This document shows, piece by piece, positions 1 through 64,000 of a stretch of 64,000 nucleotides of DNA. Position 1 is the first letter of the stretch. Every line of letters starts with the position of its first letter. The stretch lies in contig NZ_JAEACP010000008.1 in the NCBI RefSeq assembly GCF_015999335.1, positions 1-64,000 of the forward strand. The letters are read 5' to 3'. The position numbers were made by a program, and so were the translations under genes. The notes beneath the pieces were generated by a model that saw nothing but the letters and a program-made list of their open reading frames with translations, did no database searches and was not told the origin of the DNA. The stretch comes from Tabrizicola soli (GTDB lineage: Bacteria > Pseudomonadota > Alphaproteobacteria > Rhodobacterales > Rhodobacteraceae).

Positions 1-87
1 ACCGCCCGCATATCCCTTCATTCATCCAATTTTCAAAGAGCTACCCGCAGACAAAAAACTTGCGATACACCAGCTACCTGGCGTATC
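1..87 (-). promoter_or_regulatory. rRNA operon leader (boxA and stem-loop) upstream of a 16S gene
   Basis: Read on the minus strand, the sequence carries a boxA-like antitermination element (RC of 28-41, GCTCTTTGAAAATT) followed by GATATGCGGGCGGT at the very edge. That pattern directly precedes mature 16S rRNA in Rhodobacteraceae. Upstream of boxA, 64-73 pairs with 78-87 in a 10-bp stem (one G-U pair) with a 4-nt loop, in the position of a boxB-type hairpin. The 16S gene itself would start outside the window. The motifs are seen; the assignment to an rRNA operon is inference from knowledge of such leaders. Confidence 0.72.
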
Positions 88-178
88 CCTCGCGCCTTGC
101 CTCCAGATTTTCCGAACCTCAGCGCCGTATCCCGCCGCTTCCGCCCGTCGCCGCCGCGTCTCCGCTTCGGTGAGGCGG

Positions 179-207
179 TATTTACGAATACCAACCAAAA
201 CCCGCAA
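179..207 (-). promoter_or_regulatory. Candidate rRNA operon promoter
   Basis: On the minus strand a -35 hexamer TTGCGG (plus 202-207) and a -10 hexamer TAAATA (plus 179-184) are spaced by 17 nt. The bases after the -10 are GC-rich (CCGCC), as expected for a stringently controlled rRNA promoter, and A/T-rich tracts lie upstream (about 210-240). It points toward the boxA leader at 28-41. The rest of 208-323 shows no convincing gene. Confidence 0.5.
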
Positions 208-323
208 GAGGGAAAAAACGGAATCCTGCAAAAAACTTCTCACGACCGGAAAAGACCGCAAAATCTTGGGGTTGGCGCAAGAAAGGCCACAATGGAGCCC
301 TGACCGGCGCAACTTCCTTTCCC

Positions 324-932
324 TCAGGCCGCTGCGCTGCGGCGAGAGCGGCGGCGGGGAACAAGGCGCAGGCCCAAAAGCAGGGTCCCAAGCGCCCAAT
401 AGAGGAGAATCTCCCCGGTCCAGACCTTGGAAAGCAGTGCCAGATGCAGCAGCCCGGCCAGAATCGCGCCATAGGCCAGACGGTGCAGACGCCCCCAGGC
501 CTGCGGTCCCAGCCGCCGGATCGCGGCATTGCTGGAGGTCAGGGCCAGGGGAATCAGCGCCGCGAAACCCGCCATGCCCAGAATCACATAGGGCCGCTTC
601 ACCAGATCCGCCGCCATCTCGGTCCAGCGCAGGCCCATGTCCAGCCAGACCCAAGCCACCAGATGCAGGGAGATGTAGAAGAAGGCGAGCAGCCCCAGCG
701 CCCGGCGGAAGCGGATCAGGTTCAGCCCGGCCCGGCGCAATGGCGTGATCGCCAGCGAGGCCAGGAGGAACTGCAGCCCCAACTCACCCAGTCGATGCTC
801 GATCGCCTTCACCGGCTCGACCCCCAGGCCTCCGGCCACCGCACCCCAGAGCAGCAGCAAAAGCGGCAGCAGCCCCAAGCCATAGACCACCCAGGTCGGC
901 AGGCGCCGGGCCAGACCGTTCAGCCGCTCCAT
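324..932 (-). CDS. msrQ: MsrQ, heme-binding membrane subunit of the MsrPQ methionine sulfoxide reductase
   Basis: A 202-residue, very hydrophobic protein of the ferric-reductase-like transmembrane family with about six membrane segments. It passes quinone-pool electrons through heme across the inner membrane to periplasmic MsrP, which repairs oxidised methionines. Candidate heme-ligand histidines are His90, His150 and His163, each in or next to a membrane helix. The ATG at 932 overlaps the msrP stop by one base (TGATG), indicating translational coupling. The in-frame TTG one codon upstream is less likely. The C-terminus is a basic Arg-rich tail. Confidence 0.93.
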   Translation of the reverse strand: MERLNGLARRLPTWVVYGLGLLPLLLLLWGAVAGGLGVEPVKAIEHRLGELGLQFLLASLAITPLRRAGLNLIRFRRALGLLAFFYISLHLVAWVWLDMGLRWTEMAADLVKRPYVILGMAGFAALIPLALTSSNAAIRRLGPQAWGRLHRLAYGAILAGLLHLALLSKVWTGEILLYWALGTLLLGLRLVPRRRSRRSAAA

Positions 933-1837
933 CAATAGTCCACCGCCAGGTCCTGCCCGGAATACAGGCTCGCGACCTCGGCCTCATAGCCGTTGAACAT
1001 CAGCGTATCCTCGCGGCCCGCGAAAATTCCCGCGCCGACCCGGCGCTCGCTGGCCTGGCTCCAGCGCGGGTGATCCACCTTCGGGTTCACATTGGCATAG
1101 AAGCCGTATTCCTGCGGCTGAAGCATGTTCCAGGTCGTCGGCGGCATCCGGTCCACCAGCGAGATCCGCACGATCGACTTGATCGACTTGAATCCGTACT
1201 TCCACGGAACCACCAGCCGGATCGGCGCGCCGTTCTGCCTTGGCATCGCCTCGCCATAAAGCCCGGTCGCAAGAATCGTCAGCGGATGCATCGCCTCATC
1301 CAGACGCAGCCCCTCGCGGTAGGGCCATTCGATGAAGGGCGAGGACTGGCCCGGCATCTCCTCGGGGCGGAGCAGGGTCTCGAAGGCCACGAACTTCGCG
1401 CCGGGCTGCACGCCCACCCGCTCCAGAAGGCCCGAGAGCTGGAACCCGATCCAGGGCACGACCATCGACCAGGCCTCGACGCAGCGGAAGCGGTAGATGC
1501 GCTCCTCCAGCGGCTGGCCTTTCACCACGTCGGCTAGATCATAGCTGCCGGGCCGCTCCACCATGCCGTCGATCTGCACCGCCCAGGGATCGATGGTCAG
1601 GCCACCCGCGTAGCGCGCGGGGTCCTCCTTGCCGGTGCCGAATTCGTAGAAGTTGTTATAGCCGGTGATCTCCTCCAGCGTGTTCGGGGCCGCGTCGGTG
1701 GAATAGCGGCTCGCCGCCGCCTCGATCCGCCCCAGCGCAGGCGTCGCGGCCAGGGCGGCCGTGCCGGCGATCAACTGGCGGCGGTTCAGCCAGAGCGGTT
1801 TCGGGGTCACGTCGGACCAGGCAAGCTTGCGGGTCAT
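932..1837 (-). CDS. msrP: MsrP, periplasmic molybdopterin methionine sulfoxide reductase catalytic subunit
   Basis: A 301-residue member of the YedY/MsrP branch of the sulfite oxidase fold. It reduces methionine sulfoxide in periplasmic proteins using a molybdopterin cofactor. The N-terminus is a twin-arginine signal (Arg19-Arg20 followed by QLI and a hydrophobic stretch), so it is exported folded. The expected Mo-ligand cysteine is Cys119 in RFRCVEAW. The open frame extends further upstream, but the ATG at 1837 has a strong GGAGG six bases before it and gives the normal family length. It forms a two-gene operon with msrQ. Confidence 0.94.
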
Positions 1838-2098
1838 GGCACCTCCTGAACGTGGGAACAATGATGCGCCGGTCGGCGGGAAAGGCAAAGCAATCCCGGT
1901 CACGTCCTCGGCAATCGACTGAAACATCCCCCTCCGGCTTCACTTCCATTTGAATTGCCGTCCCGGAAGGCCGCGGCTTAGCGCGACGACCCCGTCCGGC
2001 AAGGGCGGCTTACAAGGATTTTCGGGTGATCCGATGGTGCCTCTCGTCCCTATCTGCCGCGCCAATGACGGCAAACCGATCATGACAGGAGTGACCAG

Positions 2099-2581
2099 AT
2101 GATCCGCAGAACCGTTCTCGCCCTGACCGCCTCCGCCTTCGCGATGCCCGTCATCGCCGACGACCACGCCAAGGACATCGTCGACACCGCCGTCGCCGCC
2201 GGCAGCTTCACCACGCTGGCCACCGCGCTGGAGGCCGCCGGCCTGGTCGGGACGTTGAAGGGCGAAGGCCCGTTCACCGTCTTCGCACCCACCGATGCGG
2301 CCTTTGCCGCCCTGCCGGCCGGCACGGTCGAGGATCTGCTGAAGCCCGAGAACAAGGACAAGCTCGTTGCCGTCCTGACCTACCATGTCGTCCCCGGCAA
2401 GGTGATGTCGACCGACCTGACCGAAGGCATGACCGCCGCCACCGTGCAGGGCGCCAATGTCACCGTCACCCTTGAAGGCGGCCCGAAGGTCAACGGCGCG
2501 GTGATCTCCTCGCCGGATGTCGAGGCGTCGAACGGCGTCATCCACGTCATCGACTCGGTGATCCTGCCGCCCGAGGGCTGA
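2099..2581 (+). CDS. Secreted fasciclin (FAS1) domain protein
   Basis: A 160-residue protein with a short signal peptide ending near IADD, followed by one FAS1 domain over most of the chain. The H1 and H2 signatures are visible ([17 protein letters not shown] near residues 59-75 and the YHVVPGKV segment near residue 95), as is the closing [17 protein letters not shown]1 domains mediate adhesion or ligand binding outside the cell; the bacterial role is not defined. The ATG follows an AGGAG site. A long GC-rich hairpin starting 12 bases after the stop should end the transcript. Confidence 0.88.
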
Positions 2582-2592
2582 TCGCTTGCCTC

Positions 2593-2623
2593 CGCCGCCG
2601 GGAACCCGTGTTTCCCGGCGGCG
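2593..2623 (+). terminator. Hairpin after the fasciclin gene
   Basis: A perfect 12-bp stem pairs 2593-2604 with 2612-2623 around a 7-nt loop, followed by TTGTGTCT rather than a pure T-run. It lies just after the fasciclin stop. The same bases contain a GSR promoter match (2601-2625), so this may be both terminator and promoter. Confidence 0.6.
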
Positions 2624-2625
2624 TT
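2601..2625 (+). promoter_or_regulatory. EcfG-type (general stress) promoter before the 161-aa secreted protein
   Basis: GGAAC at 2601-2605, 16-nt spacer, CGTT at 2622-2625: a perfect match to the alphaproteobacterial GSR consensus GGAAC-N16/17-CGTT. The -10 lies 45 nt before the ATG at 2670. It sits inside a hairpin, so chance overlap is possible. The clustering of identical motifs in the next 14 kb makes a real promoter more likely. Confidence 0.55.
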
Positions 2626-2669
2626 GTGTCTCCGAACTGCCGATCCGGCACCATTTCGGGAGACAGACC

Positions 2670-3155
2670 ATGTTTCGCATGAAAACCCTTGCCGCCACCG
2701 CCGTGGTGGCCGTCCTTTCGACCTCTGCCTTCGCTGCCGTCGACCAGATCGCGAAGATCGACGTGACCGCCGACCTGACCGCGATCGGAAACGAGAAGGC
2801 CGCAGCCTTCTGGGCCAATCTGGAAACCGACCTCGAGAACGCCATCGCCGCCCGCGTCACCGACCGGGTGGCCGACACCGGGGCCGAGATCCTGGTCGAC
2901 ATCCGCGAGGTCGAACTGGCCAGCGCCTTCGACCGCGAGCTGAACCTGGGCGATGCGGTCCTGGTGGGTCAGGTGAACATCAAGGACGACACCGACAACT
3001 CGAACTTCGACGCCTACGAACTCAGCGTCTCGTTGGAGAACGCCCAGATCGTCCTGCCCGAGGGCACGTTCCTTCTCCTGTCCACCGACACCACCGGCGC
3101 CTACAACCGGCTGGTCGAGACCTTTGCCGACGGCGTCGTGTCCCGGCTGAAGTGA
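2670..3155 (+). CDS. Exported protein of unknown function, 161 aa
   Basis: I do not recognise the family. The chain begins MFRMKTLAATAVVAVLSTSAFAA, a clear Sec signal peptide cleaved near residue 23. The mature part is acidic, about 138 residues, and looks alpha/beta, with repeated Asp/Glu-rich segments (KIDVTADLTAIG, EILVDIREVELA, VLVGQVNIKDDTDNS). There are no cysteines or membrane segments in the mature part. The start at 2670 was chosen over upstream in-frame codons because it gives a proper signal peptide and has GGGAGAC before it. A GSR promoter match 45 nt upstream suggests stress induction. Confidence 0.75.
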   Translation: MFRMKTLAATAVVAVLSTSAFAAVDQIAKIDVTADLTAIGNEKAAAFWANLETDLENAIAARVTDRVADTGAEILVDIREVELASAFDRELNLGDAVLVGQVNIKDDTDNSNFDAYELSVSLENAQIVLPEGTFLLLSTDTTGAYNRLVETFADGVVSRLK

Positions 3156-3176
3156 CACCTCATCCACGAACCGATC

Positions 3177-3206
3177 GCAGCTGCATCCCGTCTGGGTTGC
3201 AGCTGC
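3177..3206. repeat. Inverted repeat after the 161-aa secreted protein gene
   Basis: GCAGCTGCA at 3177-3185 pairs with TGCAGCTGC at 3198-3206 around a 12-nt loop. It starts 22 bases after a stop codon and could be a weak transcription terminator, but no T-run follows. The half-site GCAGCTGC is itself palindromic, so a protein-binding role is equally possible. Confidence 0.4.
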
Positions 3207-3234
3207 ATTCATTAGGAGGCAGGATACCGATCGG

Positions 3235-3259
3235 GGAACGGCTCCCTCCGGGCATTGTT
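3235..3259 (+). promoter_or_regulatory. EcfG-like promoter (one mismatch) before the CHASE-domain kinase
   Basis: GGAAC at 3235-3239, 16-nt spacer, TGTT at 3256-3259, against the consensus CGTT. The -10 is 64 nt before the kinase start at 3323. The same TGTT variant precedes the DUF1328 gene at 13258-13261. Support comes mainly from orientation, position and neighbourhood. Confidence 0.4.
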
Positions 3260-3322
3260 GAGACGAGTCGCAGACAGAATGTATCCCGTTACTGACCCCC
3301 CCGCCGCGACACCGGGCAGGAC

Positions 3323-4963
3323 ATGATGCGACGCAGGCCCGGCCCGCTGCCCGTGTTCGTGTTCCTTGCCGCGACGGCCGTCGGCGCCGGGCTGGTCTGG
3401 GCCGTCCATGTCGTCGAAAGCCAGCGGGACCGCACCGATTTCGAAGCCTCCGCCGACCTGGCCGTCGACCGTGTCGTGACGCGGATCGAAAAGCACGTCG
3501 TCCTGCTGCAGGCCACCCGTGGCCTCATCGCGGCGCAGGAGGGCGAGCTGAACCGCCTGGCCTTCGACCGTTTCATGGCGACCATCGACACGATCAACGA
3601 GCTGGGCGGCGTGCAGGGTCTCGGATTCGCCCGGTTGATCCCGACCGCCAACTCCCCCGCCGTCGAGGCAGAGATCGAGGCGCGTTACCGCGTCGACGTC
3701 CAGGTCCGCCCGCCCACGACCGAACCCTGGCGCACTCCGATCGTGATGCTGGGCCCCGTCACGGACCGCAATCTCGTCGCACTGGGCTATGACATGTATG
3801 TCGATCCGACCCGTCGCGCCGCGATGGGCCGGGCCATCGTCAGCGGCCTGCCGCAGATGAGCGGCCCGGTCGAGCTCGTGCAGGAAATCACCCAGGACAA
3901 GCAGACCGGCTTCCTGATCTATCTCGCCTTCGGCACCGGCCCGGATACTCCCACCTCCGGCTTCGTCTATGCCCCCTTCCGCGGCGGCGATCTCGTGCGC
4001 GCCGCTCTGGCGGCCGGTCCGCCGCTTCCGGTTGCCGTCACCGTCACCGACACCGAGGCGCCCGACCGGCCGATCTATACCAGCCCCGACAAGCCGCTCG
4101 GCCAGGGCCTCGTCCTGCAGCGCGCGGTCGAGCTTGCGGGCCGGCAATGGTCCTTCACGGTGCGGGAACTTTATCCGCCCGCCCCCTGGCGCCGCAACAT
4201 CGGCAGCCTCCTGGTCGGGGTGATCTCGTTCCTCTTTGCCGGGGCCGCCGCCGCCGCCGTCAGCGCCCGCCAGAACGAGGCCGAGCAGGTCCGCGCCCTG
4301 GCCGCCGCCGCCCGGCGCGAGGCGGAATACCGCGGGCTTCTCCTCAACGAGATGAAGCACCGGATCAAGAATCATATCGCAAGGATCCAGTCCATCGCCC
4401 GGCAAAGCGCGCGCGGAGCCACGGACGTGAAGGCTTTCACCGATGCTTTCGACGCCCGGCTTCAGGCCATGGCCGCCGTGCAGGAGATCCTCGCCGGCAC
4501 CGCCGTGCCCCAGGCCGACGTCCGCTCCATCCTGCGGACGGAGCTCCGTCAGGGCCTCGACACCGACCAGGTCGAGCATCTCATGGAAGGCCCGGTCGTG
4601 CGGCTGGACGAGCGGCAGGCCCATGCCTTCGCCATGGTCGCGCATGAGCTGGTGACGAATGCGATGAAATACGGCGGCCTCACGCCCGAGGGGAAGGGCC
4701 TGCGCATCGCCTGGTCCCTGGGCCCCGGCCCGGACGGGGCCGAAGAGGTGACGGTGGACTGGGGCGAACGCTTCGCCGCGACCCCCGAAGCCGGAGCCCC
4801 GCCCCCCGGCTTCGGCTCGCGCCTGATCGACGCCAGCCTGAAGGGAGAGCTTTCCGGCACACTGACCCGCGACTTCCATGCTGCGGGATTGCGGATCCTG
4901 TTGCGCTTTCCGCTCAAGCCTGCGGTCGGCGCGGCCGCGCCCGAGCAGATGGCCGCACAATGA
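3323..4963 (+). CDS. CHASE-domain sensor histidine kinase of the HWE/HisKA_2 type
   Basis: A 546-residue membrane kinase. Order: transmembrane helix near residues 8-28, periplasmic CHASE-type sensor region to about 285 (EARYRVDVQVRPP and GYDMYVDPTRRAAM are typical CHASE segments), second helix near 292-313, then a HisKA_2/HWE phospho-acceptor motif MKHRIKNHIARIQ with His346. The ATPase domain looks intact: N-box HELVTNAMKYGG with Asn446 and a GFGSRLID glycine box. HWE/HisKA_2 kinases are the usual activators of PhyR, and this one lies 2.7 kb from phyR with no response regulator of its own. The partnership is inference. ATG at 3323; a strong terminator follows. Confidence 0.87.
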   Translation: MMRRRPGPLPVFVFLAATAVGAGLVWAVHVVESQRDRTDFEASADLAVDRVVTRIEKHVVLLQATRGLIAAQEGELNRLAFDRFMATIDTINELGGVQGLGFARLIPTANSPAVEAEIEARYRVDVQVRPPTTEPWRTPIVMLGPVTDRNLVALGYDMYVDPTRRAAMGRAIVSGLPQMSGPVELVQEITQDKQTGFLIYLAFGTGPDTPTSGFVYAPFRGGDLVRAALAAGPPLPVAVTVTDTEAPDRPIYTSPDKPLGQGLVLQRAVELAGRQWSFTVRELYPPAPWRRNIGSLLVGVISFLFAGAAAAAVSARQNEAEQVRALAAAARREAEYRGLLLNEMKHRIKNHIARIQSIARQSARGATDVKAFTDAFDARLQAMAAVQEILAGTAVPQADVRSILRTELRQGLDTDQVEHLMEGPVVRLDERQAHAFAMVAHELVTNAMKYGGLTPEGKGLRIAWSLGPGPDGAEEVTVDWGERFAATPEAGAPPPGFGSRLIDASLKGELSGTLTRDFHAAGLRILLRFPLKPAVGAAAPEQMAAQ

Positions 4964-4964
4964 A

Positions 4965-4996
4965 GGACGGCCCGCGCCGCCCGGCGCGGGCCGTCC
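4965..4996. terminator. Bidirectional terminator between convergent genes
   Basis: A perfect 15-bp GC-rich stem pairs 4965-4979 with 4982-4996. It begins one base after the kinase stop and ends 18 bases before the PRC-barrel stop on the other strand. No strong T-run follows in either direction. Confidence 0.65.
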
Positions 4997-5014
4997 TAGG
5001 TCGCGGGGGCGCGC

Positions 5015-5956
5015 TCACTCCTTCTTGAATTCGGGCAGCGCCTCAAGTTCTTCCTTGGTCATGTCGACCCAGATCGCCAGGTCGCCGCCGCTGCCCTGGG
5101 CCACGGTCAGCCGATCCAGCGGGATGGCCACGGCCTTGGCGCCGATCCCCAGGAAGCCGCCCACGTCCAGCACCACGTCGGTCACCTGGCCTTCGCCCGT
5201 CAGCACCAGATCCGAGATCTCGGCAATCGAATTGTCGGAGGTGTCGCGCACATTCGCCCCGGTCAGCATCTCGGCGGTCAGCGTCTCGCGCTCGACGGCG
5301 ACATAGCCCTCGGGCAGGGTGACCGCCCCCGGCGGGGTGGTCGCGGTGTCACCCGCCGCAGTCGCATCGGCCGCAGCCGCCGCATCGGCGTCGGGAGCAG
5401 GCTCGGCGCCGGCGTTGGCGTCGGTATTGGTGTCGGCCGTCGCATCGGCGTTGGCGGCGTCCGCGTTCGCAGCGTCAGCGGCGGCAGCCTCATCGGTCGC
5501 GGCGGTGGTGTCGGCCGTGGTGTCAGTCGTGGCCGCAGCGCCCGGCACAACCCATTCCGGCGCGGTGTCCAGGGCGGCGCGGTCGGCCTGCATCACCAGG
5601 AACCAGTCGTCCGCATCCGTGGCGTCGTCCTGGACAAAGCGCAGGGCCGCCATGTCGACCGCGACCTGGCGCTCGCCGATTCCCAGGAAGCCGCCGATAT
5701 CGACCAGCACCGCATCGACGCTGCCGTCACGGCCCAGAATGATGTCGTTCACTTCGCCGATGTCGTTCCAGCCCTCCTGCACGCCGTTATAGGCGTCGGC
5801 GTCAACGGCGGCCTCGCTGGCATAGATCCGCGCGCCGATCATGTCCGAAGCCGCAACCGCGGGCCCTGCGGCCTCGGTCTGGAACTGAGAGGTCTGGGCC
5901 AGCGCAGGATAGGCAAGGCCGGCCGCCATGGCGGTTGTAAGAAGCAGAGTTTTCAC
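5015..5956 (-). CDS. Exported protein with two PRC-barrel domains and an Ala/Asp/Thr-rich linker
   Basis: A 313-residue protein. The start is taken as the GTG at 5956, which has AGGAGAG upstream and begins a standard signal peptide (KTLLLTTAMAAGLAYPALAQ); the longer frame to 6082 would spoil it. Two PRC-barrel-like repeats share the signature VDIGGFLGIGERQVAVDM / LDVGGFLGIGAKAVAIPL (about residues 35-120 and 225-313). They are joined by a low-complexity linker of roughly 75 residues rich in Ala, Asp and Thr. PRC-barrel proteins of this kind are commonly stress-induced in alphaproteobacteria. A perfect EcfG promoter lies 56 nt upstream. Confidence 0.85.
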   Translation of the reverse strand: MKTLLLTTAMAAGLAYPALAQTSQFQTEAAGPAVAASDMIGARIYASEAAVDADAYNGVQEGWNDIGEVNDIILGRDGSVDAVLVDIGGFLGIGERQVAVDMAALRFVQDDATDADDWFLVMQADRAALDTAPEWVVPGAAATTDTTADTTAATDEAAAADAANADAANADATADTNTDANAGAEPAPDADAAAAADATAAGDTATTPPGAVTLPEGYVAVERETLTAEMLTGANVRDTSDNSIAEISDLVLTGEGQVTDVVLDVGGFLGIGAKAVAIPLDRLTVAQGSGGDLAIWVDMTKEELEALPEFKKE

Positions 5957-6011
5957 GGGACTCTCCTGTGTCTGTGATGCGGCAGGTCTTTCGCCGCTTG
6001 TACCGGGGATC

Positions 6012-6036
6012 AACGTCCCCGCATCCGGCGGGTTCC
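6012..6036 (-). promoter_or_regulatory. EcfG-type promoter of the PRC-barrel gene
   Basis: On the minus strand, GGAAC (plus 6032-6036), 16-nt spacer and CGTT (plus 6012-6015) match the GSR consensus exactly. The -10 lies 56 nt upstream of the GTG at 5956. Confidence 0.78.
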
Positions 6037-6085
6037 GGCCGGTTTCCGCGGTCCGGGCGCCCTTGGGCGGGAAAGCGCGCAAGGC

Positions 6086-7666
6086 TCAAACCATCTCGTC
6101 GGGAACCAGAGGGAAAGCGCGGCCGAAATCCTCGGCCGATTTCGGGTCATAAGGCAGGATGAAGCCCCGCCGCCGCGCGGGCGGCAGTCTCGCGTTCCGC
6201 GCCGCCAGCGCCCGCCAGGCCATCAGCGCCCTATCCGGATCGAAGAAATCCTCGCCCGCCCCCGACGGCAGCCAGTGCTCCATCAATCGCCGCCGCAGCG
6301 CGACCACTTCCTCCGGCCGGTCGATCACCAGCCCCGCCTCGGTATCCCAGCGCAGCGAGCGCCCGTTCAGGTTGGCCGAGGAGACGATCGCCCGCCAGTC
6401 GTCGAAGATGCTGACCTTGGCATGGATATAGACCAGCGGCGCGCCCTTCAGCTGCGCCCGGCCGCCTACCCTGGTCCTGCGGCGCTGCGCCGCCCCGCCG
6501 ATGAACAGCCGCCGACCGAATCCCTTCCGCAGGATCCGCAAGGCCTGCGCCTGCAGGAACTCGCCCAGCCGCGCGTCCAGCCGGGTCGAGCCATCGAAAG
6601 CCACGTCATCCGGCGCGGCGGGCAGGATCAGGATCATCCTCAGCTCCGGGTTCCGCCGCGCCTCTCCGGCAAGGTGGCGGGCAAGGCGGCGGTCGCGGAA
6701 ATACTGCGTCTCGACATAGATCAGCCGCCGCGCCCGCCCGATGGCCTCGTGATGCGCCGCCTCGATCTCGGCCACCAGGGGCTCGGGCGCGATCTGCCGC
6801 CCCGCCCAGCGCAAGCGCCGGCGCGAGAGCGTGCGGACAAAGCGTACCCCCTCGCGCCAGGGCGGGGCGGGCAGCGGGTCGGCCGTCCCCGCCACCGTCG
6901 AGAGAAAACCTTCCAGATGTGCTTTCGCATCCCCGGCCACCGGCCCCTCGATCATCAGTTGCACGTCATGCCAGGTCTCGTGTCCCGGCAGTTCGTGCTC
7001 GGGCGTGTCGTAGAACCTTTCGTCCAGATCCAGCCCGCCGATGTAAAGCCGCCGCCCGTCGATGACCGCCAGCTTCTGGTGATGCGTCGCGGGATGCAGC
7101 ACCGGCACCGCCAGGACCCTGGGCCGGGGCCTGTGCTCCAGCGGCCCGGCCAGCAGGCGCCGCACCCCCGGCATCTCGCGCAGCGCAGCCAGGCGGCGGG
7201 GCGGGAGTTGCCGGCGCAGCCAGCGGCTCAGGCGCGCAAGCCGCGACAGGACCAGCGGCCAGAACAAGAGCCGCGGCCCGATCCCCGCCACCGCCGAATG
7301 CATCGCCGGGATCACCTGCAGCCACGCGCCCGGCCCGGCAAGTTCGGCCGCCGCCCAGAACATCCTGACCGTCCGCCAGGTCGCCCGGTGCAGCCGGGGC
7401 CGCGCGACGGGATCGAAATCCGACAGGATAACCGTCACCCGCACCCCCCGCCGCAGGGTGTGGATCACCAGCTCGAACCAGGTCCGTCCCACCGCCAGCC
7501 CTTCGGCCGAGCGCAGCCGGGTCTTCAGGTCGAAGACGCGGAACCCGGCCAGGATCTCGCTTTCGGCGCTCAGGAAAGCCCGCTCCAGCGCGGGATAGGC
7601 TTCGGCCGCGGTGACCAGCACCGCGACCCGGCCTGCAACGGGCGCGACGGAGTCCGGCTCCGCCAT
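6086..7666 (-). CDS. Phospholipase D-like (cardiolipin synthase family) protein
   Basis: A 526-residue protein with two HKD-type catalytic motifs: HHQKLAVIDGRRLYIGGLDL near residue 196 and HAKVSIFDDWRAIVSSANLNGRSLRWDTE near residue 414. The second carries the Asn-Gly-Arg-Ser and Asp-Glu residues usual in cardiolipin synthases. Proteins of this family transfer phosphatidyl groups or hydrolyse phospholipids. No obvious N-terminal membrane anchor is seen, unlike classical Cls, so the exact substrate is open. It starts ten bases after the phyR stop on the same strand and is probably co-transcribed with phyR, hence stress-induced. Confidence 0.83.
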   Translation of the reverse strand: MAEPDSVAPVAGRVAVLVTAAEAYPALERAFLSAESEILAGFRVFDLKTRLRSAEGLAVGRTWFELVIHTLRRGVRVTVILSDFDPVARPRLHRATWRTVRMFWAAAELAGPGAWLQVIPAMHSAVAGIGPRLLFWPLVLSRLARLSRWLRRQLPPRRLAALREMPGVRRLLAGPLEHRPRPRVLAVPVLHPATHHQKLAVIDGRRLYIGGLDLDERFYDTPEHELPGHETWHDVQLMIEGPVAGDAKAHLEGFLSTVAGTADPLPAPPWREGVRFVRTLSRRRLRWAGRQIAPEPLVAEIEAAHHEAIGRARRLIYVETQYFRDRRLARHLAGEARRNPELRMILILPAAPDDVAFDGSTRLDARLGEFLQAQALRILRKGFGRRLFIGGAAQRRRTRVGGRAQLKGAPLVYIHAKVSIFDDWRAIVSSANLNGRSLRWDTEAGLVIDRPEEVVALRRRLMEHWLPSGAGEDFFDPDRALMAWRALAARNARLPPARRRGFILPYDPKSAEDFGRAFPLVPDEMV

Positions 7667-7675
7667 CCCATCGGG

Positions 7676-8485
7676 TCAGGGGCGCAGACTGTCGGTCGAC
7701 GAGAAGAACATCGCCTGACTGACAGCCGAGCGGACCTGCTCCTCGGTATAGGGCTTGTTGATCAGGAAGGCCGGTTCGGGCCTTTCCCCTGTCAGAAGCC
7801 GTTCGGGGAAGGCGGTGATGAAGATCACCGGAATATCGCCGAACTGGGCCAGGATCTCGTTCACCGCCTCGACGCCCGAGGAATTGTCGGCCAGCTGGAT
7901 ATCCGCCAGGATCAACTCCGGCCGCTCGGCCGCCGCCATCTTCACCGCCTCCGCATGGGTGCGGGCATTGTCGGTGACCCGGTGCCCCATCCCCTCGACG
8001 ATCGCGGCGATGTCCATGGCGATGATCGCCTCGTCCTCGATCACCAGCACCGAGCCGCGGACCGAGTCTTCCATCTCGCGGATCGCGGTCTCGACCAGAT
8101 GCTTCGCCTCGGCCTCGTCGATCCCCATGATCGCCGCGACCTGGTCCAGATCGAAACCCTCGATCGTGTTCAGAAGCAGCGCCTCGCGCGAATTGTGGGT
8201 CAGCCGCGCCAGATGCGCCTGGGCGGCGCTTGCCAGCCCGCCCTCGGCCTCGGCCACCGGGGCGCCGGAACTGGACCAGACCGAATGGAATACGGCGAAC
8301 AGCGCGACCCTGGGGTCGTCATGCTGCGCCAGAAGGGCCGGCTCGGCGACGACAGCCTCCAGCACCGCCACGGCATAGCGGTCGCCGCTGGTCTGGTTTC
8401 CGGTCAATGCACGGGAATAGCGGCGCAGATAGGGTAGATGGCGGGCAACGGTTGCCGAAAGATCCACCGTGTCCTGTGCGAGCAT
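7676..8485 (-). CDS. phyR: PhyR, general stress response regulator (sigma-like domain plus receiver)
   Basis: A 269-residue protein with an N-terminal EcfG-like sigma domain (about residues 8-125: DLSATVARHLPYLRRYSRALTG and a sigma4-like HNSREALLLNTIEGFDLDQVAAIMGI) and a C-terminal receiver (about 143-262). The phospho-acceptor is Asp195 in LADIQL, with acidic pocket residues Glu150-Asp151-Glu152 and the conserved Lys in INKPY. When phosphorylated, PhyR binds the anti-sigma factor NepR and releases EcfG. The start at 8485 is chosen because GGGAGAG precedes it; the longer frame to 8599 overlaps the promoter. Divergent from nepR-ecfG. Confidence 0.95.
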   Translation of the reverse strand: MLAQDTVDLSATVARHLPYLRRYSRALTGNQTSGDRYAVAVLEAVVAEPALLAQHDDPRVALFAVFHSVWSSSGAPVAEAEGGLASAAQAHLARLTHNSREALLLNTIEGFDLDQVAAIMGIDEAEAKHLVETAIREMEDSVRGSVLVIEDEAIIAMDIAAIVEGMGHRVTDNARTHAEAVKMAAAERPELILADIQLADNSSGVEAVNEILAQFGDIPVIFITAFPERLLTGERPEPAFLINKPYTEEQVRSAVSQAMFFSSTDSLRP

Positions 8486-8528
8486 GTACAAACTCTCCCT
8501 CGTCATTTTCGCTATGCGTCGCAGGGCC

Positions 8529-8553
8529 AACGCTCCACCGTGGCTTCGGTTCC
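8529..8553 (-). promoter_or_regulatory. EcfG-type promoter of phyR
   Basis: On the minus strand, GGAAC (plus 8549-8553), 16-nt spacer, CGTT (plus 8529-8532): an exact GSR consensus 44 nt before the phyR ATG. It gives positive feedback on the regulator. Confidence 0.85.
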
Positions 8554-8591
8554 ACAGGGGCGGATGGATCGGCAAATTTCGGCTCCGCCTT

Positions 8592-8617
8592 GGAACCATG
8601 TGTATGTTGAAGGCGTT
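8592..8617 (+). promoter_or_regulatory. EcfG-type promoter of nepR-ecfG
   Basis: GGAAC at 8592-8596, 17-nt spacer, CGTT at 8614-8617, 34 nt before the nepR ATG. Together with 8529-8553 it forms a divergent promoter pair, the arrangement known from other alphaproteobacterial GSR loci. Confidence 0.85.
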
Positions 8618-8650
8618 CGTCCATCACGAGTGAGTGGGAAGCAGAGCGAT

Positions 8651-8839
8651 ATGACGAGAGAAAAGGACGAAGATGTCCCCAAAAGGCAGGCGATACGGGC
8701 ACAGATCGACGAGAATCTGAAGCGTGTCTATACCTCGGCCCTGGACGAAGAGCTTCCCGAGCGGTTCCGAGAGCTTCTGTTGCAGCTCAAGGCGCGCGAG
8801 GCCGCGAAGGACGGTGGGAAGGATGGCGGAAGGTCATGA
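8651..8839 (+). CDS. nepR: NepR, anti-sigma factor of EcfG
   Basis: A 62-residue protein with the two-helix NepR core IDENLKRVYTSALDEELPERFRELLLQLK (residues about 18-46) flanked by charged, probably disordered ends. NepR holds EcfG inactive and is captured by phosphorylated PhyR. The ATG at 8651 was chosen over upstream in-frame codons because it follows the promoter at 8592-8617 and gives normal family length. It overlaps ecfG by four bases (ATGA), so the two are translationally coupled and made in fixed ratio. Confidence 0.93.
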   Translation: MTREKDEDVPKRQAIRAQIDENLKRVYTSALDEELPERFRELLLQLKAREAAKDGGKDGGRS

Positions 8840-9411
8840 CCGGAAGCACCGATGTCCCCGAAGACCCGCGCGACCGGCTGGCGGGCGCGATCCCTCGGCT
8901 GCGCGCCTTCGCGATCAGCCTGGCCCGCGACGTGACCCAGGCCGACGACCTTGTGCAGGACACGATTCTGAAAGCATGGTCGAACATGGACAAGTTCGAT
9001 CCCCGGACCAACCTGGACGCCTGGCTTTTCACCATCCTGCGCAACACCTTCTATTCCGCCCTGCGCAAGACCCGGCGCGAGGTGCAGGACACCGACGGCG
9101 TCCACGCCGCCGCCCTGGCCGAGAAGCCCGCGCATGACTCGCGCCTCGCGTTCAAGGATTTCCAGCGCGCCTTCGACATGCTCTCGCCCGAGCATCGCGA
9201 AGTTCTCATCCTGGTAGGGGCCTCGGGCTTTTCCTGTGAGGAGGCGGCCGAGATGATGGGAGTTGCCATCGGCACGGTGAAAAGCCGCGCCAGCCGCGCC
9301 CGCAAGCGCCTGGCCGAAATCCTGCACCTGGCCGAAGGCGAGAATCTGTTCTCGGGCACCGACGGGCCCACCCAGGCGGTCGTCTTGCGCGCCGCTTCGG
9401 GTGCGCGTTGA
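8836..9411 (+). CDS. ecfG: EcfG, ECF sigma factor of the general stress response (ECF15 group)
   Basis: A 191-residue ECF sigma factor. Region 2 is seen in ARDVTQADDLVQDTILKAWSNMDKFDPRTNLDAWLFTILRNTFYS (residues about 36-80). Region 4 is LSPEHREVLILVGASGFSCEEAAEMMGVAIGTVKSRASRARKRL (about 116-159). It directs RNA polymerase to GGAAC-N16/17-CGTT promoters, several of which occur in this window. The order phyR / nepR-ecfG is diagnostic of the family. An extra C-terminal tail of about 25 residues follows region 4. The next gene starts within its stop codon. Confidence 0.95.
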   Translation: MTGSTDVPEDPRDRLAGAIPRLRAFAISLARDVTQADDLVQDTILKAWSNMDKFDPRTNLDAWLFTILRNTFYSALRKTRREVQDTDGVHAAALAEKPAHDSRLAFKDFQRAFDMLSPEHREVLILVGASGFSCEEAAEMMGVAIGTVKSRASRARKRLAEILHLAEGENLFSGTDGPTQAVVLRAASGAR

Positions 9412-11105
9412 CATTGGCAAGGGCGGGCAGACTCGCGAAAAGCACCTTGGGCTTCCGCTTGGGCAGCACGCTGGTCCTGGCGCTGATGCCGCTTGGCGTT
9501 CTCTCCGTCGTCCAGACCCAGTCCGCCCAGAACGAGATGGTCGCCTCCACCCTGGAAGGCGTGGCCGGGGCCTCGCTCAAGGCGGTGCAAGAGCAGATCG
9601 ACCTGATCAACGACGCCCGGATCTCGGCCCGGGTAATGGCGGCCGCCCTCTCCATCACGCTCAGTGAACACGGCTCCTGCTCGGACCGGGCAAAGGCCGT
9701 GAACGACGGTCTGCCCAGCGCGGCCCTGGTCGCCTATCTGCCGATGTCCGGCCTGATGAGCTGCTCCTCGACCGGCGCTGTCCACGACTTCGGCACCAGC
9801 GCGCATTTCCGCACCGCGATCTCCCGGCCCGAGCCGATGGTCATGTACAACCCGCATGGGGAGGTCTCTGACACCGCCGTCGTCGCCGTGACGCATCCGG
9901 TCTTCGACCGGCAGGGTGCCCAGACCGGGATCGTGTCGATCTCGCTTCCCTATTTCTCGGTCGCGCCGCAGGCCTATGCCGATCCCGTCGCGCTCTGGCA
10001 GCCGGTCTATCTTGCCACGATCCGGGGCGACGGCACGCTTCTCATCGGCTCCGATCCCGGCCGCGACCTGGCCTCCGCCCTTCCCCCCGGCGTGACCGCC
10101 GCCTCGCTTGCCGAACGCGCCGGCAAGCCCGCCCTGCTTGAGGACGAGGGTGCCAGCCGCATCCTCTCCGTCACTTCCGTCGCCCGCGACCTTTACCTGC
10201 TTTCGATCTGGCAGCGCGAAAGCGCCGGTATTCTCAGCCCTGCCAGCTGGGTGGCGCCCTATCTGCTGCCTGTGCTCACCTGGCTGGCCGCGCTTGTCGC
10301 CGCCAGCTTCGCCTCCAGCCACCTTGTCGTGCGCCATGTCCGCGCCCTGTCGCGCTCGATGTCCGACTACATGGCGACCCGCAGCCGCATCATGGTGCCC
10401 GACATCACCGACGCGCCTGCCGAAATCCAGCGCCTGCACGCCGTCTACGAACAGCTGATCCGCACCATCGAGCACGAGGAGGCCGAGCTTCAGAACCTGA
10501 TCGTGGACAAGGACGTCCTCCTGCGCGAGGTGAACCACCGCAACGGCAACAGCCTGCAGATCATCGCCTCGGTGATGCGGATGTATCGCCGCGAAAGCCG
10601 GGACGACGAGGTGCGGGCGATCCTCGACGGCCTGATCAACCGCGTGATCGCGCTGTCGTCCACCCACAGCAGCCTTTACAGCATGACCGGCCGCCGCGAC
10701 GTGCCGATGGACGAGATCCTGGCCGGCGTCGTGCGGCGGCTCAAGGAAATCCACGGCGTCGCCCTTGGCGTGGCGCGCAAGCATTTCGATCCCGTCCGGA
10801 TGCCGGTCGAGGCCGCGGTTCCCCTTGCCATGGCCCTTGCCGAGATCATCGGCTGCCATTTCCACGCCCGCTCGGTCGCCAGCGAAGGCGTGGACATCTC
10901 GTTTCGGGAAAAGGACGGGGAGATCTGCCTCAAGGTCGAAGGCCCGATCGTGCCCGAGTTCCTGCCCGAGACCCTGAGCGGGATCGCCGCCCTGCCGCGC
11001 CGGATGCTGCTTCAGTTCGCCGCGCAACTGCGTGGCAAGGTGGCGATCCGCTCCGCAGACAACCGCTCGGCGGTCGAGGTGACCTTCCCCCATATCGCCG
11101 TCTGA
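9408..11105 (+). CDS. Membrane HWE/HisKA_2-type histidine kinase of the GSR operon with a degenerate ATPase domain
   Basis: A 565-residue protein with a membrane helix near residues 16-36, a periplasmic Cache-like sensor region to about 280, a second helix near 285-305, a HAMP-like linker, then a HisKA_2-type box REVNHRNGNSLQII with acceptor His377. The following domain should bind ATP. Where a kinase has an N-box such as HELVTNA it reads ALAEIIGCHFHA, and no clear Asp-Gly or glycine-rich lid box is visible before the C-terminal VEVTFPHI strand. It may therefore not phosphorylate by itself. Translation starts at a TTG overlapping the ecfG stop (a second TTG is at 9414), so it belongs to the nepR-ecfG operon. 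Confidence 0.85.
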   Translation: MTLARAGRLAKSTLGFRLGSTLVLALMPLGVLSVVQTQSAQNEMVASTLEGVAGASLKAVQEQIDLINDARISARVMAAALSITLSEHGSCSDRAKAVNDGLPSAALVAYLPMSGLMSCSSTGAVHDFGTSAHFRTAISRPEPMVMYNPHGEVSDTAVVAVTHPVFDRQGAQTGIVSISLPYFSVAPQAYADPVALWQPVYLATIRGDGTLLIGSDPGRDLASALPPGVTAASLAERAGKPALLEDEGASRILSVTSVARDLYLLSIWQRESAGILSPASWVAPYLLPVLTWLAALVAASFASSHLVVRHVRALSRSMSDYMATRSRIMVPDITDAPAEIQRLHAVYEQLIRTIEHEEAELQNLIVDKDVLLREVNHRNGNSLQIIASVMRMYRRESRDDEVRAILDGLINRVIALSSTHSSLYSMTGRRDVPMDEILAGVVRRLKEIHGVALGVARKHFDPVRMPVEAAVPLAMALAEIIGCHFHARSVASEGVDISFREKDGEICLKVEGPIVPEFLPETLSGIAALPRRMLLQFAAQLRGKVAIRSADNRSAVEVTFPHIAV

Positions 11106-11111
11106 GACGAT

Positions 11112-11145
11112 TGCGGCCGGCCCCCTGTTTCGGGGACCGGCCGCA
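11112..11145. terminator. Bidirectional terminator between convergent operons
   Basis: A 9-bp stem (11112-11120 with 11137-11145) continues into an inner C/G stem around TGTTT. It lies between the kinase stop and the DUF3618 stop on the opposite strand. Confidence 0.6.
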
Positions 11146-11162
11146 TGAATTTGCCGGATGGA

Positions 11163-12053
11163 TCAGTGCCGGACGTCGGTCCCGCGCCAGGCATGTTCGG
11201 GACGCAGCACCAACCGCGCGCGCTCGATGTCGCGGCCCATCGCCGACTTCAGCTCCTGCGCCAAGTCGCTGGCCCTGGTGACCTCGGCCCGCGCGGCGGC
11301 CTTGGCGTCATCGACCAGCTGGTCGCGGGCATCGCCCATCAGCCGGTCCTCCAGTTCGGTCGGGGGGAACATGCAGGCCACCGCCGCCCCCGCCGCCGCC
11401 ATGGCCATGCCTGCGGCAAGCGGGTAGGTCTCGACAACCTCGCGCCCCTTGGCGGTCGCGGCCACGCTGGCGGTGTAGACCCGCTCCCGCGCCTCCAGCG
11501 CCTCGGCCCGGGCGGCTTCGGTCAGCCCCTCCAGCCCGTGCCCCAGCGCCGCGCCCGTGTCGCGCGCGAAGGCGCCCATCACCGCGGCCCGATGCTTGGC
11601 CAGCTCCGCCGCCGGGGTCAGGCCGTGCCGCGCCGCATGGTCGATCTGCCGCAGCAGATCGGCCGCGCGGGCGCGCAACCCCTTGGCCCGGGTCAGCCAC
11701 TCCTCCTCGGGATCGACCGGCTCGGCCAGCGGCGGGCCGCCCTCGTCCTCCCAGCGGGTGAGGGCCTCGAACTTCTCGGGCGGACGGGGATGCCTCTCCG
11801 CCGTCTGCCGATGCCGGCCCAGGATCAGCGCCGCCAGCGCCACGCCCGCCACCGCCGCGACAAGGGGCTGCGCCCGTATCGCATGGTCCAGCCGTGACAG
11901 CAGAGGCGCGGCCTGCGCGGCCAGCGCCTCCTTGCCCTGTTCGACCAGCGCCGAAGGGGTCAGCCGGTCATGCAACTCGGACAGGGACCTCGCCAGTTGC
12001 ATCCGGTCGCGCTCCAGTTCGCGTTCGATCTCATGGCAATCCACGTCAGACAT
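11163..12053 (-). CDS. DUF3618 family membrane-associated protein
   Basis: A 296-residue protein starting MSDVDCHEIERELERDRMQLARSLSELHDRLTP, the N-terminal helical motif of DUF3618. A hydrophobic segment follows near residues 62-80 (PLVAAVAGVALAALILG), then a long Ala/Glu/Arg-rich helical region and a second weak hydrophobic stretch (AAGMAMAAAGAAVACMF, about 208-224). Function is unknown; the family is an accessory envelope protein often found next to holin-like proteins. It overlaps the preceding gene by eight bases and is the last gene of a three-gene operon under a likely EcfG-like promoter. Confidence 0.8.
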   Translation of the reverse strand: MSDVDCHEIERELERDRMQLARSLSELHDRLTPSALVEQGKEALAAQAAPLLSRLDHAIRAQPLVAAVAGVALAALILGRHRQTAERHPRPPEKFEALTRWEDEGGPPLAEPVDPEEEWLTRAKGLRARAADLLRQIDHAARHGLTPAAELAKHRAAVMGAFARDTGAALGHGLEGLTEAARAEALEARERVYTASVAATAKGREVVETYPLAAGMAMAAAGAAVACMFPPTELEDRLMGDARDQLVDDAKAAARAEVTRASDLAQELKSAMGRDIERARLVLRPEHAWRGTDVRH

Positions 12054-12465
12054 GTCGCACTCCTTCCTCGCTTATGGCGGCGCGCACCGCTTCGGCATCG
12101 CGCCGAACCCCGCGCAGCGCCCGGTCGGGCCATAGACCCCGCAGCCGCAGCGCCGCGCGCCCGGCCAGCGCCAGCACAAGGGCCAGCACGCACAGCGCCA
12201 GCCCCACGATCAGCGCCGCCCAGCCCGCCCCAAGACCGGCCTCGGCCAGAGCGGCGACGGCGGCACCGGCCAGGACGTTCAGCCCGACCAGCGCCAGGAT
12301 CGCCGCCAGCACGATCTTGACCAACCCACCCACGGCCATCCGCAGACCCGCGCCCGCCTCGGCCCTGGCCAGCATCAGCTCGCCCTTGACCAGACGCCCC
12401 AGACCCGTGACCACATCGGACAACAGCGTGCCCGTGGGCTCGGTGCTTTCCGCCGGGCCCGGCAT
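12046..12465 (-). CDS. Phage-holin-like (holin superfamily III, DUF1469-like) small membrane protein
   Basis: A 139-residue protein: an N-terminal amphipathic part (LLSDVVTGLGRLVKGELMLARAEAGAGLRMA) followed by two strong membrane helices (about residues 45-70 and 80-105) and a basic cytoplasmic tail. This is the layout of the holin-X superfamily. No lysin or phage gene is nearby, and such chromosomal copies are thought to act in envelope stress rather than lysis. Its ATG overlaps the upstream stop (TGATG), so the operon is translationally coupled. Confidence 0.8.
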   Translation of the reverse strand: MPGPAESTEPTGTLLSDVVTGLGRLVKGELMLARAEAGAGLRMAVGGLVKIVLAAILALVGLNVLAGAAVAALAEAGLGAGWAALIVGLALCVLALVLALAGRAALRLRGLWPDRALRGVRRDAEAVRAAISEEGVRHV

Positions 12466-13064
12466 CAGACTCGCGGCCCCTGGTGACGGTCATGCTCGGC
12501 CATCCGGCGGTGCGCCGAAGACCGCACGAAGCGCGCCGCCGCAAAACCCACTACGGCCGCGGCCGCCATGAAGGCCCCCGGATGCCGCCGCGCCATCTCG
12601 CGCACGTCCGCCGTCAGATCCGAGACCGACCGCTGCCGCAGCACGTCCGAGGCCTGCGTCAGCCCCTGCGCCACGCTGCTCAGCACCTTCGACTTCAGCG
12701 CATCGCCGTCCTCGCCGTCGGCCGAGCGTTGCAGCGTCGCCGCCAGCCGCTCGCCCACGTCCGAAAGCGTCTCACGCGCCGTATCGGCCTTTTCCACCGC
12801 GACGTCCTTGACCGCCGCAAGGGTCGATCCCGCACCCGAGACGATCGCCTCCTTGGCATCCTTCAGGCGCGACCGGCCCTCGTCCATCGCCTCCGAGGCG
12901 CTGTCCTTCAGGCCGTCCAGCTTGCGCTTGCCTGCGTCCATGACGTCGCCCGCCTTCTCCATCGCGGCGGCGCCGCCCTCGCTCGCGGTTTCGGCCAGCG
13001 ACTGGGCCAGGTTGCTGCCCGAGCCTTCCGACTGGTCGTCTGATTTCTTGTAGGTCCCGTTCAT
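12465..13064 (-). CDS. Nutrient-deprivation-induced-like / LEA-like helical stress protein
   Basis: A 199-residue hydrophilic protein of amphipathic repeats rich in Ala, Asp, Glu and Lys (AMEKAGDVMDAGKRKLDGLKDSASEAMDEGRSRLKDAKEAI), similar in style to late-embryogenesis-abundant proteins. The end REMARRHPGAFMAAAAVVGFAAARFVRSS is a C-terminal membrane tail typical of rhizobial nutrient-deprivation-induced proteins. It probably coats or stabilises membranes during stress. The start at 13064 follows CAGGAGA; the upstream in-frame extension overlaps the promoter region. First gene of the operon with the holin-like and DUF3618 genes. Confidence 0.75.
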   Translation of the reverse strand: MNGTYKKSDDQSEGSGSNLAQSLAETASEGGAAAMEKAGDVMDAGKRKLDGLKDSASEAMDEGRSRLKDAKEAIVSGAGSTLAAVKDVAVEKADTARETLSDVGERLAATLQRSADGEDGDALKSKVLSSVAQGLTQASDVLRQRSVSDLTADVREMARRHPGAFMAAAAVVGFAAARFVRSSAHRRMAEHDRHQGPRV

Positions 13065-13140
13065 GGCAGATCTCCTGAAATTTCCGGGGTAAGGTCCATG
13101 CACGGCGCCAGGGTCCGGCGGCTGTGCGTCACGATCTGAC

Positions 13141-13166
13141 AATGCGAAAGCCGCCGGATCGGTTCC
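13141..13166 (-). promoter_or_regulatory. EcfG-like promoter of the three-gene envelope stress operon
   Basis: On the minus strand, GGAAC (plus 13162-13166), 17-nt spacer, CATT (plus 13141-13144), one mismatch from CGTT. The -10 is 77 nt before the ATG at 13064. The bases round the GGAAC (GATCGGTTCCCGTC on the plus strand) recur at the perfect promoter near 16726. Confidence 0.5.
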
Positions 13167-13235
13167 CGTCCGCTGCCCCACCCCCGCACCCGGTCGGCCA
13201 GCCCCCGCCTGCCGCAAACTTTTTCCTGCCCCGGC

Positions 13236-13261
13236 GGAACCTTGGCCCCCGAGCGGGTGTT
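13236..13261 (+). promoter_or_regulatory. EcfG-like promoter of the DUF1328 gene
   Basis: GGAAC at 13236-13240, 17-nt spacer, TGTT at 13258-13261, one mismatch from CGTT, 59 nt before the ATG at 13320. Confidence 0.5.
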
Positions 13262-13319
13262 GAGTCGCAAAACGTCATCCTGCGCGGCTTCCCCGCGCCC
13301 TGACCAAAGGAGAAATCCC

Positions 13320-13481
13320 ATGCTCAGTTGGGCAGTCACATTCCTGATCATCGCGATCATCGCCGGCGTCCTTGGCTTTGGCGGCATCGCGGGCACCTCG
13401 GCCGGGATCGCGCAGATCCTGTTCTTCATCTTCCTGGTGCTGTTCGTCATCTCGCTGTTCCGCGGCGCGCTCCGCCGCTGA
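13320..13481 (+). CDS. DUF1328 family small membrane protein
   Basis: A 53-residue protein almost entirely made of two membrane helices, beginning [29 protein letters not shown] and ending with the basic tail FRGALRR, the DUF1328 (YtjA) pattern. Function unknown; in alphaproteobacteria the gene is a frequent member of the general stress regulon. The ATG at 13320 is preceded by AAAGGAG. It is monocistronic, with an EcfG-like promoter upstream and a strong intrinsic terminator downstream. Confidence 0.88.
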
Positions 13482-13531
13482 GCCGACCCCCCGAGGGGCG
13501 ACGGTCCTTCCCTGCCGTCACCTCTCGATCT

Positions 13532-13562
13532 GGGGCTGCAGCTTCGGTTGCAGCCCCTTTTT
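13532..13562 (+). terminator. Intrinsic terminator of the DUF1328 gene
   Basis: A 9-bp stem pairs 13532-13540 with 13549-13557 around an 8-nt loop, immediately followed by five T residues (13558-13562). A classical rho-independent terminator. Confidence 0.88.
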
Positions 13563-13616
13563 CATGCACGATCCTTTCGGCCGCGCTTCTTTCACGAGCG
13601 ATCATGTCTCATAGGA

Positions 13617-14093
13617 TCAGGCGGCGACCGGCTGGGTCGGCCGCTGCGGCTGGATCTGCAACAGCACCCGGATCCGGTCCTGCGCCATCCGCCCGTCCAG
13701 CCGTTGCAGGAAGGCCCGCAGCGATTCCAGCGCCGGCCCCTCCTGGATCGCCAGCACCACCTCCGACCCCGGCTTGCGGCGCAAGGACGGCAGGAAGGTC
13801 AGGATCGCGCACATCAGCGAGAACATCGCCTCGCCATCCTGCGCGTTTCCGGCCAGCACCAGCCGATCGAGCCCGCCCAGATCGCGGATCACGCCATGCA
13901 GATGCCGCAGCGAGGCGCTTTGCCGGAAATCGGTCCAGATCATCTGCGCGCCGGGCAGGGAAAGCTCGGCCAGCGTCATCCGCACCAGAGAGCTTCCGGC
14001 CACGATCACCACCGCGCCGTCGGCACGGCGCAACTGGTCCAGCGGCAAATCCAGCGCCGCCTCGTTCAGCAGGGTCACCGTTGCATGGCTCAT
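13617..14093 (-). CDS. Unrecognised 158-aa protein, possibly a Rossmann-like remnant
   Basis: I cannot assign a family. The chain begins MSHATVTLLNEAALDLPLDQLRRADGAVVIVAGSS and alternates predicted strands and helices (GAVVIVAG, GAQMIWTD, LDRLVLAGNAQDGEAMF, SEVVLAIQEG, DRIRVLLQI), suggesting a small alpha/beta Rossmann-like fold. A shortened SDR-type domain is one possibility. There is no signal peptide or membrane helix. The start at 14093 has GGGAGG eight bases upstream. It is divergent from the AI-2E-family gene, and a near-consensus GSR promoter lies 30 nt upstream. Confidence 0.65.
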   Translation of the reverse strand: MSHATVTLLNEAALDLPLDQLRRADGAVVIVAGSSLVRMTLAELSLPGAQMIWTDFRQSASLRHLHGVIRDLGGLDRLVLAGNAQDGEAMFSLMCAILTFLPSLRRKPGSEVVLAIQEGPALESLRAFLQRLDGRMAQDRIRVLLQIQPQRPTQPVAA

Positions 14094-14122
14094 GGCTCGT
14101 CCTCCCGTCCGGGCATGGGGCA

Positions 14123-14147
14123 AACCCCAAGGACGGCCCCCGGTTCC
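14123..14147 (-). promoter_or_regulatory. EcfG-like promoter of the 158-aa unknown gene
   Basis: On the minus strand, GGAAC (plus 14143-14147), 16-nt spacer, GGTT (plus 14123-14126), one mismatch from CGTT, 30 nt before the ATG at 14093. It is paired back to back with the perfect promoter at 14173-14197. Confidence 0.45.
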
Positions 14148-14172
14148 CTCGGGGCCCACAGGTTCCACGCCG

Positions 14173-14197
14173 GGAACCGGGGTGGGCCAGCGCCGTT
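14173..14197 (+). promoter_or_regulatory. EcfG-type promoter of the AI-2E family gene
   Basis: GGAAC at 14173-14177, 16-nt spacer, CGTT at 14194-14197: an exact GSR consensus. It lies 24 nt before the ATG at 14221, or 36 nt before the alternative ATG at 14233. Confidence 0.78.
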
Positions 14198-14220
14198 GTC
14201 GGGCGGACAGGGACCAGCGC

Positions 14221-16101
14221 ATGGGGATCAGGATGCCAGAAGAACCGGCCGCGCCGAACGACCTCACGCTTCCCTTTTCCCCCGATCCCCCGCCCGGCGC
14301 GACCTCGGTCGCCTCGCTGCGGACGCTTGCCACCATCACCGTGGTCTGCGCCATCCTTTACGTCGCCAAGGACCTGTTCCTGCCCCTGGCGCTCGGCATG
14401 CTGATCGCCTTCATCCTGACCCCCGTGGTCAACGCCCTGCGCCACCGCGGCCTGCGCGACACCGTCGCGATCGTGCTCACCGTGCTTTCCGCCGCCACGC
14501 TGGTCGGGGCCTTCGTCCTGATCCTCGCCTTCCAGATCAGCCAGATCGGCTCTAATCTGCCGCAATATCAGGGCAACGTCCTGACCAAGATCGATTCGCT
14601 GCTCGACGCCGGCAAGGACAGCCGCATCATCTCGCACCTCCAGGGCTTGGTCGAGCGGATCTCGGACCGCCTCGCCGCCGAAAGCGCCGTCACCGACGAC
14701 GCCGCGATGAAGGTCGAGGTGGTCGAGCACACTGGCCTGAAGGACTGGCTGACCGGAGTCATCCTGCCCGCCATGACCCCGGTGGGGATCTTCGGCCTGA
14801 TCTTCGTCGTCGCCATCTTCGCCCTCCTCGAACGCGGCGCGCTGCGCGACCGGCTGGTGCAGCTGATCGGAGGGACCAACATCCTCGCCACCTCACGCCT
14901 CCTGGCCGAGGCCGGGGCGCGGGTCTCGACCTATCTCTTCGCCCAGCTGGTGGTGAACGTGATCTATGCCGTGCCGATCTGGCTCGGCCTCTGGCTGATC
15001 GGCGTGCCCAACGCGCTGTTCTTCGGTCTCGTGACGCTGGTGATGCGCTTCGTACCCTATATCGGCTCGGCGATCTCGGCGCTTCTGCCGCTTCTCATGG
15101 CCTTCGCCGTCTCGCCCGACTGGTCGCTGGTGCTCTGGACCGGGGCGCTGTTCCTGGTCGTGGAGTTCACCACCTCGAATTTCATCGAGCCCTGGTTCTA
15201 CGGCCAGCGCACCGGCCTCTCGCCGCTGGCCGTCATCGTCTCGGCGATGTTCTGGACCTGGCTCTGGGGTCCGGTCGGGCTGATCATGGCCACACCGCTG
15301 ACCGTCTGCCTCGTCGTCGTCGGCCACCATGTCCCCAGCCTGCGCCTCTTCCCGATCATGCTTGGCGACCAGCCCGTCCTGGCCGAATCCGCGCGCCTCT
15401 ACGACCGCCTCCTCGCCGGCCATTCCTTCGCCTTCACCGAGGCCGCGACCGCCTCGACCGCGCAGAACTATCTGGCCGACTACTACGACCGCAGTGCCAT
15501 CCCGGCACTGGCGCTGGCCCAGGCCGACCATGAGGCGGGCCTTCTCTCCGACTACCAGACCAACCGCATCGCCCATTCCGCCTGGAGCCTGACCGAGGAC
15601 CTTGAAGCCGTGGTCGAGGACGAGCTCGCCTCGGCCGCCGAGGCTCCCGCCGAGGGGGCGGAGGCCGCGCCGCTGGTGTCGAATGGCGTGCTTGACGGGC
15701 TGGGCAAGCGCATCGCGGTCATGGGGGCACGCACCGGGCTGGACGACGCGGCCGCACAGATGCTCTCGCAAGCCCTGCGCGCCGAAGGAGCCGAGTCGCG
15801 CGCGGTGCCGCATCGCTCGCTGATGCCGCGCGCGCTCGGGGACCTCGATCCCCAGACGCTGGTCCTCGTCTCGCTGGACGCCAGCCTGCCGCGTTCGGTG
15901 GATTTCCAGCTCCGCCAGCTCCGCCGCCGCCTGCCTGGTATCCGCATCGGCCTGGCGCTCTGGCCGCCCGAGGACGGCCCCCTGCCAGAGCCGGCCGGCG
16001 CCGATTTCGTGGTCCGGGGCATGGAGGCGGTGCTTTCGGCCGCCTTCGACCGACCTTCGCCCACGGAAAAGGCCGGACAGTCCCCCGCCCGGCCCGCCTG
16101 A
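14221..16101 (+). CDS. AI-2E family membrane protein with a C-terminal soluble extension
   Basis: A 626-residue protein. Residues about 35-375 form the AI-2E/PerM-type membrane domain, with helices such as LATITVVCAILYVAKDLFLPLALGML, the GxPNALFFGLVTLVMRFVPYIGS segment and the family signature NFIEPWFYGQRTGLSPLAVIVSAMFWTWLWGPVGLIMATPLTVCLVVVG. About 240 further residues are cytosolic and end in an alpha/beta domain (KRIAVMGARTGLDDAAAQMLSQALRAEG ... TLVLVSLDASLPRSVDFQLRQLRRRLPGIRIGLALWP). Substrate unknown; members range from autoinducer-2 export to Na+/H+ antiport. An in-frame ATG at 14233 may be the true start. Under a perfect EcfG promoter. Confidence 0.85.
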   Translation: MGIRMPEEPAAPNDLTLPFSPDPPPGATSVASLRTLATITVVCAILYVAKDLFLPLALGMLIAFILTPVVNALRHRGLRDTVAIVLTVLSAATLVGAFVLILAFQISQIGSNLPQYQGNVLTKIDSLLDAGKDSRIISHLQGLVERISDRLAAESAVTDDAAMKVEVVEHTGLKDWLTGVILPAMTPVGIFGLIFVVAIFALLERGALRDRLVQLIGGTNILATSRLLAEAGARVSTYLFAQLVVNVIYAVPIWLGLWLIGVPNALFFGLVTLVMRFVPYIGSAISALLPLLMAFAVSPDWSLVLWTGALFLVVEFTTSNFIEPWFYGQRTGLSPLAVIVSAMFWTWLWGPVGLIMATPLTVCLVVVGHHVPSLRLFPIMLGDQPVLAESARLYDRLLAGHSFAFTEAATASTAQNYLADYYDRSAIPALALAQADHEAGLLSDYQTNRIAHSAWSLTEDLEAVVEDELASAAEAPAEGAEAAPLVSNGVLDGLGKRIAVMGARTGLDDAAAQMLSQALRAEGAESRAVPHRSLMPRALGDLDPQTLVLVSLDASLPRSVDFQLRQLRRRLPGIRIGLALWPPEDGPLPEPAGADFVVRGMEAVLSAAFDRPSPTEKAGQSPARPA

Positions 16102-16108
16102 GAAAGTC

Positions 16109-16132
16109 GGGGCGGAACCGAAGTTCCGCCCC
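16109..16132. terminator. Bidirectional terminator between AI-2E and PNPOx genes
   Basis: A perfect 10-bp stem (16109-16118 with 16123-16132) with a CGAA tetraloop-like loop, between two convergent stop codons. Confidence 0.7.
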
Positions 16133-16143
16133 TTCCATGGCAA

Positions 16144-16653
16144 TCAGAGGTCGGCCCGCCCTCTCGTCCCCAGATCGGGAGAGCGTCCTTCCACTGCGCC
16201 ACGAACGATATTCGCAATTCCCCGCAACAGCCCGTGTCCGTCCCAGACATCGGCATGGTCCGGGTCGATCACCAGCGCGACCACGTCATGCGCCTCCGGC
16301 CCCTCGGGCCAGAAGACCTTGGCCCCCGGCGACCACAATTCCCTGACCAGCTCCTTGTCGGAATCCACCGTGGCCTGCCCGTGCAGGGCCACATGGTCGC
16401 CCCGCCCCTGAAACGACAGGAAGACCGAGCCATTCACCCGGACATCCTTGGCCGCATCCGAGGTGCTTTCTGTCAGCACATAGACCAGCCCCCGGTCTGG
16501 CTTCGGGATGGTGGACATCGGCCGCCCGCGCATCCCCTGGTCGGAACAGGTGACCAGCATCGCGATGTCGATCCTGTCGATCATCTCCCAGACCCGCGCA
16601 GGCTCGATCGCCTCGGGCTTCTGGTCGGTCTGCTTGTCGCCGTCACGGGTCAT
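16144..16653 (-). CDS. Pyridoxamine-phosphate-oxidase-like general stress protein
   Basis: A 169-residue protein with the split-barrel flavin-binding fold of the general stress protein 26 group. Diagnostic stretches are MLVTCSDQGMRGRPMSTIPK, LVYVLTESTSDAAKDVRVNGSVFLSF and HVALHGQATVDSDKELVRELWSPGAKVFWPEG. Members bind FMN or F420-like cofactors; the physiological substrate is unknown. The start at 16653 is chosen because it lies 53 nt after a perfect EcfG promoter and gives family length; the frame extends to 16704 through the promoter. Likely stress-induced and monocistronic. Confidence 0.87.
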   Translation of the reverse strand: MTRDGDKQTDQKPEAIEPARVWEMIDRIDIAMLVTCSDQGMRGRPMSTIPKPDRGLVYVLTESTSDAAKDVRVNGSVFLSFQGRGDHVALHGQATVDSDKELVRELWSPGAKVFWPEGPEAHDVVALVIDPDHADVWDGHGLLRGIANIVRGAVEGRSPDLGTRGRADL

Positions 16654-16705
16654 TGGCGGGGTCCGGATTGAAAACCGGCGGCCGATGGCCGCCACTCCCC
16701 GCAAG

Positions 16706-16730
16706 AACGTCCGGATCCCGGATCGGTTCC
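16706..16730 (-). promoter_or_regulatory. EcfG-type promoter of the PNPOx-like gene
   Basis: On the minus strand, GGAAC (plus 16726-16730), 16-nt spacer, CGTT (plus 16706-16709): an exact GSR consensus 53 nt before the ATG. Confidence 0.8.
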
Positions 16731-16768
16731 CGTCAGATCCAAAAGATTTTCATCCGGCCGAAAGCAGA

Positions 16769-16791
16769 CGGCCCGGGGTTTGCCCGGGCCG
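16769..16791 (-). terminator. Hairpin terminator downstream of clpB
   Basis: A perfect 9-bp stem pairs 16769-16777 with 16783-16791, ten bases past the clpB stop on the minus strand. An A/T-rich stretch lies further downstream (plus 16740-16755). Confidence 0.6.
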
Positions 16792-16800
16792 CCCTGAAGA

Positions 16801-19416
<2,616 letters not shown>

Positions 19417-19707
19417 CGGCAATCTCCTCTGGTGAAGCACCCCCGTCGCGCCGCCCGGACTTCCGGCTCGGTGCATGGGGCCTTGCCGCTGACTTGGGCG
19501 CGCGCCCGCGGCTTTGCAATCCCCGGCATCCGGAAAATCCCTCTCGGCGGGAACCCGCCCCGTTAACATGGATCGGCCTTTCCCCGCCGATCCCCACCTG
19601 CCCCTTGCGCGGGCCCCGGCCCATCCCGAATGCGCATGGCCGCAATGCCTTGCCTTCCACCCCGGCCGCCGTCCATCTGGACATTCCGAACCCGGAAGGC
19701 CCCCGCG

Positions 19708-20139
19708 ATGTCCGATGCAAAGCTCCCCCTGATCCACAAGGCCCCGGTCGAGGGGCTTACCGTCCATGTCGCGCGCACCGGCATCTCGATCGGCGACGCC
19801 GCCTGGCTCGACCGGCTGAGCGACGGCCGGATCGGGGTCTATGCCCGGGTGCGCCAGCCCTTCCTCGGCCTGATCCCGCGCCTGCGCCCCGCGCTGCTCG
19901 GCCATCTCGGCCCCTTGGCCGAAGAGATCGTCTCCCCCTCTCTCGCCCATGGCGACCCGCTCAGGGTCCGCATCATCGACCTGATGCCCGAGCACCTGTC
20001 GAACGGCTTCCCGCCCGAGGTCTACATCTCGGTCTGGGGCGATCCGCGCCACCTGCAGCCGATCCTGCAGGCCGTCCTCCCCGAGCCCGATCCCGAGCCC
20101 GCCCCGCGCGGCCCGGTTCCGACGCCACGCCTCGCCTAG
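19708..20139 (+). CDS. Unrecognised 143-aa protein
   Basis: No family recognised. The ATG at 19708 begins [68 protein letters not shown]; earlier in-frame codons give an Arg/Pro-rich leader unlike a protein. The middle has basic and hydrophobic stretches but no clear membrane helix, and the C-terminus is Pro-rich. The segment VARTGISIG...IGVYARVR recalls small all-beta domains, but this is weak. It is convergent with the beta-propeller gene, overlapping it by four bases. Confidence 0.55.
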
Positions 20140-20960
20140 ATCTCGTAGCGCACATAGGCAAAGGCGCTGGCATCCGGCGCCCAGCACGGCACGTTGAGCG
20201 TCCCCTGGCCGCCCGTGATCTCTCGCACCCGCCGCCGCTGGCCGCCCTCGGGGTCGCACAGGACCAGCGCCACCGGCAAGTCGGCCGGATGTCCTTCGGT
20301 CCCCGGCGGATAGGCAAGATACAGAAGGTGCCGCCCGTCGGGCGAGGGATGCGGGAACCAGTTGACGCAGTCGTCCCGGAACAGTTGGCGCTGCCCCCGG
20401 CCATCCGCCGCCATCACCCAGATCTGCGCCTGTCCCGTCCGGTCGCAGTTGTAATAGATCCGGCGGCCATCCGCGCTGAACTCCGGCCCGTCGGATTGAC
20501 CTTCGCCATGGGTCAACCGCTGTTCCTCAGCGCCGGACCTCAGCGTGTAGACGTCAATCACCCGCCTGCCGCCGCGCGCCGCAACATAGGTCAGGGTTTT
20601 CCCATCCGGCGAAATCCCGTGCCACCAGCTCGGCGCCTCGAGCGAGGCCCGTGCCAGATCGCCCCCCTTCGCCGGCATCCGATAGATCTGCGCCCCCTGC
20701 CCCTCGTGATGCGAGCCGAGGAAGATCGTCCCTCCATCCGGGCTGAAGCCATGGTCGTTGTTGCACCGGATCGCCGCACCCGTCTCCATCGGAATCAGGG
20801 CAGGCGCGTCCAACGGAACCCGGAACAGTCGCCCGACCCCGTTGACCAGCAGCCAGTCGCCCGAGGGCGCCCAGTTCGGCGCCTCGATCCGGCCCTCGAG
20901 AGCCAGCACCTCGCGCACCTTGCCCGTCGCCAGCTCGAAGGTCTCGATCACGCTCCGCAC
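20136..20960 (-). CDS. TolB-like beta-propeller (PD40/WD40-like) protein
   Basis: A 274-residue protein made of repeated PD40 blades: [82 protein letters not shown] and [13 protein letters not shown]. Unlike TolB it has no signal peptide and no N-terminal TolB domain, so it is probably cytoplasmic; the ligand is unknown. The start is a GTG at 20960 with an excellent GGAGGT six bases upstream. It lies just downstream of cutC on the same strand, separated by 26 bases. Confidence 0.78.
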
Positions 20961-20986
20961 CGGCTACCTCCATTGTCCGCAAGCGT

Positions 20987-21790
20987 TCAGCCCGCCGCTT
21001 CCATCACCTGCCTCAAGGCCCGAACCCGCGCGGCACTGGTCCGACGCTCCACCGCTGGCCCGAACCCCATCGCAACAACCTTGCCATCCAGCGGGAAATC
21101 CTCGGTGCAAGAGCCATGCAGCTCCCGCACCCCCTGCGCCAGAAGCACCGGGGCGGTCTGTGCCGTGACCCCCGCCCCCGGCATGATCACGATTCGACCC
21201 GACGCCTGCGCCGCCAGCTCCCCGATCCGGGCCGCCCCCGCAATCGCCGTCGCCTCTCCGCCCGAGGTCAGCACCCGCCGAAACCCCAGCGCCACCGCCT
21301 GCTCCAAGGCCTCGCCCTGATCCGGCACAAGGTCGAAGCAGCGGTGCAACGTCAGGTCCAGCGGCGCCGGAATCTTCGAAGATTCCGGACCGGAGCCTTC
21401 AAAGGCTCCGACCCGATTTCTTGCAAGAAATCGGTCCCCGCCTGCCGCCCGCGCCGCCGCCACCAGCCGCCGCAGCACCGGCAGGTCCAGCCGCCCGTCC
21501 GGCAGGCTCGCCCCCAGCACCACCCCCGCCAATCCGGCCTCGCTTGCGGCGGAAATCTCGGCCTCCATCGCCTGGACCTCCGCCCCGGACCAGACGAAAT
21601 CCCCTATCCTCGGCCGGATCATCGCCAGAACCGGCACCCCGCACCGCGCCGCCGCCCGCATCATCCCGACCGAGGGCGTCAGCCCGCCCAGCGCCAGCGC
21701 CGAGCACAGCTCGATCCGGTCCGCGCCGCCCGCCACCGCCGCGTCAAGACCGGCCAGCGTCTCGACGCAGACCTCCAGCTTCAGCCCCAT
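20987..21790 (-). CDS. cutC: CutC family protein with an in-frame palindromic insertion
   Basis: A 267-residue TIM-barrel protein of the CutC family, with the signatures LEVCVETLAGLDAAVAGGADRIELCSAL, TPSVGMMRAA, VPVLAMIRPR, DLTLHRCFDLV and RVLTSGGEATAIAG. CutC was linked to copper handling, though its biochemical role is debated. Between residues about 119 and 143 it carries an extra segment DRFLARNRVGAFEGSGPESSKIPAP, exactly where the DNA holds three hairpin palindromes (21367-21434). Relatives usually go directly from the helix to the LTxHRxFD strand. The reading frame is kept. The start overlaps the ROK kinase gene by ten bases, so the two are coupled. Confidence 0.88.
   Translation of the reverse strand: MGLKLEVCVETLAGLDAAVAGGADRIELCSALALGGLTPSVGMMRAAARCGVPVLAMIRPRIGDFVWSGAEVQAMEAEISAASEAGLAGVVLGASLPDGRLDLPVLRRLVAAARAAGGDRFLARNRVGAFEGSGPESSKIPAPLDLTLHRCFDLVPDQGEALEQAVALGFRRVLTSGGEATAIAGAARIGELAAQASGRIVIMPGAGVTAQTAPVLLAQGVRELHGSCTEDFPLDGKVVAMGFGPAVERRTSAARVRALRQVMEAAG
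21367..21434. repeat. Triple-hairpin palindromic element inside cutC
   Basis: Three consecutive palindromes lie end to end: 21367-21388 (22 bp, perfect), 21391-21410 (9-bp arms with a 2-nt centre) and 21413-21434 (22 bp, perfect, core TTTCTTGCAAGAAA). They are translated in frame as about 24 extra residues of CutC. The third hairpin resembles an arm of the element at 51824-51883 (CGATTTC...GAAATCG). This looks like a mobile short palindromic repeat that inserted without breaking the gene. Confidence 0.75.
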
Positions 21791-22641
21791 TCCGCCTGCC
21801 CCGCCATCGCCGCGCCCAGAAGACCCGCATCCGCCCCGCATTCCGCCGGCACCACCAGCGGGACGACCGTCCGCCGCAGGATCCGCGCCCGCACCGCCTC
21901 GTCCAGCCAACCCACCAGCCCCGGCGCGCGGCTCAGGCCTCCGCCCACCGGCACCACATCCGCGCCGACCAGGTTCACCGCCATCGCCAGGGGCCCCGAG
22001 ACCAGCTCGCGCCACAGCTCCATCGTCGCGCCGTCGCCCGCCCGCCAGCGATCCACGATCGCCTCCGCGCCCAGCGCCTCGCCCGTCCGCGCCCTGTGCA
22101 GCCGCTCGAGCCCGCGCGCCCCGCCGATGGTGTCCACGCATCCGACCTGACCGCAGCCGCAGGCAAAGGCGTATTCGCCCCTGATCACCGGCCCGTGCCC
22201 CCATTCCCCCGCATAGCCGCCCGCCCCGGTCACCAGCCTGCCGCCGATCACCAGCCCGCCGCCGACGCCGGTGCCCAGGATCACGCCCAAGACGGTGCCC
22301 TGCCCCCGCCCCGCGCCCCGCGCGGCCTCGGCCAGGGCAAAGCAATCCGCGTCGTTCAGCACCTTGACCGGCAAGCCCACCGCCGCCTGCAACTCCGGCC
22401 CCAGCCGCAGCCCGTCGATCGCCGGGATATTGGCCACCGTCCCCTCGCCCGTCGCCGGGTCCACCACCCCTGCGATGGAGATGGCGATGCCCCTCTCGCG
22501 CCCGGTCACGAACCCCGCAATCGCCGAAGTGAACCCCGCCTTGTCCCCCGCAGGCGTCGGCAGCTCGCCCAGGGGCCGCAGCGTGCCATCCCAGACCGCA
22601 GCCTTGATCCGGCTGCCGCCGATGTCGAACACAAGGATCAT
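21781..22641 (-). CDS. ROK family sugar kinase
   Basis: A 286-residue ROK protein. The N-terminal ATP-binding motif is MILVFDIGGSRIKAAVWDG. The second phosphate motif is VLGVILGTGVGGGLVIGGRL. The catalytic Asp is in KVLNDADCFALAEA. The ROK zinc motif is GEWGHGPV...CGCGQVGCVDTIGG, with its His and three Cys. No DNA-binding domain is present, so it is a kinase and not a repressor. Glucose, fructose or N-acetylglucosamine are possible substrates and the sequence does not decide between them. It is divergent from pyrF and coupled to cutC downstream. Confidence 0.88.
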   Translation of the reverse strand: MILVFDIGGSRIKAAVWDGTLRPLGELPTPAGDKAGFTSAIAGFVTGRERGIAISIAGVVDPATGEGTVANIPAIDGLRLGPELQAAVGLPVKVLNDADCFALAEAARGAGRGQGTVLGVILGTGVGGGLVIGGRLVTGAGGYAGEWGHGPVIRGEYAFACGCGQVGCVDTIGGARGLERLHRARTGEALGAEAIVDRWRAGDGATMELWRELVSGPLAMAVNLVGADVVPVGGGLSRAPGLVGWLDEAVRARILRRTVVPLVVPAECGADAGLLGAAMAGQAEWG

Positions 22642-22715
22642 CCCGCCCCCCTTTTGCGCCAGTCTTGACAGCCCGACCCCGCCCCGTCAAACCGCCCAAA
22701 ACTCCGGAGATCGCC

Positions 22716-23468
22716 ATGCCCGCAGATGACCGCCTGATCGTCGCCCTCGACGTGCCGAACGTGGTGCAGGGCCTCGACCTCGTCTCCCGCATCGGCGAAG
22801 CCGCCGGCTTCTACAAGATCGGCCTCGGCATGCTGACCGGCGGTGGCCTCGCCCTCGCGAACGAGCTGAAGCACGAACAGGGCAAGCGCGTCTTCCTCGA
22901 CATGAAGCTCTTCGACATCGGCGCGACCATCGAGGCCGCCGTCCGCGGTCTCGCGCAATACGACCTCGATTTCCTCACCGTCCACGGCGACCCGCAGGTG
23001 GTCAGCGCCGCCGCCACCGGCAAGGGCGGCACCGGCCTCAAGATCCTCGCCGTCACCATCCTCACCTCGCTCGACCGCGCCGACCTTGACGCGAACCTGA
23101 TCAGGCCCGGCGACATCCATGAGATCACCCTGGAACGCGCCGCGCGCGCGCTTGCCGCCGGGGCCGACGGTGTCATCGCCAGCCCGCAGGAAGCCGCGAT
23201 GATCCGCGCCCTGCCGGAGGCGCGGGGCAAGCTCATCGTCACCCCCGGCGTCCGCCCCGCCGGCGCCGCCTCCGGCGACCAGAAGCGCATCGCCACGCCG
23301 CATCAGGCCATTTCCGATGGGGCCGACCACATCGTCGTCGGCCGCCCGATCTGGCAAGCCCCCGACCCCGCCGCCGCCGCCCGCGTTGTGATCGCCGAGC
23401 TGCCGGCGCAAGTCTGGGATTTCTCGTCGGAAAACCTTGGGCTCTCGCAATCGCGAATTCCAAAGTAA
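22716..23468 (+). CDS. pyrF: Orotidine 5'-phosphate decarboxylase
   Basis: A 250-residue enzyme for the last step of UMP synthesis. The catalytic signature VFLDMKLFDIGATIEAAVRG carries the Asp-Lys-x-x-Asp set. The phosphate-binding end is VTPGVRP...ISDGADHIVVGRPIWQAPDP. The ATG at 22716 follows CGGAGA and gives the standard MPADDRLIVALDVPN start; the frame is open a little further upstream. The C-terminal tail (VWDFSSENLGLSQSRIPK) looks slightly longer than usual and is encoded by more A/T-rich DNA. Confidence 0.96.
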   Translation: MPADDRLIVALDVPNVVQGLDLVSRIGEAAGFYKIGLGMLTGGGLALANELKHEQGKRVFLDMKLFDIGATIEAAVRGLAQYDLDFLTVHGDPQVVSAAATGKGGTGLKILAVTILTSLDRADLDANLIRPGDIHEITLERAARALAAGADGVIASPQEAAMIRALPEARGKLIVTPGVRPAGAASGDQKRIATPHQAISDGADHIVVGRPIWQAPDPAAAARVVIAELPAQVWDFSSENLGLSQSRIPK

Positions 23469-23534
23469 AAGAATCGGGTTTACAAGCCAAAGCATTTTCG
23501 TCAGATATTCGGCATCCCAGCCGAAGGACGACCC

Positions 23535-24782
23535 ATGCGCCTGCTTTCCACGCTCCTCCTGACCGCCGTCGCGGCGCCGGCCCTCGCCGCCACGCCCGAG
23601 GAGGTGACGACGCACTATGCCGACCTCGCCCTTGCCGGCTATCAGGACAGCCTGACCACCGCGCAGGCCCTGCAACGGGCCGTCGCCGCGCTGATCGCCA
23701 CGCCTTCGGACGAAACCCTGGCCGCCGCGAAAACGGCGTGGCTCGCCGCCCGCGTCCCCTACCAGCAGACCGAGGCCTTCCGCTTCGGCAACCCGATCGT
23801 CGACGACTGGGAAGGCCGCGTGAACGCCTGGCCGCTGGACGAGGGGCTGATCGACTATGTCAGCGCCGGCTACGGCAATGAGGAGAACCAGCTCGCCACG
23901 CTGAACGTCGTCGCCACGCCGACGTTCACCCTGTCCGGCAACGAGATCGACGCCACCGCCATCACCCCCGCGCTGATCGCCGAGACCCTGCACGAGGCCG
24001 ACGGGATCGAGGCGAACGTCGCCTCCGGCTACCACGCCATCGAATTCCTGCTCTGGGGACAGGACCTGAACGGCACCGAACCCGGCGCGGGCGCGCGGCC
24101 CTTCACCGACTTCGCCACGGGCGACGCCTGCACCGGCGGCAACTGCGACCGTCGCGCCGCCTATCTGCAGGCCGCGACCGACCTCTTGGTCGCCGACCTG
24201 ACCGAGATGGTGGACAACTGGGACACGGACGGCCCGGCCCGCGCCGCCGTCACCACCGACCCGCAAGCCGGACTTCTGGCGATGCTCACCGGGATGGGCA
24301 GCCTCTCCTATGGCGAACTCGCGGGCGAGCGGACCAAGCTGGGCCTGATGCTGAACGACCCCGAGGAGGAGCATGACTGCTTCTCGGACAACACCCACAA
24401 CAGCCACTTCTACGACGGTCTCGGCATCCGCAACGTCTATCTCGGCAGCTACACCCGGACCGACGGCTCGGTCCTTGCGGGCCCCTCGCTGGCCGATCTG
24501 GTCGCCGCCGCCGAGCCCGGCGTGCACACGCAGCTGAAGGCCGAACTCGACGCCTCGGTCGCCGCCCTGCAAGCCCTGAAGGACGCAGGCGACTCCGGCC
24601 GCACCTTCGACACGCTCATCGCTCCCGGCAATGCGGAAGGCGAGGCGCTGATCATGGCGGCCGTCAACGCGCTTGTCACCCAGACCGCCTCGATCGACCG
24701 CGCCGTCACCGCACTCGGCCTCTCCAAGGTCGATTTCGAAGGCTCGGACAGCCTGGACAGCCCGGAGGCCGTCTTCCAATGA
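23535..24782 (+). CDS. Imelysin family (IrpA-like) periplasmic iron-associated protein
   Basis: A 415-residue exported protein: signal peptide to about residue 19 (ALAA), then two helical imelysin repeats. The hallmark GxHxxE motif is GYHAIEFLLWGQD near residue 172, the likely metal site. Other family stretches are VPYQQTEAFRFGNP and DCFSDNTHNSHFYDGLGIRNVYLGSYTR. Imelysin proteins are iron-regulated and related to EfeO-type iron uptake proteins. It overlaps bfd by four bases. The 66-bp upstream gap is A/T-richer than its surroundings and may hold an iron-responsive promoter, but I recognise no known operator. Confidence 0.9.
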   Translation: MRLLSTLLLTAVAAPALAATPEEVTTHYADLALAGYQDSLTTAQALQRAVAALIATPSDETLAAAKTAWLAARVPYQQTEAFRFGNPIVDDWEGRVNAWPLDEGLIDYVSAGYGNEENQLATLNVVATPTFTLSGNEIDATAITPALIAETLHEADGIEANVASGYHAIEFLLWGQDLNGTEPGAGARPFTDFATGDACTGGNCDRRAAYLQAATDLLVADLTEMVDNWDTDGPARAAVTTDPQAGLLAMLTGMGSLSYGELAGERTKLGLMLNDPEEEHDCFSDNTHNSHFYDGLGIRNVYLGSYTRTDGSVLAGPSLADLVAAAEPGVHTQLKAELDASVAALQALKDAGDSGRTFDTLIAPGNAEGEALIMAAVNALVTQTASIDRAVTALGLSKVDFEGSDSLDSPEAVFQ

Positions 24783-25030
24783 TGATCTGCCACTGCCAGT
24801 CGATCACCGATCACGAGATCCGCGCCGCGGTGGACTGGATGCGCGCCGCCGACGCCGACACCGTGATCACCCCCGGCAGAATCTACCGCGCCCTCGGCAA
24901 GCGCGCCGATTGCGGCGGCTGCCTGCCGCTGTTCCTCGACACGATGCGGGCGAACCAGAATTTCCGCGTACCCGGCAGGGACGAGGTGCCGCCTTCCCTC
25001 CACCGCCTGCATCTGCTGGCCGCCGAATAG
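24779..25030 (+). CDS. bfd: Bacterioferritin-associated ferredoxin (Bfd)
   Basis: An 83-residue [2Fe-2S] protein. Cysteines Cys4 and Cys6 (MMICHCQSI) plus the pair in RADCGGCLP near residues 45-48 give the CxC...CxxC arrangement of Bfd. It delivers electrons to bacterioferritin to release stored iron. The start overlaps the imelysin stop, so the two are coupled, and bfr lies 150 bp downstream. The tail after about residue 60 is basic and Pro-rich. Confidence 0.9.
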   Translation: MMICHCQSITDHEIRAAVDWMRAADADTVITPGRIYRALGKRADCGGCLPLFLDTMRANQNFRVPGRDEVPPSLHRLHLLAAE

Positions 25031-25045
25031 CCGCACACCCGTCCC

Positions 25046-25071
25046 GGAACCTTTCCTGCCCTTCGGGCATT
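25046..25071 (+). promoter_or_regulatory. Weak EcfG-like promoter upstream of bfr
   Basis: GGAAC at 25046-25050, 17-nt spacer, CATT at 25068-25071, one mismatch, 108 nt before the bfr ATG. It has the same form as the candidate at 13141-13166, but it is isolated from the GSR island and could be chance. Confidence 0.25.
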
Positions 25072-25178
25072 GAACTGGACAGACTCGGGCGGCGGCCATA
25101 GCCTTTCTGCACAACTTCAAGTCACGGCCCACGCGGCCGAAGCCAGGCACTGGTCCCGAAACAGCGAAAGGATTGACC

Positions 25179-25664
25179 ATGAAAGGCGACGCGAAAGTCA
25201 TCGAGTACCTCAACGCGGGCCTGCGGTCCGAACTGACCGCCGTCAGCCAGTACTGGCTGCACTACCGCCTGCAAGAGGACTGGGGCTTCGGCCATCTCGC
25301 CGACAAGTCCCGCGCCGAATCGATCGAGGAAATGCACCACGCCGACCGCTTCATCGCCCGGATCATCTTTCTCGAAGGCCACCCCAACCTGCAGAAGCTC
25401 GACCCGCTGCGCATCGGCCAGACCGTCCGCGAGACGCTGGAGGCCGACCTCGCCGCCGAGCACGACGCCCGCAACCTCTATATCGAGGCGCGGCAGCACT
25501 GCGATCAGGTCGGCGACTACGTCTCCCGCGCGCTGTTCGACGACCTGCTGGCGGATGAGGAGGGCCATATCGACTATCTCGAGACCCAGCTCGGCCTTTT
25601 CGACAAACTCGGCGCCGAACGCTACGGCCTCCTGAACGCGAAACCCGCCAGCAAGGCCGAATAG
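25179..25664 (+). CDS. bfr: Bacterioferritin
   Basis: A 161-residue four-helix ferritin that oxidises and stores iron in a 24-subunit shell. All key residues are in register: ferroxidase ligands Glu18, Glu51 and His54, and the heme-ligating Met52 that separates Bfr from plain ferritin. The second-half ligands fall in [16 protein letters not shown] and [13 protein letters not shown]. The ATG at 25179 follows GAAAGGA; a TTG two codons earlier is less likely. It lies directly after bfd, as in many iron-storage loci. Confidence 0.96.
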
Positions 25665-25677
25665 CCCACCCGCCGCA

Positions 25678-25696
25678 GGGTGCGCTACAGCGCACC
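25678..25696. repeat. Short palindromic repeat GGGTGCGCTACAGCGCACC, copy 1
   Basis: The 8-bp arms GGTGCGCT/AGCGCACC surround AC. An identical 19-bp copy lies at 29499-29517 and a diverged copy at 49875-49893. It sits 14 bases after the bfr stop. The rest of 25697-25909 holds no recognisable gene; an A/T-richer stretch (25850-25885) is a plausible promoter area for the di-heme gene. Confidence 0.75.
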
Positions 25697-25909
25697 TCTC
25701 CAAGGCGCAGCCCGGCCGTTTCGCCGCTTCCGTCCGGCTACCGGCACGCCACGGCCAGAAGCCCCATTGCGGTCCCGCCCCCCGCCGTCGCCGGGTACTC
25801 GGCGGCTTGGCCCTGTCGAACGGGTCCGGCACGCGCACAATCCCACCCACATTTTCCGATTGAAACACTCAAGAACTCGGGAGTATGACTCCGCCCCAAG
25901 GAGTCCTCC

Positions 25910-27415
25910 ATGCGCCTCGCCCTTTTCCTCTGCCTGACCGCCGCTCCCGCCCTCGCGCAAAGCCTGGACGACCGCCACCTCCCCGTCATCCCCCGCACAG
26001 CCGAGGAAACCGCGAAGATCGCCGCCGTCCTCGCGCCCCCCGCCGACTTCACCCGGCCCGAGCCCTTCGAGGCCAAGCCCGCCGGCGCCGCCACCGTCCG
26101 CGCCATCGCCACCGCCGACGCCTTCGGCCAGCACTCCGCCAACATGCCGTTCGAGCGCGAGATGGACTTCAAGCTCGGCAACGCGCTCTTCCGCAAGACC
26201 TGGGTCGCCGCGCCCTCCTCCACCCTCGCCTCCGACGGCCTCGGCCCGCTCTACAACGCCCGCGCCTGCCAGGACTGCCACCTGAAGGACGGCCGCGGCC
26301 ACACGCCCCCCACGCCCGAGGCCTCCCGCGTCTCGATGTTCCTCCGCCTCTCCACCCTCGGCGGCCCCACGCCCGAAGGCATCGCCGACTGGATCGCCAC
26401 CCAACCCGATCCGACCTACGGCGGCCAGCTCCAGGACCTCGCCGCCCCCGGCCACGCCGCCGAGGGCCGGATGGACGTGACCTGGACCGAGACCCCCGTC
26501 GCCCTCGCCGACGGTACCACCGTCCCGCTCCGCACCCCCAGCTACGCCTTCGCCGACCCCGCCTACGGCCCCCCGGCCGAAGGCCTCCTGATCTCCCCCC
26601 GCGTCGCACCGCAGATGATCGGCCTCGGCCTTCTGGAGGCCATCCCCGCCGCCGACATCCTGGCCCTGGCCGACGAGGGCGACCGGAACGGCGACGGCAT
26701 CTCCGGCCGCCCGCAGATCGTTCCCTCCGTCGAAGACGGCACCCCGATGCTCGGCCGCTTCGGCTTCAAGGGCGGCGCGCCCACGGTCAAGGAACAATCC
26801 GCCGGGGCCTTCGCCGGCGATATGGGCCTCTCCACCCCCCTCCACCGCGACCCCTGGGGCGACTGCACCGCCTCCGAACAGGCCTGCATCGACGCCCCGC
26901 ACGGCCAGGAGCCGCAGGTCCGCGACGGGCTCGAGGTCGACGGCCCCTCCCTCGACCTCGTCACCTTCTACGCCCGGAACCTCGGCGTGCCGGAACGGCG
27001 CGACGTCGACGACCCGCAGGTGCTGCGGGGCAAGGAAATATTCTACAACCTGAACTGCCAGGGCTGCCACAGGCCGAAGCATGTCACCCACCGGCTCGAC
27101 GGCCAGCCCGAACAAAGCTTCCAGCTGATCTGGCCCTACACCGACCTTCTCCTGCACGACATGGGCGAGGGCCTCGCCGATCACCGCCCCGAAGGCCGCG
27201 CCACAGGGACCGAGTGGAAGACCCCGCCGCTCTGGGGCATCGGCCTGACTGCCCAGGTCTCCGGCCATACCGAATACCTGCACGACGGGCGCGCCCGCTC
27301 GCTGCTCGAGGCCATCCTCTGGCACGGCGGCGAGGCGCAGCCCCAGCGCGACGCCGTCGCCGCCCTGCCCACCCCCGACCGCCAAGCCCTCGTCGCCTTC
27401 CTGGAGTCCCTCTGA
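25910..27415 (+). CDS. Periplasmic di-heme c-type cytochrome, thiol-oxidoreductase-like (DUF1111)
   Basis: A 501-residue exported protein: signal peptide to about residue 17, then two c-type heme sites CQDCH (near residue 122) and CQGCH (near 384). The family landmarks are GPLYNARACQDCHLKDGRG, FGFKGGAPTVKEQSAGAFAGDMG and the C-terminal TPPLWGIGLT...YLHDGRARSLLEAILWHGGEA. This family is found beside imelysins and is thought to do redox chemistry linked to iron uptake; that role is inference. The ATG follows AAGGAG. It overlaps the next gene by one base (TGATG). Confidence 0.9.
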   Translation: MRLALFLCLTAAPALAQSLDDRHLPVIPRTAEETAKIAAVLAPPADFTRPEPFEAKPAGAATVRAIATADAFGQHSANMPFEREMDFKLGNALFRKTWVAAPSSTLASDGLGPLYNARACQDCHLKDGRGHTPPTPEASRVSMFLRLSTLGGPTPEGIADWIATQPDPTYGGQLQDLAAPGHAAEGRMDVTWTETPVALADGTTVPLRTPSYAFADPAYGPPAEGLLISPRVAPQMIGLGLLEAIPAADILALADEGDRNGDGISGRPQIVPSVEDGTPMLGRFGFKGGAPTVKEQSAGAFAGDMGLSTPLHRDPWGDCTASEQACIDAPHGQEPQVRDGLEVDGPSLDLVTFYARNLGVPERRDVDDPQVLRGKEIFYNLNCQGCHRPKHVTHRLDGQPEQSFQLIWPYTDLLLHDMGEGLADHRPEGRATGTEWKTPPLWGIGLTAQVSGHTEYLHDGRARSLLEAILWHGGEAQPQRDAVAALPTPDRQALVAFLESL

Positions 27416-28443
27416 TGCGCAACGCCCACCAGATGATCGCACCGCCCGCCATCCCGCGCCTCTCTCCCCCCGCGTGGGGGAGGGCCGGGGCGGGGGGTCC
27501 CGTCGCGCTGGCCCTCACCCTCCTCCTCGCCGCCCCCGCCGCCGCCGATACCTCCGCTGTGGTGCAGGACCACGCCCGTCCCGGCTATGACGCCTTCGCC
27601 AAGGCCGCCGCCACCCTCGCCACCATCGACGGTTGCAACCCCGACACCCTGCGCCCCGCCTTCCACGCCGCCTATGACGCCTGGATGCAGGTCGCCCACC
27701 TGCATCTCGGCCCGGCCGAGGCGGAAGGCCGCTCCCTCGCCATCCTCTACTGGCCCGACCCCAAGGGCCTTGGCGCCAAGGCGCAGGCCGCCCTCCTCAC
27801 CGGCACCCCCCTGACACCCGAGGCCATGGCCCAGCACTCCGTCGCCGCCCGCGGCCTCTCCGGGCTCGAGCGCCTGCTCTACCCCACCGGGACCCTGCCC
27901 GCCGATCCCTGTCCGCTGATCCAGGCCACCGCCGACGACCTTGCCCGCATGGGTGACGAGCTTACCCGCGACTGGCTTCCCTTCGGCGATCTCCTCCTCA
28001 CCGCCGGCCAGCCCGGCAACGAGAAATTCCTGAAACCGGAAGAGGCCACCCAGGCCCTCTTCACCCAACTGGCCACCGGCCTCGAATTCATCGCCGACCG
28101 CCAGATCGGCCGCCCGCTCGCCACATTCGACAAGCCCCGCCCCGACTTGGCCCAGGGCCATGCCGCAGGGCGCGGGATGCAGAACATCACCCTTTCGCTC
28201 CAGGCCCTGCGCGACCTGACGCAGAAGCTGAACCCCGACAGCCCGAAGACTCTCGCCGCCTTCGACCGCGCCATCACCCTCGCCCGGGGGATCGAGAGCA
28301 TCGACAGCATCGCCGACCCGCAGGGCTGGCTGAAGCTGGAGATCCTGCAACAGGCGGTCCGTGCCGCCCGCGACACCGCCGTTGCGGAACTCGGCCCCGC
28401 CCTTGGGGTGGAACTCGGCTTCAACTCGCAGGATGGTGACTGA
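27415..28443 (+). CDS. Second imelysin family protein
   Basis: A 342-residue exported protein paralogous to the imelysin at 23535. It has an unusually long N-terminal region before the hydrophobic core (GPVALALTLLLAAPAAA, about residues 29-45), so the signal peptide is of the long n-region type or the true start is further in. The imelysin features are AFHAAYDAWMQVAHLHLGPAEAEGRSLAILYWPDPKG and ARGLSGLERLLYP, where the usual GxHxxE motif is altered. It is coupled to the genes on both sides by TGATG overlaps. A variant metal site may mean a different role from the first copy. Confidence 0.85.
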   Translation: MRNAHQMIAPPAIPRLSPPAWGRAGAGGPVALALTLLLAAPAAADTSAVVQDHARPGYDAFAKAAATLATIDGCNPDTLRPAFHAAYDAWMQVAHLHLGPAEAEGRSLAILYWPDPKGLGAKAQAALLTGTPLTPEAMAQHSVAARGLSGLERLLYPTGTLPADPCPLIQATADDLARMGDELTRDWLPFGDLLLTAGQPGNEKFLKPEEATQALFTQLATGLEFIADRQIGRPLATFDKPRPDLAQGHAAGRGMQNITLSLQALRDLTQKLNPDSPKTLAAFDRAITLARGIESIDSIADPQGWLKLEILQQAVRAARDTAVAELGPALGVELGFNSQDGD

Positions 28444-29489
28444 TGCAACGCCGCGCCTTTCTCGCCACCCTGGCCGCCAGCCTGACCCCGCGCCTCACCT
28501 GGGCCGATGTCGGCGCACCCGCCTTCCTCGCCGCCGGCAAACAGGGAGAGGACTTCTTCCTGCACGGCCTCACCGCCCGCGGCGAATCGCTTTTCCAGCT
28601 TCCCCTCCCCGGCCGCGGCCACGCCGCCGCCGCCCATCCCAAGATGGCCGAGGCCGTGGCCTTCGCGCGCCGCCCCGGCACCTTCGCCCTGGTGATCGAC
28701 TGCGCCACCGGCGAGACCCGCCACCGGCTGACCCCGCCCGACGGCATGCAGTTCAACGGCCACGGCGCCTATACGCTGGACGGCACGCTCCTGATGACCT
28801 CCGAAGTCGTGGCCGAGACCTCCGAGGGCCGGATCGGCCTCTGGGACACCGCGCGCTACAGCCGCCTCACCGACTGGCCCAGCCACGGCATCGGTCCGCA
28901 TGAGATCAAGCGCCTCGCCGACGGCCGCCTTGCCGTCGCCAATGGCGGGATCCAGACCGATCCGGTGGACCGCGCCAAGCTGAACATCCCCGACATGCGG
29001 CCGAACCTGACGCTCCTGTCCGCCGAGGGCGCTCTCCTCGACCAGATCGAGCTTGCCGACCTCCGCCAGAACTCGATCCGCCACCTCGCCCTGCACGGCG
29101 ACACCATCGCCTTCGCCATGCAATGGGAGGGCGACCCCGCCGAACCCGTGCCGCAGCTCGGCCTCTGGACCCCCGGCAGCGCCGCCGTCCTCTGCGCCCC
29201 GCCCGAGGCCGAGGCCTTCACGATGCAAGGCTACGCCGGCTCCATCGCCACCACGGCAGAGCGCATCCTGATCACCTCCCCCAGGGGTGGCGCGCTGATG
29301 CTCTTCGACACGGGCGGCAGCCACCGGGCCACCCACCACCGTCCCGATCTCTGCGGCGCGGCGGCCAGCGGCGATGCCTTCACCGTCACCGACGGCAACG
29401 GTGCGATCTGGTCCGCCAGCGACGATGCCCTCACCCCCCTCACCGCCAACCCGACGCAATGGGACAACCACCTCGTCGCCCTCACCTGA
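28443..29489 (+). CDS. DUF1513 domain beta-propeller-like protein
   Basis: A 348-residue protein beginning MQRRAFLATLAASLTPRLTWA, a twin-arginine-type signal peptide. The mature part has the DUF1513 layout: SLFQLPLPGRGHAAAAHPKMAEAVAFARRPGTFALVID, NGHGAYTLDGTLLMTSE, GIGPHEIKRLADGRLAVANGGIQTDP and NSIRHLALHGDTIAFAMQWEGDP. It probably folds as a beta-propeller in the periplasm. It is the last gene of the di-heme/imelysin/DUF1513 operon, a combination repeatedly seen in marine and photosynthetic alphaproteobacteria. Function unknown, presumably iron-related. Confidence 0.88.
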   Translation: MQRRAFLATLAASLTPRLTWADVGAPAFLAAGKQGEDFFLHGLTARGESLFQLPLPGRGHAAAAHPKMAEAVAFARRPGTFALVIDCATGETRHRLTPPDGMQFNGHGAYTLDGTLLMTSEVVAETSEGRIGLWDTARYSRLTDWPSHGIGPHEIKRLADGRLAVANGGIQTDPVDRAKLNIPDMRPNLTLLSAEGALLDQIELADLRQNSIRHLALHGDTIAFAMQWEGDPAEPVPQLGLWTPGSAAVLCAPPEAEAFTMQGYAGSIATTAERILITSPRGGALMLFDTGGSHRATHHRPDLCGAAASGDAFTVTDGNGAIWSASDDALTPLTANPTQWDNHLVALT

Positions 29490-29498
29490 CCCCTCGTA

Positions 29499-29517
29499 GG
29501 GTGCGCTACAGCGCACC
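29499..29517. repeat. Short palindromic repeat GGGTGCGCTACAGCGCACC, copy 2
   Basis: Identical over 19 bp to the copy at 25678-25696. It starts ten bases after the DUF1513 stop, so copies 1 and 2 flank the di-heme/imelysin/DUF1513 operon exactly. Confidence 0.75.
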
Positions 29518-29818
29518 GTGCCACGCCGCCCCCCCCGGTCCCCCCTCACACTGGTGCGAATATCCTCCGGGGGTTTGGCGGGCGAAGCACCCCCAACGCC
29601 CGAGCCGGTTGGCCGCAGGCCAGAGACGAGAGAAATGGCTCGCGCGCCAGCACTCGATTTCCGAAGCGCCCCTACCCACACGCCGCCGAAGACCCGCACC
29701 CCTTTCCCCAGGGTCAGGTCACGGGCAAGCAGGTACTGCAAGAGTAAAGGAACCCCTAACGCTCGCCGACAACCTATTGATTTCGCTGAACTCGAAACCC
29801 CGCCACGCGTGGACAGCC
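29518..29818. other. Intergenic region with REP-like sequence
   Basis: No gene is supported. The stretch GGTGCGAATATCCTCCGGGG at about 29551-29570, followed by facing G and C runs (29565-29592), resembles a repetitive extragenic element common in Rhodobacteraceae; no second copy lies in this window. CCACGCGTGG at 29803-29812 is a perfect 10-bp palindrome just past the mtaB stop. Confidence 0.4.
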
Positions 29819-31077
<1,259 letters not shown>

Positions 31078-31081
<4 letters not shown>

Positions 31082-31914
31082 CGGTGCGCCGCCACGAACC
31101 CGGGCGAAAGCACCCCGTCGAACACCCGCGCCACCGGGCCGGTCAGCCAGACGCCATCCTCGCGCCAGTCGACCTCCAGCGTGCCGCCATCCGCCTCCAG
31201 CACCACATGCCGCCCGGTCAGGCCCCGCAGATGCGCCGCCACGGCCGTGGCACAGGCCCCCGAGCCGCAGGCGAGCGTGATTCCCGTCCCCCGCTCCCAC
31301 ACCCGCATCCGCAGGTGGTCGGGGCCGATCAGCGAGGCGAACTCGACATTCGTGCGCTGCGGGAAGAGGGGGTCACGTTCATGCCCCGGCCCGACACCGG
31401 CAAGGTCCACCGCCTCGGCATCGGGGACGAAGCGGATGCAATGCGGGTTGCCCATGCCGATCGCCACCGGATCGCCCGCAAGGGGCAGGTGCAGGGTATC
31501 GACCGCCTGCGCCAGCGGCACCTCGCGCCAATCGCGCTGGGGGGGTCCCATGTTCACGGAGACTCGTCCATCCGCCAGCCGCTCGGCCCGCAACGTCCCG
31601 CGCGCGGTGACCAGCGTCACCCGGTCCACCCCCAGCCCGCGCATCACATGGTCGGAGACGCAGCGCGTCGCGTTGCCGCAAGCCCCGGCCTGAGAGCCGT
31701 CGCTGTTCCAGAACACCAACCCGAAATCGGCGCTGTCCGAGGTAGTGATCTCGGCCAGCTGGTCGAAGCCCACGCCGCGATTCCGGTCGCCGATGGCCCG
31801 GGCAAGGCCGGGCGTCATCACCGCCCCGCGCCCGCGCGAGTCGATCACCACGAAGTCGTTGCCCGCACCGTGCATTTTCATGAACGGCAGGCCGGATTGC
31901 GAGAGACTATCCAT
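31078..31914 (-). CDS. dapF: Diaminopimelate epimerase
   Basis: A 278-residue enzyme that converts LL- to meso-diaminopimelate for lysine and peptidoglycan. The two catalytic cysteines are in [10 protein letters not shown] and [11 protein letters not shown], in the two pseudo-symmetric halves. Other hallmarks are [12 protein letters not shown] and [11 protein letters not shown]. Two adjacent ATGs (31917 and 31914) could start it; neither has a strong ribosome site, and the frame is open to 31995. First gene of the dapF-mtaB operon. Confidence 0.96.
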
Positions 31915-31972
31915 CATGCCCCGGCATATACGCCCAAGCTCCAAGTTTTGCCAGTGCCGCACGTTTTTGCCC

Positions 31973-32001
31973 TTGACCCCCGCCACGGGCGTCACTAATC
32001 A
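31973..32001 (+). promoter_or_regulatory. Promoter of tRNA-Lys
   Basis: A -35 TTGACC at 31973-31978 and a -10 TAATCA at 31996-32001 with 17-nt spacing, 12 nt before the tRNA. A near-consensus housekeeping promoter. Confidence 0.7.
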
Positions 32002-32012
32002 GCCGCCTCGTG

Positions 32013-32088
32013 GGGCCGGTAGCTCAGTTGGTAGAGCAGCTGACTTTTAATCAGCGGGTCACAGGTTCGAATCCTGTCCGGCTCACCA
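32013..32088 (+). tRNA. tRNA-Lys (anticodon UUU)
   Basis: 76 nt with encoded CCA. The acceptor stem GGGCCGG pairs with CCGGCTC (one G-U). The anticodon arm is GCTGA-CTTTTAA-TCAGC with TTT at positions 34-36, and the T-arm is ACAGG-TTCGAAT-CCTGT. All four arms fold canonically. Confidence 0.97.
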
Positions 32089-32095
32089 CCCACGC

Positions 32096-32135
32096 CAAAA
32101 GGCCCGGGTCTCGCGATCCGGCCTTTTGCATTTTG
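32096..32135. terminator. Terminator between tRNA-Lys and the convergent winged-helix gene
   Basis: CAAAAGGCC at 32096-32104 pairs with GGCCTTTTG at 32120-32128, extended by inner GC pairs, and is followed by CATTTT. The A/T ends make it usable from both strands. Confidence 0.75.
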
Positions 32136-32141
32136 GGGCTG

Positions 32142-32846
32142 TCAGATCATCTTGATCGTATCCTTGCCCACCGCCAGCACATAGCCGCGGCGGGCGATGG
32201 TCTTGACCAGAAGCTCGGACACCAGTTGGTTGCCAAGCGCGTCGCGCAGGCGCTTGACCCGGGTCGCGCCGGCGGCTTCTTCGCAGTCGGATTCGTTGCG
32301 ACCGGAAATCACCGCCTCGATCTGGGCGCCGGTCAGGACCTCGTCGTCCATCCGTGCCTCGGCCAGGACGGAAAGCGTCTCGAGCGCGGCCTCGGTCAGC
32401 TGGAACTCCATGTCGTTGATATAGACCGCCCTCGCCTCGCGGCTGATCATCAGGCTGGCGACCTGGATGCCCGCGCGCTGGATCGCCGAGATCCGGCGGT
32501 TCAGGGCCACGATCATCACCAGGAAGACGAGCGCGGCAATCAGCATGGCGGTCGAAAACAGCAACAGCACGAAGATCACCATGCGGTAGCTGGTCAGCAC
32601 CTCGGAAAAGGCGGTGCCGGACTGGGCCAGGATCTCCAGCAGCTTGATCTCGGCGCCGGTGGTCAGGTCATTGTTCTCGACGAACAGCCGTTCGACGCGC
32701 GCGTTGAAGGCGTTGGCGTCGGGCAGGTTCAGGAACAGGAACAGAGCTGCGGCCAGCAGGATCAGGACGATGGCGGCAATTCCGAAGGCAACCACGCGGT
32801 TGCCGGCCTTGAGACTGTCAGTAACGGAGGAAGTAGGCTCCGGCAC
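32142..32846 (-). CDS. Membrane protein with a C-terminal winged-helix-like DNA-binding domain
   Basis: A 234-residue protein with two membrane helices (about residues 20-40 and 88-112) enclosing an extracytoplasmic loop. The cytoplasmic C-terminal domain MEFQLTEAALETLSVLAEARMDDEVLTGAQIEAVISGR...GATRVKRLRDALGNQLVSELLVKTIARRGYVLA resembles the OmpR/ToxR-type winged helix. The order is inverted relative to ToxR/CadC, where the DNA-binding domain is N-terminal. The start is taken as the GTG at 32846, preceded by AAAGGAAAG; a TTG at 32864 also exists. It overlaps the upstream gene by 29 bases. A membrane-bound one-component regulator is inference. Confidence 0.68.
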   Translation of the reverse strand: MPEPTSSVTDSLKAGNRVVAFGIAAIVLILLAAALFLFLNLPDANAFNARVERLFVENNDLTTGAEIKLLEILAQSGTAFSEVLTSYRMVIFVLLLFSTAMLIAALVFLVMIVALNRRISAIQRAGIQVASLMISREARAVYINDMEFQLTEAALETLSVLAEARMDDEVLTGAQIEAVISGRNESDCEEAAGATRVKRLRDALGNQLVSELLVKTIARRGYVLAVGKDTIKMI

Positions 32847-33102
32847 TCGCTTTCCTTTCCTCAAGCCCTTCGGGGCCGAATGTGGACAGAACGGTCAGCA
32901 AGGTCCAGCCATCGGCGGCCAGCCTGGGCGCAAGTTCGCCTTCGGCGGCGCCGGGGCTGCAATTGCCGTCCGACACTTGCGCCACACCGTAATGCAGCTT
33001 GAGGGGCTCGTCACGCTTGGCCTTGTAATCGGCGTAGCATTCCGCCGCAGCCGGGCCGGCGAGGACCAGGGCAAGGGCGGCGGAAAGAAGCAGTCGGGTC
33101 AT
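32818..33102 (-). CDS. Small exported protein of unknown function, 94 aa
   Basis: No named family recognised. Signal peptide MTRLLLSAALALVLAGPAAA is followed by a 74-residue mature domain with two cysteines (ECYADYKAKRDEPLKLHYGVAQVSDGNCSPG) that could form a disulfide, then LAPRLAADGWTLLTVLSTFGPEGLEERKASAGAYFLRY. It shares 29 bases with the downstream winged-helix gene and is probably co-transcribed with it; it may be its periplasmic partner. Confidence 0.75.
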   Translation of the reverse strand: MTRLLLSAALALVLAGPAAAECYADYKAKRDEPLKLHYGVAQVSDGNCSPGAAEGELAPRLAADGWTLLTVLSTFGPEGLEERKASAGAYFLRY

Positions 33103-33160
33103 GTTCGGCTCCGGGTTGGGGCGGCTGGCCCCGATGCGGCGAAGATGCTCGCGGATTCGC

Positions 33161-33175
33161 TGATATTCAATATCA
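33161..33175. promoter_or_regulatory. Perfect 15-bp palindrome TGATATTCAATATCA, possible operator
   Basis: 7-bp arms around a central C, in the 221-bp gap between two divergent exported-protein genes (starts at 33102 on minus and 33324 on plus). It is A/T-rich in a GC-rich setting. It does not fit the FnrL box (TTGAT-N4-ATCAA). The binding protein is unknown; the membrane winged-helix protein encoded next door is a candidate by position only. Confidence 0.4.
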
Positions 33176-33323
33176 TGGCGATTTTTCCGGCGCTGCTATG
33201 GGATAACAGTCGCAGCATGGGCGGGTGTTATGCCCTAGCGCCGGGGCGATATTGCTTACGTCGGGATCTCGGCGCGAGGCTTGATCGACAGGTCGCAGGA
33301 CCGCAAGCCAGAAGGAGGCCGCC

Positions 33324-33791
33324 ATGACCCCGATGTTCCGCAGCGCCGCCGTTCGCATCGCCTCGCATGGGGTGGCCGAGCGTGGCATCCAGCCCCGCCG
33401 CTTTGCCAGCGCCCTGACCGCCGGGGCGCTTGCCCTGGCGCTGGTCCTGGGGGCGGCGATCCCGGCGAAGGCCGACAAGAAGGATGACCTGACCAAGGCG
33501 CTGATCGCGGCGCTGGTGGTGGGCGCCATCGCACATGAGCTGAAAGACGACGACAGGCCCGGCAAGGCGCATTCCGTGAAGCGACCGCGCGTGCCGGCGG
33601 TCTGCGCCATCTCGATCGACGGGGCGCAGCGGTCGGTCACCCTGTTCTCCGAACATTGCATGCGGCGCGAGGGATTCGATTACCGCCTGCCGCGCGACTG
33701 CGCCAACCGGGCCCGGATCTTCGGCCGCGACGACCGGGTCTACAGCGCCGAATGCCTGCGCGACGCGGGCTTCCGCGTCACGGGGCGCTGA
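33324..33791 (+). CDS. Exported protein of unknown function, 155 aa
   Basis: No family recognised. A long basic n-region (about 28 residues) leads into a hydrophobic core ALTAGALALALVLGAAIPAKA, so the signal peptide is long or the start is further in. The mature domain has a short hydrophobic stretch (LIAALVVGAIAHEL) and four cysteines near the C-terminus (AVCAISIDG, EHCMRREG, RDCANRAR, AECLRDAGF), probably two disulfides. The ATG follows AGGAGG. It is transcribed away from the palindrome at 33161 and ends at a strong terminator. Confidence 0.7.
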   Translation: MTPMFRSAAVRIASHGVAERGIQPRRFASALTAGALALALVLGAAIPAKADKKDDLTKALIAALVVGAIAHELKDDDRPGKAHSVKRPRVPAVCAISIDGAQRSVTLFSEHCMRREGFDYRLPRDCANRARIFGRDDRVYSAECLRDAGFRVTGR

Positions 33792-33829
33792 GGGAACAGG
33801 GCGGGGTTGCCCTTGACCCCGCCCGCTTT

Positions 33830-33867
33830 GGGGGACGGAGGGGTGAGCAGCCTTCGTCCCCCTTTTT
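33830..33867 (+). terminator. Intrinsic terminator before rnhB
   Basis: GGGGGACG (33830-33837) pairs with CGTCCCCC (33855-33862) and is followed by five T residues. A second GC hairpin (33799-33807 with 33816-33824) lies just upstream. Confidence 0.8.
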
Positions 33868-33897
33868 CCGCGCGCGCATCCACGCTAGTGCTGCCAT

Positions 33898-34528
33898 ATG
33901 GCGCGCATCCCTCCCAGCTTCCTGCATGAGACCGAAATCCTCTCTCGTGGCATTGTCCGCGTGGTGGGTGTGGACGAGGCCGGTCGCGGCCCGCTGGCCG
34001 GGCCGGTGACGGCCGCGGCGGTGCGGCTGGACCCGGCGCGGATCCCGAAGGGGCTGGACGATTCCAAGGTCCTGCCCGCAGCAAGGCGCGAGGCCCTGTT
34101 CGTCGAGATCATGGAACTGGCCGAGGTCAGCGTCGCCCATGCCACGGTCGAGGAGATCGACCAGCTGAACATCCTGCGCGCCAGCCACCTGGCGATGGAG
34201 CGGGCGGTGGCGGCACTTTCGGCGGACCATGCGCTGATCGACGGCAACATGATTCCGCGCGGACTGGCCTGCGCGGCGACCGCGATCGTGAAGGGCGACG
34301 CGCTGTGCCTGTCGATCGCGGCGGCCTCGATCGTGGCCAAGGTGACGCGGGACCGGATCATGGTGGATTTGGCGCAACAGCACCCCGGCTATGGCTGGGA
34401 AACCAACGCCGGATACCCGACGCCCGACCATCTGACCGCGCTTCTAGATCTTGGCGTGACCCCTTGGCATAGGCGTTCGTTCAGGCCCGTCCACAATATC
34501 TTGTATCAAGATGTTTCTGTAACCTCTT

Positions 34529-34530
<2 letters not shown>
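33898..34530 (+). CDS. rnhB: Ribonuclease HII
   Basis: A 210-residue type 2 RNase H that cuts at ribonucleotides in DNA. The active-site signature [16 protein letters not shown] supplies Asp and Glu; the other acidic ligands are in [11 protein letters not shown] and KVTRDRIM. The C-terminal part [34 protein letters not shown] is typical of HII. It ends 88 bp before ccrM and the two are probably linked in the cell-cycle module seen in other alphaproteobacteria. Confidence 0.96.
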
Positions 34531-35737
<1,207 letters not shown>

Positions 35738-35785
35738 ACATACGGAACACGCCTGTCCCCTGGACCGCCTGGGGGACACCTTGAC

Positions 35786-35815
35786 CCCCGCCGTGATGTC
35801 ACGGCGGGGTTTTTT
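35786..35815. terminator. Strong intrinsic terminator of ccrM, overlapping the end of the convergent gene
   Basis: An 11-bp perfect stem (35786-35796 with 35799-35809) with a 2-nt centre, followed by six T residues (35810-35815). The right arm contains the stop codon (35799-35801) of the minus-strand GtrA/GT-C gene. Confidence 0.92.
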
Positions 35816-37664
35816 CAGTGTGGCGCAGGAAATACAGGAAACGCCCGGTGGCTGCGACCTGCCTGTATTCGGCCAGGATCGGGGGCCAGGCCGGATTCCC
35901 GGCCATGAAGGCGAGCCAGTCGAAGCCGGGCCGGTCGAAATAACCCGAACTGCGGTCGACGATCATCAGCTGGGGCCGGTTGCGCTTCATGTCGCGGAGG
36001 ATGTCGCTGCGATTGCGGGCCGCGATCCGGCGCAGGGGCTCGCAATGGTCAGGCGCGACCCGGCACTCGGGCGTCTCCAGCCGGTTGATCGCGCCGGGCA
36101 CCAGCCATTGCGAAGAATACCCGCTGGCCCAACTGGTCCCGAGCGCCAGCGCCACTGGAGGGCCGGTATAGACATGGCTGCTGAGGGTGATCACGCCGTC
36201 GAAGGGCCCGAGACCCTCCACAGCCGCGACGATTTCGGTTACGGCCGGGTAGCGGTAGAACCCTTTCTGCACACCACCCAGCCAGACCGCCAGCACGGTG
36301 ACGAGTGACAGGACAGCCTGAGCCGTTGCAACGCGTGAGCGCAGCAAAATCAAGCAGCAGGCGATGGAGGAAAAGGCCAGGAACGGAACCTTGTGGTAGC
36401 TGAACCCGGTGCCCTGCAACAGGTACGAGGCCAGGCCGCCTGCGGCGAGGGCGGCAAAGACCCGCGCCGGACGATCCATGCCTTGACGGCGCCATGCAAC
36501 TGCAAACGTCAGGACCACCAGACCCAGCAGGATGTCGATGCGGGACAGGACGGTGAACAGTGACTTGGCATAGGCACCGTAGACCTGCAGCGCAAGGGCG
36601 ACGGTATCGGTGAAATAGGCCGGATGCTGCACCCGGACGAAGGCGATGTAGGCGAGGCCCGCCAACAGGAAAACCAGATTGGCGGGCGCGAGAACCGGGC
36701 GGAGCGAGCGGCGTTCAATGCAGTTCAGTGCAGTTACAGCAAGAGGCAGCAGAACGAAGTGCGGCTTCAGGCACATGCCCACAGCGGCGAACAGCGCGCT
36801 GGCCAGCGTGCTCGCCCGTGTCGCGCCGCGCGGCAGGGCTTCGGTCAGGGCCCAGGGCAGGAAGCTCAGGACCAGGGTCTGGTCGCGCTGACCCAAACCG
36901 TTCAGCGAGGGGAGCATGACGGCAAGGAAAGTGACCACAAGAAGCAGCGCCCTTTGGCCCTGCGTCAGCCCGCCGTCCCGGCGCAGCAGTGCTGCGGACC
37001 AGGTCAGGCTGGCGAAAAGCAGTAACGCCACGGCGAGGTAATGCCCGTTCGTGTCGCTCACCCCAAGCGCATCGGCGATCCACAGCGTCGGCAAGGTGAG
37101 ATAGAAATTCAGCGGCGGATTGACCTCCACCAGGTCGGTATAGAGCTCCGCCCCCGCCTGCCAGGCCCGCGAGGCAACCAGATACCAGGCGACATCATGG
37201 TTCGCGGGCCGGTCCCAGAACACCGCCGCAACCGCCAGCGCCAGCAATGCGCAGAGCATCAGATCGCCCAGAGGGAGCGGCACGGCCTCCCCGTGCCCAT
37301 CGAATACCCAGAACCGCATCGCCAGATAGCTTGCGGCCGGGACCACAAGCGCGACGGCTGCCATGACAACCGGCAGGCCAAGACCCAGGACCGTAGTCCC
37401 CAGCGCGACGGTCGCGCTGCTGGTGGCCAACGCCAGAATGGCCTGCACCGCGAAGCGCAGGAATTGCGGGATCGAGGCCGCCCGCCGCGAAAAGGTGAAG
37501 CGGGCATGGCCGAAGTAGGACAGGAGGACCGAGGCAAGGAAGCCTGCGAGATTGGCCCCCTGCGGCTGGAACCCAAGCACAGCCCCGGCGGCCAGCGCGA
37601 CCAGCACATGCGCAAGTGTGGCGAGGCCGCCCACCCCGCCGAAGCGGATCAGCTGGCCCAGCAT
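35799..37664 (-). CDS. Fusion of a GtrA-type flippase domain and a GT-C membrane glycosyltransferase
   Basis: A 621-residue multi-spanning protein. Residues 1-122 are a GtrA domain (FGGVGGLATLAHVLVALAAG, SYFGHARFTFSR, RFWVFDG) with four helices, the family proposed to flip undecaprenyl-linked sugars. From about 130 a GT-C transferase follows, with the first-loop aspartate Asp157 in NHDVAWYL and LYTDLVEVNPPLNFYL with Glu180, like ArnT/PMT enzymes that take lipid-linked sugars on the periplasmic side. Normally these are separate genes. The ATG at 37664 begins the standard GtrA start; the frame is open to 37811. Follows the methyltransferase gene by seven bases. Confidence 0.82.
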   Translation of the reverse strand: MLGQLIRFGGVGGLATLAHVLVALAAGAVLGFQPQGANLAGFLASVLLSYFGHARFTFSRRAASIPQFLRFAVQAILALATSSATVALGTTVLGLGLPVVMAAVALVVPAASYLAMRFWVFDGHGEAVPLPLGDLMLCALLALAVAAVFWDRPANHDVAWYLVASRAWQAGAELYTDLVEVNPPLNFYLTLPTLWIADALGVSDTNGHYLAVALLLFASLTWSAALLRRDGGLTQGQRALLLVVTFLAVMLPSLNGLGQRDQTLVLSFLPWALTEALPRGATRASTLASALFAAVGMCLKPHFVLLPLAVTALNCIERRSLRPVLAPANLVFLLAGLAYIAFVRVQHPAYFTDTVALALQVYGAYAKSLFTVLSRIDILLGLVVLTFAVAWRRQGMDRPARVFAALAAGGLASYLLQGTGFSYHKVPFLAFSSIACCLILLRSRVATAQAVLSLVTVLAVWLGGVQKGFYRYPAVTEIVAAVEGLGPFDGVITLSSHVYTGPPVALALGTSWASGYSSQWLVPGAINRLETPECRVAPDHCEPLRRIAARNRSDILRDMKRNRPQLMIVDRSSGYFDRPGFDWLAFMAGNPAWPPILAEYRQVAATGRFLYFLRHTEKTPP

Positions 37665-37671
37665 TGCCCGT

Positions 37672-38397
37672 TCACGCCTTCTCCAGCACGGCCGCGAGTG
37701 AGAGGCCGACCGGCAGGCGCACCCGGCCGAGAAGGTGACGCTCGACCCCGAAGATGCGGGCGAGGACCGCGTTGGCCCAACCGGCGGGCATCTGGTCGTC
37801 CGGCACCTCACTGCCGGTCAGCCGCTTTGCCGCCCGCGCCGCGACGGCCAGCGGAAAGAGGAAGAAGTTGAAATAGCTGGCATAGCAAACCCTCAGCCCG
37901 GCCTTCTGCGCCGCTGCGTCCAGGCTGGCCTTGGTATAGCGCCGGAAATGGTGGTGCCTCACGTCATGGCCCGACCAGAGGAAGGGGAAGGCCGGGACCG
38001 TCACCAGAAGCTTGCCGCCCTCGCCCAGGCGGCCGCCAAGCGCGGCCAGTGAAGCGACGTCGTCCTCGACATGCTCCAGCACGTCGAAAAGGCCGATCAG
38101 ATCATAGCGCCGATCGTCGAAGGGGAGGATGTCGGGCAGGGCCCCGAAGGGGATGTTCAGGCCGGATTTCTCGACCGCCTTCTGGCGCGCGGGCTCATGG
38201 AATTCGAACGCGTCGACCTGTCCGAACCGGCGCAGCATCTGCAGGTTGCCGCCGCTGCCACAGCCGGCCTCGAGGATGCGGGCCGGGCGCTTGCCCAAGG
38301 TGCGGTCGATCAGGCTTTCGATGATCGCGCGGCGGGCGACGAACCACCAGTGGCGCGATTCCAGTTCGTTCATGCGGTCGTAGACGACATGTTCCAT
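37672..38397 (-). CDS. Class I SAM-dependent methyltransferase
   Basis: A 241-residue methyltransferase with the SAM motif ARILEAGCGSGGNLQML (residues about 39-55), DLIGLFDVLEHVEDDVASLAAL and the UbiG/Methyltransf_11-like block GGKLLVTVPAFPFLWSGHDVRHHHFRRYTKASL. A hydrophobic patch near residue 175 (YFNFFLFPLAVAA) suggests membrane contact. It lies between two glycan genes, so it may methylate a sugar or lipid-linked precursor; this is inference. It starts directly after the GT2 stop, with no gap. Confidence 0.85.
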   Translation of the reverse strand: MEHVVYDRMNELESRHWWFVARRAIIESLIDRTLGKRPARILEAGCGSGGNLQMLRRFGQVDAFEFHEPARQKAVEKSGLNIPFGALPDILPFDDRRYDLIGLFDVLEHVEDDVASLAALGGRLGEGGKLLVTVPAFPFLWSGHDVRHHHFRRYTKASLDAAAQKAGLRVCYASYFNFFLFPLAVAARAAKRLTGSEVPDDQMPAGWANAVLARIFGVERHLLGRVRLPVGLSLAAVLEKA

Positions 38398-39402
38398 TCA
38401 GGCCTCGGCGGATTCGGCGATGTGGTGCGATCGCACGACGTAAAGCGGGCGCTGGCGGACCTCGGTGTAGATGCGGCCGACATATTCGCCGATGATGCCC
38501 AGCGCGAACATGTTCATGCCGCCGAAGACCAGGATCAGGATCACGGTCGAGGCATAGCCGGGCACGTCGATCCCGAACACCAGGGTGCGGACGAAGAGGG
38601 CCAGCGAGTAGACCAGCGAGACCAGCGCCATCAGCATGCCGACATAAGTCCAGATCCGCAGCGGCACCGTGGTCGAGGAGAAGATCGCATCGAGCGCCAG
38701 TTTGGCGAGCTTCCAGTAGGACCATTGCGTCTCGCCCGCGGCGCGGGCGGGGCGGTCATAGAGGACTTCCTCGGTCTCGAAGCCGACCCAGGAGAACAGC
38801 GCCTTGTTGCAGCGCGAGCGTTCGCCGAGCTGGCGGATCGCCTGCACCACCTCGCGGTCCATGAGGCGGAAGTCGCCGACGTCGCGCGGGATCGGGCGTT
38901 CGGCCATGGCGTTGAACAGGCGGTAGAAGGCCCCGGCCGAGCGCGACTTCAGCCAGCTGTCCCCGTCGCGCCGGTTGCGCCGGGCGTTGACGATCTTCGC
39001 CCCGTCCAGCCAGCGCCGGATCATCAGCAGGATGACCTCGGGCGGGTCCTGCAGGTCGACGTCCAGCGGAATCACCGCATCCCCCGCAGCATGGTGGAGA
39101 CCGGCGGTCAGCGCGGCCTCTTTCCCGAAGTTGCGCGACAGGTTCAGAAGCGAGATGCCGGGCCGCCTTTCCGCCTCGGCCAGGATCAGCCGCTCGGTCC
39201 TGTCGCGGCTGCCGTCGTTGACGAAGAGGATGTCGATACGGGCAAGGGGGCTTGCCTCCTCGATCACCGGGGAGAGCCGTGCGAGGAACAGCGCGATGCT
39301 GGCCTCCTCGTTGTAGACGGGCACGATCAGCGTCACGCGGCGCAGGGCCGGGGCTGTCGCCTCGCGCCGTTCCGTGTCGAACTGGATAACCTTTGGTCCC
39401 AT
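38398..39402 (-). CDS. GtrB/ArnC-like family 2 glycosyltransferase (polyprenyl-phosphate sugar transferase)
   Basis: A 334-residue GT2 enzyme. The cytosolic catalytic domain has LIVPVYNEEASIALFL, ILFVNDGSRDRTE, the Asp-x-Asp-type PLDVDLQDPPEVI and GDFRLMDREVV. Two C-terminal helices follow (about 250-275 and 285-310), with the GtrB/DPM1 signature FGGMNMFALGIIGEYVGRIYTEVRQRPLYVV. It loads a sugar on undecaprenyl phosphate at the inner face. The start at 39402 gives family length; the frame is open upstream. First gene of the three-gene glycan operon. Confidence 0.88.
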   Translation of the reverse strand: MGPKVIQFDTERREATAPALRRVTLIVPVYNEEASIALFLARLSPVIEEASPLARIDILFVNDGSRDRTERLILAEAERRPGISLLNLSRNFGKEAALTAGLHHAAGDAVIPLDVDLQDPPEVILLMIRRWLDGAKIVNARRNRRDGDSWLKSRSAGAFYRLFNAMAERPIPRDVGDFRLMDREVVQAIRQLGERSRCNKALFSWVGFETEEVLYDRPARAAGETQWSYWKLAKLALDAIFSSTTVPLRIWTYVGMLMALVSLVYSLALFVRTLVFGIDVPGYASTVILILVFGGMNMFALGIIGEYVGRIYTEVRQRPLYVVRSHHIAESAEA

Positions 39403-39567
39403 TGCGCGGCCTTGCCATTCACCTGCCCCAAGGAAGCGTTTCCAGAACGGCAAAAATATGGCGGACCGGGGGAGATTGAGTGATCGGGCCGCAAGGCGGC
39501 CGGGGTTGCGCCACGGGACGCGGACTGCCAAGGAGGGAGCGGCGATCACGAAGCGGAGGGGCAAAGG

Positions 39568-41112
39568 ATGAACGGCGCGGAAACCCTGGTGAAGACCCTG
39601 CTGGCCAGTGGCGTTCGGGTCTGCTTCGCCAATCCCGGCACCTCGGAGATGCATTTCGTCGCCGCGCTCGACCGCCATCCCGACCTGCGCTGCATCCTCT
39701 GCCTGTTCGAGGGCGGGGTCTCGGGCGCGGCGGACGGCTATTTCCGCATGTCGGGAGAGGTGGCGGCGACCTTGTTGCACCTTGCGCCCGGCTTCGGCAA
39801 TGCCGTCGCCAACCTCCACAATGCGCGCAAGGCGCAAAGCGGGGTGCTGAACGTGATGGGGGATCACGCGGACTATCACCTGCGGTTCGAGGCCCCGCTC
39901 AAGGGCGATACGGCCGGGATCAGCCAGGCGGTCTCGCACTGGACCCGTGTCTGTTCGCAGCCGGGGCGAGTGGCGACGGACGCGGCCGATGCGATCCAGG
40001 CGGCGCGCGGCGGGAATGGCCAGATCGCGACGCTGATCCTGCCCGCCAACATGGCCTGGGACCGGGCCGAGGGACATGCGGTGGCGCCGCTGCCGGTGCC
40101 GCTGCGCCGCCCGTCACGGGAAGAGGTGGGGGCCGCCGCCCGCGCCCTGCGCCAACCCGGCGCGATCCTGCTGCTGGATGGCCCCGCGCTGTGGTCGGAC
40201 CTTGGGCTGCTGGCGAAACGGCTGACCAAGGCGGCGGGCGCGCGGCTGATGCAGCCCTTCTTCGCCGCCCGCTTCCGCCGGGGGGCGGGGTCGGTGGCGG
40301 TCGAGCGGATGGCCTACCGGATCGAGGACAACCTTGCCCTGCTCCACGGCGCCCCGGCGCTGGTCCTGTGCGGCACCACGCGGCCCGCCGGGTTCTTCGC
40401 CTATCCCGGCCGCCCCTCGACCCCCGATGACCCGGATACCCGCCTGATCGACCTGTGCGGCCGCGACATGGACATCGGCTGGACCCTGCGCGCCCTGGCC
40501 GAGGAGATCGGCGAGGCGGACCTCGGGCCGGGGGATTTCACCGCCCTCTCGCTGCCACCCCTGCCCGATGGCCTGCTGACGCTGGAGAAACTGGGCCAGT
40601 CCATCGCCGCGCTGCTGCCCGAGGAGGCGATCATCGTGGACGAGGGGATCACCGCCTCGGGTCACCTCGCCCCGGCCCTGAAGCAGGCGCGCGGGCATGA
40701 CGTGCTGACGATCACCGGCGGGTCGATCGGCTTTGGCCTGCCCAATGCCGTGGGTGCCGCCGTGGCCTGCCCGGAGCGCAAGGTCGTGGTGCTGGAGGGC
40801 GACGGGTCTGGGATGTACACCCTGCAGTCGCTGTGGACCATGGCACGCGAGGGGCTGGACGTGACCACGGTGATCTTCGCCAACCGGGGCTACCAGATCC
40901 TGCGCGAGGAGCTGGCGGCGATGGGAGTGAACGAGGTCGGCCGCAACGCCAGCCAGATGTTCGACGTCGAGGGCCCCCGACTGGACTGGGTGGCGCTGGC
41001 GCAGGGCCACGGGGTGCGGGCGGTGCGGGTGGAGGACATGGCCGGCTTCAACGCCGCCTTCGCCGAGGCGATGGGCCAGCGCGGCCCCCGCCTGATCGAG
41101 GTCCTGTGCTGA
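39568..41112 (+). CDS. Thiamine-diphosphate enzyme, acetolactate-synthase large-subunit-like
   Basis: A 514-residue ThDP enzyme with the three-domain layout of the acetolactate synthase/benzoylformate decarboxylase superfamily. The N-terminal PYR domain has the catalytic Glu48 in LFEGGVSGAADGYFRMSG. The C-terminal PP domain has the ThDP/Mg motif EGDGSGMYTLQSLWTMAREGLDVTTVIFANRGYQI. There is no regulatory small subunit beside it, so it is not the housekeeping IlvBH. Substrate unknown; a 2-oxoacid decarboxylase or carboligase fits. It is divergent from the glycan operon. Confidence 0.87.
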   Translation: MNGAETLVKTLLASGVRVCFANPGTSEMHFVAALDRHPDLRCILCLFEGGVSGAADGYFRMSGEVAATLLHLAPGFGNAVANLHNARKAQSGVLNVMGDHADYHLRFEAPLKGDTAGISQAVSHWTRVCSQPGRVATDAADAIQAARGGNGQIATLILPANMAWDRAEGHAVAPLPVPLRRPSREEVGAAARALRQPGAILLLDGPALWSDLGLLAKRLTKAAGARLMQPFFAARFRRGAGSVAVERMAYRIEDNLALLHGAPALVLCGTTRPAGFFAYPGRPSTPDDPDTRLIDLCGRDMDIGWTLRALAEEIGEADLGPGDFTALSLPPLPDGLLTLEKLGQSIAALLPEEAIIVDEGITASGHLAPALKQARGHDVLTITGGSIGFGLPNAVGAAVACPERKVVVLEGDGSGMYTLQSLWTMAREGLDVTTVIFANRGYQILREELAAMGVNEVGRNASQMFDVEGPRLDWVALAQGHGVRAVRVEDMAGFNAAFAEAMGQRGPRLIEVLC

Positions 41113-41425
41113 AACCGGACAGCACCGGGGCGCCCTCCAGGCGATGCCCTGCACACCCAATCGGGTCCGGCATCCTGCGCAACGGCTGGTCGGCGCGGCC
41201 TGCGTCAATGTTGGCGTCGTCATATGCTCGAAATCCGGCCTTTCTGTCACCAGTCGGCTGGGTTCGGTCACCGATCACCCTGGACGAACCGTACGCCGCC
41301 CGGCGCACATGGCTTCGACCGCGCGCTGCTCTGGGTGGCCCGCTGCCGAAAGGCTCCGCCGGGGCCGGCACGGTGGGCGGTTGACCCGCTTTGGCGGGAC
41401 CCCAGCCGGCCCCCGCGCGACGCAG
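41113..41425. other. Intergenic stretch without a supported gene
   Basis: 313 bases between the ThDP enzyme stop and the alkB stop on the opposite strand. Open frames here are short and of arginine/proline-rich composition typical of shadow frames. No clear terminator, repeat or RNA could be made out. Confidence 0.5.
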
Positions 41426-42538
41426 CTAGGCGACCGGGTTCAGCGCCTTGTTGTAGGGATGCCAGTCGGTGATGTCGGGGTAATGCCGTTTGCGCCAGGC
41501 CTTTACCCTGGGGTTCATCACCCGCTTCCACAGGGGCGGCACCATCGCGGCCATCGCCATCAGCGGATAGCCAAAGGGCAGCTGCGGCGCCTGGGCCTTG
41601 GGATAGGTCTGCAACAGCGGAAAACGGCGATCCGGCTTGTAGTGGTGATCCGAATGGCGCTGCAGGTTGATCAGCAGCCAGTTCGAGGCCCGATGCTCGG
41701 CGTTCCAGCTGTGGTGCGGCAGGACATGTTCGTATTTCGCGGCGCCGAGATGACGGCGGGTCAGGCCGTAATGCTCGATATAATTCACCAGCTCCAGCTG
41801 CCAGATCGCGGCGCAGGCCTGCACCAGGAACAGGCCCAGCCCCGACCGGCCGCCAAGGGCCAGCGCCAGCGCCAGCATCGCCGCCTGCAGCGCGCCGTAG
41901 CGCCAGAAGGGATTCGCCCGGTGCCACCAGGGCAGCCCCCGACGCGCCAGCATCGCCGCCTCGGCCCGCCAGGCAGAGGGCGGGCATTGCCGCAGGACGC
42001 GGGGAAAGAAGCGGTGGAACCCCTCGTTATAGCGTGCGGTCACCGGATCGCGCGGGGTGCCGACGTGGACATGGTGGACGCGAAGATGCTCGGACCGGAA
42101 ATGCGAGTAGAGGACCGTGGCCAGCAGCAGGTCGGCCAGCAGGCGCTCCAGCCGCGATTTCTGGTGCATCAGCTCATGCGCGTAATTGATGCCGATGGTC
42201 CCTGAAAGGACGCCCATGCCGAAGAACAGCCCGATGCTCTCGCCCGTTCCCAGATGCGCGGCGCGCGGGACATACCACAGCATCGCGAGCAGGAGCGTGA
42301 ACTGGACCGGGAACCAGACCAGCGTTACCGCCCGGTGCCAGAGCAGCGCGGAGTCGTCGGTCTGCGGGTCGGGATTTTCCCGATTCGGCGTGGTCACCGC
42401 ATCCAGAAGCGTGAAGAGCCACCAGGTCGAGAGCGGCAGCAGCGCGATCGTCCAGCCGCCGAAGACCATGCCCAGCACCGCCAGGGGCGGCAGGCACAGC
42501 GACAGCCAGAACGGCAGGGCTGAGGGCAGACGGCTCAT
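41426..42538 (-). CDS. alkB: Alkane 1-monooxygenase (AlkB-type membrane di-iron hydroxylase)
   Basis: A 370-residue integral membrane enzyme that hydroxylates terminal carbons of alkanes using electrons from rubredoxin. All histidine motifs of the family are present: HELMHQ, EHLRVHHVHVGTPRDPVTA, NYIEHYGL and LQRHSDHHYKPDRRF, plus the C-terminal GYPLMAMAAMVPPLWKRVMNPRV. The NYIEHYGL box separates AlkB from fatty-acid desaturases. No rubredoxin or alkane regulator gene is next to it. About six membrane helices are expected. Confidence 0.94.
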   Translation of the reverse strand: MSRLPSALPFWLSLCLPPLAVLGMVFGGWTIALLPLSTWWLFTLLDAVTTPNRENPDPQTDDSALLWHRAVTLVWFPVQFTLLLAMLWYVPRAAHLGTGESIGLFFGMGVLSGTIGINYAHELMHQKSRLERLLADLLLATVLYSHFRSEHLRVHHVHVGTPRDPVTARYNEGFHRFFPRVLRQCPPSAWRAEAAMLARRGLPWWHRANPFWRYGALQAAMLALALALGGRSGLGLFLVQACAAIWQLELVNYIEHYGLTRRHLGAAKYEHVLPHHSWNAEHRASNWLLINLQRHSDHHYKPDRRFPLLQTYPKAQAPQLPFGYPLMAMAAMVPPLWKRVMNPRVKAWRKRHYPDITDWHPYNKALNPVA

Positions 42539-42628
42539 GCGGGTACACTAACGGCCCGCCTCCTGTCGCGGAAGGGCCACGACGCCGCAGACAGGGCCAC
42601 AGGAGGAACTATATACTGAAGATTTCAA

Positions 42629-43666
42629 TCAAATGCCGGACCGAGCCAGATCCCAGGCCTTGCGCATCACGGTGGGCAGGTCGGCCGGGCGAAAATCGGC
42701 GCGGCTGATCCAGTCGCCCCTTTGCGCGGCCCCATCCACCCGCCCCACGAGGACCCGAAGGATCAGGTGGAAATGGGTGAAGGTATGGCGCACCTCGCCC
42801 ACCTCCTGCCAGTCGGCCGCGGCAGGCGCCTCGCCCCCGGACCCATCCCAGCCATCGCCCGGCAGGCCCAGCATCCCGCCCAGCAGCCCGCGCTCGGCCC
42901 GCCGTTCCAGCAGCACGGCGCCGTCGCGATGTCCGAGCCAGACCCTGCCCCGCCGCAGGGGCTTGTCCGCTTTGGGCGTCTTGCGCGGCAGTTCGGCCTG
43001 CATCCCGGCCGCGCGGGCGGCGCAGGCGTGGGTCCAGGGGCAGATCCCGCAGGCCGGGTTGCGCGGCGTGCAGATCGTCGCGCCAAGATCCATCACCGCC
43101 TGCGCGTGATCGCCCGGCCGGTCGAGCGATGTCAGCCGCCCGGCCAGCGCAACCAGTCCGGGCTTGGCGGCGGGCAGCGGCGTTTCGACCAGGAACATGC
43201 GGGACATCACCCGCTCGACATTGCCGTCGACCACGGTCGCCGCTTCGTCGAAGGCGATCGCGGCGATGGCGCTGGCGGTGTAGGGGCCGATGCCCGGCAG
43301 GGTCAGCAACCCGGCGCGGCTGTCCGGGAAGAGGCCGCCATGATCCGCGACCACGGCACGGGCGCATTTCAAGAGGTTCCGGGCGCGGGCATAATAGCCA
43401 AGACCCGCCCATTCCCCCATCACCGCCGCATCCTCGGCCGCCGCGAGCTCCGTAACCGTCGGCCAGCGCGCGGTGAAGCGGTGGAAATAGTCCTTCACCG
43501 CCGCCACCGTGGTCTGTTGCAGCATCACTTCGGACAGCCAGACGCGATAGGGGTCCGGCCGCAGCCCCGCGGCCCGGTCCGCAGGCGACACGCGCCAGGG
43601 CATCACCCTTGCGTGGCGGTCGTACCAGGCCAGAAGCTGCGTGGTAAGGTCGGGATCGGTCTGCAT
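42629..43666 (-). CDS. mutY: A/G-specific adenine DNA glycosylase
   Basis: A 345-residue base-excision enzyme that removes adenine paired with 8-oxoguanine. Catalytic Glu46 in SEVMLQQTT, helix-hairpin-helix LPGIGPYTASAIAAIAF with catalytic Asp147 in VVDGNVERV, [4Fe-4S] cysteines CTPRNPACGICPWTHAC (C-x6-C-x2-C-x5-C) and a C-terminal NUDIX-like domain that reads 8-oxoG. The start at 43666 gives MQTDPDLTTQLLAWYDRH; the frame is open upstream through the divergent gene's leader. Confidence 0.96.
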   Translation of the reverse strand: MQTDPDLTTQLLAWYDRHARVMPWRVSPADRAAGLRPDPYRVWLSEVMLQQTTVAAVKDYFHRFTARWPTVTELAAAEDAAVMGEWAGLGYYARARNLLKCARAVVADHGGLFPDSRAGLLTLPGIGPYTASAIAAIAFDEAATVVDGNVERVMSRMFLVETPLPAAKPGLVALAGRLTSLDRPGDHAQAVMDLGATICTPRNPACGICPWTHACAARAAGMQAELPRKTPKADKPLRRGRVWLGHRDGAVLLERRAERGLLGGMLGLPGDGWDGSGGEAPAAADWQEVGEVRHTFTHFHLILRVLVGRVDGAAQRGDWISRADFRPADLPTVMRKAWDLARSGI

Positions 43667-43778
43667 CGCGCCTGAACATAGCCATCCCCCGGCCCGCGAC
43701 CAGCCCCCTCCGGGCGTCACGCGATCTTTATGGGCTGAAACGCAATGCTCTCTGGCGGGAGACGCGGGCTGCGATAGA

Positions 43779-44324
43779 ATGTCGGAAATGGCGCGCAAAC
43801 CACTCCCCTCTCCGTCCAGTGAACACCGCATGCGCGGGTTCGAGCCTGCTTTCGGGCTGATGAGGGACACCGTCCGCGCCGCCGGGGAATCGCGAGGCTT
43901 CGCCGTCGCGCGCCTTCTCACCCACTGGACCGAGGTCGCGGGCGAGGACATGGCCGGCAAGACCCGGCCGGTGAAGATCGGCTACGGCAAGGGCGGCATG
44001 GGCGCCACGCTGACACTCCTGGTCCGGGCGGCCGAGGCGCCGATGGTGCAGATGGCCCTGCCGGTGCTGAAGGAGCGGGTGAACGCCGTCTACGGCTATG
44101 CCGCGATCAGCCATATCCACCTGACGCAAACCGCCGCCACCGGCTTTGCCGAGGGCCGGGCCGAGTTCACGCCCGCCCCGAAGGCGGTGGCCACACCCGA
44201 CCCCGCCACGCAAGCCCTCGCCCGCAGCACGGCCGAGGGAATCGCCGATCCCGGATTGCGCGGCGCACTTGAACAGCTGGCGCAAAACATCTTAACTCGC
44301 CCGCGCATGAAGAAGGACGCCTGA
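43779..44324 (+). CDS. DUF721 (DciA-like) protein
   Basis: A 181-residue protein with the DUF721 core RGFAVARLLTHWTEVAGEDMAGKTRPVKIGYGKGGMGATLTLLVRAAEAPMVQMALPVLKERVNAVYGYAAISHIHLTQ, related to the helicase-loader DciA. The C-terminal half is variable and Ala/Pro-rich. Start codon is ATG 43779 or 43788; neither has a clear ribosome site. It ends two bases before dsbA, an arrangement common in Rhodobacteraceae. A role in loading DnaB is inferred from the family, not shown. Confidence 0.82.
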   Translation: MSEMARKPLPSPSSEHRMRGFEPAFGLMRDTVRAAGESRGFAVARLLTHWTEVAGEDMAGKTRPVKIGYGKGGMGATLTLLVRAAEAPMVQMALPVLKERVNAVYGYAAISHIHLTQTAATGFAEGRAEFTPAPKAVATPDPATQALARSTAEGIADPGLRGALEQLAQNILTRPRMKKDA

Positions 44325-44326
44325 CG

Positions 44327-44950
44327 ATGCTGAAACTGAACCGCCGCGCGATGATCGCCCTTGCTGCGGCCGCCACGGCCGCCCTCACGCCCGCGCTGGC
44401 GCAGGAGGCCGCCCCCGCGACCGAGGCGCCCGGAGACTTCTCGCTGGGCTCGCCCGACGCGCCGGTGAAGATCGTCGAATATGCCAGCTACACCTGCCCG
44501 CATTGCGCCGACTTCCACAAGGCGGCCTTCAAGAACCTGAAGTCGGAGTACATCGACACCGGCAAGGTCCACTTCACCCTGCGCGAGGTCTATTTCGACC
44601 GCTACGGCCTGTGGGCGGCCATGGTCGCCCGCTGTGGCGGGGAGATGCGCTATTTCGGCATCCACGACATGCTGTTCGACCAGCAGCAGGACTGGGCGGC
44701 CGCGCCGGATCCGACCGCGGTGGTGAACAAGCTCAAGACCATCGGACTTTCGGCCGGGCTGGACCAGGCGACGCTGGACGCCTGCCTGAACGACCAGGCC
44801 AAGGCCGAGGCGCTGATCAAGCAGTTCGAGGCCAACATGGCCGCCGACGGGGTCTCGGGTACGCCGACGATCTTTGTCAATGGCACCAAGCACTCGAACA
44901 TGGCCTATGCCGATCTGAAGGCGCTGATCGACGCCGAGCTGGCGAAATAA
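44327..44950 (+). CDS. DsbA-family periplasmic thiol-disulfide oxidoreductase
   Basis: A 207-residue exported thioredoxin-fold protein. Signal peptide MLKLNRRAMIALAAAATAALTPALA; active site CPHC at Cys57-Cys60 in YASYTCPHCADFHKAAF; inserted helical domain; cis-proline loop GVSGTPTIFVNGTKH. It forms or shuffles disulfides in secreted proteins. It overlaps the CoA-transferase start by one base and follows the DUF721 gene by two bases, so all three may be co-transcribed. Confidence 0.92.
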   Translation: MLKLNRRAMIALAAAATAALTPALAQEAAPATEAPGDFSLGSPDAPVKIVEYASYTCPHCADFHKAAFKNLKSEYIDTGKVHFTLREVYFDRYGLWAAMVARCGGEMRYFGIHDMLFDQQQDWAAAPDPTAVVNKLKTIGLSAGLDQATLDACLNDQAKAEALIKQFEANMAADGVSGTPTIFVNGTKHSNMAYADLKALIDAELAK

Positions 44951-46089
44951 TGGCCGCGCCGCTGGAGGGGATCCGCGTCATCGAACTGGCGCGCATCCTG
45001 GCCGGACCCTGGGCCGGGCAGACGCTGGCCGACCTGGGCGCGGACGTGATCAAGGTCGAGGCGCCCGAGGGCGACGACACCCGCCGCTGGGGTCCCCCCT
45101 TCATCGAGGCGGAAGGCGAGAGGACCGCCGCCTATTTCCACGCCGCGAACCGGGGCAAGCGGTCGATCACCTGCGATTTCCGCACCCCCGAGGGGCAGGA
45201 GGTCGTCCGGCGGCTGGTCGCCGACGCGGATGTGGTGATCGAGAACTTCAAGGTCGGCGGGTTGGCGAAATACGGTCTCGACTGGGAGAGCCTGCGCCGG
45301 GTGAACCCCCGGCTGATCTACTGCTCGATCACCGGCTTCGGCCAGACCGGCCCCTATGCCCACCGCGCCGGCTATGATTTCATCATCCAGGGCATGTCCG
45401 GGCTGATGAGCGTCACCGGCCCCGCCGACGGCCAGCCGCAGAAGGTGGGCGTCGCGGTGACGGATGTGTTCACCGGGGTCTATGCCGCCACCGCGATCCT
45501 GGCCGCACTCGTCCAGCGCGGCACGACCGGAGAGGGCCAGCAGATCGACATGGCGCTGCTGGACGTGGCCACCGGCATCATGGCGAACCAGGCGATGAAC
45601 TACCTCGCCTCGGGCAAGGCCCCCGGCTTGATGGGGAATGCGCATCCGAACCTGGCCCCCTATGCGGTCTTCGACTGCAAGGACGGCTGGCTGATCCTGG
45701 CGACCGGGAACGACGGCCAGTATCAGCGCCTGTGCGGTATCCTGGGGCTGCAGGACATGGCGACGGATGCCAGGTTCCTGACCAACGCCGACCGCATTGC
45801 CCACCGGGAGGAGATGACCGAAAGGATCACCGCTGCGACCCGGACCTGGGCGAAGGCCGATCTCCTGGCCGCCTGCGAGGCCGAGGGCGTTCCTGCCGGG
45901 CCGATCAACGACATGGCCGAGGTCTTCGCCGATCCGCAGGTCGTGGCACGGGGGATGCAGATCGCGCCGGAAGGGCTGCCCGGCGTCCGCAGCCCGATGT
46001 CCTTCTCGGGGGCGGAGCTGGCGCTGGACCGCCCGGCGCCCCGGCTGGGCCAGCATCGGGACGAGGTGTTGGGGAAGCTCCAAGCCTAA
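44950..46089 (+). CDS. CaiB/BaiF family (class III) CoA-transferase
   Basis: A 379-residue CoA-transferase with the family opening LEGIRVIELARILAGPWAGQTLADLGADVIKVEAPEGDDTRRWGPP, CSITGFGQTGPYAHRAGYDFIIQGMSGLMSVTG with the presumed catalytic Asp143, and the C-terminal PINDMAEVFADPQVVARGM. It moves CoA between carboxylic acids; formyl-, succinyl- or related substrates cannot be told apart here. The stop codon lies within a 35-bp palindrome that also holds the stop of lpxK on the other strand. Confidence 0.9.
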   Translation: MAAPLEGIRVIELARILAGPWAGQTLADLGADVIKVEAPEGDDTRRWGPPFIEAEGERTAAYFHAANRGKRSITCDFRTPEGQEVVRRLVADADVVIENFKVGGLAKYGLDWESLRRVNPRLIYCSITGFGQTGPYAHRAGYDFIIQGMSGLMSVTGPADGQPQKVGVAVTDVFTGVYAATAILAALVQRGTTGEGQQIDMALLDVATGIMANQAMNYLASGKAPGLMGNAHPNLAPYAVFDCKDGWLILATGNDGQYQRLCGILGLQDMATDARFLTNADRIAHREEMTERITAATRTWAKADLLAACEAEGVPAGPINDMAEVFADPQVVARGMQIAPEGLPGVRSPMSFSGAELALDRPAPRLGQHRDEVLGKLQA

Positions 46090-46116
46090 AATTTTTCGTC
46101 GAAAAATTTTAGGCTT
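46082..46116. terminator. 35-bp palindrome acting as bidirectional terminator and shared gene end
   Basis: Arms 46082-46098 and 46100-46116 are perfectly complementary around one central T. The outer arm AAGCCTAAAATTTTT provides an A-run before and a T-run after the stem on both strands, so it can terminate transcription both ways. The stop codons of the CoA-transferase (46087-46089) and lpxK lie in opposite arms, each as GCC/CTAA context. Confidence 0.85.
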
Positions 46117-47101
46117 ACAATCCCAGCCGGTCGAATGCGGCGTCCAGCGCCGACCAGTCGGCGACCCGCAGCCGCACCACCAGCGTCAGCACCTTCGGCC
46201 GCCAGGCCGGGGGCAGTCGGGCCGCGTCCTTCTCGGTCGTGACCAGTTGCGCGCCCGCCGCCACCGCCTCGGCCTCCAGGCGGCGCAGCAGGGTTTCCGA
46301 CAGCATCTCGTGATCCGCCAGGGCCTCGCCACGGACCAGTTCGGCCCCCTCGCCGCGCAGAGTGGCGAAGAATCGCGACGGATCGGCGATCCCGGCGAAG
46401 GCCAGCACCCGTTGCCCCTGCCAGTCCATCCCCATCGGCAAAGGCTCCAGCCGTCCGGCCAGCCGAGGCACAGCGACCGCCCCGCTCCAGATCGCGCCGA
46501 AACGGGCCTGCGCCGCCTCGTCCCCGATCGTCAGCACCAGATCCGCCCGGGCCAGCCCGACCCCGACCGGCTCGCGCAGCGGACCGGCCGGAATGCAGCG
46601 GTCGTTGCCGAAGCCCTTGGCGGCATCCACCACCACCAGCCCCAGCGAGGGCACCACCGAGGGGTTCTGGAACCCGTCGTCCAGCAGGATCACCCGCGCC
46701 CCCGCCGCCTCGGCCGCCCGCACACCTGCCGCCCGGTCCTTGGCAACCCAGACCGGCGCAAAGGCCGAAAGGAGCAACGGCTCGTCCCCTACCTCCTCGG
46801 CCCGGTGCGTCGCCGTGACCTGCACCGGCCCCTCCAGCCGCCCGCCATGGCCCCGGCTGACCACATGCGCCGCATGGCCGCGCGCCGCCAGCCGCTCGAC
46901 CAGGGCGATCACCGTGGGCGTCTTGCCCGCGCCGCCCGCGACCAGATTGCCGACGCAGAGCACCGGAACCGCAGGCCGGTAGCCCGACTGTTTCAGCCGC
47001 CGCGCCGTCGCGGCCGCATATAGCCAGCCCAGAGGGGACAGCAGGCGGGGCAGCAGCCCCGGCCGGTCGGGCCTGCGCCACCAGAAGCCGGGCGCGCGCA
47101 T
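46115..47101 (-). CDS. lpxK: Tetraacyldisaccharide 4'-kinase
   Basis: A 328-residue membrane-associated kinase that adds the 4'-phosphate to the lipid A precursor. Start region MRAPGFWWRRPDRPGLLPRLLSPLGWLYAAATARR, Walker A VGNLVAGGAGKTPTV, VVSRGHGGRLEGPV, VILLDDGFQNPSV and LVTTEKDAARLP are all family landmarks. It begins within the waaA stop (TGATG), forming a waaA-lpxK operon for lipid A-Kdo assembly. Confidence 0.95.
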   Translation of the reverse strand: MRAPGFWWRRPDRPGLLPRLLSPLGWLYAAATARRLKQSGYRPAVPVLCVGNLVAGGAGKTPTVIALVERLAARGHAAHVVSRGHGGRLEGPVQVTATHRAEEVGDEPLLLSAFAPVWVAKDRAAGVRAAEAAGARVILLDDGFQNPSVVPSLGLVVVDAAKGFGNDRCIPAGPLREPVGVGLARADLVLTIGDEAAQARFGAIWSGAVAVPRLAGRLEPLPMGMDWQGQRVLAFAGIADPSRFFATLRGEGAELVRGEALADHEMLSETLLRRLEAEAVAAGAQLVTTEKDAARLPPAWRPKVLTLVVRLRVADWSALDAAFDRLGL

Positions 47102-48294
47102 CAGCCGCCGTCCAGGATGTTGCGCAGGCGGTTCAGCACGCCCTCGGTCACTTCCGCGCCGTCGCTGGCCAGGGCCCAGGCGGCATGCGCCAGCCGCGCC
47201 GCCCGGTCGGGGGCCAGGAGATCGCCCAGCGCGTCGCCCAGATCATTGGCCGAGGCCACGGCCCGGGTTCCCCGCACCGCGCCCAGCCGGCCGAAGAGCG
47301 GCCCATAGCCCCCCATCCGCGGCCCGTGCAGGATCGCCGATCCCAGCGCGGCCGGCTCCATCGGCGAGCGCAGCGGGCCTTTGCTCGTGAGGCTGCCACC
47401 CAGATAGCAGACCGGGGCAAGCCGATACCACAACCCGTACTCCGCCGCATTGTCGACGATGAACACCTCGACTTCCGGCTCCGGCTCCTCGTCCAGCGAC
47501 CGCTGGGCGACCACCCAACCTTCGGCTGCCTCCATCTGCACGGCCAGCGTGGCGGAACGCGAGGGGTCGGCCGGCATCAGGATCATCAGCAGCCGGTGCG
47601 AATGCTGCAGCGCCATGCGATGCGCCTGGATCACCGCCGCCTCCTCGGCCTCGGGGATGCCCGCCGCGAACCAGACCGGGCGCGATGCGACCATCTTCGC
47701 CAGCGCCGCGCGTTCGGCCTCGAGGCAGGGCAGGACGGGATTGTCCTCCATCATCCGCCCCGTCACCGCCACTGCGGACAGCGCCGCCCCGGCCTTGCGG
47801 AAGGCGCGCGCCGCGGCTTCGTCCACCGCCGCGACATGCTGGAAACGCGACAGGGCCGAGCGCATCAGCCCCGGATACCAGCCGTCCCGTTCGCGCAGGA
47901 AGGTGGGGGCGCGGGCATTGACCAGAAGCATGGGAATGGCGCGCTCGGCGGCCTCGTGCAGGATTGCGGGGCGCAACTCGCCTTCCGAAAAGACGGCGGC
48001 TTCGGGTCGCCAGTGGTCAAGAAAGGCCCGCGCCTCGGACGGCGTGTCGGGCGGCGGGGGTTGCAGGATCACCCCGGCGCGCTGCGGCAGCGCCGCCGGA
48101 CAGGTCAGAAGCACGGCAACCCCGTCCTCTTCGACCAGCCGCCCGGCCAGCGCGAGCATCGCCGGAGCCGCCGCCTCGCCCGGCGCGTGCAGCCAGACCA
48201 GGCGCCCGGCCGGACGCCTGGGCCGGGCGGCCTCGGCACCCGGTTCCCGGCGCTGGCCGAGGTTGTACAGCGTCAGACCCAGCGAGGCGGGCAT
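47101..48294 (-). CDS. waaA: 3-deoxy-D-manno-octulosonic acid transferase
   Basis: A 397-residue GT-B enzyme that adds Kdo to lipid A. Recognisable segments: LVWLHAPGEAAAPAMLALAGRL, the acceptor-site region VFSEGELRPAIL, PMLLVNARAPTFLRERDGWY and AEYGLWYRLAPVCYLGGSLTSKGPLRSPMEPAALGSAILHGPRMGGYGPLFGRL. It lacks an obvious strongly hydrophobic N-terminal anchor and is somewhat divergent (GELRP instead of the usual ETELWP), a pattern known in Rhodobacterales. Confidence 0.88.
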   Translation of the reverse strand: MPASLGLTLYNLGQRREPGAEAARPRRPAGRLVWLHAPGEAAAPAMLALAGRLVEEDGVAVLLTCPAALPQRAGVILQPPPPDTPSEARAFLDHWRPEAAVFSEGELRPAILHEAAERAIPMLLVNARAPTFLRERDGWYPGLMRSALSRFQHVAAVDEAAARAFRKAGAALSAVAVTGRMMEDNPVLPCLEAERAALAKMVASRPVWFAAGIPEAEEAAVIQAHRMALQHSHRLLMILMPADPSRSATLAVQMEAAEGWVVAQRSLDEEPEPEVEVFIVDNAAEYGLWYRLAPVCYLGGSLTSKGPLRSPMEPAALGSAILHGPRMGGYGPLFGRLGAVRGTRAVASANDLGDALGDLLAPDRAARLAHAAWALASDGAEVTEGVLNRLRNILDGG

Positions 48295-48297
48295 GGA

Positions 48298-48543
48298 TCA
48301 GGCGCCCAGCTCCTCGGTCGGGGAGCCCGACCTGGCCTCATCCCGCAGGCGGTGGATATGGGCGATGAAATAGCGCATGTGGGCATTGTCCACGGTGCGC
48401 TGCGCCTCGGCCTTCCAGGCGCTGAAGGCGGTCTCGTAGTTCGGGAACATGCCGACGATATGGATCTTCGACACGTCCCGGAAGACATTGACTTGCGGGT
48501 CGACAAGCTCGCCCCCGAAGACAAGGTGCAGGCGCTGGGTCAT
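48298..48543 (-). CDS. DUF4170 family protein
   Basis: An 81-residue protein, MTQRLHLVFGGELVDPQVNVFRDVSKIHIVGMFPNYETAFSAWKAEAQRTVDNAHMRYFIAHIHRL, matching DUF4170. The family is found next to waaA in many alphaproteobacteria, so a role in lipid A or Kdo metabolism is suspected but unproven. It stops three bases before the waaA start, and is probably the first gene of the DUF4170-waaA-lpxK operon. Confidence 0.87.
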   Translation of the reverse strand: MTQRLHLVFGGELVDPQVNVFRDVSKIHIVGMFPNYETAFSAWKAEAQRTVDNAHMRYFIAHIHRLRDEARSGSPTEELGA

Positions 48544-48701
48544 TTCGGGCTCCGTTCAAGGGATCGCGGCGAACCTATCCGCTTCGCCGGTCAGGGGGAA
48601 GATGCCGGGCAGACAAGGCGCTCGGGACTTGCGCTGATGGGGATGTCGCGCGAGATTGAGGCAGGCGCAGGACGCGCAGATATTTCAAGAAGGGGGTTTT
48701 C

Positions 48702-49580
48702 ATGGATTACCAGGATCTGGTCGGCTGGCCGCTGGTCTATATCTTTATCGCCCTGTTCATCATCCTCAGCATTTTCCTGGGGGTCCGCATCGTGCCGCAA
48801 TCGGAAAAGCACGTCGTGGAACGCTTCGGCCGGCTGCGGTCGGTGCTGGGGCCGGGGATCAACTTCGTCGTGCCCTTCCTGGACCGGGTGGCGCACAAGG
48901 TCTCGGTCCTGGAACGGCAGCTGCCGAATGCCAGCCAGGATGCGATCACCGCCGACAACGTGCTGGTGAAGGTCGAGACCAGCGTCTTCTACCGCGTGAC
49001 CGAGCCGGAAAAGACCGTTTACCGCATCCGGGACGTGGATGGCGCGATTGCGACCACGGTCGCGGGGATCGTGCGGAGCGAGATCGGCAAGCTGGAGCTG
49101 GACCAGGTCCAGTCGAACCGCGCCCAGCTGATCGAGCGGGTGCGCGAACAGGTGACGGTGATGGTCGACGACTGGGGAGTGGAGGTGACGCGGGCCGAGA
49201 TCCTGGACGTCAACCTCGATGAGGCGACGCGGGCCGCGATGTTGCAGCAGCTGAACGCCGAACGCGCGCGGCGGGCGCAGGTCATGGAGGCCGAGGGCCG
49301 CAAGCGCGCGGTGGAGCTGGCCGCCGACGCCGAGCTTTACGCCGCCGAGCAGCAGGCGAAGGCCAAGCGGGTGACGGCGGACGCCGAGGCCTATGCGACG
49401 GGCGTGATCGCCGAGACGATCAAGGAAAGCGGGCTGGAAGCGGCGCAATACCAGGTCGCGCTGAAGCAGGTCGAGGCGATGCAGGCCATCGCCTCGGGTC
49501 AGGGCAAGCAGACTATCCTGGTGCCGGCCAACCTGCTGGAGGCCTTCGGGGATGCGTTCAAGATGCTGAAAGGACGGTAG
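48702..49580 (+). CDS. SPFH/band 7 (QmcA/paraslipin-type) membrane protein
   Basis: A 292-residue protein: one N-terminal membrane helix (LVYIFIALFIILSIFLGVRIV, about residues 9-29), SPFH domain starting VPQSEKHVVERFGRLRSVLGPGINFVVPFLDRV, then a long Ala/Glu-rich coiled coil (about 175-250) and a C-terminal part VEAMQAIASGQGKQTILVPANLLEAFGDAF typical of paraslipins. It forms large membrane-bound assemblies in ordered membrane domains. The nfeD gene follows by one base, as is usual for this pair. Confidence 0.93.
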   Translation: MDYQDLVGWPLVYIFIALFIILSIFLGVRIVPQSEKHVVERFGRLRSVLGPGINFVVPFLDRVAHKVSVLERQLPNASQDAITADNVLVKVETSVFYRVTEPEKTVYRIRDVDGAIATTVAGIVRSEIGKLELDQVQSNRAQLIERVREQVTVMVDDWGVEVTRAEILDVNLDEATRAAMLQQLNAERARRAQVMEAEGRKRAVELAADAELYAAEQQAKAKRVTADAEAYATGVIAETIKESGLEAAQYQVALKQVEAMQAIASGQGKQTILVPANLLEAFGDAFKMLKGR

Positions 49581-49581
49581 G

Positions 49582-49863
49582 ATGCTGCACGATCTGGCGG
49601 GAACCTGGTGGGCTTGGGTCGTCCTTGGCTTCGCCCTCGGCGTACTGGAGATCCTGGCGCCGGGCTATATCTTCCTGGGCTTCGCGATCGGGGCGGTCCT
49701 CACCGGGATTCTTGTTGGCATCGGCATCCCGGCCGGGTTGCCCGCGCTGATCCTGATCTTCGCGGTGGCCTCGGTCGCGGCCTGGCTGATCCTGCGCCGG
49801 ACCATGGGGGTCCGGCAAGGTCAGGTGAAGATCTGGGACCGGGATATCAACGACAATCCCTGA
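49582..49863 (+). CDS. NfeD family membrane protein (short form)
   Basis: A 93-residue protein with three closely packed membrane helices (about residues 8-28, 30-48 and 50-68) and a short C-terminal stretch VRQGQVKIWDRDIN. Only a remnant of the OB-fold domain seen in longer NfeD proteins is present. It works with the SPFH protein just upstream. The start follows AAAGGACGG. Confidence 0.87.
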   Translation: MLHDLAGTWWAWVVLGFALGVLEILAPGYIFLGFAIGAVLTGILVGIGIPAGLPALILIFAVASVAAWLILRRTMGVRQGQVKIWDRDINDNP

Positions 49864-49874
49864 GGCATGCCGTG

Positions 49875-49893
49875 GGGTGCGCTACAGCGCCCC
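49875..49893. repeat. Diverged third copy of the GGGTGCGC palindromic repeat
   Basis: GGGTGCGCTACAGCGC is identical to the copies at 25678 and 29499 over 16 bases, then reads CCC instead of ACC. It fills the 30-bp gap between the convergent nfeD and LacI-type genes and may end transcription on both sides. Confidence 0.7.
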
Positions 49894-50916
49894 CTACGAG
49901 ATTGACCGTATCGTGTCACCGCGCTGCAGTGTGGGGAACAGTTCTTCGATCTGCGGCGCGCCCGGGACATCGGCGATGATCCTTGCCGCCCTGCGGCCGA
50001 TTTCCAGCCGGCAAGCGTCCATCGTCGCCAGCTTGCGCGGCAGGCCGTCCAGAAGCTCGACCCCGTTGAACCCGGCCAGCCCGATGCGGCCGGGGACGTC
50101 CAGGCCTTGGGCAAGGCACCAGAGCAGCCCCCCCGCCCCGATCATGTCGTTGGAGAAATAAAGGAAATCAACGTCCGGCGACCGTGACAGTACCGCCTCT
50201 GTCATCTCGCGCCCCTTCAGCAGCGCCGATCCGCCCGAATAGAATTCGCGGTCCACGAGCGTCAGTCCCGCCTTGGAAAGCGCCTCCTCGAACCCTTCCA
50301 GCCGCTTCTTGGCGCGGAAGTCGTTCGGCATCCGCGTGCCCAGGAAGGCAATGCGGCGATAACCGGCGGCGATGATCGCCTCGGCCATCTGCCGCCCGGC
50401 GCGGCGGTGCGAGATACCGACGGCGTGGTTGATCGGTGCGCCGTCGATGTCCATGATCTCGACGATCGGAATCCCGGCGCGGGAAAGCATGGCGTGCGAC
50501 GCGGTGGAATGTTCGAGCCCCGCGATGATCATGCCCGAGGGGCGCCAGCTGAGCATCTCGTAGATCACCGATTCCTCGCGATCGGGCAGATAGTTGGTGA
50601 CGCCTACCACAGGCTGCAGGCCGGTGCCTTCCAGCACTTCGGAGATGCCGGTCATCACCTCGGGGAAGACCATGTTCGACAGCGAGGGAATCACCACCCC
50701 GACCAGGTTCACCCGCTGCGAGGCGAGGGCCCCCGCGATCTTGTTCGGGACATAGCCAAGGGTGCGCGCGGCCTCGAGCACTTTTTCCCGGGTCGCGGCC
50801 GAAACGTCGCCCCGGTTGCGCAGGACCCGGCTGACCGTCATCTCGGAAACGCCCGAGGCTTCGGAGACGTCGCGCAGGGTCAGCGTATGGCGTGGGTCGG
50901 GCGTGGGTTTGATCAC
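49894..50916 (-). CDS. LacI family transcriptional regulator (GntR/gluconate-repressor-like)
   Basis: A 340-residue repressor. The N-terminal helix-turn-helix is TLTLRDVSEASGVSEMTVSRVLRNRGDVSAATREKVLEAARTLGYVPNKIAGALASQ. The periplasmic-binding-protein-like core includes LVGVVIPSLSNMVFPEVMTGISEVLE and ends DVPGRIGLAGFNGVELLDGLPRKLATM. The core resembles gluconate-responsive members, but the effector is not certain. The start is a GTG at 50916. No metabolic gene is adjacent, so targets are probably elsewhere; two operator-like sites upstream point to autoregulation. Confidence 0.92.
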   Translation of the reverse strand: MIKPTPDPRHTLTLRDVSEASGVSEMTVSRVLRNRGDVSAATREKVLEAARTLGYVPNKIAGALASQRVNLVGVVIPSLSNMVFPEVMTGISEVLEGTGLQPVVGVTNYLPDREESVIYEMLSWRPSGMIIAGLEHSTASHAMLSRAGIPIVEIMDIDGAPINHAVGISHRRAGRQMAEAIIAAGYRRIAFLGTRMPNDFRAKKRLEGFEEALSKAGLTLVDREFYSGGSALLKGREMTEAVLSRSPDVDFLYFSNDMIGAGGLLWCLAQGLDVPGRIGLAGFNGVELLDGLPRKLATMDACRLEIGRRAARIIADVPGAPQIEELFPTLQRGDTIRSIS

Positions 50917-50947
50917 GGCATGGGTCCAAGCGTGTGGAATAACTCTT

Positions 50948-51008
50948 TGTTAGCGCCAAAACCCAGGCTTGTCCAAGCCGCTTTCGCCTGCTATTGTTTG
51001 CGCTAACA
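50948..51008 (-). promoter_or_regulatory. Promoter and paired operators of the LacI-type gene
   Basis: Two LacI-type operators face each other: TGTTAGCGCCAAAA at 50948-50961 and TGTTTGCGCTAACA at 50995-51008 (12 of 14 bases palindromic), with centres 47 bp apart. On the minus strand a promoter TTGGAC-N17-CTAACA (plus 50971-50976 and 50948-50953) has its -10 inside the first operator. This arrangement fits autorepression, possibly with DNA looping. Confidence 0.6.
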
Positions 51009-51155
51009 GCCGCCAGCGCTGGCCATATCCGCCGGGTTCTGCAAGCTCTCACCAGGAACCCGACGGACGGAGGGGGGGTAGTGGGCCAAAACTTGCCTCC
51101 CCTTTTCTTTTCCAACGGTTGAAATGGCGGCGATTTCATCGCATGACGGCAGGAA

Positions 51156-51231
51156 GGCCCCGTAGCTCAACGGATAGAGCGTCCCCCTCCTAAGGGGAAG
51201 GTTGCAGGTTCAAGTCCTGCCGGGGTCGCCA
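51156..51231 (+). tRNA. tRNA-Arg (anticodon CCU)
   Basis: 76 nt with encoded CCA. The acceptor GGCCCCG pairs with CGGGGTC (one G-U). The anticodon arm TCCCC-CTCCTAA-GGGGA has CCT at positions 34-36, reading AGG. The T-arm is GCAGG-TTCAAGT-CCTGC. A coding sequence begins only 11 bases after the CCA. Confidence 0.97.
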
Positions 51232-51242
51232 GCGGAGGTGCC

Positions 51243-51815
51243 ATGACCCGATCCCCCGAAATCAGCGACTTTCTTGCCGTTTCCGCCAAGGCGCTGCGCA
51301 TGTCCTGCACTGGCGAGGCGCTGCGGGCGGCGGAGACGGTGATCGGCCGCTTCAACACGGTCGGCCCGGCCGGAGGGAACGCGGCGCGGCTGCCGGTCTG
51401 CGACTGGATCGTCCCCGCCCTGGCGGCCGTGGCCCCCGAGCGGGCGGCGCTGGGACGGACCTTCGCGGCCCTGGAGGGACAGCTGGAGTGGAAGCGCCGC
51501 GCTTCGGCCAGAGAGAGCGACCCGCAGTTCTGGAGCGGCCATGCCAATGCGATGATCCTGGGGCCGGGAGGCCTTGAGGAGCGCGAGGATCTGTGGATCG
51601 GGGTCACGGTCATGGCGCCGGGGGTGGATTACGCCACGCACAACCATCCGCCGGAAGAGGTCTATCTGTCGCTCAGTCCCGGCGAATGGTGGAATGCCCG
51701 GATGGACTGGACCGATCCCGGCCCGACAGGCTGCATCTACAACCCGCCGGGCATCGCCCATGCGATGCGCTCGGGCGAGGGGCCGTTCATGGCGATCTGG
51801 TACCTGCCGCTGTGA
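51243..51815 (+). CDS. DMSP-lyase-like cupin protein (DddQ-type)
   Basis: A 190-residue protein with a single cupin domain in its C-terminal half: metal ligands His133, His135 and Glu139 in THNHPPEEVY and His173 in GIAHAM, plus the conserved Tyr141. This spacing and the N-terminal helical part fit the DddQ/DddL group of dimethylsulfoniopropionate lyases, which release DMS and acrylate. Activity cannot be judged from sequence alone, and related cupins without lyase activity exist. The ribosome site GGAGGTG begins within a few bases of the tRNA-Arg 3' end, so the gene has no room for its own promoter downstream of the tRNA. Confidence 0.75.
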   Translation: MTRSPEISDFLAVSAKALRMSCTGEALRAAETVIGRFNTVGPAGGNAARLPVCDWIVPALAAVAPERAALGRTFAALEGQLEWKRRASARESDPQFWSGHANAMILGPGGLEEREDLWIGVTVMAPGVDYATHNHPPEEVYLSLSPGEWWNARMDWTDPGPTGCIYNPPGIAHAMRSGEGPFMAIWYLPL

Positions 51816-51823
51816 CGCCGATG

Positions 51824-51883
51824 CCGGGCGCCGGAAATCGATGATTTCCGTGACGATTTCCTGCGGAAATCGGCTGCGCCCGG
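51824..51883. repeat. Three-stem palindromic element between the cupin and gyrB genes
   Basis: An outer stem CCGGGCGC (51824-51831) with GCGCCCGG (51876-51883) encloses two hairpins: 51832-51850 (8-bp arms CGGAAATC/GATTTCCG) and 51854-51872 (8-bp arms CGATTTCC/GGAAATCG). The two inner hairpins are related to each other and to the third palindrome inside cutC (21413-21434). It lies between two convergent stop codons and may terminate both transcripts. Confidence 0.75.
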
Positions 51884-51884
51884 A

Positions 51885-54365
<2,481 letters not shown>

Positions 54366-54416
54366 TTATAGCGTTTCAAGCCGGGAATGTCACCCCATCG
54401 CCACAAGATTTGGTAG

Positions 54417-55037
54417 TTACAGGAAGGGGATCACCAGCCCGACCCCGATCAGCAGGACACCCGAGGTGATGTTCAGTTTCCGCACGCTTTCAGGGCTGGA
54501 CAGAAGCTGCCGCGCCCGATGGAGGAACAGCGCGAGGCCAAGGTTTCCCGCCATCGGGATCAGCGCGGAAAGCGCGATGATCGCGACGACATCGGCGCTC
54601 GTCAGCGCCTCGAGCGTGAAGAAGCCCGGCAGGGCGCCCATGTAGAACAGGATCGCCTTGGGATTGCCGATCACCGCCGCGAGGCCGACGGTCAGGCCCG
54701 CCCAGAGACCGGGCCGGGTCAGGCGGCTGTCGGCGGAAAGCGTGGCGGCGGGCTTGCGGATCAGAAGCACGCCCATCACCAGGAAGATCGCGGCCGCCAC
54801 CCAGCGCAAGAGCGCAAGCGCGTCGCCATAGCTGCTTTCGATCCAGGAGAGGCCCAGGATCGCCGCGAGGGGCCAGATCAGGTCGCCGAGGGCCACCCCG
54901 ATCGCCAGAGGCCAGGCGGCCGCGAAACCGCCAGCCAGCGCCCGGGCGGTCAGCGCCACCCAGACCGGACCCGGCACCGCCCAGAGGCCGGCCATGCCCA
55001 GGGCGTAGAGACTAAGCTGGTATATTGAAACACTCAT
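54417..55037 (-). CDS. LysE/RhtB family amino-acid exporter
   Basis: A 206-residue membrane protein with about six helices and the LysE opening LSLYALGMAGLWAVPGPVWVALTARALAGGFAAAWPLAIGVALGDLIWPLAAILG, plus AVIGNPKAILFYMGALPGFF. It exports amino acids or related small molecules; substrate unknown. It starts three bases after the recF stop, so it is inserted within the classical recF-gyrB order and likely shares the dnaN-recF transcript. Confidence 0.9.
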   Translation of the reverse strand: MSVSIYQLSLYALGMAGLWAVPGPVWVALTARALAGGFAAAWPLAIGVALGDLIWPLAAILGLSWIESSYGDALALLRWVAAAIFLVMGVLLIRKPAATLSADSRLTRPGLWAGLTVGLAAVIGNPKAILFYMGALPGFFTLEALTSADVVAIIALSALIPMAGNLGLALFLHRARQLLSSPESVRKLNITSGVLLIGVGLVIPFL

Positions 55038-55040
55038 TCG

Positions 55041-56123
55041 TTAATCCTGCTGAATTTCGGAACCATCATTCGATTCGCGGACAGAAACTTGCTGTGCCCG
55101 TTGACCCAAGGCCTCGAAAAGCGACGGCTCGGTGCCCGTCATCAGGGCCTGCGCCTGCAGGCTGCAGATCTCGTCATAAAGCGCGGCGCGGCGCCTGGGA
55201 TCGAGATGGGCGGCGACTTCGTCCAGAAGCAGGATCGGAGCGCGGCCAAGCTCCTGCGCAAGGGCACGAGCATTAGAGAGGATCAGGCTGATCAGAAGCG
55301 CCTTCTGTTCCCCGGTAGAGCATTGATCGGCCGGCGTATTCTTCGCGCCATAGCACGCCAGCAGATCGGCCCGGTGCGGGCCCGTCAGGGTGCGCCCCGC
55401 AGCCAGATCGCGGCGGCGGCCCTCGGCCAGGGCAAGGGCCAGATCCTCGTCCTCCGGGCCCGTTAGGGCAAGGTCGGCGCAGGGAAAGGCGCTGGCGGGA
55501 TCAGTTGCAGAGGCGATACGGGCCAGAGCGGCGCGACGGTGGGCGGTGATCCTGTGCCCGGCCTCGGCCATCTGGCTTTCCAGCGCGGCATACCAGTGCG
55601 GATCGGTCACCTGGTCCCGGATCAGCCGGTTCCGGTCGCGCATTGCCTTTTCGTATATGAGCGAATGTTCGGCATGCTCGGGGAAGAACGACAACGTCAT
55701 CCGGTCAAGGAAACGCCGCCGCCCCTCGGCCGCCTCGATCCAGAGGCGGTCCATCGCCGGAACCAGCCAGAGCACGCGCAGGATGCGGCCAAGGCTGGCT
55801 TGCGTCGCGGCCTTGCCGTCGATGCGGACCTGGCGCGACTCGCCGGGCTCGGCCCAGGTCTCCAGCTCATGCGCGGCGGAAAGGCCCTGCACGCTGGCGG
55901 CAATCTTCCAGCCCAGGGATTCCGGGCGGCGGGCCAGGTCCTCGGCCGCGGCGCGGCGCAAGCCACGACCGGGGGAGAGGAGGGAAACGGCTTCCAGGAT
56001 GTTGGTCTTGCCGGCGCCATTCGGGCCGACAATGGCGACCGGGCGGCCGTCAAACCGCAGCCGCTGGGCGCGGTGGCTGCGGAAATGCGACAGGGCGAGG
56101 GTTTCGATCACCAGACCGCCCAA
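55041..56123 (-). CDS. recF: RecF, recombination mediator ATPase
   Basis: A 360-residue SMC-like ATPase that loads RecA at gaps. Walker A VGPNGAGKTNILEAVSLLSPGRGLRRA, signature motif CSTGEQKALLISLILSNARAL and Walker B PILLLDEVAAHLDPRRRAALYDEI are all present. The open frame begins with TTG at 56123 with AAAGGGAA upstream; a GTG at 56111 is an alternative and gives MIETLALSHFRSHR. It follows dnaN by 35 bases. Confidence 0.96.
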   Translation of the reverse strand: MGGLVIETLALSHFRSHRAQRLRFDGRPVAIVGPNGAGKTNILEAVSLLSPGRGLRRAAAEDLARRPESLGWKIAASVQGLSAAHELETWAEPGESRQVRIDGKAATQASLGRILRVLWLVPAMDRLWIEAAEGRRRFLDRMTLSFFPEHAEHSLIYEKAMRDRNRLIRDQVTDPHWYAALESQMAEAGHRITAHRRAALARIASATDPASAFPCADLALTGPEDEDLALALAEGRRRDLAAGRTLTGPHRADLLACYGAKNTPADQCSTGEQKALLISLILSNARALAQELGRAPILLLDEVAAHLDPRRRAALYDEICSLQAQALMTGTEPSLFEALGQRAQQVSVRESNDGSEIQQD

Positions 56124-56158
56124 GGCTTTTCCCTTTCGGAACAGTCAGTTACGACGGA

Positions 56159-57277
56159 TCAAACCCGCATCGGCATGACGACGTAGACCGCCGAGGTGTC
56201 ATTGCCTTCGCGCATCAGGGTCGGGTCGGCCGCCGAGTTGAACAGGAAAACCGCATTCTCGCGATCGACCTGGCTGGCGATTTCCAGCAGGTATTTCGCG
56301 TTGAAGCCGATCTCCAGCCGCTCGTCGGCATAGGCGACGGCCAGTTCTTCCTCGGCCGCGCCGGAATCGGGCGAGTTGACCGAGAGCACCAGCCGGTCCT
56401 CCTCCAGCGACAGTTTCACCGCGCGCGAGCGTTCGGAGGAGACGGTGGCAACGCGATCGACCGCCTTGGCGAATTCGGAGGCGTCCACTTCCAGCCGACG
56501 GGTGTTCCCGGTTGGGATCACGCGGGTGTAGTCGGGGAAGGTGCCGTCGATGACCTTGGAGGTCAGGGTGATGACCGGGGTGGCAAAGCGGACCTTCGTT
56601 TCGGAAACCGAGACGGCGATGGTGGCCTCGTCATCGTCGAGGAGCTTGCGCAGTTCGCCCACTGTCTTGCGCGGGACGATGACGCCGGGCATTCCATCGG
56701 CGCCTTCGGGCAGGGGCGCGTCGATGCGGGCCAGGCGGTGGCCGTCGGTGGCCACGCAACGCAGGACCTTGCCGCCCTCGCCCTGTGCGACATGCATGTA
56801 GACGCCGTTCAGGTAATAGCGGGTTTCCTCGGTCGAGATGGCGAATTTCGCCTTGTCGAACAGGCGCCGCAGCTCGGGCGCCTTGGCCGAGAAGTTCGAG
56901 GAATATTCGCTGGTCGCCATCACCGGGAAGTCTTCCTTCGGCAGCGTGGCGAGGCTGAAGGTCGAGCGGCCGGCAGTGATGGTCAGGCGGCCGGCGGCGG
57001 CATCCTCGGAGAGGCTGACCAGCGCGCCATCGGGGAGCTTGCGGACGATCTCGTGCAGCATGACCGCCGAGACCGTGGTCGCCCCGGCGCGTTCGACCAT
57101 GGCGGGCGCGCGGTCCACCACCTCGATATCCAGGTCGGTGGCGCGGAACGAGACCTGGTTGCCCTCGGCCTCGATCAGCACGTTGGCGAGGATCGGGATC
57201 GTGTTGCGGCGTTCGACCACCGATTGCGCCTGCGCCAGCGCCTTCAGGAGCGTGACGCGTTCGATGCTGAGCTTCAT
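56159..57277 (-). CDS. dnaN: DNA polymerase III sliding clamp (beta subunit)
   Basis: A 372-residue clamp of three repeated domains: MKLSIERVTLLKALAQAQSVVERRNTIPILANVLIEA, the middle EYSSNFSAKAPELRRLFDKAKFAISTEETRYYLNGVYMH...ATDGHRLARID, and the C-terminal VDRVATVSSERSRAVKLSLEED...VVMPMRV. The length equals the family norm. Of two adjacent ATGs (57280, 57277) the second has the better distance from GGGAGAG. It lies 117 bp after dnaA. Confidence 0.98.
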   Translation of the reverse strand: MKLSIERVTLLKALAQAQSVVERRNTIPILANVLIEAEGNQVSFRATDLDIEVVDRAPAMVERAGATTVSAVMLHEIVRKLPDGALVSLSEDAAAGRLTITAGRSTFSLATLPKEDFPVMATSEYSSNFSAKAPELRRLFDKAKFAISTEETRYYLNGVYMHVAQGEGGKVLRCVATDGHRLARIDAPLPEGADGMPGVIVPRKTVGELRKLLDDDEATIAVSVSETKVRFATPVITLTSKVIDGTFPDYTRVIPTGNTRRLEVDASEFAKAVDRVATVSSERSRAVKLSLEEDRLVLSVNSPDSGAAEEELAVAYADERLEIGFNAKYLLEIASQVDRENAVFLFNSAADPTLMREGNDTSAVYVVMPMRV

Positions 57278-57394
57278 CATACTCTCCCTGCCGATCCCCG
57301 AAGGGACGACAAATCTACCCGGTTTCCACCGGCTCACAAGTGTTTGGTTCGGACTGTGCGAAGGTTTCAGGGGGCCGTCAAGACCGCCCCCGGT

Positions 57395-58756
57395 TCATCC
57401 CTGCAGCAAGCGGCGCAGAAGCTGCAGGTCGTCGGCCAGTTGGCTGTCGGTGGTCATCAGCTCTTCGATCTTGCGCACGCCATGCATGATCGTGGTGTGG
57501 TCGCGGCCCCCGAAGCGGCGGCCGATCTCCGGCAGGCTGCGCGGGGTCAGCTGCTTGGCGAGATACATCGCCACCTGCCGCGGCCGGGCGATGGTGCGCA
57601 GGCGCTTCGGCCCGATCATGTCGGAGAGGCGGATGTTGTAGTGCTCGGCCACCTTACGCTGGATCTCCTCGATCGAAAGCTTGCGGTCGGAGGAGCGCAG
57701 GATGTCGGCCAGGCAATCCTGGGTGAGGTCCAGCGTGATCTCGCGGCCGACGAGCGAGGCGAAGGCGAAGAGGCGGGTCAGCGCGCCTTCCAGCACACGG
57801 ACATTGGTGGTGATGCGGTGGGCCAGGAATTCGAGCACGCCGCCGGCAATCACCAGGCCACGATACTGGCTGCGGTAGAAATCGACCTTCTGCTGCAGGA
57901 TGCCAAGACGCAGTTCGTAGTCGGTGGGATGCAGGTCGACGACCAGCCCGCATTGCAGGCGCGACTTGATGCGCTCCTCGAGATCCTTGATCTCGCCGGG
58001 CGCACGGTCGGCCGAGATCACGATCTGCTTGTTCTGGTCCACCAGCGCGTTGAAGGTGTGGAAGAATTCCTCCTGGGTGGAATCCTTGCCGGCGATGAAC
58101 TGCACGTCGTCCACCATCAGCACGTCGACCGAGCGGAACAGCTCCTTGAAGTCCATGACCTGGCGTTCGCGCAGGGCCTGCACGAAGCGGTACATGAACT
58201 GCTCGGCGGACAGGTAGAGGACGCGCAGGTCGGGGCGGCGGGATTGCAGCTCGTGCGCGATGGCGTGCATCAGGTGGGTCTTGCCGAGGCCGACGCCGCC
58301 GTAAAGGAACAGCGGGTTGAAGGTGACCGGCCCGCCCTCGGCCACCCGGCGGGCGGCGGCGTGGGCAAGTTCGTTCGGTTTGCCGACGACGAAGCTGTCG
58401 AAGGTGAAACGGGGATCGAGCGGCGCACCGGGCAGCTCCTCATCCGCGACGGCGCGGGTGCGGGCGGGTTTGGCGGCGGCCGGTTTCGGGGCGGCAGGGC
58501 GGGATTCGGCCGCGGCCTGGCCCACGGAAAACTCTACCCGCTCGACCGCGGCGCCGGCATTGGCCAGCTGGGTGCGGATATGATCGGCATAATTGCGCTG
58601 CACCCAGTCGCCGAAGAAGATCGTCGGCACCTCGAAGCGGGCGACGCCGTTCTTCAGCCCGGAGAGCTTGAGCGGTTCGATCCAGGTGACATAATTGTTC
58701 TTCCCTACACGTTTGATCAGCTCTTCGCGGACCTGACCCCAAGTTTCGTTCGTCAT
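57395..58756 (-). CDS. dnaA: DnaA, chromosomal replication initiator
   Basis: A 453-residue AAA+ initiator. Domain I TWGQVREELIKRVGKNNYVTWIEPLKL; Ala/Pro-rich linker (about 95-115); domain III with Walker A LFLYGGVGLGKTHLMHAIAHE and Walker B VDVLMVDDVQFIAGKDSTQEEFFHTFN; domain IV with the DNA-binding signature FGGRDHTTIMHGVRKIEEL. The ATG at 58756 gives MTNETWGQ; the frame is open to 58969 but the extension is unlike DnaA. The upstream 510 bp hold the promoter and GANTC sites. Confidence 0.98.
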   Translation of the reverse strand: MTNETWGQVREELIKRVGKNNYVTWIEPLKLSGLKNGVARFEVPTIFFGDWVQRNYADHIRTQLANAGAAVERVEFSVGQAAAESRPAAPKPAAAKPARTRAVADEELPGAPLDPRFTFDSFVVGKPNELAHAAARRVAEGGPVTFNPLFLYGGVGLGKTHLMHAIAHELQSRRPDLRVLYLSAEQFMYRFVQALRERQVMDFKELFRSVDVLMVDDVQFIAGKDSTQEEFFHTFNALVDQNKQIVISADRAPGEIKDLEERIKSRLQCGLVVDLHPTDYELRLGILQQKVDFYRSQYRGLVIAGGVLEFLAHRITTNVRVLEGALTRLFAFASLVGREITLDLTQDCLADILRSSDRKLSIEEIQRKVAEHYNIRLSDMIGPKRLRTIARPRQVAMYLAKQLTPRSLPEIGRRFGGRDHTTIMHGVRKIEELMTTDSQLADDLQLLRRLLQG

Positions 58757-59209
58757 CCTGTCGCCTGCCAATATTCCCTGAGCCGGCAGAAAAGCCACCG
58801 GCCGCACAGAAGCCTTCCACACACGCGAGGCACCCCGGGGCGGACCGGCACCCTTAAGGGCGGGCCCACCGGCAGTCCGTGCGGGGACAGGGGCGCAGGC
58901 AATCCGGCCGCCGGAATCCGGCAACCGCCCACGCATGACGAAAGGCGGCGAGACGCCACCCCAAATCATTGATCGCCAAGGAAAAACTCAGACCCTGTGG
59001 CACGGCAGCGCCCGGTCTGTGCAGCAGTCTTTCCGTCACGATCTGCGCTTGTCCCCCCAGGACGAAGTGAATCGCAGGGAGACGCTAGCAAGCCCGGAGC
59101 GGGGCCTGCAACCGAACAACGTGCTTGACAGAGGTTCCCCGAAACCGAATCCGCGACCCCTTGCAAATCGGCAACGGAGCGCCGGAAATCGTGTCGGAAC
59201 GGGCGTAAA
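58757..59209 (-). promoter_or_regulatory. dnaA upstream region with candidate promoter and GANTC sites
   Basis: No gene is supported here. On the minus strand a candidate promoter TTGCAG-N17-CTAGCG occurs (plus 59106-59111 and 59083-59088). GANTC sites lie just downstream of its -10 (59069-59073) and upstream of its -35 (59147-59151). I looked for DnaA boxes (TTWTNCACA) and found none convincing, so this is annotated as a dnaA control region and not as the origin. Confidence 0.4.
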
Positions 59210-59216
59210 ATAGCGA

Positions 59217-59245
59217 AAGGGCGCAGCCGATGCGACTGCGCCCTT
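59217..59245 (-). terminator. Intrinsic terminator of rpsT
   Basis: A perfect 10-bp stem pairs 59217-59226 with 59236-59245 around a 9-nt loop. On the minus strand it is followed by TCGCTATTTT, 22 bases past the rpsT stop. Confidence 0.75.
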
Positions 59246-59266
59246 CTGTTCCGGATTCGGTCCGTT

Positions 59267-59536
59267 TCAAGCCTTGACGACGGCCTTCACACGCGACGAC
59301 AGGCGCGACATCTTGCGGGCGACGGTGTTCTTGTGCAGCACGCCCTTGGTCACGCCACGGGCCAGTTCCGGCTGGGCGGCCTTGAGCGCAGCGGCAGCAG
59401 CTTCGCCGTTACCCGAGGCGATGGCTTCCTCGACCTTGCGCAGGAAGGTGCGAATGCGCGAGCGGCGCGACTTGTTCACGGCATAACGCGCCTCGGACTG
59501 GCGGGCGCGCTTCTTGGACTGTTCGGTATTGGCCAT
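59267..59536 (-). CDS. rpsT: Ribosomal protein S20
   Basis: An 89-residue, strongly basic helical protein: [86 protein letters not shown]. It binds 16S rRNA in the small subunit. The ATG at 59536 starts the standard MANT sequence. Its place upstream of dnaA is typical of alphaproteobacteria. Confidence 0.98.
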
Positions 59537-59748
59537 CTGGCTTCCTTGTGGTCTTTGCGTTTCGGTTGCACGAAAGACCACAAGGCCCCGACCGGGGCCG
59601 GGAGTGATTCTTGCCTAAGCGGGCCCACGCGCATGTGGGGCTGGCCTATAGGGCAAGTCGCGGGGAAAGGAAAGGCCCGAACCGCTCGTCGTGCATTCCT
59701 GGCCGACCGCTGCCGACGAGTGCATGAAATGCATCGAGGAGGAGGGCC

Positions 59749-60525
59749 TTATCGGTCGCGGAACTGCGGCTGGCGCTTTTCCAGGAAGGCGGCCATGCCT
59801 TCCTTCTGGTCTTCGGTCGCGAAGACGGCATGGAACATGCGGCGCTCGAACAGCATTCCCTCGGACAGGCTGCCTTCCTGGGCGCGGTTCACGCATTCCT
59901 TGACCACCATCGCGGTCAGCATGGATTTCTCGACGATCTTCTGCGCGACCTTCATCGTCTCTTCGATCAGCGATTTCGCCGGGACGACACGGGAAACGAG
60001 GCCGCAGCGCTCCGCCTCGGCCGCATCCATGAAACGGCCGGTCAGATGCATGTCCATCGACTTGGACTTGCCGACGGCGCGGGTCAGGCGCTGGGTGCCG
60101 CCCAGACCGGCGACGATGCCCAGGTTTATCTCGGGCTGGCCGAACTTGGCGCTGTCGGCGGCGATGATGAAATCGGCCAGCATCGCCAGTTCGCAGCCGC
60201 CGCCAAGGCAATAGCCCGCGACGGCGGCGATGATCGGCTTGCGGGCGCGTGCGATGGTGGCGGCCTCGGGGCCGAAGAGGTCGTCGAAGAAGACGTCGAT
60301 GAAGCTTTTCTCGGACATCTCGCGCACGTCGGCCCCGGCGGCAAAGGCCTTGTCCGAGCCGGTGATGACGATGCAGCGCACGCGTTCGTTCTGTTCCGCC
60401 GCCGTGACCGCCTGCGCCAGCTCACGCATCAGGGCCGAGTTCAGCGCATTCATCGCATCGGGGCGGTTGAGCCGGATCAGGGCGACATAATCCTCGATCT
60501 CGACGATCAGCGTTTCATAGGCCAC
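59749..60525 (-). CDS. Enoyl-CoA hydratase
   Basis: A 258-residue crotonase-fold enzyme. Oxyanion-hole residues fall in DKAFAAGADVREMSEK and IAAVAGYCLGGGCELAMLADFIIAADSAKFGQPEINLGIVAGLGGTQRL, which holds both catalytic glutamates of a true hydratase; RVVPAKSL and the C-terminal EGMAAFLEKRQPQFRDR also fit. It hydrates trans-2-enoyl-CoA in fatty-acid oxidation. The start is a GTG at 60525 with GGGGAGG upstream. The 212-bp gap to rpsT holds only a small GC hairpin (59584-59599) and no gene. Confidence 0.93.
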   Translation of the reverse strand: MAYETLIVEIEDYVALIRLNRPDAMNALNSALMRELAQAVTAAEQNERVRCIVITGSDKAFAAGADVREMSEKSFIDVFFDDLFGPEAATIARARKPIIAAVAGYCLGGGCELAMLADFIIAADSAKFGQPEINLGIVAGLGGTQRLTRAVGKSKSMDMHLTGRFMDAAEAERCGLVSRVVPAKSLIEETMKVAQKIVEKSMLTAMVVKECVNRAQEGSLSEGMLFERRMFHAVFATEDQKEGMAAFLEKRQPQFRDR

Positions 60526-60584
60526 GGTGGCCTCCCCTGTTGGCAGTCGCGGAGACTCCTAGCACCAAAAGCCGGGATGGCAAG

Positions 60585-61430
60585 TCACCTCTGGCAGGCG
60601 GGGCACCAGAAGGAGGAGCGGCCGGACTGCACCGTGCGGATGATCGTGCCAGAACAACCGGGGGTTTCGCAGGGCTGGCCCTCACGATCATATACCTGGA
60701 AATGCTTGGAAAAATAGCCAAGCTCGCCATTCGCCTGCCGGAAGTCGCGCAAGCTGGAGCCGCCGGCCTCGATCGCCTCGGCCAGGACCTCGCGGATCAG
60801 GGGGACAAGGGCCTGCGCCTGCGCTTCCGCAAGGTCACCGGCAAGCCGCAGCGGGCTGATCCGCGCGCGGTACAGCGTTTCGGCGACATAGATGTTGCCC
60901 AGACCCGCGACGATGCGCTGGTCCAGCAGCGCGGACTTGATCGGGGTCCTGCGGCCCTTCAGGCGGGCGGCCAGGTAGGGCCCGTTGAAATCGTTGCCAA
61001 AGGGTTCCGGCCCCAGCCCCTCCAGCAGCGGATGCGCGCCATCCGTGGGCATCAGGTCCATTGCGCCGAAGCGGCGGGCGTCGTTGAAGGTGATCCGCGC
61101 ACCGGATTCCATGTGCAGCACGACATGGTCATGTTTCTGCGGGGCCGGGTGGTCGCGGTAATGAACGCCGACCTGCGCGCCCGAGATCAGCATCCGGCCC
61201 GACATGCCCAGATGCACCAGAAGCGTCTCGCCCGAGTCGAGGTCGGCAAGGATATACTTCGACCGCCGCCGCAGCGCCGTCACCTCGCGGCCGGTCAGCC
61301 GCTCGGCCATCCGCTCGGGCAGGGGCCAGCGCAGGTCGGGGCGGTTGACCTCGGCCCGCACGATCACGGCCCCCTCCAGCACTGGAAGCAGGCCCCGGCG
61401 GACGGTTTCGACCTCGGGCAGCTCGGGCAT
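60585..61430 (-). CDS. mutM: Formamidopyrimidine-DNA glycosylase
   Basis: A 281-residue bifunctional glycosylase/lyase that removes 8-oxoguanine. The catalytic N-terminus is [14 protein letters not shown] (Pro2 nucleophile after Met removal, Glu3). The H2TH region is [30 protein letters not shown]. The C-terminal zinc finger has CETPGCSG and FWCPACQR. The start at 61430 is fixed by the Pro2 requirement; an upstream in-frame extension is spurious. It is divergent from ubiE. Confidence 0.97.
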
Positions 61431-61513
61431 CCTGACCTCTTGGACAGTTCGGCGCATTGCGGGCGCGGGTTCGCGGACTATAAGGGGGCGAGAGACAAGG
61501 ACCGCAAGCCCCG

Positions 61514-62260
61514 ATGCAGGACGAAAAGACAACCCATTTCGGCTTTCAGGACGTGCCCGAGGCCGAAAAGGCCGGGATGGTGCATGGCGTCTTTTCCCGG
61601 GTGGCCAGCAAATACGACGTGATGAACGACCTGATGTCGGTGGGCATCCATCGCATCTGGAAGGACGCGATGATGGACTGGCTGGCCCCGCGCCCCGGCC
61701 AGCGCCTGCTGGACGTGGCGGGCGGCACCGGCGACGTGGCCTTCCGCTTCCTCAAGCGCGCGCCGGGGGCCAGCGCCGTCGTCTGCGACATGACCGAGCC
61801 GATGCTGATCGAGGGTCGCAAGCGGGCCGAGGCCGAGCAGATGGCGCAAAGCCTGGACTGGGTGGTGGGCGATGCCATGGCGCTCCCCTTTCCGGACCGG
61901 AGTTTCGACGTCTACACGATCTCGTTCGGGATCCGGAACGTGACCCGCATCCCCGATGCGCTGCGCGAGGCCTACCGCGTGCTGCGGCCGGGCGGGCGGT
62001 TGATGGTGCTGGAATTCAGCCATATTCCCAATGATTTGCTGCAAAAGGCCTATGACCTTTATTCCTTCAACGTGATCCCGGTGATGGGCCAGATCGTTGC
62101 CGGTGATCGGGACTCATACCAGTATCTCGTCGAATCGATCCGAAAGTTCCCCGACCAGGACACCTTCGCCACGATGATCCGCGAGGCGGGATTCGGCCAG
62201 GTGAAATACCGCAACCTCTCGCTCGGCATCGCCGCGCTGCATTCCGGCTGGAAGCTGTGA
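61514..62260 (+). CDS. ubiE: UbiE, ubiquinone/menaquinone C-methyltransferase
   Basis: A 248-residue SAM methyltransferase that C-methylates the ubiquinone precursor ring. Motifs: [47 protein letters not shown] site [55 protein letters not shown] and the C-terminal [22 protein letters not shown]. The end overlaps ubiB by four bases, forming a ubiquinone operon. Confidence 0.97.
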
Positions 62261-63783
62261 AGGGTCCCCACAACATCATCCGCCTGATCCGCACCGGCGC
62301 CACGCTGGAGCGGACGGGGGCCATGGATGTGGTGCTGGAGGCCTTTCGCGCCCCGCCGCACCTGCGCTTTGCCGCCCGCCTTCTGGGTTGGCCGTTCAAA
62401 TGGCTGGGTCTGAAGGGCGATCCCGCCCTGCCCCCCGCGACCCGTGCGCTGACCGCGCTGGGGCCGGCCTATATCAAATTCGGCCAGGTCCTCTCCACCC
62501 GCCCCGACATCGTGGGCGAGGAACTGGCGCAGCAGTTGAAATACCTGCAGGACAAGCTGCCGCCCTTCCCGACCGAAATCGCCAAGCAGATGATCGAGGC
62601 CGAGCTGGAACTGCCGGTCTCGGAGATCTTCAGCGAATTCTCCGAACCCGTCGCCGCCGCCTCCATCGCCCAGGTCCACCGCGCGCAGTTGGCGGATAGC
62701 GGAGAGGAGGTCGCGGTCAAGGTCCTGCGTCCCGGAATTGAGCGCGCCTTCCGCAAGGACATCGACGCCTTCTACCTTGCCGCCCGCTGGATCGAGCGCC
62801 TCGCCCCCTTCTCGCGCCGTTTGCGTCCGCTGGATGTGATCGCCCATTTCGAGGGCGTGGTGATGGGCGAGCTGGACCTGCGGCTGGAATCCTCCTCGGC
62901 CGCCGAATTTGCCGCGAACACCGAGAAGGACGAGGGCTTCCGGGTGCCGAAGCCGCACTGGTTCCTGTCCTCGCGCAACGTGATGACGCTGGGCTGGGCC
63001 GAGGGAATCGGGCTGAACGACAACGACCTGATCGACGCCGCGGGGCTCGACCGCCGGATCATCGCCGCGCGGGTGTTGCAGCTGTTCCTGAACCACGCGC
63101 TGCGCGACGGTTTCTTCCATGCCGACATGCACCAGGGCAACCTGAAGGTCGCGGCGAATGGCGACATCATCGCCTATGATTTCGGGATCATGGGCCGGAT
63201 CGACGAATACACCCGCCGGGTCTATGCCGAGATCCTGATGGGCTTCATCCGCAAGGACTACCGCCGCGTCGCCGAGGTGCATTTCGAGGCGGGCTACGTC
63301 CCCGCCGACCGCGACATCGACGAATTCGCCCGCGCCCTGCGGGCGGTGGGAGAGCCGATCTTCGGCATGGACGCCAGCCGGATCAGCATGGCCCGGCTTC
63401 TGTCCTATCTCTTTGAAGTCACGGAACGATTCGGAATGGCGACCCGGACCGAGCTGATCCTTCTCCAGCGCACCATGGTGGTGGTCGAGGGCGTCGCCCG
63501 CTCTCTCGACCCCCGGATCAACATCTGGGAGGTCGCGCAGCCGATCGTCGAGCGCTACATCGCGGAGAGCATCGGGCCCAAGGCGATGCTGCGCGACATG
63601 GTCAAGGCAGCGCGTGTGCTGGCGCGCTTCGGACCACGGCTTCCGGCCCTGATCGAGGCGCAGCTGATCCGCTCGGGCAATCCGCCGATGCCGGCCGTGG
63701 TGGAGCGGCGTGTGCCGCCGCTGGCCTGGCTTCTGGTCGGGGCGGCCTTCGCGTCCGGGTTCGGTCTCAGCGCGCTTTTCTGA
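62257..63783 (+). CDS. ubiB: UbiB, atypical kinase/ATPase needed for ubiquinone synthesis
   Basis: A 508-residue ABC1/ADCK-type protein. The family KxGQ motif is [26 protein letters not shown]; kinase-like segments are [61 protein letters not shown]; a C-terminal membrane anchor [23 protein letters not shown] ends the chain. It supports ubiquinone assembly at the inner membrane. The start is a GTG overlapping the ubiE stop (GTGA). Confidence 0.96.
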
Positions 63784-64000
63784 TCAGCTTGCTTCACGCA
63801 GCGCGGTGACCCGGGTCGCCGGAACCTCGATCCCCCCCTCCAGCACAAGGCTGGTGCCTCCCGGCCCGCCGCGCGCCTCGACCACGCGGGCGTAGTGCTC
63901 GACGGCGCGGCTGTCCACCACCTCGCCGTCGATCAGACTTTCCTGGGTGATCGTGTAGCGCCCCGGCGGCAGGGGAGAGCCATCGGCCCCCGCGCCAAGC
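63784..64000 (-). CDS. flgD: C-terminal fragment of a probable flagellar hook-capping protein FlgD (cut by window edge)
   Basis: A 71-residue open frame enters from the right edge on the minus strand and ends at 63784, immediately after the ubiB stop. It reads GSPLPPGRYTITQESLIDGEVVDSRAVEHYARVVEARGGPGGTSLVLEGGIEVPATRVTALREAS. The pattern of a GxY-type strand, then YARVVEAR, LVLEGG and a closing VTALRE is that of alphaproteobacterial FlgD C-termini. The 5' part lies outside the window, so the assignment is moderate. Confidence 0.6.
   Translation of the reverse strand, partial: LGAGADGSPLPPGRYTITQESLIDGEVVDSRAVEHYARVVEARGGPGGTSLVLEGGIEVPATRVTALREAS

Follow-up and report, generated by a model that had tools for sequence, protein, structure and literature searches.

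The alphaproteobacterial PhyR-NepR-EcfG locus has been described, in the accessible parts of three reports (PMC5830050, PMC7083833, PMC6180224), as a regulator set in which phyR is divergent from nepR-ecfG, an EcfG-type promoter precedes nepR-ecfG and a kinase lies beside ecfG. All of these features recur in the window, by which we mean the whole 64-kb stretch of DNA analysed. The same regulators are reported for the general stress response (GSR) locus of Rubellimicrobium thermophilum, where EcfG-type promoters have been predicted (PMC12148442), and for RSP_1271-1274, the GSR locus of R. sphaeroides (PMC5830050); as far as the available text of these two accounts extends, neither mentions a superimposed promoter or a packed regulon. 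Judged by its predicted gene content, the segment 2601-16730 is a core GSR locus from a bacterium like Tabrizicola; it encodes PhyR, NepR, EcfG and a PhyK-like kinase along with stress-type genes. Compared with the described alphaproteobacterial arrangement, the window has more target sites packed round the regulators, and most of the Rhodobacteraceae loci examined differ further in fusing both promoters into a palindrome.

The initial annotation placed phyR, nepR and ecfG amid the cluster, which is borne out by domain models for PhyR and NepR and by an ECF sigma factor encoded where EcfG is expected. PhyR, the anti-anti-sigma response regulator (7676-8485, −), contains PF22029, PF22233 and the receiver domain PF00072 in a profile search, scores 356 bits against the NCBIfam family model NF006623 (cut-off 240), and has 9by5, PhyR of R. 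thermophilum, as its closest PDB match. The anti-sigma factor NepR (8651-8839, +), encoded between phyR and ecfG, matches PF18557 (E 2.3e-13; 50 bits, cut-off 25.7), and a sequence search against the PDB gave no match better than E 0.12. The ECF sigma factor (8836-9411, +), encoded with nepR and opposite phyR, carries PF04542 and PF08281 and scores 288.6 bits against NF009198 (cut-off 270); its naming as EcfG/ECF15 rests on gene context, not on an ECF15 model. The HisKA_2 sensor kinase that follows (9408-11105, +; PF07568) appears PhyK-like, in that the PhyK model NF051872 aligned lengthwise (22-555) at a score far under its cut-off (142 vs 750 bits).

Six perfect matches to the motif GGAAC-N16/17-CGTT had been reported, against about one expected by chance per 64 kb, and recounting agrees on both: the six are all that the window holds, they fall within 14 kb, and 100 dinucleotide shuffles of the window gave a mean of 0.79 and a maximum of 4, with six reached in none. 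Genome-wide, the suggestion that density peaks here stands as far as local density goes, since no 14.1-kb stretch elsewhere has more than three perfect matches compared with six here (Poisson 2e-7, for a stretch picked after being seen), but the bare motif is unenriched (79 matches vs 80 for the reversed control). The GGAACC form of the motif occurs 44 times vs 34 in the control, and 15 of the 35 such sites outside the cluster are intergenic with a gene downstream; the EcfG regulon appears to reach beyond the cluster to further sites in the genome. Four one-mismatch sites likewise exist as reported. The claimed distance of 24-56 nt to the start codon fits the six perfect sites but not three of these four, which lie at 59-77 nt, distances being coordinate differences from the site end to the start codon chosen in the follow-up. 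An Rfam search of positions 1-20000 found nothing over thresholds.

Footprinting covered the window and 19 loci of the genus, a sample in which sites of kindred genomes are not independent. A site was present in 117 of 237 upstream regions, a count that takes in ecfG upstream regions and there partly re-reads nepR sites; shuffled motifs gave a mean of 0.84 and a maximum of 5, and five flanking genes used as control had a site in 0/12 upstream regions together. Denominators differ by gene because some contigs are short (3.8 kb for L063). Predicted EcfG-type promoters with the perfect motif lie at 2601-2625 (+) before the gene of a 161-aa protein without family (2670-3155, +), where the site is kept in 6/6 upstream regions, window included; at 6012-6036 (−) before a PRC-barrel protein gene (5015-5956, −; PF05239; 12/12); at 8529-8553 (−) before phyR (22/26); at 8592-8617 (+), as P2, the proximal promoter that would serve nepR-ecfG-kinase (20/21 nepR upstream regions have either a proximal or a distal site); at 14173-14197 (+) before an AI-2E family transporter gene (14221-16101, +; PF01594; 14/18); and at 16706-16730 (−) before the gene of a PNPOx-like protein (16144-16653, −; PF16242; 8/9). 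In the window, the 2601 motif overlaps a terminator-like hairpin (2593-2623) with a stem of −25.7 kcal/mol; the other five upstream regions have only weaker folds (−8.0 to −14.2), among which that of L061 keeps a 7-bp stem. Given the conservation of the motif in all six, the hairpin was rejected as its sole cause.

Among the one-mismatch sites, that at 13236-13261 (+; TGTT) is a predicted EcfG-type promoter of a gene for a DUF1328 small membrane protein (13320-13481, +; PF07043), with a conserved C/TGTT motif in 13/19 upstream regions and, at one mismatch, in 16/16 genus loci. The site at 14123-14147 (−; GGTT) would serve the gene of a 158-aa protein without family (13617-14093, −), before which the strict motif occurs in 11/14 upstream regions, the window not among them, and the one-mismatch form in 14/14. 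An EcfG-like promoter with a CATT −10 (13141-13166, −) is proposed before the gene of a 199-aa protein with no family over cut-off (12465-13064, −), which probably heads an operon with genes for a Holin-X-family membrane protein (12046-12465, −; PF07332) and a DUF3618 protein (11163-12053, −; PF12277). Here the strict motif was found in 0/16, GGAACC-N-CATT in 8/16 genus loci and any one-mismatch form in 9/16, against a mean of 0.9 and a maximum of 7 for shuffled motifs. The fourth site (3235-3259, +; TGTT), upstream of a CHASE-HWE sensor kinase gene (3323-4963, +; PF03924, PF07536), was rejected as an EcfG promoter and judged a chance match, being kept in 1/11 ortholog upstream regions, that of the window itself. 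The phospholipase D/cardiolipin-synthase-like gene (6086-7666, −; PF13091), separated from phyR by about 10 nt, is probably cotranscribed with it in the window; a strict site precedes it in 1/15 upstream regions and a one-mismatch site in 7/13 genus loci (control maximum 4), the window having none. The motif thus precedes the member genes and is kept in their orthologs, except at 3235 and, strictly, at 13141.

In many relatives, phyR and nepR-ecfG are separated by the palindrome GGAACC-N-AACG-N10/11-CGTT-N-GGTTCC, 31-33 bp long, in which two complete EcfG promoters (−35/−10) on opposite strands are superimposed on the same DNA, with 2 nt between each −10 and the −35 of the opposite promoter. 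In most Rhodobacteraceae loci examined, the predicted phyR and nepR-ecfG promoters form one such palindrome, perfect or degenerate. Overlapping plus/minus pairs amount to 34 distinct ones, with offsets of 32 (n = 21), 33 (n = 11), 31 (n = 1) and 12 (n = 1). The strict palindrome occurs in 15 of 32 genus genomes (reversed control 0) and 56 of 296 family genomes (control 0), one copy each, and in all 56 it precedes a PhyR sigma2-domain match at a distance of about 51-111 nt; degenerate forms are commoner than perfect copies. Genera that bear the palindrome include Pseudotabrizicola and Gemmobacter. In a 30-genus sample not picked by palindrome, 25 score at least 15/18, above all shuffles (maximum 14), five score 13-14, inside the shuffle maximum, and 14 are without C/TGTT sites both ways. 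A score of 13/18 was obtained for three loci of the family (L081-L083), and scores of 11-13 for three from other families; by itself the score does not decide the matter, since a 15/18 match also turns up in L061 at an unrelated position. Scoring of 53 loci, mainly of Rhizobiales, among the best 80 of 112 relatives revealed no palindrome.

A strict search of the genus and family genomes did not find the palindrome in the window's own genome. At 8522-8553 there is a degenerate remnant, recognised by comparison with relatives, that lacks a complete −35/−10 on both strands: the phyR half is kept and the nepR half is degenerate, as it is in L061, L062 and L071, and the clade has the separate nepR promoter at 8592. 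With the nepR half decayed and the proximal promoter left, the phyR and nepR-ecfG units would be uncoupled, as in Tabrizicola aquatica. We infer that the direction of change was loss, the window lineage having once had the shared site.

The site density could be an accident of base composition and a loose motif, with the phyR and nepR sites alone of consequence, a reading that draws on the genome-wide parity of motif and control, the unconserved 3235 site and the one-mismatch matches that occur elsewhere in the window too. We consider it very unlikely, as footprinting over the window and genus loci shows conserved sites and the effectors are absent where ecfG is absent: the AI-2E gene is found in 19/20 ecfG+ and 0/12 ecfG− members of the genus (Fisher 5.8e-8), the 158-aa gene in 16/20 and 0/12 (Fisher 1.6e-5). 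Together with orthologous sites in relatives, this co-occurrence upholds the description of the segment as a GSR locus in which most transcription units are preceded by a site, 3235 excepted. "Island" in the sense of horizontally acquired DNA found no support. The patchy distribution in the genus, with a close ecfG in 20/32 genomes, would suit acquisition but is more simply explained by loss from some of its members; GC resembles the rest of the window, the gene-order comparison found the flanks syntenic, from fasciclin to ClpB, in the two nearest relatives, and 185 of 296 family genomes have PhyR sigma2 matches over cut-off. With neither deviating composition nor broken border synteny found, we rejected acquisition, which is quite improbable.

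The palindrome itself might serve a dimeric transcription factor as its operator, or consist of two ordinary promoters that coincide, instead of being a single two-way promoter. It is a near-perfect inverted repeat, like dimer operators, one genome outside the family carries a copy away from phyR, and the R. sphaeroides report, in its accessible part, may place the nepR start elsewhere (PMC5830050). Yet each half fits an EcfG −35/−10 with a 16- or 17-nt spacer, the middle classes of 10 and 11 nt correspond, and palindromes with a wrong middle of 13-14 nt number 0/296 and 0/387. The motif in one orientation, without AACG, precedes other cluster genes: AACG follows the −35 in 16/16 distal nepR and 15/23 phyR sites, compared with 0/65 EcfG sites at other genes and 0/15 proximal nepR sites. 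So confined, it is therefore the opposite −10 and not part of the −35, and an extended −35 was rejected. Coincidence is hardly compatible with fixed offsets of 32/33 while the middle 10 nt are near random (pairwise identity 0.31, against 0.88 and 0.95 for the −35s). An operator or a coincidence is, on balance, unlikely.

We hold with considerable confidence that this is a GSR core locus with EcfG autoregulation, whose two regulator promoters are superimposed as a palindrome in relatives and uncoupled in the window clade. By analogy with other Alphaproteobacteria, HWE/HisKA_2 kinases would sense stress and bring about phosphorylation of PhyR, and PhyR~P would pull NepR off EcfG. EcfG-RNA polymerase would initiate at some nine GGAAC-N16/17-CGTT-type sites in the cluster, those before phyR and nepR-ecfG-kinase providing autoregulation, and at further sites elsewhere in the genome. 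The palindrome of relatives would be used in both directions; with its −10s so close to the opposite −35s, one bound polymerase should transcribe one side only, never both together. At any one time, transcription would then be of the anti-anti-sigma gene alone or of the anti-sigma/sigma operon alone, which may affect PhyR:NepR:EcfG stoichiometry. More tentatively, and with slightly less than even confidence, we propose that the Rhodobacteraceae GSR core is run by one palindromic EcfG site, exclusive initiation being a stoichiometry device, and that it was dismantled stepwise in Tabrizicola, from the shared site only, through the shared site with an extra nepR promoter, to two separate promoters.

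Packing of the regulon around its sigma factor had been called unusual, which is true in degree: among the best 80 of 112 relatives, perfect sites averaged 5.4 per locus in 25 Rhodobacterales loci and 2.8 in 53 mainly Rhizobiales loci, many of L114-L166 being closely related to one another. It is not exclusive, as other Alphaproteobacteria also have ecfG-side sites, many Brucella/Ochrobactrum loci having a DUF1328 gene with a site beside phyR, and many sites lie outside the cluster. Some genomes occur in two sets (L087/L061, L088/L062, L089/L063, L092/L074, L093/L075, L094/L072, L097/L071), whose counts were kept apart. A palindromic or superimposed EcfG promoter was not found in the titles and abstracts searched, a partial coverage that leaves its absence from print unproven.

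Overlapping divergent and symmetric bidirectional promoters, in which opposite-strand promoters use some of the same DNA, are known in bacteria. The palindrome differs from these in that both promoters belong to one ECF sigma factor and are fully superimposed in a fixed geometry, and in that one of them faces a sigma/anti-sigma operon and the other its anti-anti-sigma gene. Partner-switching circuits hinge on the relative amounts of sigma factor, anti-sigma factor and antagonist, and a symmetric promoter serving both sides would, if true, explain how these proportions are kept despite divergent genes. Natural lineages with and without the palindrome permit a direct test, and footprinting provides the group with a set of likely GSR target genes. 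In the Bacillus sigB operon, sigma factor, anti-sigma factor and antagonist are co-produced under autoregulation; co-production is achieved there through one operon, whereas in the palindrome loci it would be achieved through one two-way promoter.

At the core of the general stress response (GSR) we identified what appears to be a novel element, a palindromic EcfG promoter that is common among family members but missing from the window itself. In most relatives, the phyR (minus-strand) and nepR (plus-strand) sites are superimposed as GGAACC-N-AACG-N10/11-CGTT-N-GGTTCC. The window and 105 loci yielded 34 distinct overlapping plus/minus pairs, with an offset of 32 in 21 (spacer of 16 nt on both strands), 33 in 11 (17 nt) and 31 in one; the remaining pair, of offset 12, lies at a different gene pair. 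At locus L066 (4983-5020), divergent genes for the 158-aa protein and the AI-2E transporter share a GGAACCGGTTCC core, where two EcfG sites overlap at offset 12 in another geometry. Within the palindrome, mean pairwise identity was 0.88 and 0.95 for the -35s; the -10s reached 0.66 and 0.75, the middle 0.31. AACG follows the -35 in 16/16 distal nepR sites (the palindrome half) and 15/23 phyR sites; it is missing from all 65 EcfG sites before other genes and from all 15 proximal (separate) nepR sites.

The strict palindrome was found in 15/32 genus genomes and 56/296 family genomes (295 genera), exactly one copy each, with none in either control; a PhyR sigma2-domain match lay approximately 51-111 nt downstream of all 56 family copies. 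Two of 387 genomes in a class sample carried it, one a family member; the other copy (G502, L167:4087-4118), the only one outside the family, lies upstream of a receiver-like ORF, not phyR. In a palindrome-independent sample, the 30 best PhyR-domain matches of the family sample (30 genera; 20 shuffles per locus), 25 loci scored at least 15/18 and 28 at least 14, with a top shuffle of 14 and five loci inside the shuffle range; superimposed C/TGTT sites on both strands were present in 16/30. Named Rhodobacterales loci scored at least 17 in 22/25 cases, the exceptions being L087, L088 and L097, while family loci L081-L083 scored 13 and none of the 53 scored, mainly Rhizobiales loci L114-L166 reached 14/18.

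Among the window and 19 genus loci, 16 score at least 17 at the palindrome position; the window, L061 (Tabrizicola aquatica), L062 and L071 score lower, the 15 of L061 arising at an unrelated place. T. aquatica is the closest named relative by ecfG (95%) among the best 80 of 112 relatives. Alignment of these four revealed that the phyR half is retained and the nepR -35 lost, with an altered phyR -10 in L062. Loci without this -35 still carry the proximal nepR site (8592 in the window), and distal and proximal sites occur together in 11 genus loci. These sequences would form a series from a shared promoter, through a shared and an extra one, to separate promoters, for which we infer the direction of change.

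The window has six perfect GGAAC-N16/17-CGTT sites, every one of them within 2601-16730, confirming the initial annotation; shuffling predicted 0.79 in the window, and six were reached in 0/100 shuffles. Across the genome the motif matched 79 times against 80 for a reversed control, and GGAACC-N15/16-YGTT 44 times against 34, so that the motif alone is weak evidence. Within the list of genome-wide matches, density is highest here, with six sites where a 14.1-kb stretch should hold 0.24, and at most three in any other such stretch.

In order, the region holds genes for fasciclin, a protein of 161 aa and a CHASE-HWE kinase (plus strand); genes for PRC-barrel and a phospholipase-D-like enzyme, then phyR (minus); nepR-ecfG-kinase (plus); DUF3618, Holin-X-family and 199-aa proteins (minus); DUF1328 (plus); a 158-aa protein (minus); the AI-2E transporter (plus); and a PNPOx-like protein, then ClpB (minus). 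The PhyK model aligned full-length with the kinase at 9408-11105, scoring under the model's cut-off. A strong terminator-like hairpin 3' of the fasciclin gene (2593-2623) holds an EcfG -35 and extends to the -10 of the next gene.

For footprinting, we located orthologs of each window gene in the ecfG region of 19 genus members and 6 other genomes, and scored a C/TGTT motif in the right orientation within ~250 nt upstream, the window counted in. It preceded the 161-aa gene in 6/6 regions, PRC-barrel in 12/12, phyR in 22/26, nepR in 20/21, AI-2E in 14/18, PNPOx in 8/9, DUF1328 in 13/19 (16/16 with one mismatch) and the 158-aa gene in 11/14, the window not among them (14/14 with one mismatch). 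For window and genus together, 117/237 upstream regions carried it, against a mean of 0.84 and maximum of 5 for shuffled motifs. It was found in 0/16 regions for DUF3618, 0/17 for Holin-X, 0/16 for the 199-aa gene, 0/23 for the second kinase, 1/15 for phospholipase D, 1/11 for the CHASE-HWE kinase and, pooled, 0/12 for five flanking genes. Judging by short gaps, genes lacking a site mostly look like downstream operon members, the CHASE-HWE kinase excepted. One mismatch gave 7/13 for phospholipase D, chiefly GGTT and the window not included (control maximum 4), and 5/19 for the second kinase, inside the control maximum of 6. The proposed site at 13141 fails as a strict C/TGTT motif, but GGAACC-N-CATT precedes the 199-aa gene in 8/16 regions (any one mismatch, 9/16; on average 0.9 and at most 7 for shuffled motifs). 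This speaks for 13141 as a promoter whose -10 differs. The proposed site at 3235, before the CHASE-HWE kinase, was not upheld, remaining at 1/11 with one mismatch.

Perfect sites per ecfG locus averaged 5.4 in 25 Rhodobacterales loci versus 2.8 in 53 others, mainly Rhizobiales, in many of which DUF1328 with its site adjoins phyR. Outside the window and L080, the genome has 35 other GGAACC-N-YGTT sites: 15 intergenic and followed by a gene inside 250 nt (downstream genes of 10 scanned), 5 intergenic without one, 13 intragenic and 2 at a gene edge. Such sites (L172-L206) precede genes for a cyclopropane-fatty-acid-synthase-like enzyme (L202), MgtC (L180), an OmpA-type protein (L197), DUF1428 (L175) and a LuxR-type response regulator (L193). 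L080 adds two more, upstream of Ku genes. There (9441-13579, at ~89-94 kb of the same contig), each of two Ku genes is preceded by a GGAACC-N-CGTT site, with 45-53 nt from its -35 to the start. These genes and a LigD gene adjoin another ECF sigma factor (39% identity to EcfG), possibly forming a GSR-controlled NHEJ cluster. Given sites beyond it, the cluster is a core of the regulon, not all of it. The interpretation in the initial annotation is partly supported: orthologous sites precede most transcription units, but 3235 is not upheld, and the packing is less unusual than proposed. In the divergent genus members L077 and L078, many of the same genes surround ecfG in a different order, similar to that of named Pseudotabrizicola loci (L104-L106). 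This favours selection acting on clustering or on co-inheritance.

Counting matches of E 5e-75 or better as close ecfG orthologs, and those of E 1e-20 to 1e-28 as other ECF factors, we detected a close ortholog in 20/32 genus genomes and none in 12, of which six are 96-100% complete and six 59-90%. Matches to AI-2E (E up to 1e-60) occurred in 19/20 genomes with ecfG and 0/12 without (Fisher 5.8e-8), and matches to the 158-aa gene, at E up to 1e-6, in 16/20 and 0/12 (Fisher 1.6e-5), both values being optimistic given shared ancestry. In G323, AI-2E and ecfG lie on separate contigs, and therefore their link there is not simple adjacency. All three genes were undetected in G297, G306, G307, G313, G317, G320 and six less complete genomes; the GSR module has apparently been lost in part of the genus.

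Since a single EcfG-RNA polymerase would be unable to occupy both orientations of the 32-bp site, starts in the two directions would be mutually exclusive, with both units remaining under one common level of active EcfG. In L077 (-64/-57) and L078 (-62/-59), the palindrome lies at almost equal distances from both start codons, as expected for balanced output. In other Alphaproteobacteria, according to PMC5830050, the route from PhyR~P through NepR release to EcfG is established.
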